From Imbricaverruca yamaguchii (taxonomy: Eukaryota > Arthropoda > Thecostraca > Neoverrucidae), in the NCBI GenBank assembly GCA_034440575.1, contig JAOTOL010001455.1:124001-188000 (forward strand): a stretch of DNA of 64,000 nt. The letters are read 5' to 3'. The translations under genes were made by a program, and so were the position numbers. The notes beneath the pieces were generated by a model. That model saw only the letters and a program-made list of their open reading frames with translations, had not been told where the DNA came from and searched no databases. Of the stretch, positions 1-64,000 are shown piece after piece (position 1 is the stretch's first letter; each line of letters starts with the position of its first letter).

Positions 1-2624
1 CCGTTCGTGAGGATGCTGAATACACATAAAAATACACATCGTCAAATAAAAATCAGAATTGTTGAGGTCTGAAAATATAGTGGGGCGAAATCCGATAAGT
101 TTTTGGTTTGCGGGGGGGCGTCGGCCAATACGCTTGCCCCCCCAATGTTTTTTTAATCGACATCCCTGCTTCTTTTGCCATAGGCCAGCAAGCAAACTAC
201 ATTCTTGCTTATTGTTTCTCCTCAACAACATCGATGATATTTACAACGGGGGCCATCTTAGAGTCGTATAGTACTATATCATTGAAATTAGAACACATTA
301 CATACTCATAATTGAGGTTGTAATGAGTCTCCCCCATGCACAAAGCAGAAGTTGAGCAAATTTTGTTTCAGCAGTAATAGGTGCCTATCCACCTTTCAGA
401 CGCTACTACACCTATGACGTATGGTACTATATCATGTCAACTAGGGTACATCGCAAAACCATTAATGAGGATGTAATGAGTTTGCACGCCGTCCCCCACA
501 CAAACGCACATAGCGGAAGTTGAACTTTTGATTGAATAGTGGTACTAATAGTTTAACTCGCACCAGAGACAAACCTATTATTACAAAATAATCAATGAGT
601 GGGGTTGTAATCGTGAGATAATCGCGTCGTAATAATCGTGAGAAGGGTTCCAAGTCCAGCAAGAAGTCTGAATTTGAAAGTACTTACATTGTGATGATAG
701 TTCTTCTTCAGAATCACATGTTCCTGTTAGCCATAGACGCGCCCAGGGGGCCTACCCCATCCCCCTCAGCGGTGAAAGTCGCGTGAAATTGAAATTCTCT
801 AAATACTATAAACACTTTAAATTATCGGGTTATCTATCCAAGTGTTGAACCATGGTGCATTGCGAAATTCCTCGGTGCGCCCCTGCCGTTGACACTGGCC
901 CTCCCGCTTTTTGAGACGTTCCTACGCCTATGGTATACACACAAACCACAGCCAGCCGTGACCCGTGGCTCGCTCGGACAGCGCGGTGGTGCCATTCCTG
1001 CTGCGTGGTGTTCAGGTCGGCCAGAGGTCGGATTCGGCGCCGGCCGGTCAACTTGACACTGGAATAATAATAACACAATGTTGTGACCATGGTTAAACAC
1101 CAATTAGCGAGCGCGCGTTCCACACAGGCGGGCTTGTTTCCACACAGGCGCCACGGCAATGCTCTTGTGGGTTATCCAGATCCAGCGATGTGCACAAATT
1201 TATCGCAGGAAATGTAGTCAGAGCATGAAAAAAGCTACTGACTTTTTAAAGATTATTATTTTATGATTATTATTATATTATTTATGATTTTATTATTATG
1301 ATATTACTTTATTATTATCTCGAAAATTGTTCCCACCTGTCACAATATCTTGCAAGGACCTGGCAGCACCCTAGCGGTGAAACCTTGCAACTAGGTTTGA
1401 ACTTCCCGTCAATAGATAGCAGAAGTACACTAGTATTGGCAATCACGGCCCGGTGTTTTTTTTTTAATCTAAGGACATTTTGTGACATTCTGAGGGCTGT
1501 CACGCATGTATTTTTCACATAGAGATTGAGCCGGACGAAGCTAGCGCCACCGAGACCTCAGCGTATTGCAAAGATACACATGCTTTAGCAGACATACGCC
1601 CGATCACATTATGTAACTGCAAGATAACGTCACTGCTCCATACCTGTACTCACCCGAATTATTCCATGTCCGTCGAATATGGAGCCGCCGAAGCCCAACG
1701 TTGACTGGCTGCTGAACGCACACAGTTCCGGGTTCAGGTGTGCTCGAAACTGCAAATCAGTTCGTGAAGGTATCGAATGGGGGAAACGTCGGTGCGCGCT
1801 GGCGAAGTGGCGCCCTGTCATTCAACGAGATTGCAGCACGCATGTTGCAATCAGATAATGCACACTCGGGGGAATTGCTGTCATGCAGCAAGATTGCAGA
1901 CCGGACGCAGTATCGCTGGGGCGTTGTCATACAGGAAGAGTGCATAACGTGTACAACATCGCAAGAATGTTGAGTCATGGTGCGAGATTGTAGCCGGAGC
2001 CTTACTTTTCAGCTCCAGCTTGCTGGTGAATCTAACTGACCATCAATGTATGCTGAAAACGGTAAGATAGACCAAATGCCTGCCAAACCGAGTCATGTAT
2101 AACTCGCATGTATATATACACATATAAAGCACTTTGCGTGAGGAACTTGGAAGTAACGCACCGTAGAATTTCGACATGGCGCCCCGCCGAATTGGGGCAT
2201 CGTAACCAGCTGTCCAGGTTGTGTTGCGCTGTCATAAGGTTGCACGAGCAGTCTGAAGTCGATACTCCAGACCGTCGTTAAGGTGTACCCGACAATGATG
2301 CTGAGTCACGTTGCCGTCACCGCCGCGGCCGAGTGCACGTGGCGAGGCCAAGGTCCGCTCGCGGCGCTGCGGGGCCGCGCTACGGCCACCGTGGTATCCG
2401 GTAGCTTCGCGAGGTGGACGACTGCAGTTTGGCGAGGACGATTGCAGTGTGGAGAGGTGGACGAATACCAGAGGCGCTGCGCGTCTTCACAATGTTGCGG
2501 AACTACGTAGGCAGCTCAGGAAGGTTAGCACTAGTTCGCCGCTTCGAATGCAGATAACCATGAAAATGCCGTTCGTATCCCGATGGGGCATTTCCAGAAG
2601 CCCAGTTTTTTCTTTGCCGGGTGG

Positions 2625-2830
2625 GTGGGGGCAGTAAAAAATCCTCCGATCTGGACGAAACTTTTTTTTAAAACTTGACCGACCGATTTGAACAGCTAAC
2701 ATTCGTCGATTCTGCATTAAATATCACACTTCTCTTAGATCTCGCGAAAATACAATTATAGTGGAACATTTTAGTCAAAATGAACATTTTGAGGGCAGCG
2801 GGGCACCCACCCACCTCTGAGTGGGGCGGA
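2625..2830 (+). repeat. Dispersed repeat, copy 1
   Basis: Shares the order of short blocks with 3494-3720: a G-run plus 'gcagtaaaaaatcctc', a 'gaacagctaacattcgtc'-like block, an 'aacattttgag'-like block and a 'ggggca..ccacc' stretch. It is diverged. It could be a MITE or SINE-type element; the class is not determined. Confidence 0.4.
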
Positions 2831-3493
2831 TCCCTGTGCACACACCCACATCTAGATCAGTCCTCGGTGGTGTCCACATTTCTGAGCGCGATGTTGTGTT
2901 TTAGCCGGCCTGTTAACTTGGACGAGCTGGCAAAATATGTTAGTATGCAGGTCTTGCCTCTTGTCGGCAATAACAGCGTCGCGGGGTAGTGTTGGCGTCA
3001 GGGCAGGTCTTCAACACTTGTGCAAGACCTTTGTAGTTCCATTGCAAAGCCAGTTAAGTCATGGTTGACTAGGCTCGACTAGAAGTGATCAGAAAGAAGT
3101 AGTCTAAAAGTCGGTTCAACTGCAAAAGAATATCTCAAGACTAAAACAGCACTAAAAATAACACCAGTACCGCACGCGGGCGAAGTGAACGTGGTACCCA
3201 CGGATTACCTCGGGTCAGGTCTGGGACTTACTCTGCTTGGCGGTAATGATAACCAGGGCGATGCCCATTTGCGTCCAGTCAACGGCGAGAGTAATGCGCT
3301 GCTCTCACTCCCACGGGATGGTGTAGGAGGCGGATCCATCGCCCTCCAGGCCCTGCGATAGACACAGAAGGGAGCGGGGACGTGCAGGCGTCACCTTAGG
3401 AGACTGTTCTCCAGCCAGTGCGATAGGTCCCTAGACCCGGTCCGGGCTGCCGGCCGAGCTATCGGAAACTCCAGACGGATCTGAACCGCGAAA

Positions 3494-3720
3494 TGCAGTG
3501 GCGGATCTATAATTTTGTTTGTGGGGGAGCAATAAAAAAATCCTCAGATTAAAAAAAACCTAATGTTTGAACAGCTAGCACACGTCATATCTGAATAAGG
3601 TAATATTTATCCGATGAAATGCTTTTTATTAAAAACATTTCGAGTGCCTGGCTGAGCACTTTAGTGAAACATTGGGGCAAAATCTGCCTCTCGGGCAGAG
3701 GGGCATGACCCCTGGAATCA
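3494..3720 (+). repeat. Dispersed repeat, copy 2 (starts GCAGTGGCGGATCTA)
   Basis: Begins with a GCAGTGGCGGATC-type end, which in many animal genomes marks hAT-like non-autonomous elements, followed by the same ordered blocks as the 2625-2830 copy. The hAT assignment is inference from the end sequence only; no transposase is present. Confidence 0.4.
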
Positions 3721-3779
3721 CACCCGCCATTGCATCGGGTGGGCCCTTTATCGCGCCGACACTAACGCCATCAGTCACC

Positions 3780-4640
3780 ACACGTTGGCACTGCTTCCGA
3801 TATCGGGCAGAGAAGCTTCACGGGGCGGATAAAGTCTCTCTGCACGATGGGCTTGTAGGCGGCGCGCCACGGTCGTCGCTGCAGGACCCGGTGCAATTCT
3901 GCATAGCGAAGTATCAGCTGTATTGCTCATTCCCGGCGTCACGAGCGTGCCGTGGCTCCATCGCCGCGGGACAGGAGCGTGACGTCACCAGCAGCTGCCA
4001 CTGCCCGCAGACCACGATCGCCTGGCAGCCAGCCAATGGTCGCAAGCGGCACACCGACCTCCGGTGTGCGAGGCGCAGGCACGTGCAGTCGCGACTGCGC
4101 GGGCAGTGGCACGACCCGTCCGCAGTCCCCGGCGACTCGAGAGTCACCCACCGGAGGTACCCAGAGCAGCGGCACACCCCGCAACACAGCCACTCTGAGC
4201 TGGCCCGGAGCACAACCGCTCCCGAACGAACAATGCACAAATCACGTCGCGATCTCGACCGATATAAACTCGCCTACGTACACACCCGAGTGGGCGGGCC
4301 AAGTCCGGCTGGCCGGAGCCGGCGTCGGCGTGCCGGCGACCCGAGCACGGCCACACACCTCGCGGCGACACCCGGTCAGTTTTGGCGGCGCCGGTCACAC
4401 GGCGGCCGTGCTGCGGTCACATGGCTGCCGGCCACCAGTCCCAGCCAGCCGGACACACACAGCTGGGCACCGGCACCCCCGTCCACCGCAGTCGCACACC
4501 AGCTGGTCGTTTGGGCTGTAGGGCGCCTCGACCAAACATAGTGATCACTCAGCGCCGCACACCAGAGCAGCGTTTGAACACACGACACCAGCTTGAAAGT
4601 TGCCAAAATCATAGAGAAAAGAGAAACACGGGACTGACCG
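3780..4640. other. GC- and CpG-rich block of unknown function
   Basis: A GC-rich, CpG-dense stretch with long open frames in several phases on both strands, as expected by chance at high GC. No family motif was recognised. It lies downstream of the minus-strand SELENOW-like gene and could be extended 3' UTR, a promoter of an unseen gene, or neither. A LINE tail fragment is embedded near 4505-4560. Confidence 0.35.
4505..4560 (-). mobile_element. LINE 3'-tail hairpin fragment
   Basis: Contains 'cgtttgggctgtagggcgcc' followed after about 25 bp by 'cagcgcc'. This is the GGGCGC/GCGCCC hairpin arrangement seen at the 3' end of the LINE copies at 20463-21015 and 50165-50849. No clear target-site duplication was found. 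Confidence 0.45.
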
Positions 4641-4847
4641 GACGCATGGTTTACACGGCAACACCGGAAAATAGTCCCCAAAACCACTTGATCTCTTGAC
4701 ATTCATTCATAAGCATAGCTATAACACAGATGCCAACGTTCTCACAAGTACCGAAGAGGAAACAGGCGTGAATCCATGCATTTTAAGGGGGCAGACTTGG
4801 CCGCTTCGAAACGGGATCGTCTGAATCGCTAACTGGCTTAGACAATT

Positions 4848-4853
4848 TTTATT
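4848..4853 (-). terminator. Candidate polyadenylation signal AATAAA for the SELENOW-like gene
   Basis: AATAAA on the minus strand about 210 bp beyond the stop codon at 5063. It is a consensus match only; another AATAAA on this strand near 3627 would give a much longer 3' UTR. Confidence 0.4.
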
Positions 4854-5062
4854 TGGACTCAGTAATTCGGTGATAGTGTTGGTTGATCGCATGTGCTAAA
4901 TTTTGTCCAAAACCACATGGTGGCAGTGGGATGGGCGGTGGGCGATTAGCCCACCCTAACTGCGCTATTGGGGGAAATGTCCACATCCCAGCTGGCCCGT
5001 GGAGGTGAAGAGGTGTGGGAAAGGGCGAACGGACAGCACCGGCTACAGCTGTGACGACCTCA

Positions 5063-5226
5063 TTAAATAATCACACAGGAGGCGGGCTCCATCTTGTCCA
5101 CCTTCCGCGGCAGCTTGCCGTCTGACATGTCCTTCACTACTGCCACCACGTCCTTCAAGTCGGGGAAAGACATCGTTTGCAGCTTGGAGTGCACCAGTTC
5201 GTTGTTGATTTTCACCTCGAACGAAC
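5063..5226 (-). CDS. SELENOW: SELENOW-like exon 3 with CaaX end
   Basis: Acceptor CTGCACGCGCAG precedes 5226. Encodes SFEVKINNELVHSKLQTM followed by FPDLKDVVAVVKDMSDGKLP and a KMEPASCVII end, then TAA at 5063-5065. The codon split with exon 2 gives serine. Confidence 0.85.
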
Positions 5227-8200
5227 CTGCGCGTGCAGAAAAAGAACACGGCTTACAGTATGTATTGGTATGCAGAATCCAAATAAGAGCGAAGCAACTT
5301 GGTACTCAAACAAAAATGCGCCAGGGAAAATCCGTGGGCAGTTTCATTTGCTCGCTGCAACCCTCATGATTTCGCGAAGTCGATCAGAAGGCGATGGTAA
5401 TGCGTTCCCTCGGGTGCACCAACGACTGTATAATTTTGCGCCCAGATAAATTAGTCACCACATAGCCGACACATTAATGACATATCTGAAATCAGAGTGA
5501 TTAGTAGAGGCGATACGTGATGGCAGAATTTACTTGTGGAAGGAATATGAAGATAAATCCAGGCGCGAAACGGCACCAGGGTCGGATCTACCAATATTTG
5601 GCGCAGCAACATGTGAACGACGCGATAGCCACAGTATTTACGGTGTAAGAGAGTACACGGTACACGGCGTACAGGGCAACCAGCGGCGTGAGAGGCACAC
5701 GTTACACGGCTTACAGGGCAACCAGCGGCGTAAGAGGTACACGGTGCACGGCGTACGGGGTAACCAGCAGCGTAAGAGGTATGCGTTTCACAATGTACAA
5801 GGCAGCCAACCAGTACATAGTACGCTGCAAACCGGGTGGAATAGCGCATACGAAGACGGTCGCTTCCTGCTAAAAAAGTACCATCCGTCGCCGGTGTGCG
5901 ACCAATTAGAAGACGAAACAGAACATCTACTGATCATCGTGCATACGGGAAAGGCCGCCCCGGCCCAAGCGGTGACTTCGCAGGATTGGACGTGCTGGGT
6001 TTCAGGTTCCAGGCTTATTATTGCAGTTTCGCACGATCGCACAAAAGTCGATGGGCTGACGTCGCTGGGGAGAAGACTTGGCCTTCGTACAAACTACACT
6101 AGCCACCGCACCACTGGACGATAGTAGTTATGTCATGCACGCTATCGTTATCAAGTTCCAAGATTACCTATTTTCAGGCGGTAACTTACGAAGGTAAGAG
6201 TATCAGATGATCTTTGACATGTGCTCTATCTTAGGCTTGCACAGGATTTTCCGACTGGTTGGTTACTGGCTTTACGACACATCGACCGTTGAGTTATGTA
6301 GCGTCGCCAATCTCTCACGCCGATTGGTCGCAGGCGAAGAGTAGCGACAGGTCAGACTCGAGCCCACAATCTTTCGATTGTGGGACAAGCAACTTACCCC
6401 TGGACCACCCGTCCCCGGATTTTCCGATTGGTTAGGGGTTGAGGACGCTGGGAATTTCAATCCCAAACTTAGTTGTTTGGGATTGAGGGCGCTGCAACAA
6501 AATATAACATTTTCGGACTGCGGGTTGGTTGGGGCCCCCAGTCATCGGTCCACAAACGACCATAGTTTAATATGGTGCTACGAACAGACCGGAGAAACAC
6601 CAGCTCCTATTTGGGTGGTTGGATATTACTTGATCTAAGGCTTCATTCGGTAACCCTCGATAAGATACCTCACGCTGCTGAATTTGTTCCGATACAAATC
6701 ACTTCAAAATATAAAATTTCCCAATTTCAGGGAATCCGGTTCGTAGCGCCCGGTCACCACGACGCCAACGTTCGTGCACGTGCACACCCATGTTGCGCAT
6801 TCGGCACATTCGCTACACTTCGTGCGATGCTACAGCTTCTACTACGCCTCCTACGTTTTGCAAATTGCTGTCACATGATAAACTTGCGTCATATTTGGCG
6901 TGATAAAATGCTTCGTATGGGCGTTCGCTGCGAAAATTCGGTTAATTAAATTCCATCATTAGTTTCCTACTAACCACAGTTTATGCTGGCTAAGAAATAC
7001 GGATACTGACTGAGCTTGGATGTACCAGACATCTTTGATTAAATATGTTCCCAGATTGGCTACCGAACCCAAGCCCTGCCTCGGTGTTCTTTTTTGGACC
7101 CGTTGTGTCTTTTTTCGTCTACGAATGTGGCTTAGGGCTCCAATCCATCCTCGTTAGGAGCCCAACACATTTTCGAAACCCGTGCTCGTTTTAGGTTTTT
7201 TTCTCGCTATTTATGCACCCAGGACTTTAGGTGTGGATGTTCTCGAAGACCCCGATGTGTTTATGTAGTGCCCGGTCTTTTTGTCCGTTTTGGCACCATG
7301 TTCCTTTTACGGCCCAGCCTCATTTTTAGGCCCTTGTGCGGCCTCGTCGCCCCTAAATGCCTCGAGAGCGTCCGGTGATGTATTTTAGAACTCCCGGATC
7401 GCGACGCATGTTTTAGGGCCCTGTCGCTTTTTGCGTGACTGATATTTTTAGGTCCAGTTACATCTTCAGCCCTCGTGATATCATTGTCGTTGTGCTATCA
7501 TCTCGAGCCGAATTATGTTGGTTCCTTTCATGAAGCGTCAGAGGCATAATGCTAGATATCACAAAGTTTTGTGGGAAACGCGTCCTACGTCTCACCATTT
7601 CGCAACGCTCATGTCAGAGCGTGCATTATGTGGCTTACATCGTCTACTTCCTGAGTCACTCGCAAGCACAATGCAATTAACTAGATTAACGTTAGATAGG
7701 CACTGACCTAAGGCTGATACGCACTGCACACAATAGTCTATTGTTCCAAGAGATTGTCCCAGTTTCATGTTGAAACTATCCGGCAGCGCAGCAGAGCCAG
7801 ACACCGCGGCTGCGCGGCCGACGGAGACAGCCTTCCTGTCGCAGCTCCTGACGTTGACACACTCGTGGAGCGCGGCCGGCATGGCTGGCACCACTGTGTT
7901 GGAGAATTTCCAACAGCAACCTGTTCACATTAATTTTCAGCTGGGAATTCGATGTGAAAAACTACACTTGAAAAATGAAGATGAAGATTTAAAAATCGGA
8001 TGCACGCAATTTGCGCACAACCACAGGATATGATTAGCTACGTAGTACATAATAGCACTACGCGGAATTTAGTGATGTGATTGATGTCATGGGAAATAAT
8101 GATGTGATGTTACGTGCATATTGCAAAACGTGGTCTCCCAAGTACAATCGCTATGAGTGAGCAAAATACAGTGATAAAAAGCAAAACCGTACGACTTCAG

Positions 8201-11200
8201 ACTTAAATATTTGAGTGGACTCCACACACACCCCCCGTCGGAGTCATATCGGAATCGTGTTTGAGAGGGGACTAGATGCTGAGGTGAGCATGATTTTGAT
8301 ATTACTGTTGAAATGGATAAACGGTTAAGACCGTTGTTCAAATGTTCACCGTACTAGTTCATTAATCATCCCTGTAAAATGCAAGAGCATTCATTAACAG
8401 CTGGTGGTTTGAGAAGCTGTCCGATTTGAGAACTCTGAGAATGACGGAAGCTGTTGAACTTGAGAACCAGCTATCGCACAAACGAGGAAAAACAGACTTG
8501 CCTGGCAAACAGGCAAACAGACTTGCCTGGTAATTGAGTTCGTACCTACGGGGTAGTAGCGAGATCTCCGCAGAGTCCGAGTCTGACGCAAGCACCCACA
8601 ATCAAGCACCTACAGAGAAAAGTCCAAAACTAATACGGTCACACACCGAAAAAAAGAGCTGTCCAGCGTGCGAGGACAAGTTGACTAGCCTGATCGCCGG
8701 GAGGGAACAGCATGCTGAATTGGAGGGAGGAGAAATGAAGGGAAGGATGGATGCACGTCCGTTTCGGCACTTCAAGACCACGCGCCCAAGGCAGTTTCGG
8801 TAAAATGATATTTGCTTTGGGTCCGGTCTCCACTGAAAAAAATCCTAGCTGCGCCCGTGGTGACGAGCGCCGAAGAGGTAAACTTACTTGGCCGGCCGAC
8901 GAAGCCCTGCACTTCGGCACCAGGAACATTAGCGCGTATGATACGCGCCAGTTCATGGTACCGAGGGGCGTACCCTCATCCGCCGCTGTAACACCACACA
9001 CGCGTCAGTCACACGGTGCGCGTACATCAACGTCAGCCACACCATACCTTGTCGACACCTTTTAAAACTCACCAATTTGGTGCAAAGTACTCATTAAAGC
9101 TTAAAATTACACTTTTAGTCCTGTTTTCTGCAATATCCTACTCATTGCCTGCAAATCATGCAACATGGTGCTGAGGACAGTTATTAATACCATTACATGA
9201 TTTTTTTCAACTGATGCTCATAGTGGAAAGAGACAAATTACGTAAACTAAATCGGGTATTTTGATTGCGTGACAGTCGACTGGCAGCCTCATGGCAAAGA
9301 AACACAAAAAGCTAAAAATACAAACGAGATGAAAGGCACCACAGCACAAACTCCAAAAATATACATTGCACAGCTGGTGGAATCACGTTGAAGTGGTGCT
9401 GGAACAGCTTACAACACCGGCCCGGGCACATAATCAACAGTCGAGGCTTTAGATCAGCAAGTTATACAAAACCTCTCCGCACCACAATGCATCGCATCTA
9501 CCACACAGTATGACATAAAGTATTGCGACGCACACGATCAAAGCGAGTAACTAATTCCTCCCATCAGCATCACACGCCTCTGGTGCCCGTACAGTGGTGC
9601 TCGATGCTAGAGTAGTGCGGGGTGACATGTGGTATCGGAGTCCATGGGAGCAGTCCACTCAGGGCCATCGATTCCCTGCTGGATCTGCGATGAAGCGAGG
9701 ACCAATTTCCAACGTGTGGTTCAGCTGAGTGAGGGTTATTGTTAACCTCTCCGTGGTAGATACACTGCCGTTCAGAGGGCGGAAAATCTCGCGATGCTCG
9801 AGACAAGGGCTCCGGCGAGAAGTTGCAACACGAGGCAGGGCGGTCTCGCTTCCCACTTCGCCACTGGGGTGGCACGTCCATTCCCGGATACTCGGATGTG
9901 TTAGAGTCTCACGACGGTACAAGTGGTTCGGGGTATAATGAGGTTGATGTGAATCAGAAATGCCAACGAGACTTCAGAGATGATCGATAAAAGAATTAAG
10001 AACAGACCACCCTGCGAAACCACGAGAAATAATTGCGCTTCAACTATAGCCATAGGTACATATTTATTCCATGAAGCATACAGAGGTAATGGATTTAGCT
10101 GATGCTCACCGCACGAAAGCATAGAATGTGCCTGTGCTACTTTTCTATTTCAAGCTCCCACATGTGAAACTGAACGCTTCATTTTTTCTCGATGCGTATC
10201 CTGGAGGTAAACGTCTTGAGCGACGCAGTTGAAGCGAAATAGACGTCAAAGGATGGTCTTCACCAAGGCAAGACACCTCTCGGTCAGCTGTCGCTTAGTC
10301 GCAATGACTAAACCACCACAGGAAAACATGCCAGGAGAATGAACAGACAAGCTGGACTCGACACAAGTCAGAGTGATGCCTGTGATCGTGCCGCACGAGC
10401 ACATGGTCTGCGGAGAAATACACTGACCGAGCAAGGTGGATCAGCCGGGCGGTCCGGTGTTCTCGACGAAACGAAAAGGGCGCAGAGAGCATTCTACGAT
10501 GCTAAAAGGAAGGTCGTGTCGAGACATTTGAGACTGTGTGGCAAATAGTTTGCGCAAGACATGGACGGCGGATAACAGGCCGATTTTTCCCACGATCGCT
10601 GCAGCGACCGACATGTGCACGTGGAAATTGGCATTTATCATGTATGTTTGTGGTAATAACGCCGCTCGCCACCTATCACAGCTGGTCTGATGTCAATGTA
10701 TGGCTGGAATGCACGAGACACAATGGACATGGTTTTTCTCCTGATCCAAAACTTTTCCCCGAAAACACAATGAATGCAGTGGCTAGTATCTTCCTGCATG
10801 CACCGTTTTTCCTCAGACGTGTTGCAATCTGACTTCACAAGACGAGATACCTTTCTCATACCTAAAAATACTTTATTAGTATGAACACACGTCGATGCAG
10901 ATAGAGTATCTTCTGAGTATCTTCTGATAGAGTATCTTCTGACGAACCTAGTGACCTAAAATATCCTACACATTCATGCAACAAAAATGCAAGCCTAAAC
11001 ACTTCCTTAACTCACCAAAAACACCTATAGACCATTTACCCACAAACAGTTTTGACAGTAGCTTCTAGACGAAAGCTATTCCTTCTCACGACAGTAGTAC
11101 TTGAACACAGTCATTAAAGGAACCAGGATTTTCAACACATCAACACACTTCAAACATTAACCTGATAACATCAAGATTCAGCCATATTGATGTAGGTGTA

Positions 11201-11490
11201 AATGAAATGGCTTTGGACTACCATACAATTAATTTTGTGTCAAAATAGCCAAGGGATGGTTCCACTGATGGTCTGAAAGCTACGTTGAACCCATACCAAA
11301 ACAATCATCCATCAACATATATGAAAACCTATATATAATGCAATAATATGGTCACAATGCATGCATTTGTACTTTGGTGGTGTTTCCACCAGTCATCCAC
11401 CCTAAATCTAACCTTGGTACTTCAATCTCGACACACTGGCAAACATGAATTCACTTACCAGTATTCAATGATCACCTTTGTTGCTGCCAT
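5063..11490 (-). CDS. SELENOW: Selenoprotein W family (SELENOW/MIEN1-like) with Sec TGA and CaaX box, three exons
   Basis: Coding exons on the minus strand are 11459-11490, 8888-8985 and 5063-5226. Phases agree and together they give a 97-residue protein, a normal length for the family. The N-terminus MAATKVIIEYC runs into CGG-U-GYAPRYHEL: the thioredoxin-like CxxC/CxxU redox motif of the Rdx family, with residue 14 encoded by TGA at 8976-8978. The second half (SFEVKINNELVHSKL, KDVVAVVKDMSDGKLP) matches the family fold. The protein ends in CVII, a CaaX prenylation box as in MIEN1 (membrane-anchored, linked to actin and migration signalling in vertebrates), so it resembles fish SelW2/MIEN1 more than soluble SelW. 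Introns have GTAAGT/GTAAGTG donors and CAG acceptors, and the ATG context is good. No SECIS was recognised in the first 220 bp of 3' UTR. An intact spliced frame argues against a pseudogene. The closest name is SELENOW2/MIEN1-like. Confidence 0.85.
5634..5812. repeat. Tandem repeat, about 51-bp unit, 3.5 copies
   Basis: Units share 'cagggcaaccagcggcgt' and 'agaggtacacggt'-type blocks. Each plus-strand unit carries a donor-like GC(A/G)TAAGAGG or GTGAGAGG, but no exon is recognised beside it. It lies in intron 2 of the SELENOW-like gene. Confidence 0.7.
6262..6420 (-). mobile_element. tRNA-derived SINE copy
   Basis: Minus-strand copy of the element at 21143-21311: a GGGGACGGG..CCAGGGGTAAGTTGC head (tRNA box A-like), GGGCTCGAGTC (box B), then 'gtcgctactcttcgcc', 'cgtgagagattggcgacgct' and the 'tgtcgtaaagccagtaacc' tail. 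The tRNA parentage is inferred from the A and B boxes. Confidence 0.65.
7080..7480. repeat. Degenerate T/G-rich repetitive block
   Basis: Loose recurrence of 'ttttaggcccttgtg', 'ttttagggccctgtcg' and 'gatgtgtttatg'-type phrases spaced roughly 50-70 bp apart. No open frame or RNA gene was recognised. It could be an old, diverged satellite. Confidence 0.35.
8888..8985 (-). CDS. SELENOW: SELENOW-like exon 2, contains the UGA (Sec) codon
   Basis: Acceptor TTACAG at the 8985 edge, donor GTAAGT at 8882-8887. Reads (C)GG-TGA-GYAPRYHELARII then RANVPGAEVQGFVGRP. The TGA at 8976-8978 is the only stop in the frame and sits exactly where selenocysteine lies in SelW-type proteins. The 98-bp length keeps both splice phases. 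Confidence 0.85.
10898..10940. repeat. Short tandem repeat (GAGTATCTTCT-type unit)
   Basis: Three copies of an 11-17 bp phrase ending 'agtatcttctga', in intron 1 of the SELENOW-like gene. Confidence 0.7.
11459..11490 (-). CDS. SELENOW: SELENOW-like exon 1 (start codon)
   Basis: ATG at 11488-11490, preceded on the minus strand by 'aaagcc' (G at -3). It encodes MAATKVIIEY plus TG of the cysteine codon, followed by the donor GTAAGTG. The short beta strand leading into CxxU is typical of the family. Confidence 0.8.
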
Positions 11491-11850
11491 GGCTTTCTGT
11501 ACAGCAATTGGTACCAATGGACAGTAGATATTGGATACTGTTTGCTACCTGAAATAATAACAAATTAGAAGCATACCTATCACACAGCTTACAACCTAAT
11601 TTTCAATATATACTAGTAAATTTACTCCCGAACTAAGACCATATGTGCAATTGTGTTGCAAGAGCATGCACAGAGCAACACACTTCACTATGGTGCACAC
11701 AAATGTCTGGAGTGTCAGCGGCTTTTATTGGCTTTTCTCCTCCCAAGTTGACTACCACCCACCTAGTGAGCAGATATAACAAAAATCGAGCCATCACTGG
11801 ACATAAAGAAACAACAATGATAAATGTTTAGAGATATGTTTTATTCAATC

Positions 11851-11993
11851 TTGTATTAGTTTTTTAGTGGTATTTTTGTTCCTTCTGCATGTTTGTATCA
11901 CAGCACATGTGGAGCCCATTCTATGTAGTATGAATCTGGAGTGCAAAAATGTTTTAAGAGATGAAATATCTTAAGAAGTGCCTTAATTCTCAC
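11851..11993 (+). repeat. Dispersed repeat, direct copy of 53973-54116
   Basis: About 143 bp, near-identical by eye to 53973-54116 ('gtattagttttttagtggta', 'catgtggagcccattctat', 'gtgcaaaaatgttttaagag'). No coding potential and no terminal repeats were recognised. Confidence 0.8.
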
Positions 11994-12328
11994 CCTGCTA
12001 TCACATTCAAATTGAAAAGAAAGGATGAGCACCAAAAATGGGAGGTTGCATCTTCCAAATCATGTGCATAAACATCACATTCCAAAAAATCAGGCAATTG
12101 CAAAAGCACCTTTTAAGACATTTGCAGATTCTTTAAAAAATTGGAGGAATAGGAAGCCCTAGGAAGCTTGGTCCATCCAGTCGAGGCAGTATGGAAGATG
12201 GATGAAGCCAATGCATGCCAATATTCTTGCATTGTTGTCATTTAGAGTGAATATGGCCTTAGAATTTGAGGAATTCATACCAATTGTTTCTCCAACACGA
12301 GATTAAACAGGAATTTAACTCATCCATG

Positions 12329-12386
12329 GTTGATTGATTATTTGGGCTTAAGGGCGCATCAACTGCTACTGGTTATGTAGCGCCCA
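12329..12386 (-). mobile_element. 58-bp LINE-tail insertion with an 18-bp target-site duplication
   Basis: The insert carries 'tatttgggcttaagggcgca' and 'atgtagcgccca', the hairpin tail of the local LINE family. It is flanked by exact copies of 'gaatttaactcatccatg' at 12311-12328 and 12387-12404, so it is a genuine retroposition event in which only the last ~58 nt were copied. Confidence 0.85.
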
Positions 12387-12992
12387 GAATTTAACTCATC
12401 CATGAACGTCACATCAACTCTGCACACCAACTACAATTGAAATACGATGCACAGAGGATGACCGCAAAATGACCAACACCATCTGGGAACAGAAATATAC
12501 AGTAGAATATAACAAAAAAATGGCCAAACGGTGAAATCCCAAAGAATTAAATGTCATACGTTACGTTAGGTAAGGCGAGATTCTACTTATATATTTAGCT
12601 CTTCTGTTATAAAGTAGGAACCCGGCTATCATCATGTACCCTTAACCATGCCTGTGCCGTACCTCCGTCAACGGACCCACATACCTCGACACGTCAGAAC
12701 TCCAAACACGAATGGGAATTTGTCACGATGTCACGGCGGCGATAGCTCCGTCCTTGATAGCTTTCTGGTAACTAAAGGTCCTTCATAGCGGGCCCCTCCA
12801 ATATTGTTTGGCAACTGGTGACGTCACATAGGCTGGACAAATGCTAGGTCCTGTAGGCGCTCCAGCCAAACTTCCGTGCTTTCCACACGACATTTCCGAT
12901 TTTAAATATCATCAAAATGGGACAAAATAGAGTTCATTTGAAAACATTGAGAATCTTATCACGAATATGAACCTTATTTTCCCATAACACTA

Positions 12993-13020
12993 GCACTTTT
13001 TGCCTCGAGGCAAAAAGTGC
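12993..13020. repeat. Perfect 28-bp palindrome centred on CTCGAG
   Basis: A 14-bp arm 'gcactttttgcctc' is followed directly by its exact reverse complement, with no loop. It could be the fused ends of a transposon or a cruciform-forming site; nothing adjacent identifies it. Confidence 0.85.
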
Positions 13021-13319
13021 GACCATTGGTCGATCGACCTATGATGACTGCTTTCATGTTCAGTGTCCCAGGGTGCCATGGGTAGTGGCAGTATGATGAG
13101 ACAGGCCAGCGGAAGATCACGCCTGGGAAGGAGGGGTAGGAGCAAGTAAGAGATAAGTGTTGCAACATAATTCCTCCCCACCTCGGTGCAAGGGTGTAAA
13201 CAAGGGTGGAGGAACCAGGAGCATGTCTCCCGTGGGAAGGTGGTACCCCACCGTTCCGGAAAAGGCGCCGGCGACATTATATTTAGGCTACCGATGGAGA
13301 AGTATCGACACTGGATGGA

Positions 13320-13440
13320 ATGGTCCGATAGCTCAGATCGTAACCCAGGTATCGATCCTGGATTAGCCGCCCCGGTAGCTCAGTTGGTTAGAGCGCCCAT
13401 CCTGGTTCCAGCCCAACCCTGGTTCTTAAAGCCACCCCAT
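13320..13440 (+). mobile_element. tRNA-like SINE fragments in tandem
   Basis: Two tRNA-like heads: 'ggtccgatagctcagatcg' and 'ccccggtagctcagttggtt' with a following GTTCCAGCCC. The 'TAGCTCAGTTGGTTAGAGCG' box A is intact in the second, but the acceptor stem and the rest do not fold as a functional tRNA. Confidence 0.5.
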
Positions 13441-14513
13441 CAACAACTCGGACTAAACTTATTATCTAAAAAATGTCAGCCCATATCACCGTCACCCAAA
13501 ATCGCTGGCTGCCAGACATGTGCAGATGCGGAACCGGCAACAGGATTTCAGGATTATTTTCCGTTGTTCATTCATATGCGTCTAGATCAGGGGTGTTATA
13601 TGATATATTTTTAGCGGAAAGTGCCCCTTCAGTGTCGCCTCTATCCCCCCAAAATGCATACTTTTAAAATATAGTACCATGAAGTGGCGTCCCATCGAAT
13701 TGGTAATTCCCATTACCTTCATGCTTTTTTTGCACCTCAATAATTTTCAGAAATTAACACCCGTGATCCAAATCCAGAAGCGCAAACTGAGAGCAATGGT
13801 GACAGCTAACCAAGGTACCCAGCTGTCCTCACCGACCGCCATTGACTAAACCACAAGATTGTGGGTTGAATAAAAACAGGAATGCGAGTGACCGCGCCCA
13901 CCACATTTGCTTACGCAAGAAGAGCCATGGGCGTCCAAATAGTAACAACAATAAAAATCTAACTCTTGCACAGCCTTATTTCCAGTCACACTATACTTTC
14001 CTATAGGCAAGGTTGGTGCCTACTAAACCTCTGAATACTTAGTAAATATTGCTAATAAACTCATTTCTCTTCTTAGGAAATATACTTACTAAATTCTTTC
14101 AGGATCGGTTGAGAGGACGCTCCCAGGCCCGAAGCACCGAAGATTGGCGTGGTGCGTCAGGATTGCAATTGCGGAAAGAACTCATAGCTGAGAGTGAAGC
14201 CGGTTGGCTTTGGTTTAGATTGGTGCATTCTCATTCATACTTGCTTTAGCACCAATTTGAAGTTAGGTGTACTCACGGTGATCGCAATTTGTTTAGTAGT
14301 CTGCTGAAAACCAGAACTCCAGGGTCGTTTGGTCAAATCGTGGTACCTACCTCCCTATCTGCAAAACTTTGTTTAATCGTTCTCCTTCTACCTATGTATT
14401 AGCATTTCTCTGGAAGACACGACTACTTTTCTATATTTTACCCGTCATCACTATCCCATTTTGTGACTGCACAAACGCCCAACCTGCTAAGGGTGTGTTA
14501 AAATCACTACAAA

Positions 14514-14677
14514 ATGTCTGGACGTAATGAATGTCGGATATATGTTGGGAACCTTCCTCCTGACATACGTACTAAAGATATTGAAGATCTTTTTTACAAA
14601 TTCGGCAAAATCGTGTTCATTGACCTCAAGAATCGTAAAGGTCCACCATTTGCATTTGTGGAATTTGAAGATCCAAG
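14514..14677 (+). CDS. SRSF1: SRSF1 coding exon 1
   Basis: ATG in context caaaATGTC. Residues 1-54 start [20 protein letters not shown] and include both RNP motifs of RRM1. Donor CCAAG|GTTAGT; the split AG|G codon is arginine. Confidence 0.95.
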
Positions 14678-17600
14678 GTTAGTATTTAAATTGATTGGTA
14701 AGTGCATGGCATGTGAGCTGGATTGAGATTTGGAAATCAGATGGTACCTACCTACCTACCAAGCTTCAAAGTATGGTACAGTCAATGAGATGTGAAGCAT
14801 TAGGCAGTTTTACAGTGGCTTTTGTTCCCAAGTCATGTTGGCTCAAGATGCAGATAACCATCCCTAAAGCACAAATCCACCACCAATGGCAAGTCTTGGA
14901 GAGCAGCCCAGCAATAATGATCAGCATAAATAGAAGTGATAAATAATTATAATTTTCAGACCAGTTTCAATAACAAAGTAGTATGGGACAGTTGCAGTTT
15001 ACATTAAAATTTGATATCTTTCAATTTCTTTTTCCAGTGCCATGTTTATGAATGTGCCTAATATCATGTGATGGCTCATTCTCTTCTGAAAATCCATACT
15101 TTTTGGTTTAGAGGCAAGAATGCCCCTTACATTGGCTTTGAGTTGGGTAATATTGCATATAAAGTACCATGGCCTAACCTAGCTTAACCTTCCAGTTCCA
15201 TGTGATACAACTTTTTGTTGTTTATAATTTGCACATCAAGATAACTTGATTTGAATGGGTGCTGTATTATCATTGCAGTTGATGTGCCCTACAGTGTTGG
15301 AAAAACTGGAGGTTATTGGCATCATGCATACCAATACATTTTGTACTCCAGGATTGTGACTAGACTAAATGAAATATTTTGTACTCCAGAAGGGAAAACG
15401 AAGAACAACATTGTTTGGTTGAGTGCTACCACTCAAAGTCCATACCTGACAACAACTAGCAGTTTCCGCAACCCCAGTGTGCCGACCAGTCAGTGTCACT
15501 ACACATCCTTGAAAGGCAGTACAAAGCGTACAGAGCATGCTCGTCTGTGTTGTGCTAAAATCTGTAAACGGTCTTGCTAAAACCAGCTACACACAACTTG
15601 CGGTGCTTCACATGTGAAAAGACCCTATATTTGTGTCAATAAAGTCAATAATTAATTCAATATTTATTCAATATTTATTCAATATTTATTCAATATTTAT
15701 TCAATATTTATTCAATATTTATTCAATATTAGTTCAATATTTATCAATATTTCATCTGATATATGACATATTTAGATTAATGAATATGTATTCCATATTA
15801 CTCTTTGGAAACTTGCACTGGAGCCTGGAGGTGTTCTATAGCCTTGCGCTGGAGTACTCGCCAAGAAGCAACAGAAATCCCTAGTTGGCAAATCTGGGGG
15901 TACTTGGTGTCGCCAGAGTATATATTTGAAGCCTGGTTTCGCCAGTAAGTGCTTTGAATGTGCAATCGAAGGTAGTTTTGTTAAAGGGACAACTTTTTTA
16001 GACAATGAGCCAGTTCAATGCAATAAAATAACTTCAAATTTCCTAAAAATCTGCCCCGGAGCAAGCAAGTTCTCCGAGGTGATTACACCAAGGAACCAAT
16101 GTCATTTGTGCACTTTTGCATGACTGTCAAATTTTTTTTTGGTAAATGTGTGTGAAAATAAACATGCTCCTTGAAATATAACTGCATTTTGGGTTCATCA
16201 GTGTCAGTGAAGGGTCTGTAATACTTGTTCCGAAATTTACTCTGACCAATTCCCTGTTCCCCTGCTCCATTATCAATTGTACTTCCAGGGCTGTTGTAGC
16301 CAATCCGACCAGCTCTATCTAAGAGGAAAAATAAAACTGCCTGTGGGCGGTTTTACAGGGACAATTTGTACTCCCGTCTAGCAGCTCTAGATACTCCTAA
16401 CTCGATCCTTGCTTCAACTAAACATTCCAGACATGAACTAAACAAGTGCATAAAGGAACTTTTAATATTCATAAGAATCGTTTTCAGTATTTTTTTCCAG
16501 CTTTTCCATGCAAAATAACTGGTTCTTGGTGATTCGCCACCAGCTGATTGCGTGATTCGCGACCAGCCACTAGACCTAGATATGTTCCCTCTGAGGTACA
16601 CACAACTCTGTTCTGGGTCCACATCTATTCATAATCTTTGTGAACAACATTGAGCTTGAGCTGAGGAATATGGTGTTTAAATTGCTGATGACATCAAATG
16701 ATTCGCCTGATCACGTGATTCGCGACCAGCCGCTAAACCTAGATATACTCGCCACCACTCAGTTGCATACCGCCGCCTGACTCAAAGCCATTCCTGTACC
16801 CAACCTCGATCTTCACCCGGACGACGAGACAATCCGTGTGGCAGTGGGGCTTCGCCTCTGGCTGCATTGTGCGAACTACACCACTGTCGCCAATGCCATC
16901 GCGCGGTTGATCGGCTCGGACACCATGGACTATCCTACCTCAAGAGCGTTGGTCGTCTCCCACGTCACACTCATCTGAATGACGTAATGGAGTGCAGCCT
17001 CTCAAGTGAGGGCATCCTGCCATCTTAGAGCCGGTGGGTCTCAACCGGGGACGACGGAAAGCGCCCAGATTGGCTTACGCTGTTCCCAAACAGTGGAGGC
17101 AGGTGTCTGACACGAGACACTACTTGTGTAGATACCTTCGCCGATGCCGTACTGGTGCAATCGCCGCCTGAGCCCGGGTCCGCGGCTCGTGCGGCAGACG
17201 TTCGCAAACACCGCTACTACTCCAAACTGTGCTCGTGGTACAGGTTTGAGCCCTAGCCATTGAGGCGACCAGTGTTCTAGGAACCTTAATTTGTGCGAGA
17301 GCTCGGGCGGCACATAACGGCCAGCACCGGCGAGCGCCGTGATACAGCGTGGCTGCGGTAACGCATTTCTGCCACAATTGCGCGTGGCAACGCAGCTTGT
17401 ATGCTCGCCACAGACCGGCACACAGATAGATCTTCGGCTGGCCAGCATAGTTGCATCACTTTCCCATAGATGCGCATCATTGTCTCAACCTGATAAGAAA
17501 TGATGACTTTGTTCATCTCATACACCCAGCTAAACCTTGCACCACAATTATAGGTGTGCAATTCTGTGATATGACACACTTGAGTGAGGGATAGTGCATG

Positions 17601-20600
17601 TGCCTGGTGTTTTCCCCAGTGTTTCGTGGTATTGTACAATATATGTATTATTTAGGAGATGCAGTTTTGATGTTTTTGCAGTTGAGCATTAGATAATGCT
17701 CAGTGATGCTCTTCAATTTAGGGAATCACACAGTGGTCATGAATTATAGTTAGACAGATCAAGGTGTAAGTGAGGTAAATGTCGTATTTTTCAGTCAATG
17801 GTTGGCTGATCAATGGACTACGATGCTGGTGATGTAGTGGGTAGTCCCTCCTTGAATCATATGCATGCATTCTCTAGGTCTGATAATCTGTTTCAATTCT
17901 AAGTTTTATGATAGGGGGGGTGGAAATTGGTAGTGCATGGGGTGTAATTGATGTTGATAGGTGTGCATGCTGCATGCATGGCTATGATGGGCCCTTGATT
18001 GGTGGTGGAGAGTGCCTCATTGCAAGTGTTTGATAATATGGTTGATGATCTCTTCATGTGTTGTTGACTTCAGTGTCAACTAGGTGAGATGCATCAACTT
18101 CTTGAGCACATATTTGAAGGAAAGCAAATTGCAGATGTGCAGTTAAAAAGTAGTAAATCACTGGAATGGGCAACCTGAGATGGTGGTCTTCCATTGCAAG
18201 TGTTTGAGAAAAGAGTTCATGTTCTATCCAGGAGTAAAGATACGACATTATGTATGTAATAAGACGTGTGAGATATAGTATTTTCCCTCAGGATGGGTCC
18301 TCTGATTTTGATTGAGCCTTGAAACCCCTTTTGTCTTGGACCACACTTTTAAATGAGAAATTGGCTGTATGACCGAAGCAGTCGAAGCGCCCCTAAGCCC
18401 AAATAACCAACCAACTTAAATGAAGAATTATGTTAGTGAGAGGTGACATGGCAGTGGATTCAGTACTAGCATTATGGTATCTGACTGAAAAGAACTGAGC
18501 CATGCTATTACAATGGCACAAAATAGATGGAGTGAATGAGGCTAATTGAGTTAATCGTTTTTTAGAACCTGTATTTAGAACCAGGTCCACATTCAGGCTC
18601 ATGAATGATCAATTCTGGTCAGAATGCCCTAAAGGCCAAACAACTAAGTATCTTGGACTTGTGCAGGATGTGTGTTAACGGAACATTTTGCTCCCCAGGA
18701 AGCTATTCACTTTTTTACAAAACAAAATTAATTAAGTTGCATGAGCATGATCAACACCATTGCTGTTTAATAAGCATGCTGAAAACTGACAGAAGGTGCA
18801 AAAAAGAGCTTTGGGTGAAAAAAAATGAATGAAGAATATCCTCTGACCTGGAATACTTAATAATTTTTTTGCAATTTTTCTCTAAGTATAGGATGCCAAA
18901 GCATACATCCAATTCAGTATGGATTATGATGTTCTAATATCTTTGTGTTCTCATCTTATAGCATATTCCTTGCATAAGCTTAACCCAGGTGGGCCACTGT
19001 GGCTATTTTATATCCTTATTGTGTGAATGTATGACACACTGTATGACTTGATGACTTTATGGTTTCTCCAGAACTCAGAAAATCACATTCGCCAAGGGAT
19101 CCCAGACTCTCTCTTCTTGTAGCATCTTCCCTTCGTCAGTAACCAAAATGCCCCTGGTGACTTTTTACACATTGCACCTGAATTTTCTTCATGTTGTAGA
19201 AACTGGTCTCCTCGATATCTTAGCTGTGTTTTCTATGGCAAATGTTTCATCAACACTGGTTAATTCTGGAGAGAAATTAACTCTTGGATGGAGAAATTGA
19301 ACGAATGAAGAGGAATATGTCATCCCCCTGAGTCGTTCGCAAGCATGGCGTAATTCAGGGATGTTTCTCACCACTGGACGGGAAGGTAGGCCGGTACGCA
19401 TGGCTCTGGTGGCCGTCGTCAGTGTCGGGGGCGTGTGGTGCGCACGTGTGGTGTAATAACCCGCCTGGTGCCGGCCGCAGGGACGCGGACGACGCGGTGC
19501 ACGCGCGCGACGGCTACGACTACGACGGCTACCGTCTGCGGGTGGAGTTTCCGCGCGGCGGCGGGCCGACCATGAGTCGCGGCGGTGCCGTGCCGGGCCG
19601 CGGCATGATGGGCGGCATGGGCGGGCCGGGCCGCGGCCGGGGCCCGCCGGCGCGCCGCTCCCAGTACCGCGTCATCGTCACCGGCCTGCCGCCCACCGGC
19701 AGCTGGCAGGATCTCAAGGACCACATGCGCGAGGCTGGCGACGTCTGCTTCGCCGACACCTACAAGGACGGCACCGGAACGGTGGAGTTCCTCCGCTACG
19801 AGGACATGAAGTATGCCACGAAGAAGCTTGACGACTCAAAGTTCCGCTCTCATGAGGTGAGTAGGTGCAGTTATGTGAGATGGTAAGGTTGAGCAATAAG
19901 CAGCACATATTTAGGGGAACGGTAGCAAGATGTCACAAGCATATGCAACTGTTGAATTCACACACGTTATATTGCTAACAAGAACCAAAAGCACGATGAG
20001 CGCCATTAGCCCTGAATGTGTGTAAGGTGCGTCGTGAAAGCACGATGAAACAATGAACCTTTGGCGCCAAGGCTCACGCGACCCACTCAACACACGGTCC
20101 GGAGGAGAAAAAAACGCGCTCCGGCGGGCAGTTCTCTAACTACGTGCGGCGCAGGCGCAGAAGCGACCATTGACACGCCGGCGGCACACTTCGGGCCAAC
20201 AGGCACGTTGGGTGAACATACTACAACATTATATGACGTGGGATGGCGATGCATGTTAACCCGTTAAAGAACGGATATATAACGCGCCGAGCAATTTTGA
20301 TTATTTTGGGTCAAAAGTCCTCTAATCGAACAAGTACAAACCAGTGAAAAAGAATGGGAAGTTATCTTCAGCCGTTTTCGACATACGGCCCAGTACCAAG
20401 AGGTCCCACTGGTCCCTCTTGGTAGCCCTCCCTCCAAGGGAGCCGTAGACGATATACCCCACTTGATAATATGCCCCACTATATTATCAAATATACGGTC
20501 AGAATGGCAACGAACCTGGAATTCCAAGTGTAGTAAGCTCAGAGTTTTACAACCGACACTAGGAAAGTGGCTATCCTCTCACCGAACCAAACGTCGGGAA

Positions 20601-22613
20601 GAAGTAATACTCTGCCGATTGAGAATAGGCCATACCTTTGCAACACATATTTATATGTTGACCGGTAATGACCGTCCCGTATGTCCGCGCTGTTCTAACC
20701 CGCTTACCGTGTACCATGTTTTAGTTGGCTGTACACTGCTAGAACCTCTACGACGCCAGATTTTAGGACGGTTGAACACCGACTCTTCTTTACGTATGCT
20801 TATAGGGAACGACTCTGAGGCCGTTGCGTCTGGGAATATTTTTATGTTCATTCGACAAGCTCGCTTTGACGTGATATACCCCCATCCGTGAAGATTGATA
20901 GTGAGCTATGATAGTAGCACCGTAGATTGATTCCATTCTAGTTATGGGCGCAAAATGACCCTAGATGTCGACGCGCCCCTAAACTCCAACACACCACCAC
21001 CACCACCATCGACCAGGCACGGCGGCGGCCTTTTGGCGCTTAGGGAGGTGCAAACAAGTGGTCGCTTGTTCGAAGTAAACCAGTCAATATGATCATTGAG
21101 CATTGTTTTGGTTACTATCTTTTTAAAGCCAGTCAAAAGTTGTGGGGACGAGTAGCTTAGGGGTAAGTTGCTCGTCTCACACTCAAATGGTTGTGGGTTC
21201 GAGTCTCGCCTGTCGCTACTCTTCGCCCGCGACCAGTCGGCGTGAGGAATTGGCGACGCTACACGACTCAGTGGTCAATGTGTCGTAAAAACCAATAACC
21301 AGTCAAACGTGTTTTGTTGGGGAATTGGTTTGATTTGCTATCCTGCATGCTCATCCATAATTACGAGGGATATGACACTGACAACTTTGTTATCATTCCT
21401 GCGGACTGCCGGAATTTCTTTCATCATTTCAAACCGGTAATGAAACGCGCCTCGTTTTTCCTTTTAAAAGATCTGGGTTAGTTTGTTGGAGACATTTTTC
21501 CATCCGGTTTTCCATTGCAGTACCTGTGGCATGGATGCCACGATTCCTGAGCTCCGCGAGCAGCGCCCAAGACGTGAATAAGTTGTCAAACTAGGCTCCG
21601 TGACCTTTTGGATCTGAAATGATACTTATCGTGTCGAACACCACTCTCGTCCCCATAGGCATGTCCTGCAACCGAAGGAGCTGCTCCTTTCCACGGTACA
21701 TCTTCCCCGCATAAAGCCCACAGTTTGGGGTCCAAACGGGTGGGCTTTGCGAACTGCTCCAACCCGTGACATCCGTAGTGGTGGACGATCATCTCATCCA
21801 TAGCTAGTTTGTCCTGATCTATGCTAAACCTCCGCAACGACTCGTTCAGCACAGCAATCAATGGTTGGACCTTGCAACCTCAATCCGTGCTGGTCTGCTT
21901 CCTCGAGTTATCCGGCAATTGAAGATACCGTTTTATTTGGATATACTTGCTACGTGGCATAGCCTTCCGAACTGTGTAATGTGCTAGATTATCTAACTCT
22001 GACCAGGATATCTTTTCGCTTGGCAGTGTAACATCTAGAGAAGGTGAAAATCCCAGTGAACCTATTCAGGTCGCTGTCATCTATCGAGAAGAGTCCGTGA
22101 CCCGCCGTGTGTCGGCGGGGAGGGGACCGGACCGGGCGGGGGTGAGGTGTGGGGGGTGACCACCGTGATCGGCAGGGTGAGGTGTGACCGTGGGGGGGGT
22201 GCCGTGACCCGCCGTGTGTCGGCAGGGTGAGGTGTGACCGTGACCCACCGTGTGAGGGTGAGGTGTGACCGTGACCCACCGTGTGTCGGCAGGGTGAGGT
22301 GTGACCGTGACCCACCGCGTGTCGGCAGGGTGAGGTGTGACCGTGACCCACCGCGTGTCGGCAGGGTGAGGTGTGACCGCTACCCGCCGTGTGTCGGCAG
22401 GGTGAGGTGTGACCGTGACCCACCGTGTGTCGGCAGGGTGAGGTGTCGTACGTGCGCGTCAAGGAGGACTCGGGTGGCAGCGGCGGCAGCAGGCGGTCTC
22501 GCTCCCGCTCCTACTCACCTCGCCGGCGCAGCTCGCCAACATACTCGCCGGTCAAGCGCTCCTATTCGCGCTCGCGTTCCCGGTCGCGCTCACTGTCGCG
22601 TGACCGCTACTGA
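14514..22613 (+). CDS. SRSF1: SR splicing factor SRSF1/SF2, three coding exons
   Basis: Coding exons are 14514-14677, 19481-19856 and 22437-22613. Phases agree and give 238 residues (human 248, Drosophila SF2 255). RRM1 (about 7-78) has RNP2 CRIYVGNL and RNP1 [11 protein letters not shown] Gly/Arg linker (about 80-114) follows. RRM2 (about 116-190) carries the invariant SWQDLKD signature at 129-135, the RNA-contacting heptapeptide of SRSF1-type pseudo-RRMs. The RS tail (about 199-238) ends RSLSRDRY. The protein is a nuclear essential and alternative splicing factor that binds GA-rich exon enhancers and supports U1 and U2AF recruitment. The last exon is preceded by a minisatellite of decoy acceptors, which may matter because SR genes commonly autoregulate by unproductive splicing. 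Confidence 0.95.
15656..15740. repeat. 12-bp AT-rich tandem repeat (ATTCAATATTT)
   Basis: Six to seven nearly perfect copies of 'tcaatatttat' in SRSF1 intron 1. Confidence 0.9.
16345..16484 (+). repeat. Dispersed repeat, copy A
   Basis: Shares 'ggttttacag', 'cttgcttcaactaaacattc' and 'cagacatgaactaaa' with 36867-37000, and more weakly with 53304-53413. No coding potential. Confidence 0.75.
18375..18408 (+). mobile_element. LINE-tail fragment
   Basis: 'gtcgaagcgcccctaagccc' plus 'aaataaccaacc' matches the 3' tail of the local LINE family. Confidence 0.6.
18608..18652 (+). mobile_element. LINE-tail fragment
   Basis: 'atcaattctggtcagaatgc' then 'cctaaaggccaaacaacta'. It is close to the fragment at 52595-52642, which shares the same lead-in 'atcaattctggtca'. 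Confidence 0.5.
19481..19856 (+). CDS. SRSF1: SRSF1 coding exon 2
   Basis: Acceptor CCGGCCGCAG, donor CATGAG|GTGAGT. Encodes [16 protein letters not shown] (end of RRM1), the Gly/Arg linker with [17 protein letters not shown], and RRM2 through KFRSHE. It is much GC-richer than the surrounding introns. Confidence 0.95.
20463..21015 (+). mobile_element. 5'-truncated non-LTR retrotransposon: ORF2 C-terminus and 3' UTR
   Basis: The open frame ending at 20891 has the post-RNase H tail common to I/Jockey-type LINEs: [20 protein letters not shown] then a [19 protein letters not shown] zinc-knuckle-like motif. The 3' UTR contains 'gttatgggcgca' and 'cgacgcgcccctaaactcc' (hairpin) and ends in (ACC)n at about 20990-21010. 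Reverse transcriptase is missing. It sits in SRSF1 intron 2, in the gene's orientation. Confidence 0.8.
21143..21311 (+). mobile_element. tRNA-derived SINE copy
   Basis: GGGGACGAGTAGCTTAGGGG (box A region), GTGGGTTCGAGTC (box B), body 'gtcgctactcttcgcccg' and tail 'gtcgtaaaaaccaataacc'. The tail resembles the LINE tail 'aacccaaataaccaacc', suggesting mobilisation by that LINE. Confidence 0.7.
21350..21975 (-). pseudogene. piggyBac-family transposase remnant
   Basis: Minus-strand frames read [19 protein letters not shown], then [40 protein letters not shown], and in another frame [19 protein letters not shown] with [10 protein letters not shown]. These blocks occur in this order in the piggyBac/PGBD transposase core (DDE_Tnp_1_7), including the DE..M..Y(Y/F)G and FDN(L/F)FTS signatures. 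Frame changes and stops break it, and both ends are missing. It lies inside SRSF1 intron 2. Confidence 0.8.
22097..22436 (+). repeat. Minisatellite of about 35 bp carrying copies of the SRSF1 exon 3 acceptor
   Basis: The unit is 'gtgtgtcggcag' then 'ggtgaggtgtgacc' then 'gtgacccacc'. Copies of CGGCAG/GGTGAGGTGT end near 22175, 22225, 22293, 22328, 22364 and 22401, with degenerate ones further left, before the true acceptor at 22436. Reading from any decoy gives Gly-Glu-Val-stop. Confidence 0.9.
22437..22613 (+). CDS. SRSF1: SRSF1 coding exon 3 (end of RRM2 and RS domain)
   Basis: Acceptor GTGTCGGCAG at 22436. Reads [17 protein letters not shown] then the RS tail, TGA at 22611-22613. The first 10 bases (GGTGAGGTGT) recur in every unit of the upstream array, but only the true exon continues CGTACG; decoy units continue GACC, which creates TGA. 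Confidence 0.95.
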   Translation, partial: GEVSYVRVKEDSGGSGGSRRSRSRSYSPRRRSSPTYSPVKRSYSRSRSRSRSLSRDRY

Positions 22614-25600
22614 GCGCCGCCACGAGCGACTGATGACGGGAAGTCGGTCGGTCAGCCGGCCGGCGCCGCCGCCGCCGCAGCAGCAGCAGCAGCAGCTGTA
22701 GCACCAGCCGCCAGCCCTACACACAGCAGGACTCAGCTGCCCAAGGTTCATACACAGAAATATCGAGCGCGCATTGCTGCATTCCCATTTGTGCATTCAG
22801 CAGTAGGGCGCTTTCCCGCCGACCAGAGTGGCATAGTGTTTGAGTTCATCACCCTCTTTGTCTCGTAGCTCGTGGATGTTGTCATGGGAAGTGAGGTGGT
22901 GATGATGTCCCAGATGGTGTCACTGTTTAAAAATACGACCGTATGAACTGCTGATTTGAATACTGGAACGCAACGATGTGTGTGTTATCAATGTGTTCTG
23001 TCTGTTCGATTCCTGTCTAACACTGTTTCCTGTATTTGCTTTATAGAATCAAGGATACATTGGATAACTCACCCTGGATTGGATTTGGATGCTTTGGATT
23101 ACACACGGCTGGATTGGAATTGCGTGGGCTGTCTGGCACTGGATCACTGGCACTGGATCATTGGAGGGATTGTTGGGCGGTGGCTAGGCTGGCAATCACA
23201 CGGATCGCACCTGGATCTGGATCGGACGTACCCTGACTGACGTGGATTGGAGCCCCTCTGCACGTGTTGGCACCGCTGGATCACTGCGTGGGACCGAGGA
23301 CACAACAGGACAGGACAATCAGGACAGGAGCCTCACGCGGTAAAGTTACCCCGCCTTTCCGGCCCACACATGTCAGTCAAGCTTCACCAAAGCAGACGTA
23401 ACGTCAGCTGGCTGCTAAACGGCTCACACCTGCCATTCAAATTCCTCCAAAGTATATGTAACATCAACTGGCTGCAGAACGGTTTCGTTTCAGATTGTTT
23501 GCTCCTTCATTGATGCTCGTACCCGCTTGCGTACCAAGACCACATACACACCGTTCACCTTTGCGCGATGGTGTTGCTGTTTCGTTGCTGTTGGCCGTGC
23601 CCGATGCCTGTTCAGAGCCGTTTGCCGTCTCACGAGCGTCGGGCTGCCGCCGTTTTAACCTAACGTAGCGCCGGTCTGTTCGCCGAGTCGGTGTGCCGTG
23701 TCGTCGCTAACGTCCTCTTTCAGCGTGCCGTTGCCGGGGAGAACAGCGGCGCGGCGCGGCCCGGCTCCTGGAGGGGCCGACTGGACCTACTGTTCCCAAT
23801 CGTCAATACACACTTTCGGTCGTCCCGTCTTTTCCTACCCGCCCGAGCGTTGGAGCCGGATTTGGCTGTGCGTGCACGCACGGGTCTGGCGAGGGCGTGA
23901 CTGGCGGCGGGTGACGTGCGACGCGGTTATTGCCTATTGCAATTGCCCAGCTAGGGTTTTGTCTCCTGGGGAGTGGTGTGTACTGAGGGTGTCCTTCACT
24001 CGAGTCTCCTACTGAGGCTGTCTATCTCGGACGGCGACGGTTCGTCCCGGGACGTCGGCGTCCCATCCCTGACGGCGGCGGTCCATGACCAAGGGTGTCC
24101 CATTCCTGACGGCGGCGGTCCGTGACGAAGGGCGTCCCATCCCGGACGGTAGCGGTTCGTGACGAAGGGTGTTCGACAGGCAGTCATTTGGCCCACACAT
24201 TTCGTGAGAGCCAAAGCCAAAGAGCCCTCTGGATCGTGTTCTTGCTTGGCTACCTGTGCATGTCAGTGGGTCTAAGAGCCTGCAAGCGGGAAGGACCTGT
24301 ATCAGTTGAATGCTAAAGAATGATGTAGGTATAAATTAGTTGAGCGCAAAATGATTGCCTTAAATCGGGATCAATAGCACTTTCAGACGTTTCGGATGTA
24401 TTGCGTTCGTTAGTGAAGGCACTAAACCATGTTAAGGTGCACATTGTATACGGAATTTAAAGGACAATGGTCTCGGCTTCCTCTACGCACTGGCGAAGCT
24501 AGCGTGCAGCACGCAGGACCCATTCCCATACCCCCACAGGAGGCTGATTTTCGGTGAAATTTTCCAACAGCCTGCTATTTTTTCGAAATATAGAAGCGTT
24601 TCTTAAGCATATACGATGCATGCTAAGCAATCAAATACGAGGTGACGATCCACCGTTCAGCAGGGGACCGCCACACGCTCTCGACCACAGATAGCCAAGA
24701 ACAATTTCCGGTTGTTTGCGGTATTTTTACGTATGGTAGGTTGGTGTTAAATTTGCCTGCGATATCTGAAAAGTGCTGCGAAGCATTGATTGCCGAGCTT
24801 TGTCCCGCGCATAGAAGTGAATGATTTGTATATCGGGTGCGCGAGGAATGACTAAAGACGCATGGTGGCATTGTGACAATGTATTGCTCGATCTTGCCCC
24901 ACGTCTTGTGATGTAGCAGGTCTAGGCGGCAGCTCAGCAAGGCGCTCGTCATCTGCCGCCAGGCGTCCATACATTGCTGGCAAATCGTCCACGCAAAGAA
25001 AGTCTGGGCGACAAAACGGCAGCAGCATCGAGCGCAGCACCAATTCACAACCATCAGCAAATCAAGTCGATTCAGCTAGGCAATGAAGGCGAGATCGGAA
25101 ACCGCGAATGCGAGACCAGAAATGACAGCGACGGCTCACACCTATGACTAGAACCGGATCCCTTCTGTACGGTTAGGGCGTCGATCGCCGCACGTGACTC
25201 AGCAGGCTAACGCGCCCACGCCGGCTGCGGGCCATTTCCTGCCGAGCAGCCCCGGGAGGACCGGCCGCCGGTGGCATAACGAGGAATGTGACGTCACTGG
25301 CCTGACATGAGAGGGCAAGTACAACTCGGCCTCCGCGGCATGCTTCGCTGCAGCTCCGACGACTCTCCAGCTCCGGACTGGACGGCTTAGCACAAAATAT
25401 ATTTAAGCACAAACACTCAGACCGTCGCAGTCAGGAAATGCAAACCATGTAAGGAACTTGGAGGCTTTGCCACGCAGAACATTACGCTTTCAACTGCTCT
25501 CAGTCGCCGCTCGCAAATCACTGGAACGGAATGTTGGGAAAAACAGGCACGCCGAGGCGTTTTATCAAGAGAAAACCATTTACGCCGAATAATCGATGAA

Positions 25601-25722
25601 GTGCCTGTCTTGCTGCTGCAATCAGTCGTTCAGCATGCATTTGCAATCATTGAGACCCTGAGCACGCATTGCAATGCCACTTATGCGGAATGATATTGTT
25701 CTTTTGAGTGAACGGGCAGTTT
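22614..25722. other. Tail-to-tail intergenic region, SRSF1 / NAGK
   Basis: Contains the SRSF1 3' UTR, beginning with a GCC/CAG repeat at about 22663-22696. No consensus AATAAA was confidently assigned to either gene. GC-rich blocks lie at 23690-23920 and 25190-25400; no exon was recognised in them. Confidence 0.5.
24020..24180. repeat. Tandem repeat, about 42-bp unit, 3-4 copies
   Basis: Units combine 'gacggcggcggtcc', 'gtgacgaaggg' and 'gtcccatcc'. It lies downstream of SRSF1 and no exon was recognised beside it. Confidence 0.75.
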
Positions 25723-26013
25723 CTATTCAGTCGCCGATCCAGGCCCGTCTGGGTGCGTATCCGAGTGGTCTGGCGGAGGCCAGGCGTCCAGCAGGCGGGT
25801 GTGCTGGTGGCAATCCCGAGGCAGGCTGACGCCGGTCTGGCGGGCGGCCAGGAAGGCGGCGCCGCAGCACAGCGAGCCGCGCAGCTGCAGCAGCCGGAAG
25901 GCGGCCAGGTGGGGCGCCAGCGTGTCTGTGAAGCCGTCCCGCAGCAGCGGCCACGACCGGAACACGGCGCCGACCACGACAATCTGCAGACCGCGCGCGT
26001 CCTCCAGCACTTC
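25723..26013 (-). CDS. NAGK: NAGK exon 8 (terminal)
   Basis: Acceptor GTGCTGCACAG. Starts EVLEDARGLQIVVVGAVF, continues RSWPLLRDGFTDTL and ends PDGPGSATE, TAG at 25723-25725. The C-terminus after the LPRDC motif differs from and is slightly longer than vertebrate NAGK. Confidence 0.9.
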   Translation of the reverse strand, partial: EVLEDARGLQIVVVGAVFRSWPLLRDGFTDTLAPHLAAFRLLQLRGSLCCGAAFLAARQTGVSLPRDCHQHTRLLDAWPPPDHSDTHPDGPGSATE

Positions 26014-29000
26014 CTGTGCAGCACGGTGTTACAGCGTCATAACACACGCAGACCGCGAGCGTCCTCCAGCACCTGCACAGCACGGTGTTATGGCTCACAC
26101 AGACCACGCGCGTCCTCCAGTACCTCCTGCACAACAGTGCGTCATGACTTCCAGATCACGCGCGTCCAGCACCTCCTGCACAGCACGGAGTCATGGCGTC
26201 ACGACACACGCAGACCACGCGCGTTCTCCAGCACCTCCTGCACAGCACGGAGTCATGACTCATACAGACCACGTGCGTCCTCCAGCACCTCCTGCACAGC
26301 ACGGAGTCATGACTCATACAGACCACGTGCGTCCTCCAGCACCTCCTGCACAGCACGGAGCCACATCATGACGTCGCGCAGCAGACAGACCACAGTCATG
26401 GTCAAACTTGTGTTGGTAAATCTGCCCGAAATGGAGCATCAAATTTGCACATACAATCGAGAGGCACGTGTTTTCTTTTCACGATACAAAACGTTATTTT
26501 CCTCCACGACACATCCTTCCTCACAAAACACGTGACCACATGTGATATGTGTCATCCATTGCAATGAAACCTCAAAAGGAGGAAGACACTTGGCTGTGCA
26601 CTGGTTTGGCTCATTAGTTCTCCCGAGCATAACCTTCGAAAATCGTCTGCTTCAACAGATCTATATTTCTCGGAACTTGACCTTGCCAACATAGTTTGTG
26701 TGCATCGTCACCGTTAGAATAGTTATCCTTCAATTAGGTGTCTGACAAACGGAAAAGGTACATGTATGAGTACGATGTTGGATCAAAATGGTATTTAAAG
26801 GAACTATAAGTTGTGTCCGGCGACTTTGCATCCATGGAAAAGTTCGACAACCTATTGTAGTCGCTTCGACATCTCGCACATGCCAAAAAAAAACATTATT
26901 CTAGCACTGCCTTGTCGTGACACTAACCTTGACCTTTGTACGTGTCACAGTGGTGGCCGACGTCGTCAGTTTGCATGCCGTCTGTATTGGGTAGCCCCGT
27001 GCAATGCTTACTTTCATGAAGCCATCACTAAATCAGTACTTGCAGCTTGATGAACGTGATTAGTTTGCAGCGCAGCTCCGAAGGCGGTTTTAAACATCGC
27101 GGTATTGGCTGACTGTAACAGCATATTTCAACCGCAAGATGATGTCGACGGTCAAAATAAACGCAACCATCAAATGCACCATTAATCTTCACATATTTGG
27201 CCGTCGTCAGAAGTAACAAAGCGGAAAGATGACTGTTTGAATAAAATGTGGTTCTGAAGGCGATCTGCCCCACTGTGTATCAGCTGAAGAGGGATGTGTG
27301 TCAATGAAAAGTACCTTTTGACAACAAACTCTGTTTCAGATCTGATCATTCTACATACATATATGCCCAGTGATAAAATATTCATGGAATAGGCTAGAAT
27401 ATGCCACTTCATAAAAACGCAATCCATCCAAAGAAGCATCGTCATCATGCTTTTTAATGTGTGTTTATGAAGTTTACATGCCTCATTTCTAACTAAAAGC
27501 ATCTCGTTTATAAGTATACTCTCGTGATGGTGCTCACAATTACGGTTCATGGCACATGGACGTGGCGCAATTCCTGGTGGTTCCAGGTGAAGTTGCCAGT
27601 GATGTGGTTTGCTATACATCACCAGTGAATATATTTTATCGTTATCGTTGATGTAGGTATCCATAAACTAGGCATGTGCCAGTATAATTGAAAAAGTTCC
27701 ACTAAAAGTATCCAATGGACAGAAAATTGAGTTTCAAAGATATCAAGGGTAGTTTCAGGAACATCATTTTTTTTCATGACGAATTTCGACAGCATATTGT
27801 ACTGGCTGCTATATCTCGTACCTTAGGAAATTCAATTATTTTAACACTATGTAGCCATACCAACATTGCAAGGCTACCTTACTTCTTGAAGCACGACTAC
27901 TGGTAAGCACGCAGCAGCTATCTAACTTGGTTCGGTGCGTGCCTTCGGCACAGTTCATTTGAATATTTATTTTTAAATGTAAAAATGCTATGTACAAAGA
28001 GACTCAGTATATCACACAAAATCGTAGCTATTAATATGAGACATAAAATGTACAATTTCATGGCACTACCTCATGCAACGTGGGTACAAATTGTAGTGCT
28101 CCTGGGAATGTATCTTTGAATGTGTCATTAATGTATAATAAAAGCAATGGCCCAAAGATTGCAAAGACGCTTTCCCCTATTTCCTGTGTCAATAGTAAAT
28201 ATGAGTATCTGTATCTGAGTATCTGACTATATGTACTATATAACCTAACCAACAATGGTATCTATATTCCTCCCCTAACAAACAGGGAAACACCAATTTA
28301 TACGCAAGCTAATTTTCGTAAATAATTCCTGGCTGCTAAAAGAAAAAAAGACTGGCTGTGAATACCGAAAACATTTTCCGGTTGTAATTCACGCCAATGA
28401 TATGACAAACATCGTAACAACAGTTGGGAATATGTATCTAGACGAACATTCGCCATTAAATACCTTGTTGTTCTGACCGATAACGGTACGAAATAAAAAA
28501 TTCGCCATATGCAACGGAAATGGCGTTTACAGTAAAAATTGATGAATTCTTACTGGGGTAAAACATTTCCTCTACAGGAAATAGTTTATCTTTCTTTAAA
28601 ACATCATATTAGTACATTGATTGCATTGCTAAACAATCCCGACAAAAAACGAGCAACACAGTTAACCATACGTATCGCTTCCGGCACACATTTTTCTCCA
28701 TGGTTGAATTGTCTTCTTCGCCACCTCACCAGGAAAATAACTGTTTCCTATCATGGCGATCGTGCAGCGTCGGCGGTTACCTTGTCGACGTGCGGCAACA
28801 GGGCGAGCACGTATCTGGCCAGCCACGTGCCGGCCTCTCGGAACAGCTGGCGACAGAGGGCGTCCCCGGCCGCCGCCGCCGCCGCCAGGTGCTCGCACAG
28901 CGCAGCGAAACGCTGCTTCTCGAAGTCTGTGTACGCGTGCTGCAGCAGACCGAACCTGGCAGTGTTCCGGTCACGTCACGCCAGGATCAGAGCGACACGA

Positions 29001-29436
29001 GTCGGGACGTGGTGATTACGTCAACAACAAATGTTCATGATTATTTTTTAGCCATATCGTGTCAAATAACACCTCACCAAACAATATCGGGTGCCTGAAT
29101 GTCACCTTCAGAACCTTTCGATGTTTAGCTAGCTTTATACAATGGTAAAATCATCCTTCCACGTGCCACAGGTCCATGTGCTCACCCGGTGGACTTTCCG
29201 ATAATTCAGATACCCTCTCTTGCACAAAGGGTCCTTTGGAACTGTAAGTGGATCCTTTTGAATCGACACCCTAACGCTTGGTGCCGGCCAAACTCCTAAT
29301 AGGCCTCTGAAGCAACGAGGGATCATCCAAGAATGGCAAGGACCGCTGACGACAACAGGGGTTCCTCTAACCTAAAGAGCTCTTCAGGGCCTCCGGAAGT
29401 CCCTTCGAAAGAAGGAACTTTCTGTCCTTTCTGAGT

Positions 29437-29481
<45 letters not shown>

Positions 29482-29488
29482 AGAGAGA

Positions 29489-29576
<88 letters not shown>

Positions 29577-32500
29577 CCAGAAAGTCCCGTGTCCCTTGAC
29601 AGCGTACTTGGTATTGAGGAACGTCCATGTGAAACACGAAGATCCTACTAGTCTAACAACGGCTCTTGGTGATGGGTGAAAGCCCGGGATGTGCAGACAA
29701 AAGTTTACAGGCGTCGGCGATGACCGGGTTTACATGTCCTTGACGTCAGGGCCGGTACCGACCAGACCTATCTGTCCTTGACATCAGGACCGATACCGAC
29801 CGGACCGACCTGTCCTTGGCGTCAGGGGCCGGAACCGACCGGACCGACCTGTCCTTGACGTTGAAGCAGACCCGGATAGCGTCCCGCACGGCCTCCGTGC
29901 TGTGCGGAGGCTGGCGCAAGTTGTCATCCTCGTCAAACACCCACTTGATGGCGGCGTGAGAGATCCACCAGGCTGCCGAGGAGTGGATGTGGTCGGTGAG
30001 AGATCCACCAGGCTGCCGAGGTGGGGATGTGGTCGGTGAGAGATCCACCAGGCTGCCGAGGAGGGGATGTGGTCGGTGAGAGATCCACCAGGCTGCCGAG
30101 GAGGGGATGCGGTCAATGAGAGATCCACCAGGCTACCGAGGGGGATTACGGTCGGTGAGAGATCCACCAGGCTTCCGAGGATGGATTGCGGTCAGTGAGA
30201 GATTCACCAGGCTGCCTAGGAGGGAATGTGGTCAGTGAGAGATCCACCAGGCTGCCGAGGAGGGGATGTTACCAGTGAGAAATCCACCAGGCTGCCGAGG
30301 ATGGGATGCGGTCAATGAGAGATCCACCAGGCTGCCGAGGGGGATTACGGTCGGTGAGAGATCCGCCAAGCTTCCGAGGAGGGATTGCGGTCGGTGAGAG
30401 ATTCACCAGGCTGCCGAGGAGGGAATGTGGTCAGTGAGCGATCCACCAGGCTGCCGAGGAGGGGATGTGGTCAGTGAGAAATCCACCAGGCTGCCGAGGA
30501 GGGAATGTGGTCAGTGAGAGATCCACCAGGCGGCCGAGGAGGGAATGTGGTCGGTGAGAGATCCACCAGGCTGCCGAGGAGGGAATGTGGTCAGTGAGAG
30601 ATCCACCAGGCTGCCGAGGAGGGAATGTGGTCAGTGAGAGATCCACCAGGCGGCCGAGGAGGGAATGTGGTCGGTGAGAGATCCACCAGGCTGCCGAGGA
30701 GGGAATGTGGTCAGTGAGAGATCCACCAGGCTGCCGAGGAGGGAATGTGGTCAGTGAGAGATCCACCAGGCTGCCGAGGAGGGAATGTGGTCAGTGAGAG
30801 ATCCACCAGTCGGCCGAGGAGGGAATGTGGTCGGTGAGAGATCCACCAGGCTGCCGAGGAGGGGATGCGGTCAATGAGAGATCCACCAGGCTGCCGAGGG
30901 GGATGTGGTCGGTGAGAGATCCACCAGTCGGCCGAGGAGGGAATGTGGTCGGTGAGAGATCCACCAGGCTGCCGAGGAGGGGATGTGGTCAGTGAGAGGT
31001 TCGCCAGGCTGCCGAGGGGACCGTAATCAGTGAGGGGTCCACCAGACGGCGGATAAACGGTTGGCGTCAATGAGGGATTTGCGGTAGGAGAATGGTTTAC
31101 AGTAAGCTCGCAGTGCCAAGATTCAGAGTTAGAGCCAGATCAGTCAGCACTCCACCATGGAGGGAATGCGAATAGTAAGCGAAAGGTGTACGAATGTCGT
31201 GGTCGCGGGAAAGTCACTTCTAAGTTAGTTTGTCCAAATCAAATAAGTTATGCTGGTACCTGTTGGAAAAAAACCGTCTTCAAAACGCTATAAAAATAAG
31301 CGTGGCTTATCTACAGATAAAAGTGAAGCCACCACATCCGTCGCAAGAAAGTATTTAGTTTTGCATATTCGTAACGATTGTAAGAAAAGTCGTCCATGAA
31401 TTAGCATACAAAGCCGAACGATCAATTCGTTGGTGCTTTAGATGCCTGGATATCCATAGGTTTTCGGTGGCCAAACACCGGTAGGCTCTAGGTTCAGTGC
31501 AGAAAGTGAATGCTAAGTTAGCTTAAGTTGCCTTCGGTTAGGTTAGGTTAGTTTAACGCGTCCGGATCCGGTCGGAAGGAGAAATGTGCTTTCTCGACGT
31601 ATTTCAAAGATTCTGGACACACCAACGAGGTAAGAGGAGTTGGCACACATTTGGGCAACACTCGCACAGCATATGACCAGGCAGCACGGTATTTTGACGA
31701 TCCTGTTCACTGGGGAAAATGCATAGCATGTGGCGGTGATCAGTGCATTCGGGGCGTTCAAAACTGTCGAACTTCTTTAAAAGCACATACGCAAAACACC
31801 GAACCCGAAAATTCTGTCATTGCTAGCATATATAATAGTGGAATGCCGTACATGTCACACGGGATGCCAATATACGGGGCTGTTTTTTTTTTCAAACCCA
31901 GAAATGCGATCAGAAAATGGCACCAATGAAAACGATGCTGACTACTGAAATGAAAAATCGACTGTCCTGATGCATCGTTCTTTTGCCATAATCAACTCAT
32001 GCTGGAGACGCATGCTATATAGATGCAGTTAATGTTACTTTATTCAACTGTGGGTTTGTGTCAGACTTGTAGAAGCTACACTCAGTTAGACTTACGTTGC
32101 TTTATACTGTACGCAAAAAAATGGCACACACACAGAGAGACATACATATATATGTTTACCTGTAGTATATTACCAGCGTGAATTTAATTTCATATTTACA
32201 TCTGACTGACGACCAGCCCGGGAATGAGTTTGGATTGCATGGATTGTTGTAGCGGAGCGGTTGCTGTAAGCGTATGGACTTGGTGCGACGTGTGGACCGG
32301 TACAGCGGTGCAGTGATGAGGGACATACCGCCACCCTCGTCGCCGAACAGGTGTCCCCAGCCGCCGCAGCGGCGCGTGCTGCCGTCGGCCCTGAGCAGCA
32401 GACTGTTGGAGCCAGTTCCAGCGATCAGGCAGAGACCACCTGCAGAGCACACCGTCCGATTATCACTGGCACAACGGCCTCCCCCACCCCTACAGTTAGT

Positions 32501-35500
32501 TATTTGGGTTTTAGGGCGCATCAACTGCAGTGGTTATACAGCGCCCACCCCACCCCTACACACCACAATCCACCTCACCACACGATCGCTTCCCTCACCC
32601 TTACACACAGCAGTCCACCACACCGAACAACGGCCTCCCTCACCCCTACACACAACAGTCCACCACAAAACATAACAACCCCATCTACACACCACAATCC
32701 ACCACACCGCATAACGGCCTCCCCTACCCCTACACACAAGTCCACCACATCTGCTGGAGATCCAGTACACATACACTGAGTGCCCGGCGCTTCATCCTAC
32801 ATTTTAAATCCCCAGCAGCGACGGACGGCGGTGACTCCTGCAGTCGCCGCCGGGCGAGTTTGTGCAGTCCCGCGAGCGCCGTCAAAGCCAGAGCTAAAAA
32901 TGATTGCAATACGCAGAAAGAGTGTGTGCTAGTTTTTTTTGTTCCCCAGAAGAAATCGCACGCATCCGGGTGACGCATTTACAAGATACAACTTAGCAAA
33001 CTACGGTCACGAACGAGGTGTCCACTCCTTTGATCAAATATGGTAAGGATGTGGACTTTTTTAGTATCAGAGTAATGGGCTTCTTACGGCATTGAAATGT
33101 CGGGAAGGTTTGATTTCCAACATGCATGATATGTTGTTAGTGATATACCGGCTATAAATATGCGATGCTTTCTCCAAAGACAAATATAATAGCGTCTACT
33201 TCTGAAATCGTAATTTGTCCGAACGCGCTAGGATTTTTAGAAAAATACGAGCATAATACCACAATGTAGTGCAACCTTATCGAAATTCAGGGCAGAATGT
33301 TATGGAAAGGTTCATTAATTGAGACACGTATCCGCTATGTGATGAAGTAACATAAATATCACGAATTATGTGCGCTACACTGGAGGAGGTAGTGTAATGC
33401 ATCAGTGCTGCGCTGGAGAAAGTAGCGTGATGTGTTGTGCCAGAGAAGGTAGCGCAATGTCTGACCGTTCTCGAAGGCGGTGGCGATGGTGCCGACCGTG
33501 TCGCTGCAGACGTGACAGCTGTCGGCCAGCGGCGGCTGCTGCAGCAGCAGGCTCCGGCGCAGCTGGTCGTTCGTCTCGGCAGCCTCGCACCCACTCAGAC
33601 TGAGACCCTGTCGGCAAACGCACCACACTGCTCGAGGGACCGCACCACATTGCTCGAGGGATCGCACCACACTGCTCCAGGGACCGCACCACACTGCTCA
33701 GGAACCGGTCTAACTGCTCGGGGACCGGACCGAGACGCTGCTCGGGGACCCGTCTGAGAGTATTTTGGGACCGGTCAAAAACACTGCTTGGGGACCGGTC
33801 TGAATCTCGCAATTTCACAACTAAGTCTTACATAGGCTGGTTCGCAGTGCTCGTTATAACTGAAGAAGCCCACTGAGCGAAATATGTTCATTTCACCGAA
33901 TTAATCCTTCTGGTGTATTCTTTATAATAAAAAAACGTCAGGCTACAGTTAAAGTCCCTTTCCGATATCGGGAAGCGAGCTCAGTCATAATGATGAAATT
34001 GCGTGCGCCCTGCGCTTGCTGTGTTGTTAGAATATTGCCTGTGGGTTCAGACTTCGATTTACCACCTTTCAGATCTGGTAACGCAGTCTTCTTCAATATT
34101 TCGAACATACTAACAGGCAGTGGCTATGTCTATCTTCTTTCGCCAGGTCATGAAAAATTTACCTTCGATCAGACCATCCAAATGAGCTGGACACTGAATT
34201 CCGGTGTTACTCGTTAATATATTAGGTGGCGATGACGATGCGCTTGCTTGGAGGTTCAATTTCAATTTTCACAAGTTCCAACTTTCACCTGCGAACCCTG
34301 TAGCCTACCATGCAGAATACAGATCGACGCTCCAAGTCGCAAAATTCCATCGAGGCCAAATTGTGCACCAAGGCCGCTCACCAGGACAGCTCACCATAGC
34401 AGCTCGCCAGGGCGGCTCACTAGGGCGGCTCATCAAGGCGGCTCACCAGGACAGCTCACCAGGACAGCTCACCAGGGTGGCTCATCAGCAGCGTTGGAAA
34501 AGTGGCCCTTTTTTGGAACTTTTCCATCCAAAGAATTATGCACTCCTCAAATAAATACACTCCTTGCATTGCTGGATGAAGACATGCTTAACTAACAATA
34601 TACAGCTAGATGTCATACAATAGTGATAAGTTGGATGGAGAGGAGGAAGCAGCATGTTATGGGGTCTATAACATTTGGTGATTTATGGCTGATAATAAGA
34701 TCCTCTTCCAGTCCTAGTATTCATCATACTGTTCAGTCACAGTGAGTCCCATACCACATAAACCTTCCAACATAATTGAGGAAAATGCACATTTGCTATT
34801 TCAGGTCATCTGCAGGAACATTCCAAGAGGAAGCAGTAGTGGAGCCAAAAATGAGATGCCAGCCAGATTGGAAGAGTACCAGCTTGCTAGTATCCACAAG
34901 TACAAATGATGTCAACATATGGAACACTGCAGTCTGCATATGACCTTAATGGCACTGATCATTCCATATTCCATAACATGTGCATATTCTTCATTTGTGA
35001 AAAACCTCAGAACAGAGTACAGATGTGCCCAGAAGAATGTATGGCTGAACACTGAGAGCCAGAGTGGCATCCACACAACTGGTAAGCCACAAAGGGTAGC
35101 ATTGCCTAAAATACCAAAAATATTGTGGATGAGCCACATTTTGCCATGGCATAGGAATTTTCATGGACATTACTACTTGTCCATAAGACAAGTTTTACAC
35201 ACATTTTACCTCCATGAAGCATACAAAGGTATTAGGTTTGGCTAAGTTATGTTAGATTAAGGTTGTTTTGTAAGTTAGACAATTATCAAGTTCCTTTGGG
35301 GATCTTTCAGGACTAAAACAAGTTCTGAATAAAAAAATGGTCCAGGCTAGGTTGGAATAGAATAGGTTGTTTAGTTTGAATTTTCAAGGGCAAACATTGT
35401 GTAGAAATTTTCCATTAAAAATTGCTTCCTTGCATCCAGAGCTAGGCTGCATATTTTTTTTCTTCATTTTGAACATTACATTTTATGCTACATTACCCAA

Positions 35501-38500
35501 GCAACTCCACGCCACTTTTTGGGTGTGATTTTGCTGCCCAACTGGACTTTCCAAAAGAATGTGGTGGCATCATGTAGGCACATTATGAACATGTGCACAT
35601 TCATAAGAATTGCATTAAAAAATGGAATTCCAAGAAATCAAATCACCTTAAACTGCAAATTTATCCTTTCAGAAAGTCAGGGGGGATCAGAACGGTTAAC
35701 AGTATAATGGTATTCAATGAAGGATTGGGACAGGATGCACCTAACAATTCCATAAACATTTCATGAGTGCACAAATAATGCTTGAATGCATGCATGCATT
35801 TATATATACGATATTTGCAAAGTATATGTGCACTGTAGACGCCCAGCCCTCTTTTTGAAAGAAAAATATTCACCGTTCAAAACATGATAAGTGAAAACAG
35901 GATTTCCCAGACAAAAGCAAAACAATCAGTTTTGTTCATTCCTACGCTGGTCGGCAATACATCACAGCAATTAATAGTCCACTTCCTACTCCTTGCATTA
36001 TCCAAATATATCCCGTCACACAACATATGCTTATGACTTTGGTTTATCCAAATTAACAACTCGAATAACCGTGCAGATATTTGGTATAGGTAGGTAGGTA
36101 CCTAGTCAGGAAATACCAACTCTCGTACCTCGTGCAAAACATGCAACTAATTCCACCTGGATAGCAACGAAGAACTTCCGAGAAAATCCTTCGTTCAATA
36201 AACAAAAACCACTACGCTCCGCTAACCAAATAAAGGAATTCACCTCTGCCAGCCCGACAGCGTACGAAGGTCCCTTCTTGGATTCCATGAATTCACCGCT
36301 CTCCAGTTCCCACTCCGGCCGGAGCTAGTTAAACCATAGCCAAGAAAAGCCATGGATAATGCATTTATTTTTGCTTCCTTGAAGAATGATATGTTCTGCA
36401 TCAAACGACATGGATAAAAGCGTTCATATTTATATTATAAAGCAGTCAGAAGCGACATACATAAAAGATATGGGATGGATTTTTCACATGAAAAACACTG
36501 CGCCAAAGTGAAGCTCCAGAGAACCAGAAATTTCACTCTGTTGATTGCATGACTTATATTGCTTCAAAATGTCATCAACAGGCAGGAATAGTTGTGTTCA
36601 TGCCACTCCGACCGCGAGGTTTTCCCACTCCGGACAAATTCAGATTTACTTTCGTTGTTCTAATGCACTGACGATACTCCAAGCTTCATTCTGATCCAAT
36701 TATTAATTTCTTCCCATAATCTGATGATGATTAATTGGGGAAAAATCCCCCGTAATTCTTTTGGCGGTTTCTTCTAACTTATTTTCTCTTTTTTTGCATT
36801 TCATCATGGTGCAAATGCAATCATGGTGCGAAATGAGACGCAAATTTCCGCTCGTCCGTGGCGATAGTCGGTTTTACAGCGGCAAGTTGCCCGCCCGCCT
36901 AGTTGCTTTTCATCCTTCCAAGTCATTCCTTGCTTCAACTAAACATTCCAGACATGAACTAAAATGTGCATAGAAATACATTTAATACTAATAAGAATTG
37001 ACTTGAATACATTTTCTGTTTTCTCATAAAAAAATGTTTCATGGTCGTGAGAATAAAAGATTTCAGACGGATTGTTTTAGTATAACTTTCCTTAAACTAT
37101 TATATATTCCGAAACCCATATCCCGAAGTAACATTCTAGACCCTCCCATATATCAGTCGGTGCACGAACGTCCTGCTCTTGAGGTGTGTTGTGGATATGT
37201 ATTAGTTGTGCGGTGTGGGCATGTCAGGAGTGACAGGTATGAATATATAAACTTGGTTGACATCGATTAAGTATACTTTTGTGATCATTTTCTCCACCAT
37301 TGCTCAGGAAGTTACCTTATAAGTCATCCACGTAACGTGAATGACTTCAGGCGACGACGTGTGGTGGACCTCATCTGGTTGTCTGTGAGACACTAGGATA
37401 GGAACCGAACAAATTATTTGAAGGCGTTTTATTCTTGAAGAAGAATCTCAGGTTATTTTACGATGCATTCAACTGCAAGGTTGTATAGCGTACCGCAAGG
37501 TTGATTGGTCGTGTGTGGACTCTGCAAATGCCGCCGGCGGAGAGATTCGAGTCCGACGCTCCACCACCTGAGCTGACGAGGCCCCGGGTTTTTATGCTTC
37601 ATTCCAGGAAACATCACTGCATTTTTTCAAAATGTACACACTTCGTTATGTATAAAATGTATATACTCCATGACTTGGTGTTTCAATATACACCCCATAA
37701 TTTGGCAAAGTGGAAAATTATACACTCCATTGCATAGTTCTTCTCAATATTATACACTCCATACTTTGGCAACCCAAAAAATTATACACTCCGAACCCAA
37801 GACTGAGAAGTGAAAATCCAACACTGCTCATCAGGGCAGGTCACTAGGACGACTCACCAAGGCGGCTCACCAGGACAGTCCACCAGGGTGGCTCACCAGG
37901 GTGGCTCACCAGGGCGACTCACCAGGGCGACTCACCATGGCGGCTCACCAGGTCGCCTCATCAGGAAGGCTCACCAGGGCGGGTCACCAGGGCGGGTCAC
38001 CAGGGCGACTCACCAGGGCGCGCAGAGTCGTGTTCCGTGGCAGATTGGCCAGTTCCAGGGCTTCTTCTACCAAAGCACGAATTCTAGCTTCTGTCTTCTC
38101 CATTCCAATCAACTGGAACATTACCGAGCAGGTAGGTGTCACGTCTATCCTGGCCCAGTTGCATTGATCAACCACCAAGCCGGATCTGACTTACACACGG
38201 TACGTGAGCGTAGAGCATGCACTTTCCTCGCTGGAACGAGGAGCGCAATGGTGCATCGACAGATCACTCGAACACGTGGCTTAGCGTACGACCGGTAAGT
38301 TAACTGCAACACATGAGAAAAAAGAACAAAGCAACGACACTGATGCTACGGTGAAAGAATAATCATCTCAGTCTTGACTTCATACTTGACATTTATTCTG
38401 ACCATTCCTGAATAATTCGCACAATTTCAGTCATATTCATTAGTGCGATTGTATACATTTCACTTCTTATAAACACGAGGAGTCGGGATTCGATGCACAG

Positions 38501-41500
38501 AAGAATTAATCTAGAAGTTGTCAAGATGCAATCAGTACTGTCATCATAAGGAAGAAATCAGCAACTCAAACTAACGGCGATTTCATCCTGTATTTGATCT
38601 GAGAATAGGCAACAAAACTGGAACAGATAGTAAGCAGTTATTTAGTGTCACTCTTCTGGGCCATGCTCTGGAGTGAGAACTAGGCTTCTGATTTCTCCCT
38701 TACGACAGACTGGCTTACGAATACGTTGATGCAGGGTCCATCACACTGGGCCAGACATTTCCCTGTCGAGTCACACAGGGATACCACAGAGTGGCTACCG
38801 CCGCTGCAACAGGAGAACGACATCAGCCAAGCAGACCCAGCAGTTGGAAAAACATGTGTCCGAAACGGCTAACTACTAAATCATGCAGGGTGGATGCAGC
38901 AAGGACGATGCTGGGTGTGGGACACCGGCAGAGACTGGTAACGGTGCATTACGGGGTCAGTCGGTGCATTACGGGGGCGGGGGGGGGGGGGTCAGTCGAC
39001 CATGTCAAAATGATTCGATTATCAGGAGATTTTATATCCCCACCTGATCGCAGACAATCGTTATTTTCCTATGGTACGCCGATCCAAAGTTTCCAAAAGT
39101 CAAGCCATTACATCGAGAACACTGATTACTTGATCTGATCATTAGAACCACGAGTTATTTTACGACGCATTCGAATGCTAGGTGGCAGCGTCACGTACCT
39201 CTCACGCCGATCGGCTGCGGGAGGACTCGGTAATTCCGCCAGTTGAGGGGCTCAAACCAACGATCGTACGATCAAGAATTGAACACCTTACCGACTGATT
39301 CACCGAGAACACGGCATCGGTATAAGAGGACTTCATGTTCGAAATTGGTCTAATAGATCAATTTGTTGTAAAATAGTTGCATCCCCTTAAGAATGAACGA
39401 GTGGTGGTGGTTGTGACTTCACGACGCATTCAGCAGTTAAGGCCATATGTCGTCGCCTGCCTTTCACCCTGGCAGGGAAGGCGGGCATCACGGGGAATCG
39501 AACCCCGTACATTTGGCGTGCCAGACCCTCAGCTTGGTTGGTTATTGGGGTTAAGACCCTCAGTTTAACCACTGCGCTACCGACGTTCCTAAAGAATTTC
39601 CAATAAGTTGATTCCGCTTACAGGCGACTGTGAGAATACCGAAGAACATATAATACTAGAAAGTGTCGCTTCTCAAAAATCACAAAACATCTTGATATCT
39701 CACCTAAAATATAAACCCTCCACTGGTAGGAACCCTATTCGACATCAGGCAAGGCCTCAAAGCTACCACAAAGTATTAACTCGACAGTGAACTTAAACCT
39801 ACATTTCGTTGGTAGACCATCATGCTTCCACTGGACATTGAAGCCACTACAGGCGCAGGATCGGATACCGTGCTGTTGCCGGCAGATGGCTTGTCGGTCA
39901 ACCGCACCTGTGCTCTTTTGGCAACCCGCGAAGACGTTGACACATTGGAGTCCATCCAATTATGGCTGTTTTAGCAGCTTCGAAAGTGGCATAAACGTGA
40001 CCATATAAGGTGGCATTAAGTTGAAATGGTCGAAGGCACCTTAAATAAGCTGTCCCTCTACCAAAATAGAAGCCGTTCCTACCCATCAGGTAACACACAT
40101 ATGTACTCCAGTTCCTTCTACTACTCACAATCCGTCAAATTGGACGCCAATAAAAACCTGACACAAAAGTATGAAAGTGTTCACATCCTTGTTCATAAGC
40201 CGATAATGTGACGAGCGTGATGCTAAGGAATGAGAAAGGAAGCATTCTATACAATAGCTGCACTCTATACAGTGTCAGGAATGGGAATATGCAGATGCTG
40301 AGTCATGCATGACTATACGAAGTAAATTATGTCATACTTTACTACGAACTTTATCATCCATACTTCACATACCACATGACTGAAACATTCTACACTACAA
40401 CTCACTAAGATGCTGATGCATGGGCCATCACAGTGTGCCACGCAATGCCCACTTGGATCAAACAGCTGAATAGATGAGTGACTGCCACCCCTGAGAATTG
40501 CACAGAAATATGGGTCAGAAAACTTGCATGTTAGTATTCAGAACATGGTCTGTCAAATGCGCTGGGTGCAAGACGCTTCGAGCAGTTTGTTATCTCACAA
40601 TCGTCAGGCACTTACCATTTTAATTTATATATTTAAAAAAAAACATATTTCTGCTGTATACAGGTTCTGGTTTTTTGTCATCCAGAACATTATCTTCCAT
40701 GAAAATTATCCCCTCATGCTTCTTGTTGAAAGGCTGAGTAGTGCTGCTTGAAGATGTTGCAAACATATTGCTCTTTGATTTTTTTAATGTTCAACTCACT
40801 GGAATCACACAACAAACTACCTGATATCACAGATAAGAACAAAATTATCCTCTCCAAATGGCATGGTACACAATATGTACACATCCAATATGGAAGTCCA
40901 AACCTGACCCTAGGTCGGGTCACAAATCACATGTTTCAAAAGACAAGGTGACCCCATGACACTGACTGAAAATAAACCATCCAAAACTGTGGTAGTCACC
41001 TTATAATCCAGCATTCCACCACCTATTGACAAACTTCTTTGATGTTCAGTGTGAAACTACTCCAGAAACCAGGAGCATATCCATTTCATTTTATGTGTTA
41101 CACTTAATTTTTTACTCATACTATTTCCTTTCCATTGCATTAATTTGCATGCTTGCATACCTATTGCAATCATACTTCACTTTGGCTCATCCTCAGCTTT
41201 TATCACTTTCATGATCCACTTGCTTTCTTAACTTGAATCCATTTTGATACAGGTTCATCTACCTTTATTGTACACACCAATGTTCATTATATTTCTTGTT
41301 TTTACAGTACAGTACAGCTACAATAAGCACAAAGCAGTCTGCAAACATGACAAACTCAGCTAGCTCTAACTGGTGTGACCAGCATGGACTAGCACACACC
41401 AACATACATCATGACATTGACCAACACAAACTGGTATACATCAGGACATGGAGTGCAGTGCATAGGTTAGCACACACTAGTAATGCACCACAGGATTCAG

Positions 41501-42129
41501 TGGTGTGCACTGGTATGCACCATTACATGCACTGGTGTACAAGCCAAGGGCACACAGAGCTGAGTGAAATCAGTTTGCAGTAGTGCCACATGTTACCTTA
41601 CCCAACACCAGACGTTCCACTACAAACCAAATGTGGGTGTGCAAAAATACCCTGGATAGATTATCATGAGGCTTAAAGTATTTGCAGGGCTATTTTAGCC
41701 TGCAAAAACCACCACATGTGCACATACCTGAATAGCCTGCCATACCCTGTGGACCAGTTGATGTTCATTCCTTTAACTTAGAGGTTTTGTTCTTGGCTAA
41801 CACAGGTCTGTGTAGATATTTCATGCAGGCCTAATATATTCTTTGCCAGCTACACTTGCCTCATTCTGCAGACTGGTGGTGGTGGAAAATAGTTTTGACC
41901 ATCTTGCAGTTTCAATGTGGGAAATAACATCATTGATGATTTCACATGCTGCTCATTGCTATCTCTACAGACTGTAACATAAGGAGTAACACCATGCTTT
42001 TGTGCAGCATCATTTTATGCGACTGGCATAAACCACACATGTGAAGACTTTGTAAATTCCTATATTCATGCATACATACCCCTCCACACCACCATATATT
42101 GCAGCTCTATCTTCCATCCTTGATTCCAT
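25723..42129 (-). CDS. NAGK: N-acetyl-D-glucosamine kinase (NAGK), eight exon positions with alternative exon 2
   Basis: Minus-strand coding exons: 42080-42129, 40406-40490 (2a) or 38719-38803 (2b), 38014-38112, 33466-33607, 32329-32439, 29849-29972, 28781-28955 and 25723-26013. Every phase agrees, giving 358 residues for either isoform (human NAGK 344). ROK/BcrAD-type ATPase fold: phosphate-1 loop AIYGGVEGGGSHS; GLSLSG; SDTVGTIATA with the likely catalytic Asp at 114; LIAGTGSN phosphate-2 loop; CGGWGHLFGDEGG; AWWISHAAIKWVFDE; GLLQHAYTDFEKQRFA; and VVVGAVFRSWPLLRDGF. It phosphorylates GlcNAc to GlcNAc-6-phosphate in the cytosol (amino-sugar salvage); mammalian NAGK also phosphorylates muramyl dipeptide. 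Five of its exons touch minisatellites. Confidence 0.95.
26014..26375 (-). repeat. Minisatellite (about 50-56 bp) carrying NAGK exon 8 acceptor copies
   Basis: Six units upstream of exon 8 repeat GTGCTGTGCAG plus the exon-like GAGGTGCTGGAGGACGCGCG. The true exon begins GAAGTGCTGGAGGACGCGCG. Decoy reading frames soon hit a stop (for example ...GLYES-stop in the best-conserved units). Confidence 0.9.
28781..28955 (-). CDS. NAGK: NAGK exon 7
   Basis: Acceptor CACTGCCAG, donor GTAACC. Encodes FGLLQHAYTDFEKQRFA, ALCEHLAAAAAAGDALC, RQLFREAGTWLARYVLAL. No flanking array. Confidence 0.95.
29443..29574. repeat. (GA)n microsatellite
   Basis: About 130 bp of GA dinucleotide with a few AAGA interruptions, in the NAGK intron between exons 6 and 7. 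Confidence 0.98.
29738..29848 (-). repeat. 47-bp tandem repeat carrying NAGK exon 6 donor copies
   Basis: On the minus strand the unit GTCAAGGACAG/GTCGGTCC recurs about every 47 bp downstream of the true exon 6 donor (two good copies and one with ATAGGT in place of GTCGGT). The exon's last 11 bases are part of the unit. Confidence 0.85.
29849..29972 (-). CDS. NAGK: NAGK exon 6
   Basis: Acceptor CCTCGGCAG, donor GACAG|GTCGGT. Encodes (A)WWISHAAIKWVFDEDDN then LRQPPHSTEAVRDAIRVCF. Both its acceptor and its donor are amplified in flanking tandem arrays. Confidence 0.95.
29973..31065 (-). repeat. About 39-bp minisatellite (about 27 copies) carrying NAGK exon 6 acceptor copies
   Basis: On the minus strand each unit reads CCTCGGCAG/CCTGGTGGATCTCTCAC then 'cgaccacat(c/t)cc'. 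The part after CAG equals the first 17 bases of exon 6. Units near 29973-30120 and 30540-30780 are almost identical, so recent expansion is likely. The long open frames through the array are artefacts. Confidence 0.95.
32329..32439 (-). CDS. NAGK: NAGK exon 5
   Basis: Acceptor GTGCTCTGCAG, donor GTATGT. Encodes GLCLIAGTGSNSLLL, ADGSTRRCGGWGHLFGDEGG. It carries the GTGS phosphate loop and the GGWGHxxGDEG motif. Confidence 0.95.
32475..32765. repeat. Imperfect 38-40 bp tandem repeat upstream of NAGK exon 5
   Basis: Units share 'aacggcctccctcacccct' and 'acacacaacagtccaccac'. The array begins about 35 bp from the exon 5 acceptor but does not contain the exon start. A LINE tail has inserted at 32494-32548. 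Confidence 0.8.
32494..32548 (-). mobile_element. LINE-tail insertion inside a minisatellite
   Basis: 'tagttatttgggttttaggg' and 'atacagcgccca' mark the hairpin tail. It is flanked by 'ccccacccctaca' on both sides, which fits a target-site duplication, although the host repeat itself makes this ambiguous. Confidence 0.7.
33466..33607 (-). CDS. NAGK: NAGK exon 4
   Basis: Acceptor TTTGCCGACAG, donor GTCAGA. Encodes GLSLSGCEAAETND through CSDTVGTIATAFEN. It contains GLSLSG and the putative catalytic Asp. Confidence 0.9.
33608..33800. repeat. About 22-bp tandem repeat abutting the NAGK exon 4 acceptor
   Basis: Plus-strand unit 'ctcgagggaccgcaccacac' with diverging copies to 33800. It reaches to within about 15 bp of the acceptor but the exon start is not in the unit. 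Confidence 0.85.
34356..34492 (-). repeat. Displaced copy of the 15-bp donor-type array
   Basis: Minus-strand units CCTGGTGAGCYG as in 37838-38013, but 3.4 kb away in the same intron and without a recognised exon. Both arrays are accompanied by ATACACTCC-type repeats, so a segment of the intron seems to have been duplicated. Confidence 0.75.
36867..37000 (+). repeat. Dispersed repeat, copy B
   Basis: Best-matching partner of 16345-16484; shares 'cttgcttcaactaaacattc' and 'cagacatgaactaaa'. Confidence 0.75.
37445..37580 (-). mobile_element. SINE copy (diverged)
   Basis: Tail-like 'ggttattttacgatgcattc' and box B-like 'gagattcgagtcc'. It resembles the elements at 39152-39310 and 39417-39592. 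Confidence 0.45.
37600..37800. repeat. Degenerate ATACACTCC repeat
   Basis: At least five copies of 'tatacactcc' spaced about 30-45 bp, directly left of the 15-bp donor array. Related phrases occur at 34540-34575. Confidence 0.7.
37838..38013 (-). repeat. 15-bp minisatellite (about 12 copies) carrying the NAGK exon 3 donor
   Basis: Minus-strand unit CCTG/GTGAG(C/T)CG. The first unit is the genuine exon 3 end and donor. Most copies keep a consensus GTGAGT, GTGAGC or GTGACC donor after CCTG. Confidence 0.9.
38014..38112 (-). CDS. NAGK: NAGK exon 3
   Basis: Acceptor TAATGTTCCAG, 33 codons: LIGMEKTEARIRALVEEA then LELANLPRNTTLRAL. Donor CCCTG|GTGAGT. The donor and the preceding CCTG are the repeat unit of the adjoining 15-bp array. 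Confidence 0.9.
38719..38803 (-). CDS. NAGK: NAGK alternative exon 2b
   Basis: Acceptor CTGTTGCAG, donor GTAAGC, 85 bp. Encodes GGSHSVVSLCDSTGKC then LAQCDGPCINVF. It keeps the Asn of the family motif (vertebrate STNHWLIG aligns with CINVF|LIG). The upstream side has a long G-run at 38972-38991. Confidence 0.85.
39152..39310 (-). mobile_element. SINE copy
   Basis: Contains 'gttattttacgacgcattc', 'cgtacctctcacgccgatcg' and a reversed box B-like 'aagaattgaacaccttaccg'. Similar organisation to 6262-6420. Confidence 0.5.
39417..39592 (-). mobile_element. tRNA-derived SINE copy with a nested insertion
   Basis: On the minus strand a tRNA-like head TAGCGCAGTGGTTAAACTGAG, then GGGGTTCGATTCCCCG (box B) and a tail ending near 'gaatgcgtcgtgaagtcac'. 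It is interrupted by the 21-bp insertion at 39533-39553. Confidence 0.7.
39533..39553 (-). mobile_element. 21-bp retroposon-tail insertion with a 10-bp TSD
   Basis: The insert 'cttggttggttattggggtt' plus one base is a retroposon tail; flanking copies of 'agaccctcag' are at 39523-39532 and 39554-39563. It lies inside a SINE, so it is younger than that SINE. Confidence 0.7.
40406..40490 (-). CDS. NAGK: NAGK alternative exon 2a
   Basis: Acceptor AATTCTCAG, donor GTGAGT, 85 bp. Encodes GGSHSSIQLFDPSGHC then VAHCDGPCISIL. By eye 16 of 28 residues match exon 2b, with identical length and phase. The position of the family's conserved Asn before the LIG motif is Ser here. Confidence 0.8.
42080..42129 (-). 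CDS. NAGK: NAGK exon 1 (start codon)
   Basis: ATG at 42127-42129 with G at -3 and G at +4. Encodes MESRMEDRAAIYGGVEG, with the last codon split after GG; donor GTATGT. An in-frame Met at position 5 is an alternative start. Confidence 0.85.
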
Positions 42130-43319
42130 GGCCACCTGGAAATTGAAGAATGGTTATGGAATACCACATGCTTGCACGTTAGAGTTCACAGGGGACAATG
42201 CTACAAAAAATGCTAAATGAAGTTGGTTTCAGAAATTGAACAAAAAAAAACAAAAAAAGGTTAGGATGGTTTAGGCTAGGGTGACCTGATGTGGCACAGA
42301 ATTCTGTGAACCCTCATATAATTATCCATTCCTGGTGTGTCACAGATATGATAAAGAAGAAATTCAACACTTAATGCACTTGATTTATTATTTTTGAACA
42401 CAGAGAACCTTATGTTTCTCCCTTACTTGGACATATTCCCAAAAGGGAATTGCAATTGTCTTATTGATAAAGTCAGCACTGTCAATGTTGCATATATTTC
42501 ATGAAGTCATATCCAAAATATTTGTTTCAGATGATTCTGGTTTTCCAGTTAGGTTAGGTCAGACTATATTATGCAATAATATATTTGATATATCACATTG
42601 CATTATCCTAATCTAGGTTAAACCAGGTTATATTGTATATATTGTTATTCATTCATCTAGTGGTCTATAGACAAAAACAACACACATCCATGTGCACCAC
42701 TCATATCAGTGTAAGCTTGGCCTTGTAGTGCATCGGCTGTGCTACAGCATCTCAGATAATCAGATTTCTTTTGAGGACACAGGCAAGTTCATGATTTTTC
42801 TAACAACACAGTGTGGTTCCCAGTGGGATTATTTGCTAAAATTATACTGCCACAATTCTTTTCTCGTTCTTTCTCGAAACATCGGGGGTATAAGACCTGT
42901 GCCCATAACGTCATCAATTGTATCGACCACTGTTAACTTAAAGGTAATCATTTGCGGAGAAAATAAGTGGTCCCACTGTCTTAAAGCATCGTATCTGCAT
43001 TAATCACGTCAAAAGACATCGTATAAAAGAAATCACAAAAATCAAAATTTACCTTGACTGTTACACCTACCGTAACTTGCTGTATATAACTTACTATATA
43101 TATACTTACTTAACTAGAAGAACCGCGGTAACTCATAGACACTGCCGGATCTTAACTGTAAAGTATAGTTAAGCAAGCACGAATTCTGATGTCTTTGCTG
43201 CGCCACAGTTGAAAGCTTATCCAGGTTTAAAGATATTTTTGGCGTGTTTACGTGACATCACCGTATATACCAAATCCTGGTATATTCTAACGCCCATATT
43301 ATCCATATTCAAAACTTCG

Positions 43320-44240
43320 TGTCAGCGCCTTTCATCAATAGATGATGTACGCCTGGATTGGAAATTCCGCGTCGGTGCCCTTTTTTTCGCGTATCCACGG
43401 AACCAAATTGTCACCCAGCGGAGTGTAAGTAAAAACGTGGAAACGCGGCCAGTTTTATTCCGTGCGCCTATTGAAGTTCAGGGAAACCATTTCGTATTGA
43501 CATTTCTCCAGTTGATTCAGGACCTCAGGAGGATTGGATCCGCCTTTCATGCCACATAATTGATGGAGAAACCGTACTGTTTTGTCCCCATTTATTTATC
43601 ACGCATCGTTTCGAAGCTGTCGTGATACCCCAAGGTTGGCTCCCTCACAGATTTCCCGTCTTCACTTCGCACCACAACAACTTCTGAACGGAGCGTAATA
43701 TATCAATAAGGAAAGAACGGTAGGGTTCCGTAATTAATTCTGCATCATGAAAGGTCGATGCAATCCTCCTGGGATGGATGCATCAATTTGGCAAAGAAAA
43801 TGTCAATGCGCTATGCGTACCATGAACTACCAAAGGCGCACGGCCTAAAATCTGACGCGTTTCCGTGTTTTTATTTACCCTCCGCTAGGTGGGCTGGTAC
43901 AAAAACAGCTACTGGTTTCCAATCCAAACATGATCCATTTTCATTTGCGCGTATCAACGGCACTAACCTGCCACCTAGCAAAGGGTAAGTAGAAACATGG
44001 ATGAGGTACGCCTGGATTTGAAACTCAGCGTCGGCGCTTTTCATCTGCGCGTATCCGCGCACCGACCTGCCACCTAGTGGAGGGTAAGGAAAAACACAGA
44101 AACGCGGCGGCAGTTTTAGGCCGTGTGCCTATGGGAATTCGTGGTTTGGGTTTCATATTTGCTGTTTTCCAATTGATTCAGCCGTTGCAGAAGGATTGCA
44201 TCAGCTTTTCACCACACACAATTGATCAAGGAACTTCACC
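43320..44240. mobile_element. Cluster of MITE-like repeats
   Basis: Three partial copies of a module with 'gtacgcctggattggaaa', 'ctgccacctagyggagggta', 'aaaaacrcggaaacgcggc' and 'ccgtgtgcctatgggaattc'. The copies appear in both orientations. Confidence 0.65.
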
Positions 44241-45189
44241 GTTTTTTCCTGATTTATTTATGATGCTCCATTCAGAATTTGTCGTGGTGTCAGGTGAAGG
44301 CATTTGAAAGGCAGCCCACCTTGTCCAAAGGGTCGGAGGACTGGAAGGTCCTCTTGTCTTGAGGTCTTGCGCAGCAACCCCATTGATGCTATATACAGCT
44401 TGCCACGTCCAGAGGTTGCCAGCTGCTAGGGCGTGTTGCAAGGGCTAATCCAAAGGGAGGAAGCGAATTTGGCGCCCCTTGGGACCTGAAAGACGCCTCT
44501 CGTGAAGGTACCAGTGTACCCTCTTCCATCGAATTTGCCAGTGGAACACGTTCCTCGGCCTAGGAACGGTGGCCCTCTGAGAGGTCCGAGCGGATCCATC
44601 GAACCTTTCAGCGACAGGAACCCCTCAGGCAAAAACAAATGGTGCCCCTATGGGAGACAGTAGTGTATTTACACCGACAAATTGTTCTTGACCAAGAACC
44701 GCGGCTCTGGAGTAATGACGCCTCCTTCGCGAATTCTTAATCCGTCAGTGGTAGGGTGTAGGGGGAGGACCCGATACCCTTCATAGAACAACTGCCCAAT
44801 CCCCTTCGCGGATTGGCAGGGAGGAAGGACAGGGAGGGCACACTGAGTTGGAATATGCTGTATGCGAACAAACTGTTGGCAAAACAAAGATGAATTAGTA
44901 CAGATGTGTTGGAACATATCAAAACTGACACCAGTACGTGCATCATTAAATATGATTATGTTCTCTTTCCCATATACCAATACATCGGCAGTCCAGGACC
45001 GTACTCGGCACGAAAATCCTTCTTCGTCATGAAATTAAGGAAACAAAACGCATAAAAGCAAGAGCATTTCATTCATTTACCTGGCAGGATCCCGAAGGAA
45101 TTGATGAAATGCCTTTTCAGGGCACTTTTGCTTAGAATTCGAACAATTCAACGCACCGCACCACATGCCCCCGCCCGTTTCCATGGTCG

Positions 45190-45530
45190 CGTCTGAGCGT
45201 TTACTTACCCAAGAGGTTTTCAGGGTGGATACGCAAACAGCTGTTGGTTTCCAATCCAGGCGTACATCATCCATGGTAAAAACACGGAAACGCGACCAGT
45301 TTTTGGCAGTGCGCTTATGGGAGTTTGGGTACGCATTTCGTATTTATATTTTTTCCAAAACATTGATCATTCTAATCGATTCAGACTCCAATTGATTTTT
45401 TCAATTGGCTCAATCAATTGTGAAAATGTAAATACGAAATGCACACCCTGAATTCCCACAGGCGCACGGCCTAAAACCGGCCGCGTTTCCGTGATTTTTT
45501 GCTTACCCCCGGCTAGGTGACAGATTAGTA
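45190..45530. mobile_element. Palindromic MITE
   Basis: Two inverted arms (about 45275-45355 and 45420-45515) of the same module as 43320-44240: 'aaaacacggaaacgcg' against 'cgcgtttccgtgatttt', and 'acgcatttcgtatttat' against 'gtaaatacgaaatgc', with a short AT-rich centre. Confidence 0.7.
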
Positions 45531-45589
45531 ATACATAGCATGTTCCAATAAATAGTAATGTATCATACAAATGTGAGGAAGTGATCAGG

Positions 45590-45870
45590 AAGCTTCACTG
45601 TGCATATGTCCGGCCACATTTGTAATGCTGTGTCCTTGCATGATCCCCTAGTTATGAACAAGATTGTAAATTGAAAAAGAATGAAAATGGCTAATGGCAT
45701 AGGCAACCTGGCATATGAGGAAAGATTAAAGAATTTGAATATGTTTTCACTAAGATATAGAAGGCTGAGAGGAGATCTCATCGAGGTCTTTAAATTTGTC
45801 CATGGTCAGGAACTTTAACAGAAATGATGCAATTCGAGGTCACCAATTCAAAATTAAAGTTAATCCGTTA
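45590..45870 (+). pseudogene. CR1-like LINE reverse transcriptase fragment
   Basis: A reading frame gives NLAYEERLKNLNMFSLRYRR then LRGDLIEVFKFVHGQ, a block typical of the RT C-terminus of CR1-type LINEs, and upstream LHCAYVRPHL. Stops interrupt it. The following 'GHQF' block continues the homology. Confidence 0.7.
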
Positions 45871-46097
45871 GGTGTCATGAGCGGACATAACACCGGTAGC
45901 GCCTCTGGTGGTGGCCTTGTGAAAGAACACCACCAGAGTGGGTTGAGTCTGATTAATGCCATATTCCAGTTTCTAGAGAAGGTGCGGGTGATTTCCAAAT
46001 TTTAATGGTCAAATTTGAACAACATTGAAACAAGATCTCTTACGATGTGTAGTTAATTTTATTATCAAATCATTTCACCCTGTCACTTTGCCGTTAA

Positions 46098-46970
46098 CCC
46101 GTCCCGTCTCGGGAGGTCTTCAACCGCCCCCTCAGGTTTTTCAACAAATAGCGTTCATTTCAACAAATAGCGGACGAATGGCGCGCGGCAGCGCGCCCCA
46201 ATTTGGCATACCTTTTCCCACATCAATTTGACATGCTGATTCCAATTTTTTAGTTCAGGTCATTCAGGGTCAACGAGTTAGTCAAGGTCAAGTGAGGTCA
46301 CCTCCAAAAAAAGTTAAATCAGTCGTCACGCTTTAACGGATACAGATATTTTAATGAAACTTTCAGCGTTTGCTTATCTTTACGGATGCAACAAAACGTA
46401 CCAGTTGAATTTTTCTTTTTTAGTTTTTGACTACGCATGAATTTTGCGTATTTGTCATATTGCAGTTCAAATACAGGATTCTGGCTAAAGTAAGCATTTT
46501 TATTAGGGAAAGTTGACTTGCAACAACGTTTGTCGATCTGCTCTACCCATTGGAAAAGGAAAATTAAAGAAAACTTGAAAACTCAAAGTTTTGATATTTC
46601 AAAAAGATAACATTTTTATTCTTTGGTGGCCAAAAAAATCATGGCCCTGGTCGATTTCGCTGTCCTTTTCTCATTCCAAATAAATTATTTTTTTTCATAT
46701 ATCCCACAAAATGAACTCCCCAGAGTAAAAAAACATAACGTAAGTCGTGAAAAGTCGTTAAAATGTAGCCCCCTTGGTGACGTCACTTTTGGGAAATTTT
46801 TTGGGGGCGTGGACCCGGACCTTACTCGTCGAGCGCTTACCGATGACACCTCTTTCGTTTTCGTGCTGTGCTCAGTTTGAATTTTAGAGGGCGTCTTCAA
46901 CCCCCCCCCCGAGACGGGTTGTGAGGATTTGACCGGAAAGACCGGTCCGGAAAGATTTGACCGGAAAGGG
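46098..46970. mobile_element. TTAA-flanked, CCC...GGG-ended element (piggyBac-type non-autonomous)
   Basis: TTAA at 46094-46097 and again at 46971-46974, with the element beginning CCC and ending GGG, as piggyBac elements do. Near the ends are inverted 'aacccgtc..tctcggg' and 'cccgagacgggtt' with 'gtcttcaac' beside both. There is no transposase frame. A piggyBac transposase relic elsewhere in the window makes the assignment plausible. Confidence 0.55.
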
Positions 46971-47882
46971 TTAATGTGAAATGAAAGCAATTGGCCACCA
47001 AACATCTGGTGCTAAAAGCGCGTCATACATCTTCTGTGTGATGTGCTGACAATTTTCAATGTTCTTAAGGTAACGAAAATTGAGCGTGCTACATTTTATA
47101 TCATCTTGAATAACTTCCATCAAGGTTTAACCCTATCACTCTTGCACTCAGTTCCAGAATTTGTGTTCCAAATCATCACATCGTACTACATTAAGTTGTA
47201 TATCAGCTGTTATACATTACCGAATTAATAGCCAATGGTCTCAAATAAACCGGCATAAAGCCAATTGTCTTTTGATGCCACGCTCAACTACTTTCATAGA
47301 TACCTAACCCTGTCATTTTTGCACTTAATTCAAAGATGTGTGTCTGACAGTATCACATTCTAATCCTTCAAACTGAACATCGGATGCTTTACATTAGCGA
47401 ATTTATTTCCAATGGTCACAAAAAACTGGCATAAAGTCAGCTACCTTCTGCTGCCATACTCGACTACTTTTATATATACTTAGCCCAGTCATTTTTGCAC
47501 TGAACTACACGATTTCTGTCTCGAATTATCACATAGTATTACTATTATTTGCATATCAGATGTTCTACATAGGCGAATTAATTTCCAATGGTCTCAAATA
47601 TGCCGCCATAGAATTATCTGCCTTCTGATGTCATACTCGACTACTTTTATACATATCTAACTTTGTCATTTTTTACCTTTTGACATGAAGCTGTCCGGAA
47701 TTATTGAGGTTCTGGCATGACTCGATGCACGTCAAGCGCCGACGGTTCCTGCCCAGAGGATCCGGAGGGCCGCCGAGGGGTGGCATGATAAAAAGTAACG
47801 TAAAGTTCCACCCTTCAACAATACTAAGCATTATCGGCTTTGTCACGCCAAAATGGTATAGGAGAAATTCACGGTTGTAGAT

Positions 47883-49531
47883 GCATTCTTTCCATTCAAC
47901 TCCCATAAGCGCAATATTCTTAGACAATATGGAGAAAACATGTCGGTCTCGACTGTACTAGTGGCAGAACTCATGCTAGGTACATCACCTTGTGTTTCAA
48001 TTCTGAAAATCTGCATGCTTCTTTGGCGCTGGGGCCGATTAACATTTAGGGAATGGTTTGCGACCCACCATATCATGAATGGCGGCGGGCGGTCGAAGAC
48101 GGACCGGGGGCCGCCGGCGTCTCCGCCAGAGGCCGGCTGTTTATGGGGGAAATAGATCCAGAAGGAAATACACGTGGAAATAGATCCAATATGCGTAATA
48201 TATCACTGTAAGTGGCAATCAAATTGACGTATGAAGGCAAATTAGCTTTCATAAATGCACTGCGCATCATATTATATGGACACACTCATAAATTGCAACC
48301 ATATTCTTCGCGTACACACTAATGAGTATTCGGGCGCACTTGTCACGGGCGCATGTTTCAGAGTTCTTGAATGGCATCAGGAATCTACCTGTTTTCTTTC
48401 TTTACTGGGGGGTCCCCCTGATGTTCGCATTAACATTGCGTTTAACGCCTAACGCAAAGCAGGACAAGGTTATGGCAAACTTTAATCACCAGAAGGGTAG
48501 TAGAACACTGGAATCAGCTGACAGAAAACATTGTCAGTAGCAGGACATTGAGCATCTTCAAAAAGAGCATAGACAATCATTATACGAATAGAGTGCTTGC
48601 TTTTGGTATTCCGTGGAGGGCCGATCGACTGATTTGGTGGGCAACCCGTTTAGTTCAGAGTGCAACCAATGAAGGGCACTTGTGGCTCATAGTTGCATTG
48701 CTCTTTTATATCTGCATGTCTTTTTTGGTGCCGCCGATGCGCAATCAGCTCTTTTTTCTAATCCAGGTGTCTGTTCCCGTGGCTCCACCAGAAGGAACTC
48801 AGTGGAGGTCAGTTGTGGCTCAATGAGACATGCCACGGGTACGACCGGTGGAGCTTGGTGGGGAAATCAGCTGAAAGAGGAGCGAATACCGCGACGAAAA
48901 TGAAGCGTTTGGCGCTGTATCACAAAGTGGTCAAATTTCTTTCCAGATGTAAGTCCAGATGGTGGTATAATGTATATAATACACTTGTACCAGTGCTACT
49001 TGAGCAACTTCTACGTGTGCCAAAGCTCGCTGTGCGCTCCGACCTGCCGTTTGGCGTTACTGGCTGCTGGCTCGCAGCTCTTTCCTTTTCATGGGGTGAA
49101 ACCCGTAGCTCTCTTCGTTAATTTCTAGGGGTGACACCTCTCACCCCACGCAACATTTTTTTATCGCTTCCTCGTTCCCTGTTTTTCTGTATCCTTCGAA
49201 TCGTTAGGCGTCAGACGCAATGTTAATGCGGACGTCAGGGGGACCCCCAGTAAAGAAAGAAAACAGGTAGGTTCCTGATGCCATTCAAGAACTCTGAAAC
49301 ATGTTCTTAATGACCTCCCCGACCGACCGCCGCCATTCATAATATGGTGGGGCGTCAGACATTCCCTGAATGTTAATGGGCCCCAAGGACAAAGTTACAG
49401 GCATATTTTCAGATTTGAAACACTAGGCGATGTACCTGGTAGGAGTTCGCCACTATTACAGTCGAGGCCGACATGTTTTCTCGATATTGTCTGAGCATAT
49501 TGCGCTTGTGAGCTTTGAATGGAAAGAATGC
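47883..49531. mobile_element. Long inverted-repeat (foldback-like) structure
   Basis: Outer arms 47883-48100 and 49318-49531 are reverse complements with scattered differences. Inner arms 48352-48453 and 49201-49303 likewise. The right side has outer and inner arms only 14 bp apart, whereas the left has about 250 bp between them, so the left copy carries an insertion. The centre holds a LINE RT fragment. It could equally be two inverted copies of one repeat. Confidence 0.75.
48484..48610 (+). pseudogene. CR1-like LINE RT C-terminal fragment
   Basis: One frame reads TRRVVEHWNQLTENIVSSRT then LSIFKKSIDNHYTNR, the characteristic tail of CR1-type RTs. With 45590-45870 it may be one element split by later insertions. 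Confidence 0.7.
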
Positions 49532-49559
49532 CGGAAAGAAAACATTATTTAGTAGGTTT

Positions 49560-49900
49560 TTATCTGCTTCTCGTCCATTTATCAGATGCCAGACAGCCAT
49601 CTCCGATCCACGTTTTCTTCAGAACGGATTTCCACAGAGAAGTTGTATTTCACCAGTATTATTTCACATCATCATTGATGATCTTTTCTATGGCATGCCA
49701 GCCAATCTATCATATTCACCATTCACAGACGATAGTGCGATTTGATACTCCTGTAAAATTATGAACATTGTCCAATTCGATTGCAAAATGCACTTGACCG
49801 AGTATACAAATGGTCCCTGAAGTATGGTTTAATTTTTTCGGCTCCAAAATCTGCCACTCTGATATTTAGTAAATCGACACCTTGCCCAAATCCAGACACT
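49560..49900 (+). pseudogene. Jockey/I-like LINE reverse transcriptase fragment
   Basis: QNGFPQRSCISPVLFHIIID, then DLFYGMPANLSYSPFTDDSA: the GxPQGSxxSPxLF and FADD catalytic blocks, here with PQR and FTDD changes. After a frame break it continues RLQNALDRVYKWSLKYGL and SAPKSATLIFSKS. Inactive. Confidence 0.8.
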
Positions 49901-50164
49901 GCTTCGCCTCGGGAATAACAACATGCCTTTTTAAAATTCATTTAAATTCCTTAGTATTGTTTTTGATCATAGGCGGCAACTTCTTCCATCAACTAGCTAC
50001 AAACAGAAGCATTGATCCCCTAACAATGGAACTTCGATATGCCGAAAAATTCAATTTAAACAACACCATCCCACACATGCATCACTACAAGTTCTGCCAA
50101 ATTTACAACACGACTATTTAGGTCGCACCGAAAAGAGAACGGACCTTACAATAACTTCACGCGT

Positions 50165-50849
50165 TGTTGTTGTTGTTATTTAGGTTTTGGGCGCATCGAC
50201 CATATTTGATCATTTAGCGCCCATAACTAGTGAAATGATAATACCATACATAGGCCTTCAAAAGTTCTAAAATCCAGTTACATACGTCCAATCGCACACC
50301 TAAACATCCACGCAGAATATATCCTATGTCAGGTTAGACCGGCGTACAGATGACAGCAAATCTTATGTCAGAGATATAATCAAATAATTTGCTGGTCTGG
50401 ACAAAACGCGACTCGTCACCTAAAATGTCAGTAAGCTTAAACGCGTTCACTTGTCGCCCAAAATAACGTCTACGTTGAGCTACGAAGCGGAGGCATGCAA
50501 TCACAACATGGCGCACTGTCAGAGGCACATCACAACTGTTACAGATCGGCTTTGTTTCCTTAATGAGCAAGTAGCCATGAGTGGCATATGTGTGTCCAAT
50601 CCTTAGCCGAGCAAGTACTACTTCTTCCCTTCGAGATTTTCTCACTGAGGACTCCCATAACGCTAGACGGGTTTTCAAGCTTCTTAGTTTGTTATTTTCA
50701 ATGGAGTCCCAAGTATGTTGCCATTTATGTCCGAAGAATGTGTTGATAGATTGGTTGAAATTTGTCGAAACAAAAGATTTCCACATATGCTGGAAATAAA
50801 TAACCGCTAAACAAAACTGCAAAACTAATAAGGAACAAGCAAAAAACAA
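50165..50849 (-). mobile_element. 5'-truncated LINE: ORF2 C-terminus and 3' hairpin tail
   Basis: Minus-strand open frame ending at 50334: SRREEVVLARLRIGHTYATH, then PICNSCDVPLTVRHVVIAC, a paralogue of 20463-21015. The 3' UTR holds 'atgggcgctaaatgatc' and 'gcgcccaaaacctaaataac' and ends in (AAC)n at 50165-50180. Confidence 0.85.
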
Positions 50850-51696
50850 ATTATCACCTCCTGCTCTTCAATACGCTGCGGCGGAAAGGAGTAGCGCCAC
50901 GCGGGATATGCGGGCATAGACGAAGCATCAGTACCACATTAGGAACACAGGTTGGGCTGCCTGTGAGGAAAATAAATGGGGCTGACCCGTTTTTCCCCGT
51001 GTACTCATTTGTCCTGGTCTCCCCTACCTTACATTCCCACATATTCTTCATTGTCAGAAGCACCACGGCCCTCGAAAAACACTGACGGATTTTTACCATG
51101 CGCACAATTTTTTTTCTCTACCCACACTATTTCGGGATGATCATCCAGTTATCATCAAACTACTTTTAAATTTTCTCCGGAATACAAACCTGTTCCAATA
51201 TTTATATATTGAATTATTTAGCATGACACAATACTCATCTTTTCAGCATGGCACGAAATGGCCTGAGGAGGCCGAAGTGAAATTAAACGAAACTCAAATG
51301 TACATATAACTTGTAATGCGAAATCCTAAAATATAACTTTATTTCTGGCAATATATGTGTCCTCTGAGACCGCGAGGTGCACAGATGTTCTTTTCGTGTA
51401 TGCGATGAACCGGGTAATCTGCCTTTTCTCTCGGTTGTGCACTAGTTACCGTCTCGCCTTGTTTTGCGGGTGATTACAGCCTACCTTTTATCAACAATAC
51501 AACATATAATCTGGCGTCTGGACCCGCCGGGTTCCCCGACCCCGAAACACTTCTCTACCGGACGCCGAATTTTCCTCATCGCCACTTCCTTGTCGGTCGG
51601 ATTCGAATTGGATTTTAGTCGGCACCAGGAGAACGACGGGATTATTTGTCATTGGATCGAGATATGTCCCGGTAAAACGGGAAATCATGGGAAAGG

Positions 51697-51785
51697 TGTA
51701 AGTCCATATTTACTTACACCATATGGACATATACTATAAAGGTGTAAGACCATATTTATAGGTATAAGTCCATATTTACTGCAAA
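51697..51785. repeat. Tandem repeat GGTGTAAGTCCATATTTA
   Basis: Three to four imperfect copies of an 18-30 bp unit, partly inverted ('cttacaccatatggacatat'). Confidence 0.75.
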
Positions 51786-52594
51786 AAAGAACATGGTCCA
51801 ATATTTTTTCTCCTGCTACAAGAGGGCAACGTTCATCGTAATCACGGCATTGCACTATGGTGATTGTGAAAGTGGTAGCAGCACATGCGACATAAATACA
51901 GGTGTTTATAGGCGGTGACATGGCGTGAATCTGGTGAATTTTGGCACAACTTTTTGTTCCAAAAATATTATTTTTGACCGTGGTAATTCTGAAACCACAC
52001 CTTAGACATGCATTGGTTGAAATCCGGGGGGTTTTCTTTGGGGGGAGGATCGGGGAGAGATTCACGGCTTACCGCTCCATTCTACCCAAGCTCACCGCCT
52101 GTCTGAATTGTCCCCTCCCCCATTTCAAAATCGTGACTACATCCATGCAAACTGTAGCATGTCAGGGTTAAACTCAAGGTCAAAGGTTATATGGTAGTAT
52201 TAAATCGATAGAGACCGAACGCTAGGTTCGGTTGCAATCGCTTCAAATAGGGGCAACGAGTACCCATAGGCTATTTAGAGGGCTAAGAGCCGTGCCCAGG
52301 GGGCGCTCAGTGCCATATGGTATGTTTTTTTGTGATGGTGAAATTACTTAATATGGTAACTCTTAACAATCGAGCATGCCGCAAATAATCCGCGTTTACT
52401 AACATATACCTCGTGCCCTTTGCGATTGTGAACGTTTTGGTTGCCATTAAACGGCTCACGTGTAGTTGAATTATTTTAGTTGAATTCCAGGGTAATTATA
52501 GCAATGCTGACTTATGAAACTATGACTAGTTAAAAGATATTGCTTTGCATCGTGCGATTGCTATTGAACAGTTGTTTTGGTTCGAATAGGATGT

Positions 52595-52642
52595 CGCGAA
52601 TTATCAATTCTGGTCAAAGCGCCCTAAAACCCAAATAACTAA
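52595..52642 (+). mobile_element. 48-bp LINE-tail insertion with TSD
   Basis: The insert contains 'ggtcaaagcgccctaaaacc' and 'caaataactaac'. Flanks 'tggttcgaataggatgt' (52578-52594) and 'tggttcgaatatgatgt' (52644-52660) match at 16 of 17 positions. Confidence 0.8.
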
Positions 52643-53303
52643 CTGGTTCGAATATGATGTGTAACTGGAACAGGTCCCTATCTGTGGAATTCTGGTGTGC
52701 ATGCACTTTTTGGATATAATATTTGGAGGAAACCATTCCATGAAGTGATGTTCCTGTCCTAGACTTCCCATCCCAAGCAGCCTCAGGACATTTTCATTCA
52801 TTTTTTTTCTGCAAGATTATTGTGTTCTTTGAAATGTGTAGATATACATATTGTCACTTGAATTTATTGTTGCTATCTTGCTGTCACTTCATCAAGACAT
52901 CAGAAACTCACTGGAAAATTACAGAATACTATGGTATACAGTGTCCTAAAATTACTTCGCCATTAACTGTGTGGATGAAGAAAGAAGTTGCTTGGGAATA
53001 GTGATAGATTGGAAGAAAATAAAGGATCGCTACTAAAGGATTAAAAAAGCGTAATGCCTTTCACTTCAGTCACATCCATTTTACATTTTTTAGCAGTAGT
53101 GTGTATAATGACTGCCCACACATGTAGCAAAATGGTAAAAACCTAAGACAAGGATGAAATAGCAGAATTCCATTAACTGTGAATTTCCAGGCCACATGGT
53201 CAATTATTTTACACTGATGGTATATCTGACTGAACATGTTGAAAATTTCATGGTTTTATAGAGCCCTTTTGCTCCCAGATCATGTGGGCTCTGAAACAAG
53301 ATG

Positions 53304-53413
53304 CGAGGTAGTTTTACAGCAGCAATTTGCTCTCCTGTCTAGTTGCTACAGGTCCTTCCAAGACATTCTTAGCTTGAAGTAAAATATTCCAGATATGGAC
53401 TAAAAACAGGTAT
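53304..53413 (+). repeat. Dispersed repeat, copy C
   Basis: Diverged relative of 16345-16484 and 36867-37000 ('gttttacagcagcaatttgc', 'ctgtctagttgct', 'atattccagatatggac'). Confidence 0.55.
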
Positions 53414-53972
53414 TCTTCAAGTATTGCCATTTGCACTTCTTTTATCTCAACAATGTATCTAAGCCATCATCAGCTGACTGCCAGTCAGCTCATACAGCCC
53501 ACACCACAGTCAAATGTGATAACAGTGAACAAAGCAAAGGATCGGTCAAGGTCTTGTGTTTGCAGTATGACACTGTTAAACATGTGTTCAAAGTTGTTAA
53601 TGGTTATGTCATTTAAAAAATACCTTGCATTGATTGGTTGAAAGACAGTTTTCAGAACAGAAAATGCTAACAAAACAAAGTCCGATCGGCGGCCTCTGGG
53701 ACACTGGAAGATGTCTCTTGAAACTGTCAGTTTTCCCACTATAGGGTGGCTCAAAAGCAGGTTTCTGGAGATGCATCAGCCAAATTTGTAGTGACCAGAG
53801 GCCACTGTTCAGTGCACAGGAGTGAGGTTTGGTGCTTTGTTGTTGACATTTCTGTTGGTAGTGGTTTGGTGTGGTGTGTGTTTGGATGTTGTCTGTGTGC
53901 TTGATGGTACGAAAAGTGGCTAGTTTACTTAGTAATCATAGGTAGTTTAGCATGTTTGGTGGATGCTTTCTT

Positions 53973-54116
53973 CATTTTTGTATTAGTTTTTTAGTGGTAT
54001 TTTTGTTCCTTCTGCATGTTTGTGTCAGAGTACATGTGGAGCCCATTCTATCCAGTATGAACCTGGAGTGCAAAAATGTTTTAAGAGATAAAATATCTCA
54101 TGAAGTGCCTTAATTC
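53973..54116 (+). repeat. Dispersed repeat, direct copy of 11851-11993
   Basis: See 11851-11993. The two copies are about 42 kb apart. Confidence 0.8.
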
Positions 54117-54133
54117 CACTCTGCCCAAGGGTG

Positions 54134-54214
54134 TCACCAGGAATATTTATAAGGGTTGGGTTCCATTAGGCTAGTGTTAGGTTAGGTTGTCGCCCTTATA
54201 AATATTCCTGGTGA
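54134..54214. mobile_element. 81-bp MITE-like element with perfect 22-bp inverted arms
   Basis: Arms 54134-54155 and 54193-54214 are exact reverse complements ('caccaggaatatttataag' core). The 37-bp centre carries 'gttaggttaggtt'. Confidence 0.7.
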
Positions 54215-55647
54215 AACTGGGGTTATTCATTGCACCCAGCTGGATGTGTGTGTATGTTTGAGTGATGTCACCAATGCTTGTATGATACACTTGTATGATA
54301 CATCATACACTTGTGTATGATGAGAACTGTCCAATATTTAGTCAACAAAGGTGCTGCTACAAGAAAATGTGATTTAGACCTTGCAGAAAACTGTCATATA
54401 TTCACTTTCAAATGGTTCCAGCAATGTTTTTCTACATACAAAACCAATTTTATGATAATTTTCAGAATTGTCAGTGCCATGAAAGTGCAGTGAAAATAAA
54501 ATGCAATGCAGGGTTCATAGGGTGGCTGTTAGATTCTAGTTGAAGAGTGAGATGTACTGATATTTGTGTGAAGGAAATGTTACTGATTAATACAGTTGAG
54601 AGCAAAAGACTGGCAAAAGCTGGAAATAAATGCATTATACATTATGCATTATAGTCTTCTCCAGGCAGGAATGTGAAGCGATGGCCTCAATGCTTTGGTC
54701 AAGTGTTGGCACATGCTGCTCTCCTGTGCAAAGACAACCAACTTACAATGGGTTAAATTCCAGTAAATTCATGGATATATTCCAACAATGATATTTTTGT
54801 GTTTGTTGACTTGTGCCCAGACCCACTTGATAACATTGTGAATCCATGGACTTAATAAGTTATTACTTCTACCCTTGAAGAGCAGTGCGATGCTTTTTGG
54901 ATGAGGTATCAGGTACTTAAATTCCCGAAACAAAAATATTCCCTAGACATAGGAAATGTATCTTGCATCACACATTGGTGTTATTGAGCATCCAGTAATA
55001 ATTAATTTAATCATATTGCTTGCAAAGAATTACCTATGCATGTGTAAAACCTTCAAACAAAGCATATTGTGTCATGATTTCCACCTATATCTTAATGTTA
55101 TCTGCACCACTGAAAGGATGACTACTGTGTGTGCTGTGAAGGTAAACTGGAAGCATTTATAGTCAAATGGAGGCTGTTTGTAATCAGTGGTTGGACCTAG
55201 AGCAACAGTGATGCATTTGATGGGTGCAATGCTCTGCATTGTTGAGGGGATTTCATGTTCTGTAAGATGCTACTTGAATTTGCCTGCAGGGGGTTTTTGG
55301 GCATTTGAATTTGCTTGCATTGTAGGATGTTGGATGGATGTACATAAGCGTAATGTTATGAGTAGAGTACAAAAGTGTTATCACTTGGAAGTGTGGTTAA
55401 TGTGGTCAGTGGAGTGCATGACTGGTGTCTACACAGTTGCAGGTTGTGACAATAAATAGCATACTAAGCAGAATAAAAATATTGATTCATTAATGGTAGG
55501 TGCATTGCTGTATGTCTTGGTTTTGATTTTATTCAACATTAATTTAGCATCTTCATTATGTATTATATCTCCACCTATGGAATGTGTGTTGTATTATCAT
55601 CAACTTTCCCAGAAATGCTCATGTCTCTGTCAGCAATAGCAGGCCAT

Positions 55648-55702
55648 TGATTGAATATTTGAGCTTGAGGGTGTGCCAACTGCAAGGTCATTTAGCACCC
55701 AT
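55648..55702 (-). mobile_element. 55-bp LINE-tail insertion with a 14-bp TSD
   Basis: The insert has 'atatttgagcttgagggtgt' and 'tttagcacccat'. Flanks are caatagcaggccat (55634-55647) and caatagcaggtcat (55703-55716). It lies just upstream of snf. Confidence 0.8.
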
Positions 55703-55887
55703 CAATAGCAGGTCATAAATGAATGGTATGAACGTGAAAGACTCCTTAAGTATTTTTTTTAGTACATTATCATATTACTATGTGCATTTTTCCACAATTC
55801 AATTGCTTCATTATTAGTGCAAATCCTGTTTTTGCCCCAAAGCATCTGAAGCTAATTTCATCTAGTGTTCTTGCAATGTATTTTCAG

Positions 55888-55951
55888 ATGGATATCAGAC
55901 CAAACCAAACAATCTATATCCAGAATCTCAATGAGCGAGTGAAGAAACCAG
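55888..55951 (+). CDS. snf: snf coding exon 1
   Basis: TATTTTCAG|ATG; encodes [20 protein letters not shown] then Pro; donor G|GTGAGT. Confidence 0.95.
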
Positions 55952-58307
55952 GTGAGTAATAGTGTGTATGCCATTTTTGAACATATTCCTTTTGCCTTTG
56001 GATATTTTTTTTGTGGAGCACCCTTAAATAGTGCTACCAAATTCATTGTAGTTGGGAGATGTTTTTGGTGGTGGTGATCTGGTACATTGCTGTCTTTCTT
56101 GTATTATGTATATGAGGCTAACCAGAATCTGTTTTGTCCAACCAGATTAAGTCATTGATGAAATTAATGATAATCATGAATATTTACATGGGCTGAGACT
56201 GCAGAGTAGCAAACACATGAGGTGTCATGCTGTTCCAAATGCCCCTTGTTTGTTTTCCCTGAAAGCAAATAGGCAGTATACATTGTGTGCTGTTGTGTTT
56301 CATCATGTCTGCTCTTGCTTATTTAAAGGGTACCTCTTTATTTTCAGAGCTAAAGGAATCTTTGTATGGTTTGTTCACCCAATATGGTCCGATCTTGGAC
56401 ATTGTGGCTCTGAAAACATCGAAGATGCGTGGACAGGCTTTCATAGTGTTCAAGGACATTGGCAGCTCCACCAATGCTCTGAGGTCCATGCAAGGATTTC
56501 CATTCTATGATAAGCCAATGGTGAGACCAATATCATTAGCGTGGTGAGCAAATCTGTGACACCAGTTTTGCCCCTCAAGCAGGGGCATAGCCATGGGCTG
56601 GCCAGGGCTTAGACGACACTGGCTCTTCAAGTGTACTTCTTATGCTAAAGTGTCGCTTCTGTCTCGAGCATGATAAAATGTATATCAATGATCTCCTTAC
56701 ATTATCATTCACTCCTCCCTCCCATTATGAAGACATGGCTGCTCTTCTGATCTGATCTGGACATCAGGTGTATTAATGTGAAATGCAGTTAACCCTGTGA
56801 TTAGTCACTAACCACATGATATTGACAATGATGGCTTGGGTGTGATCTTCGATGATTGGTTGATGCTTTTTATGTATTCATTGTAAGGCATTTTTAGTTT
56901 GTTTGATGAAATACATTGAGCAAACAGTTAGTGTATGCATGTGCTTGGGTAGATCTGCGTTCATAATTGATTTTCCTATTCTGTTCTTGTATTATATTGT
57001 ATTATTTATGCTTCCCAAAAAAATATTGCCAATTGGTAGATCCTATAGTATCATCGGTCCGAACGGATAATACAGAACTGTTACCCCACTGCGACTTAGA
57101 TGCTCACTTCTATGCATGATCATCCCCCACCTGTTACCCGGACCGTCACCAGCTGCCACATATCGATGCGCCCCCTAAACTCCAGTCGCCACATCTCCAC
57201 CGACGATCGTCTCCGGCGCCCCGAAACTGGCCATCTTCCACTGGCATCTCCGTTTCCACTGCTGACACCACCTCGGCCACAGCGTATTCAGTACGGCAAG
57301 TCCGAGTCGGACGCAGTCGCCAAGCTGAAGGGCACCTGGCGTGCCGACGGCACTCGTCGCAAGGACCCCCTCTCCAAGAAGACCAAGAAGGGCGCCAAGG
57401 CGGGCGCGGCGGCCACCAACGGCGTGCGTTCTCAGTTGTCCGGCGACGGCGACCAAGTGGACACGACGCCCGCCGGGCCCGAGCAGCCGCCCAACCAGAT
57501 CCTCTTCCTCACCAGGCTGCCCGACGAGACCAACGAGATGATGCTGCAGATGCTCTTCAACCAGTAAGTCCAGCACCGTCGTGTCCACGACGTTTACTTC
57601 GGTACATGTGTGCTGGGCGCCTGAACCAATTGATTGATAAGTTGACAGTTTGGCCGCATGGCGCCGATTTCTGCCGGAGGCGTGCGTGCCAAGCACGCGA
57701 CTTCTTCGCTTCGTAGCCTTCTACTAAGCTATGTGCTATACGAGTATTTTCCAACACGTGGAGGTGTTGAGTTTCTCCCGGCCGCGTTAGCGCGTCGTCT
57801 GCTTCCACGCGCTAACGCGTTCTCCCGTTCACGGGTCACGTGCTGCCCTGTGGGACCCTGCGAGGTAAGCTTTTCATAGGGTCCAAACAGAGAATTAACT
57901 GTGATTGATATTTTTAGGAACAACATGGATTGTTGGCCATCATGAGAGGTCCAGACCACTGCACAGGAGTCCTGATGAATCCATGTCGGCTCCCCGGATT
58001 ATGAGCTGACATTGTGAGCGGGTTCCCCGGATTGTGATACGCCGCTGTGATAAATTGCACAGTTTGTGAGCTGCTTTGAGCAGGTTGTCCAGATTGTGAG
58101 CTGCTGTGAGCAGGTTGCCCAGACTGACTGGACGCCGTTGGGCGCAGGTTCCCCGGATTCAAGGAAGTGCGGCTGGTGCCAGGTCGGCATGACATCGCGT
58201 TCGTCGAATTCGACTCTGAGTTGCAGTCGACGGCGGCGCGCTCCGCCCTGCAGGGCTTCAAGATCACTCCCACGCACGCCATGCGCATCTCGTTCGCCAA
58301 AAAGTGA
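55888..58307 (+). CDS. snf: snf: U1A/U2B'' snRNP protein, four coding exons
   Basis: Coding exons are 55888-55951, 56348-56520, 57283-57563 and 58148-58307, with matching phases, giving 225 residues (U2B'' 225, Drosophila Snf 216, U1A 282). RRM1 has RNP2 TIYIQNL (8-14), the [20 protein letters not shown] helix and RNP1 RGQAFIVF (49-56), then [20 protein letters not shown] and YGKSESD. This is the U1A-family RRM that binds the loops of U1 stem-loop II and, in Drosophila Snf, also U2 stem-loop IV. A basic/low-complexity linker (about 88-148) is followed by RRM2 with [20 protein letters not shown] and [16 protein letters not shown], ending MRISFAKK. Arthropods usually have one gene serving both snRNPs. 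The ATG directly follows a splice acceptor, so a 5' non-coding exon lies upstream. Confidence 0.95.
56348..56520 (+). CDS. snf: snf coding exon 2
   Basis: Acceptor TATTTTCAG, donor GTGAGA. Encodes [18 protein letters not shown], then [14 protein letters not shown] and [11 protein letters not shown]. Confidence 0.95.
57160..57185 (+). mobile_element. LINE-tail fragment in snf intron 2
   Basis: 'atcgatgcgccccctaaact' followed by 'ccag'; compare 'gtcgacgcgcccctaaactc' at the 3' end of the LINE at 20463-21015. No TSD was identified. Confidence 0.5.
57283..57563 (+). CDS. snf: snf coding exon 3 (linker and start of RRM2)
   Basis: Acceptor CGGCCACAG, donor CCA|GTAAGT. Starts [19 protein letters not shown] and ends MMLQMLFN(Q). 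Confidence 0.95.
57975..58146 (+). repeat. Diverged about 28-35 bp tandem repeat carrying snf exon 4 acceptor copies
   Basis: Units contain GAGC(A/G)GGTTCCCCGGATTGTGA or decayed forms (GCAGGTTGTCCAGATTGTGA, GCAGGTTGCCCAGA). The copy at about 58021-58032 has the same GTTCCCCGGATT as the true exon start at 58148. An older, more decayed case than the SRSF1 and NAGK arrays. Confidence 0.75.
58148..58307 (+). CDS. snf: snf coding exon 4 (end of RRM2)
   Basis: Acceptor [26 protein letters not shown], then [18 protein letters not shown] and AKK, TGA at 58305-58307. The first bases GTTCCCCGGATT recur in the upstream array. Confidence 0.95.
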
Positions 58308-58854
58308 GCCGACCTCGAGCGCAGAGGACAGGTGTTTACTGAGGTCGACATGATGCGTTCTGCCTGCGAGTACTCGTCGGCGTTGGTGTAGCTGCGGGTG
58401 TCGCCGTCGGCGCTGGCGTGGCTGCAGGTGTTGCCACCTGCGCTGGTGTTGCTGGAGATGCGAACAGTCGTTCGTGTGATTGTGTGGAACCGTGAAGACC
58501 GCATTCATGCTCTTGCCGGAGTAGCTGAGGCGTACCTATGACAGTGCAAGTGTTGCTGTGTTTTCGCGGCGGTGTCTGTCCTAGCGTCATCACATACACA
58601 GCTCGCCGTGTGACGTCAGCTAGTGGTGTGTGACCGACGACCGCGAGATGCCATCTCGCGGTCCTCATCGTGTTTTTCACCATAATACATACCACAGATG
58701 ATTCTTCGCTCAGATGTTTCCTTTCTTTTGAAACCAACATCAGTGTTATGCAATGGAATGTCTATTGAATACCCCATCCACCGAAAAAAATACCGTGCTG
58801 TATTGAGTATTGGAGCAGCAACAACTATGAAAACACCCATTAAATATAAGGGAT

Positions 58855-59045
58855 CGTTACGAGCGGGAGCGACGTCCGAGCAAGTCTACTCGCTTGCGTT
58901 TACAACCATGGTTCGTGTGGGGTACACATGGGAGCGATGCTTGAGCGAATCTACTCGCATGCATCTACAACTATGGTTCATCTGAGGGTACACACGGGAG
59001 CAATGCTTGAGCGAGTCTACTTCCATACGTTTACAGCCATGGTCC
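58855..59045. repeat. About 67-70 bp tandem repeat, 2.5 copies
   Basis: Units share 'gagcgartctactcgcatg', 'acaaccatggttc' and 'gggtacacayggga'. It lies downstream of snf. Confidence 0.8.
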
Positions 59046-59521
59046 ATCTGAGTGGCCGGGACTGCTCGGCTGATGTCAGTACGTTGGAGAGTACCGGTCT
59101 GAACGGCCGTGTGGGCCATAAACTGGGTGTGAGGTGGCTGTGAGACAAACGAACGCGACATACCTTGGTACGTGGGATAATTATACAATTCAACGTTGTA
59201 TTTTGAGTCTGAAATCACACCATTTAAGTCAGAAATCAATCCATATTCAGCAAGACTGCAGCTGATTTCGGTTGAAGGAGATTTTTTTTTCTAATGTATA
59301 TATGCCAAAACTGAAATGTCAGTGAACTTGGAAGCAGCTGCAGGCAGTGATACCAGCAAGTGTGACAGCTAAATTAATGCTATTGGGCATATTTCTGTAC
59401 TTATACATGATTTGTTGTTCAAAGACAAGTCACGGATAAATACATGACTGCCTAAGTTTACTCCGTGAGATGAATATGGTTATAATAGGTGCATGTTGCT
59501 GGAACCGTGCTATGCAACAGC

Positions 59522-59527
59522 AATAAA
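59522..59527 (+). terminator. Candidate polyadenylation signal AATAAA downstream of snf
   Basis: First clear plus-strand AATAAA after the snf stop codon, 1.2 kb downstream. Consensus match only. Confidence 0.3.
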
Positions 59528-60056
59528 CACGAATTGTAACCAAGCTCATGTCATGGAGTAAAGTTGTTTCGTTTACCAATTTGTAACCAAGCTTTTTTCA
59601 AATTTCTGATCACCCTGCACTGTCTGCTGTGGCCGTTGCTAACTTGACGGACATTAAATTGGAGGCGCGATTTTCACAACTGTGCTACTCTGCAAAATGT
59701 CGAGCACGCATCCCAGCTTGAGGTTGCGTGTCAAATTGTAGAAATAGCTTTCGTTTATGTTTCAAATTCCCGAATTTCGATGAAAATCATACATAATAAG
59801 CCGCACGTATTTTGTCGGCTGCCAAGACAGCACCGTGGCAACAGTCGCACAAGTTTCATGGTGCGATGTCGTGCCTGACCCTGTGCCTCCATCTAAGGAG
59901 CTCCGTTTCTGAATTTCACCACTAACCCGACCCGTTCCACAGCCCATCTTGCATCCCTAATGGCGCATACTGGTTAGCAAATATAGGCAATCTAGCCCTC
60001 CATTCCTTCCTTGCACTGGGTCCTGACGTATACAAGCTTCTTTTTTCCTCTTCTGA

Positions 60057-60162
60057 GGAATACGTCAGAAATGGAGCTCTTTGTCAAATTGAGTTCCTGC
60101 GGCGTCACCGGAATACGTCAGAAACGGAGCTCTTTGTCAATCGGAGGTACTGCGGTGCCACC
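60057..60162. repeat. 53-bp tandem duplication
   Basis: Two adjacent copies containing 'gaatacgtcagaaayggagc' and 'tctttgtcaa', about 85-90% identical by eye. Confidence 0.8.
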
Positions 60163-61233
60163 ATTGTCCAGTCACGCCGTTTGATGCGAGGAAATAGAGC
60201 ATCTGTTTTGGAGGAAGTGGCTTCATTTTCCCGCCAACCGGAATATGCTGTAGCCGTTGGTGTGTACGCTGTGCACATTCCTCGTGGATATGCGAACCCG
60301 TGAGTTTGTGCATATCTCGTACGTACTTCGGACTTGGTGCTGGTAACAAGTTCGATATATGCCTGCACATACGCTGGAGCGCATTGTGCATCCCGGAGTC
60401 TAAATAAGGGCTCACGGTCGGTGATCTGATCATTGGTGGCCAAAAAAGGACCATGCCAGATGTCCTATGCAACAGGCCAAGATACAAATTGTATTGTTTA
60501 AAGCCACCCTTGCCAGTCACACTGAAGTACACTTACGATGACACTCAGCTACACGATGCATCAAGTTGACAATGTCGCAGCACGCGGCTCGCCAGTGTCG
60601 CTTGTGAAAATGTGCCGGTGCTTCCAGCGCCACATATCCCCACAACAGCAGCTGCTGGCGGTACACTGCACGCCTCGGACAGCGCTGCTCCGTCCGGGAC
60701 CATCAGGCCGGCGGGCGGGTGGCCTCCGCGCGTCAGCCGGTGGTGCCGACTGTAGAAGCCCAATGCCCATCCGTCGCCTCTTGAGCGGGCTCTCGCACGA
60801 CTCAGGCCGGGAGCGACAGGCGGCCGACGCACATGACCATGACGCAACTCACATTTGCGAAATAATCCAGTTGGGTTTCTCGCTGCTCCATACCCATGCA
60901 TTGATGATCGACATTGCTTCCGATGTCAGTGCGTGGGAACGTGCGTTCGCGCGTGGAAGCGCATGTGGGTGCGCTGTGTAGTCTTGTGTATGTGGTTCAG
61001 TAGAGTGGGTGCACAGCGTGCGTGCGTGGATGATCGCTCGGAAGTCAGCCGTAGGGCCGCATGTCCAGCCGTGTCTACCCGTTGCGTCTGTTGGCCGGCC
61101 GGAGCAGCTGGGCTGCCGACCTGCGCTGGGGGAAGACCTGCGGCGTCTGGAAGAGGGCGCTGAGCTCTGGCAGCAGGTCGCCGGCGCTGAAGCCGACCGC
61201 CTGCGCCAGACTGACCGACGCAGGATTGCTCAC

Positions 61234-61300
61234 CGCGCCGCACACGTACGTGAAGCAGAACGGGTCCATGATGAGCCCACACGCCGGCTGGTTACAGTAG
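61234..61300 (-). CDS. Cysteine-rich protein exon B
   Basis: Acceptor GTCCGACAG, donor GTGAGC at 61228-61233. Encodes YCNQPACGLIMDPFCF then TYVCGA. Its first 16 bases are part of the adjoining array unit. Confidence 0.65.
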
Positions 61301-62104
61301 CTGTCGGACACACACCGAGGCTGGTTACCGTAGCTGTCGGACACACACCGAGGCTGGTTACCGTAGCTGTCGGACACACACCGAGGCTGGTTACCGTAGC
61401 TGTCGGACACACTCCGAGGCTGGTTACAGTAGCCGCCGGACACCGAGGCTAGTTACAGTAGCTGTCGGACACACACCGAGGATGGCTACAGTAGCCGCCG
61501 GACACCGAGGGTGGCTACAGTAGCTGCCGGACACCGAGGATGGTTACCGTAGCTGTCGGACACACCTAGGCTGGTTACAGTAACTGTCGGACACACACCG
61601 AGGCTGGTTACCGTAGCTGTCGAACACACAGCGAGGCTGGTTACAGTAGCCGCCGGACACCAAGGTCACCTCGTCGTTAGGATTAGCTAAGAGTTAAGAT
61701 GTCTCTAAGCTAAAAATGGCCAGGTTGCAGTATATATTTGACAGTGGGTGGTGTATTAATTGAGGCTCTATGGACCACGCAGTCTGAGTGTGACCTGCTC
61801 CTAGAGCTGCTTCCTCACGTCAGTATGGCGGAACGATATAACGACCGGACGATCGATATTTTGCAGTTTAGCAAAATATCGATGTAAGTAGTAAATAGTA
61901 AGTTGTAGATTTAAAATTATGTTCCATAAAGCTGAATCTCCCAGCGTACTTGACTATTTGAAATCTACTAGGGACTTATTATTTACTATTTACTGCTAAT
62001 CGGGGCTAAATCTAGGCTGGATTTAACCCCGGATTTGTGCGGCAAGGCTGCATGGTCCTTCATTCTGACACCACAAAAACATGCATATGCATGTACACAC
62101 ATGC

Positions 62105-62135
<31 letters not shown>

Positions 62136-62380
62136 CATGCATGTATTTATACCTGGTTATACATAAATGAGTACATGCATATTCATATGATGCAAACAAC
62201 AGACAAAAAGAGCGGGCCAGAAAGTCTGGCGGATCAGCGCTAACCTGCCCGACAGACACTCGCGGTCCTCCAAGCAGCTGCCGCCGGGTTTCTTGGCCGG
62301 GAAGCAGCGTCTCTGGCCGTCACCGAGTCCAGTGGAAGTGCAGTAGGTGTTGATGGGGCACTCCTGCGGCCCGGTGCAAA
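61234..62380 (-). CDS. Partial gene for a cysteine-rich (probably secreted) protein, two exons seen
   Basis: Minus-strand exons 62245-62380 and 61234-61300 join in frame (AG|C gives Ser). The product reads CTGPQECPINTYCTSTGL, then RCFPAKKPGGSCLEDREC, then LSGSYCNQPACGLIMDPF and CFTYVCGA. Nine cysteines in about 67 residues, with the CP(x)nYC ... C(x)P(x)nGG(x)C(x)nD(x)nC(x)SGxYC arrangement, resemble disulfide-rich extracellular modules (EB or Dickkopf-like cysteine-rich repeats). I do not recognise the gene. Exons with the signal peptide and the remaining 3' end are not identified. The second exon may instead read through its GTGAGC donor to a stop near 61075. Confidence 0.65.
61301..61662 (-). 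repeat. 33-bp (and 28-bp) minisatellite carrying exon B acceptor copies
   Basis: About 12 units; minus-strand unit GTGTGTCCGACAG/CTACGGTAACCAGCC. The 33-bp form is in frame without stops and encodes YGNQPRCVSDS per unit. A shorter variant has GTCCGGCGGCTACTG in place of the acceptor. Confidence 0.9.
62106..62131. repeat. (AT)n microsatellite
   Basis: About 13 AT dinucleotides in the intron between exons A and B of the cysteine-rich gene, flanked by 'gcatgtacacacatgcat' and 'gtatgcatgcatg'. Confidence 0.95.
62245..62380 (-). CDS. Cysteine-rich protein exon A
   Basis: Acceptor CTGTTCCCAG before 62380, donor GGCAG|GTTAGC at 62239-62244. Six cysteines, no stop; codons are GC-rich at third positions, unlike the flanks. 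Confidence 0.7.
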
Positions 62381-64000
62381 CTGGGAACAGCAGGCCACAG
62401 GTGAGTACATCGCCGCCGGAAATCCCATCCCTCGCGGTAGCTGCACCTGTCAGGTACGCACACGAGGCAGAGCAAGGGCACGTGCTCCCTAGCATGGGAG
62501 CGGTGCCAGATCGAGAGGATGAATGATCACCAGAAAAGCGATTGTGTGTGGTCTCGATCCTCTGACCGTGAGCGCGGTGACGAAGTCCGCGATGCCTTAC
62601 CGTCGTGTATTCACGACCACGTTTCATCCGAGCCATCCGACTCGGTCCAACGTGACACTTCAACGCGCAGTGCCCTTCCCGACACGCCAAATCAAACCGT
62701 GGTGTTTTCACTTACACTGCTCTCAAATTCAGTTTGAGTTAGGTGCCGGATATAAGAAAAATGTCAGTGATGAGGAAAAATAAAAGATGCTGTAACATGA
62801 TGTCTACTTTGGAACACCGCAAATGTCGAATCCCGATTGTATCGGTTGAATTCGCTTGAAGAAAGTTACTGTTTTCATACTTGGATAAACTGAAATATAG
62901 GCGAACAACTTTATCACATATACAGTTAAAAGCAATATAGTATTTTCACTAGAGAGGTTATCAAAATAGTACACACATTTTGCGCATAGAACGGTTGCCC
63001 GACACAGCGTGGCATGGTTGAGTAATTCCCGACTATGTCTGGAAGTTCACCAGAAGCAAGCATGTGTGTGATAATTTTGAACATTCACTTGGTGTTAGCT
63101 CCCCTCCCCCCAGAACATTCAGACACAGTGCATCTATAGCCTGGCAAACACAAAGTTTCTCAGTGACAGAAATTCCTCGATATGGCTTCTGCCAGCTAAG
63201 CGAAACGTAGTGGTCACTGGCAAATCATGCTAACGAATGGTATACTTCACCTGTTGGCCATGCCAAGAGAGGCCCAGAGAGGTCGGTTCTCGCTCTTGCA
63301 GTAAAGAAGACCATGCTTTATCATACGAATTAATATGCAGATTACAGAGTGGTGCGCACGGGCCGAAGCGTGCCATTGTTGTTTTCTTAATGTTGTATTT
63401 GTTGTAGTGCTCTTTTTGTGGTGGCCTATGTTGCCTCGGTGTGATCTTTGTTGTACTTTTTACTTGCCTTTTTGCAAATTCTTTGCCATTGCTATATGCT
63501 GTCTTAGCAATCTTCCCCTCATTCATGGAAACTGTTGGCGTGACCCATACTACCAGGTACAACGTGTTGGAAATTTAGCATTCTGCCTCCAGGAATCCCT
63601 ACCCAGTCCGGCTTCTGTGCTCCGGCAATGCGGCACCTGAAGCCGTCCAACCATCCTTGATCAAGAACGTAAGCAATGGCCGGAACAGCACCTGTGATGC
63701 ATGTCTCGACTGCATGGCATTAGTGGCAGCTCTAGCAGCCTTACCTTGTCTAGAACGATAGCGATTTTAGCTCACTCTTCCCATTCTACGTTATCGATCT
63801 GATCATAAATTGAAGAAGTATCCTATTGAAAATTATTATGTCGTAATTCGTTCTGGCCATGTTACCTAATAAACTTGTGAATGCTGCATGTTTGATATTA
63901 AAGCGTTGCCTGCAAAAGCTAACAGGAAATGACGTAAGAAACAATTAATTGAAACATGATCATGAAATGTGTCTCGGTACAGTCAAGGAATGCTTGGCAA
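62381..64000. other. Right flank, no recognised exon
   Basis: Should be upstream intron or 5' region of the cysteine-rich gene. I see no signal-peptide exon, repeat array or RNA gene that I can support. Confidence 0.4.

Follow-up and report, generated by a model that had tools for sequence, protein, structure and literature searches.

In this barnacle genome, the edges of certain exons have been copied repeatedly into the adjoining intron, resulting in junction-spanning tandem repeats of the "mirage" type, i.e. rows of decoy splice sites at intron/exon edges. Such arrays occur in eight of the genes examined, four in the window (the whole stretch of 64,000 nucleotides analysed here) and four in a genome sample outside it. 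Frequent local tandem duplication, combined with selection that spares duplications which are spliced out, is in our opinion the best account of these minisatellites (probability roughly 0.72). The interpretation in the original prediction is supported in part.

Junction arrays in the window

All seven junction-containing arrays that had been predicted in four unrelated genes are present in the sequence (Table 1). For each of the 27 junctions identified in the window a 24-mer of 12 intron and 12 exon bases was compared with the surrounding 2 kb, allowing up to six mismatches. Seven junctions, five acceptors and two donors, have 1-26 extra copies, all on the intron side, and the other 20 have none. 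The units are 13-54 bp long and unrelated to one another when compared array to array, as had been stated, and copies within one array diverge by several per cent. They contain 7-27 exon bases (4-27 in the original prediction). Divergence is greatest in the snf array, with one copy passing the 24-mer test and others recognised by eye.

Table 1. Positions of exons, junction arrays and the inserted element in the window; extra copies are those found in the 24-mer test
Feature	Position	Strand	Extra copies	Remarks
SRSF1 exons 1 and 2	14514-14677 and 19481-19856	+
SRSF1 exon 3 acceptor array	22097-22446	+	5	unit 36 bp (26 intron + 10 exon); 9 copies including true site
SRSF1 exon 3	22437-22613	+		exon-edge residues as in A. 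amphitrite
NAGK exon 8	25743-26013	-		3' end approximate
NAGK exon 8 acceptor array	25987-26365	-	4	unit about 54 bp, 27 exon bases
NAGK exon 6 donor array	29735-29861	-	3	unit 38 bp, 13 exon bases; 3 copies including true site
NAGK exon 6	29849-29972	-		junction array at each end
NAGK exon 6 acceptor array	29956-31017	-	26	unit 40 bp (23 intron + 17 exon); 27 copies including true site
NAGK exon 3 donor array, distal block	34366-34488	-		same array as 37826-38020
hAT-like insertion within NAGK exon 3 donor array	34489-37826			3338 bp
NAGK exon 3 donor array, exon-proximal block	37826-38020	-	3	unit 13 bp, 7 exon bases
NAGK exon 3	38014-38112	-
snf exon 4 acceptor array	58008-58160	+	1	unit about 30 bp, 12 exon bases; diverged
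snf exon 4	58148-58307	+
Cysteine-rich (Dickkopf_N-type) exon B	61077-61300	-
Cysteine-rich exon B acceptor array	61286-61660	-	11	unit 33 bp (18 intron + 15 exon); 12 copies including true site
Cysteine-rich exon A	about 62245-62380

Alignments with homologues (SRSF1 and NAGK are 85% and 74% identical, respectively, to their Amphibalanus amphitrite counterparts, which marks the window as barnacle DNA) contain no insertion at any of the seven junctions, and the outermost, i.e. exon-proximal, copy is therefore the conserved site. Moreover, the exon bases of the unit encode conserved residues, e.g. FPGF in snf, CLSGSYCNQPACG in the cysteine-rich gene, and AWWIS and LRAL in NAGK, from which it follows that the exon predates the array.

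The true site indeed sits beside many decoys, as about fifty of them retain AG or GT, the dinucleotide being lost in others. Use of most acceptor decoys tested would result in a stop codon, which in SRSF1 would lie four codons in for seven out of seven decoys. The A of the AG is altered in 4/27 and 3/12 copies of two arrays, above the averages of 0.041 and 0.061, although related copies share changes, and in 0/8 SRSF1 copies. When three arrays were compared, the exon part of the unit varied less than the intron part in SRSF1 (0.000 vs. 0.037) and at NAGK exon 6 (0.026 vs. 0.052), whereas it varied more in the third (0.067 vs. 0.055). Identity to the consensus in the NAGK exon 6 array is 0.88 for the distal border unit, 0.97 for the exon-side unit and 0.90-1.0 for the others, and the other two arrays have no clear trend from border to inner units.

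The array at the NAGK exon 3 donor extends further than first described, as its two blocks are one split array of 24 units, which keep a single 13-bp register when the insertion is left out. The inserted element is flanked by 8-bp target duplications (34481-34488 and 37827-37834) and has inverted ends beginning with CAGYGTTGGA; it is termed hAT-like solely on the basis of this duplication and these ends. The 71% match to the NAGK exon 6 array on contig C1344 does not represent a NAGK gene, as the matches listed for NAGK comprise C1222 and, on C562, an uninterrupted copy, and no others.

Some candidates were rejected. The array beside NAGK exon 4 (33619-33759) adjoins the acceptor without a significant junction copy, and the one at 32551-32749 is located 112 bp away from an exon and is not junction-derived. 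The acceptors of NAGK exon 3 and SRSF1 exon 2 (uncorrected P of 0.033 and 0.02, respectively, among 27 tested) were left uncounted.

Frequency of junction arrays

Seven of the ten distinct arrays in the gene spans of the window include a junction. When one unit is placed at random on genes whose arrays have been collapsed, with unit lengths and GC content entered by hand, 0.24 (uniform), 0.94 (GC-matched) or 2.0 such arrays (GC-matched, no more than 300 nt from an exon; P = 4e-4) are expected. A position-based test gives a weaker result, with 7/27 junctions compared to 6.7-8.5% of positions (P = 0.002-0.006; local-shift version P = 0.013-0.032), and the window was singled out for junction arrays, i.e. 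this rate is not the genome's. The proposed check of Tandem Repeats Finder arrays against exon edges, carried out for the window, gave an overlap for 6 of 28 arrays, with 0.44 expected.

Twenty stretches of 10 kb from the same genome, picked by RRM hits and regardless of repeats, contain five more junction arrays in four genes, and the phenomenon is thus not confined to the window. They affect three acceptors and two donors, have units of about 48-82 bp and reach up to 29 extra copies, and an SCP2-thiolase exon has an array at both ends; a SYNCRIP-like gene also has an array in an intron. Only 1/22 RRM-internal junctions (4.5%) has copies, the background being 13.5% of all positions, or 0/21 if the RBM28-like acceptor, which was placed after its array had been seen, is excluded; hence, the window is unusually dense. 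The 22 junctions derive from 25 edges by addition of this acceptor and removal of four edges, three with no site placed in the domain (L044 profile 61, L042 profile 66, L047 profile 15) and one with its site outside the domain (L041). The five arrays correspond to 1.4-3 times random placement for assumed junction numbers of 220-100 (P = 0.026 for 100). Outside the window, junction arrays show no clear excess over random placement.

GC-rich minisatellites are very abundant in the genome: the 200 kb sampled contain 53 arrays, whose median GC is 0.61 vs. 0.50. DNA searches across 767 Mb with two of the seven window arrays returned only partial matches of 65-76% elsewhere, confirming for these two that arrays are seeded locally. 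In the near-identical loci L028 and L029 (alleles or paralogues) an array differs in the order of variants and in length, by roughly one unit; it adjoins a donor and was not counted as junction-spanning. Exon-adjoining arrays without the junction in the unit, all uncounted, are found at the donors of L031 (presumably ELAV-like) and L042/L028, at the acceptor of L019 (presumably eIF3g-like), in L035 and in L050, which we take to be PABPN1-like and whose array at 3274-3763 is perhaps an acceptor array that has degenerated.

Origin of the arrays

We suggest that a short segment across a splice junction is duplicated in tandem and that the exon-proximal copy stays the functional splice site; as this copy would keep working, further copies would lie in the intron and be removed by splicing. 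Slippage or unequal exchange may then expand and reshuffle the array. The genome yields GC-rich minisatellites at a high rate, its exons being mostly GC-rich, and if selection purges duplications inside exons, the survivors near exons would be intronic arrays and those with the junction as their outermost unit. Such arrays would need no function, and their decoys are probably rarely used. This account is supported by the restriction of all copies at the seven positive junctions to the intron side, by the conserved residues encoded in the units and the homologue alignments free of insertions, by the high array density, by unselected junctions being no richer in copies than the background, by the five arrays in stretches picked regardless of repeats, and by the unit turnover between L028 and L029. 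Against it stands the excess in the window, which chance and composition fail to cover unless the window is a hand-picked outlier, and the five sample arrays would be unusual if 100 junctions are assumed.

A junction-targeted process, in which breakage, pausing or re-replication is concentrated at exon edges or in which the array is re-seeded time and again by a selectively frozen exon-edge unit, is possible, although we consider it unlikely. It would agree with the window excess over matched placement (0.94-2.0), with the two exons affected at both ends (NAGK exon 6 and the SCP2-thiolase exon) and with the lower variability of the exon part in two of three arrays. However, the window was selected for the feature, the sampled junctions fall below the background, the five sample arrays are near random placement, and the third array has the more variable exon part. 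Of the original interpretation, a recurrent local origin is supported, and its focus on exon edges is a possibility. In a related, still doubtful scenario minisatellites are exon-anchored, i.e. the exon-edge unit, frozen by purifying selection, would give rise again and again to new arrays in the intron next to it, and junctions would be long-lived sources of minisatellites in animals with high mutational input (e.g. barnacles, amphioxus). Junction arrays should then be enriched genome-wide and be formed anew, with differing copy numbers, at corresponding junctions of related species.

That decoys tune splicing, e.g. via poison acceptors in SRSF1 leading to truncated or degraded mRNA, would fit the retained AG/GT and the early stops, but is improbable given the above-average changes in AG outside SRSF1 (subject to the kinship of copies) and the unrelated units, sites and genes; amphioxus mirages, too, are reported not to disturb splicing (PMC3087553). 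Even less probable is that the array came first and an exon edge shifted into a pre-existing intronic minisatellite, its end bases being repeat-derived. This would likewise yield units ending in exon sequence, but the residues encoded by the shared bases are conserved both in other barnacles and in other animals, and the junction is free of insertions, an argument that is weakest at NAGK exon 8 (EVLEDARGLQ vs. EMLSAERGLQ). Finally, a single mobile repeat or an assembly artefact is hardly credible: we found no support for either, units differ between arrays, the two arrays searched have no close match elsewhere, the copies of any one array have diverged by several per cent, and a transposon-like element is inserted in register within one array.

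Comparison with known systems

Introners are one mobile family that creates many splice sites by copying. Many splice sites also arise by copying in the barnacle arrays, but here the units are unrelated and local, unlike those of introners or other mobile repeats. In the human IFI6/G1P3 (6-16) minisatellite, as in the barnacle, repeat units beside an exon carry a splice donor; several of these repeat donors are reported to be used, whereas the decoys here are putative splice sites. Local duplication also makes tandem copies of splice signals when introns are gained by tandem duplication or by expansion of repeats (Rogers model), as described for Cryptococcus CNN00420 (PMC2395259); in contrast, no new intron is seen in the barnacle, where alignments to conserved proteins run through the junctions with no insertion.

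The original prediction knew of no named family, but there is one, as amphioxus mirages share the anatomy (PMC3087553). These are minisatellites spanning 5' or 3' exon-intron boundaries in Adh3, the globins BflGb6 and BflGb9, PGBD5 and troponin C, with AG/GT in many but not all copies and units of 10-72 bp in Adh3 (PMC3087553; PMC3902484) and about 150-160 bp in globins. Mirages are further characterised by unstable length, between alleles or within the body, and by inner units that are homogenised in contrast to those at the borders. The seven window and five sample arrays likewise include the boundary with exon bases in the tandem unit, affect acceptors and donors, have unit lengths inside the reported range and keep AG/GT in many, not all, copies. 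They differ in their arthropod host, in copy number (up to 29 extra), in the occurrence of several arrays in one gene and in the transposon-like insertion.

No description of mirages in arthropods was found among the matches listed from open-licence PMC literature; in the literature located they are described from amphioxus, to which the barnacle adds a second, distantly related group of animals rich in them. Whether exon edges breed repeats or selection spares spliceable repeats can now be tested on whole genomes. Moreover, the arrays, in which as many as 29 near-copies accompany a conserved site, are natural test cases for splice-site choice. They are also a trap for annotation, since open in-frame decoys, three of which are found beside cysteine-rich exon B, would lengthen the predicted protein.

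Junction arrays in the window

The window corresponds to C1222:124001-188000 in an assembly of 767 Mb and 1430 contigs. Gene models built from conserved proteins and GT/AG sites, and compared with solved structures as well as barnacle and other proteins, comprise exons 1-3 of SRSF1, 2-4 of snf, 2-8 of NAGK plus a second copy of exon 2, and exons A and B of a cysteine-rich gene with a Dickkopf_N match at that profile's cut-off. Identity to the Amphibalanus amphitrite counterparts is 74% for NAGK, 85% for SRSF1 (81% of the length aligned) and 77% for the cysteine-rich gene (85% aligned), values that suggest a barnacle close to A. amphitrite but probably of another species. A genome search with A. 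amphitrite NAGK recovered NAGK exons 2 to 8, the second exon 2 copy not being among the matches it listed; the two versions of exon 2 are possibly mutually exclusive exons. As the A. amphitrite NAGK and SRSF1 genes each lie on contigs of 1,341,507 bases among the matches listed, the SRSF1-NAGK neighbourhood is probably conserved in that species.

The original prediction, i.e. that seven intronic arrays in four genes have units spanning an exon's splice site, was confirmed: extra copies of the junction 24-mer (12 intron and 12 exon bases, at most 6 mismatches, within 2 kb) occur at 7 of 27 junctions and are absent from the other 20. All extra copies lie on the intron side, and units contain 7 to 27 exon bases. 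Even the most diverged array, at snf exon 4, reaches a best copy score of 29 (at most 22 in 150 shuffles). The array at the NAGK exon 3 donor is present as described, but its extent had been set too small, as an insertion splits it; with the insertion removed, it comprises 24 units in a single 13-bp register. The array next to the NAGK exon 4 acceptor is possibly an old, decayed junction array.

Junction arrays and other features (window positions unless a stretch or contig is named; copies are extra 24-mer copies for the window arrays)
Feature	Location	Strand	Copies	Remarks
SRSF1 exon 3 acceptor			5
snf exon 4 acceptor			1
NAGK exon 3 donor			3
NAGK exon 6 acceptor			26
NAGK exon 6 donor			3
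NAGK exon 8 acceptor			4
Cysteine-rich exon B acceptor			11
SYNCRIP/hnRNP-Q-like donor	L041		5	exon part ~21-27 bases
SCP2-thiolase exon acceptor	L039		6	exon part ~54 bases
SCP2-thiolase exon donor	L039		3	exon part ~24 bases
RRM gene acceptor	L044		29	exon part ~12 bases
Another RRM gene acceptor	L045		22	exon part ~32 bases
SCP2-thiolase exon	L039 8325-9178	-		junction arrays at both ends; adjoins the hnRNP-type gene that drew the stretch into the sample
Near-identical loci	L028 649-1395; L029 675-1395			different contigs; 25-bp array directly at exon donor
SRSF1 exon 1	14514-14677			GC 0.38
snf exon 2	56348-56520			GC 0.45
(AG)n microsatellite	29439-29574			~69 units; NAGK intron between exons 7 and 6
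Array by NAGK exon 4 acceptor	33619-33759	-		12 bp from acceptor; junction in unit not detected
Inserted element	34481-37834			3338 bp, hAT-like ends, 8-bp target duplication; within NAGK exon 3 donor array
NAGK exon 2, two versions	38719-38803; 40406-40490	-		85 bases each, equal phase; GGSHSVVSLCDSTGKC... and GGSHSSIQLFDPSGHC...
Second NAGK-like gene	G000:C562:104107-105102			single uninterrupted match, 57% to A. amphitrite P0001

Order of events and mechanism

The bases common to exon and array encode conserved residues, namely FPGF in snf (identical in U2B''), CLSGSYCNQPACG in the cysteine-rich gene (conserved in A. amphitrite and Pollicipes), and AWWI and LRAL in NAGK and a stretch of SRSF1, conserved in the respective A. 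amphitrite proteins; conservation is weaker at NAGK exon 8. Thus, judged from coding content, the exon preceded the array. Moreover, homologues (A. amphitrite for NAGK and SRSF1, A. amphitrite and Pollicipes for the cysteine-rich gene, U2B'' for snf) align across all seven array-bearing junctions without insertion, which identifies the exon-proximal site as the conserved one. As predicted, the arrays are local and recurrent: the NAGK exon 6 and cysteine-rich arrays, searched with their flanks against the whole assembly, returned themselves and partial matches of 65-76% elsewhere, nothing closer, and further arrays exist in a genome sample. The pattern is one of exon first, local origin, intron-side copies and a conserved outermost site. 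A duplication across the junction would keep the outermost junction intact and might thus be tolerated, and one inside the exon would not be. Of three arrays compared, two have a unit whose exon part varies less than its intron part and one shows the opposite, so continued re-seeding by a frozen exon edge is possible but gains no support from this comparison.

Junction focus or chance

Tandem Repeats Finder (TRF) arrays overlap an exon edge in 6 of 28 cases in the window (0.44 expected), and in 6 of 16 when scoring at least 100 (0.59 expected, GC-matched; P 1.5e-5), a border test that leaves out the snf array. With each array collapsed to a single unit, junction-spanning arrays number 7 among the 10 in genes, where 0.24 are expected, 0.94 with GC matching and 2.0 with GC matching plus placement no farther than 300 bases from exons (P 4e-4); for NAGK only, the values are 4 of 6 and 1.08 GC-matched (P 0.0075). 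A position-based test is weaker: local copies occur at 7/27 junctions and at 6.7% or 8.5% of positions, giving P values of 0.0017 and 0.0062, and when sites were shifted locally 20,000 times, the observed 7/27 was reached 263 or 638 times. As the window was picked for this feature, these figures overstate the genome rate.

We set beside them twenty 10-kb stretches around RRM hits, picked blind to repeats, with 53 TRF array rows scoring at least 100 (median GC 0.61 versus 0.50 for the stretches). Four further genes contribute five junction-spanning arrays (seven of the 53 rows), a lower bound from arrays read individually. Protein comparisons name SCP2-thiolase (L039), hnRNP Q/Syncrip (L041) and RRM (L044, L045); the sampled RRM genes are tentatively 'SART3-like' and 'RBM28-like', nucleolin outranking SART3 in one comparison. 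RRM-internal junctions have copies in 1 of 22 placeable cases (Fisher P 0.06 versus 7/27 in the window; 0 of 21 without one placed after its array was seen), which is not above background, since local copies at the identical threshold occur at 13.5% of all sample positions. Random placement in 200 kb, with exon overlap of 4-65 bases and assumed numbers of 100, 160 and 220 junctions, predicts 1.6, 2.6 and 3.6 arrays (P for at least five: 0.026, 0.13, 0.30). Thus, junction arrays recur in this genome, but with 1/22 against 13.5% and five arrays against 1.6-3.6 the proposed exon-edge-focused process is not established.

Decoys and amphioxus mirages

True sites do stand beside decoys, i.e. array copies of the splice site: fifty array sites retain AG or GT and likeness to the true site. 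None of the snf copies exceeds the decoy threshold, three of four at the NAGK exon 6 donor occupy an out-of-register position in the unit, and the five acceptor arrays have no decoy-grade match elsewhere on the same strand. In a scan reaching 90 bases into the exon, use of an acceptor decoy would meet a stop codon in 7/7 (SRSF1), 4/4 (NAGK exon 8), 20/22 (NAGK exon 6) and 5/8 (cysteine-rich) cases; the three cysteine-rich decoys closest to the exon keep the frame without a stop, and their use would lengthen the protein by 11, 22 or 33 residues. Among the copies, 4/27 (NAGK exon 6), 3/12 (cysteine-rich) and 0/8 (SRSF1) carry a change in the A of AG, which is thus not specially preserved.

The view that no named family exists did not hold, as amphioxus mirages, minisatellites spanning exon-intron boundaries, match in anatomy (PMC3087553). 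According to PMC3087553 and PMC3902484, mirages retain AG/GT in many, not all, copies, show length instability and, as suggested by RT-PCR, do not interfere with splicing. For Balanus improvisus, PMC8270832 gives an average coding diversity of ~5% and at least 40% repeats. Barnacle arrays and mirages both retain AG/GT in part of their copies; no report of mirages in arthropods appeared among the open-licence papers listed. Amphioxus is also highly polymorphic; large populations with a high mutational input may plausibly be what barnacles and amphioxus have in common. Overall, the observation is confirmed and its interpretation partly supported: the arrays are local, recurrent and accompanied by decoys, they belong to a named kind, and a focus on exon edges is not established.

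Further observations

Exons later than SRSF1 exon 1 and snf exon 2 have a GC content of 0.61-0.71. As its match is uninterrupted, the second NAGK-like gene has no introns in the matched stretch. L028 and L029, two of the sampled stretches, are either alleles or paralogues; their exon is identical, and their arrays, in which the variants follow each other in a different order, are about one unit apart in length.
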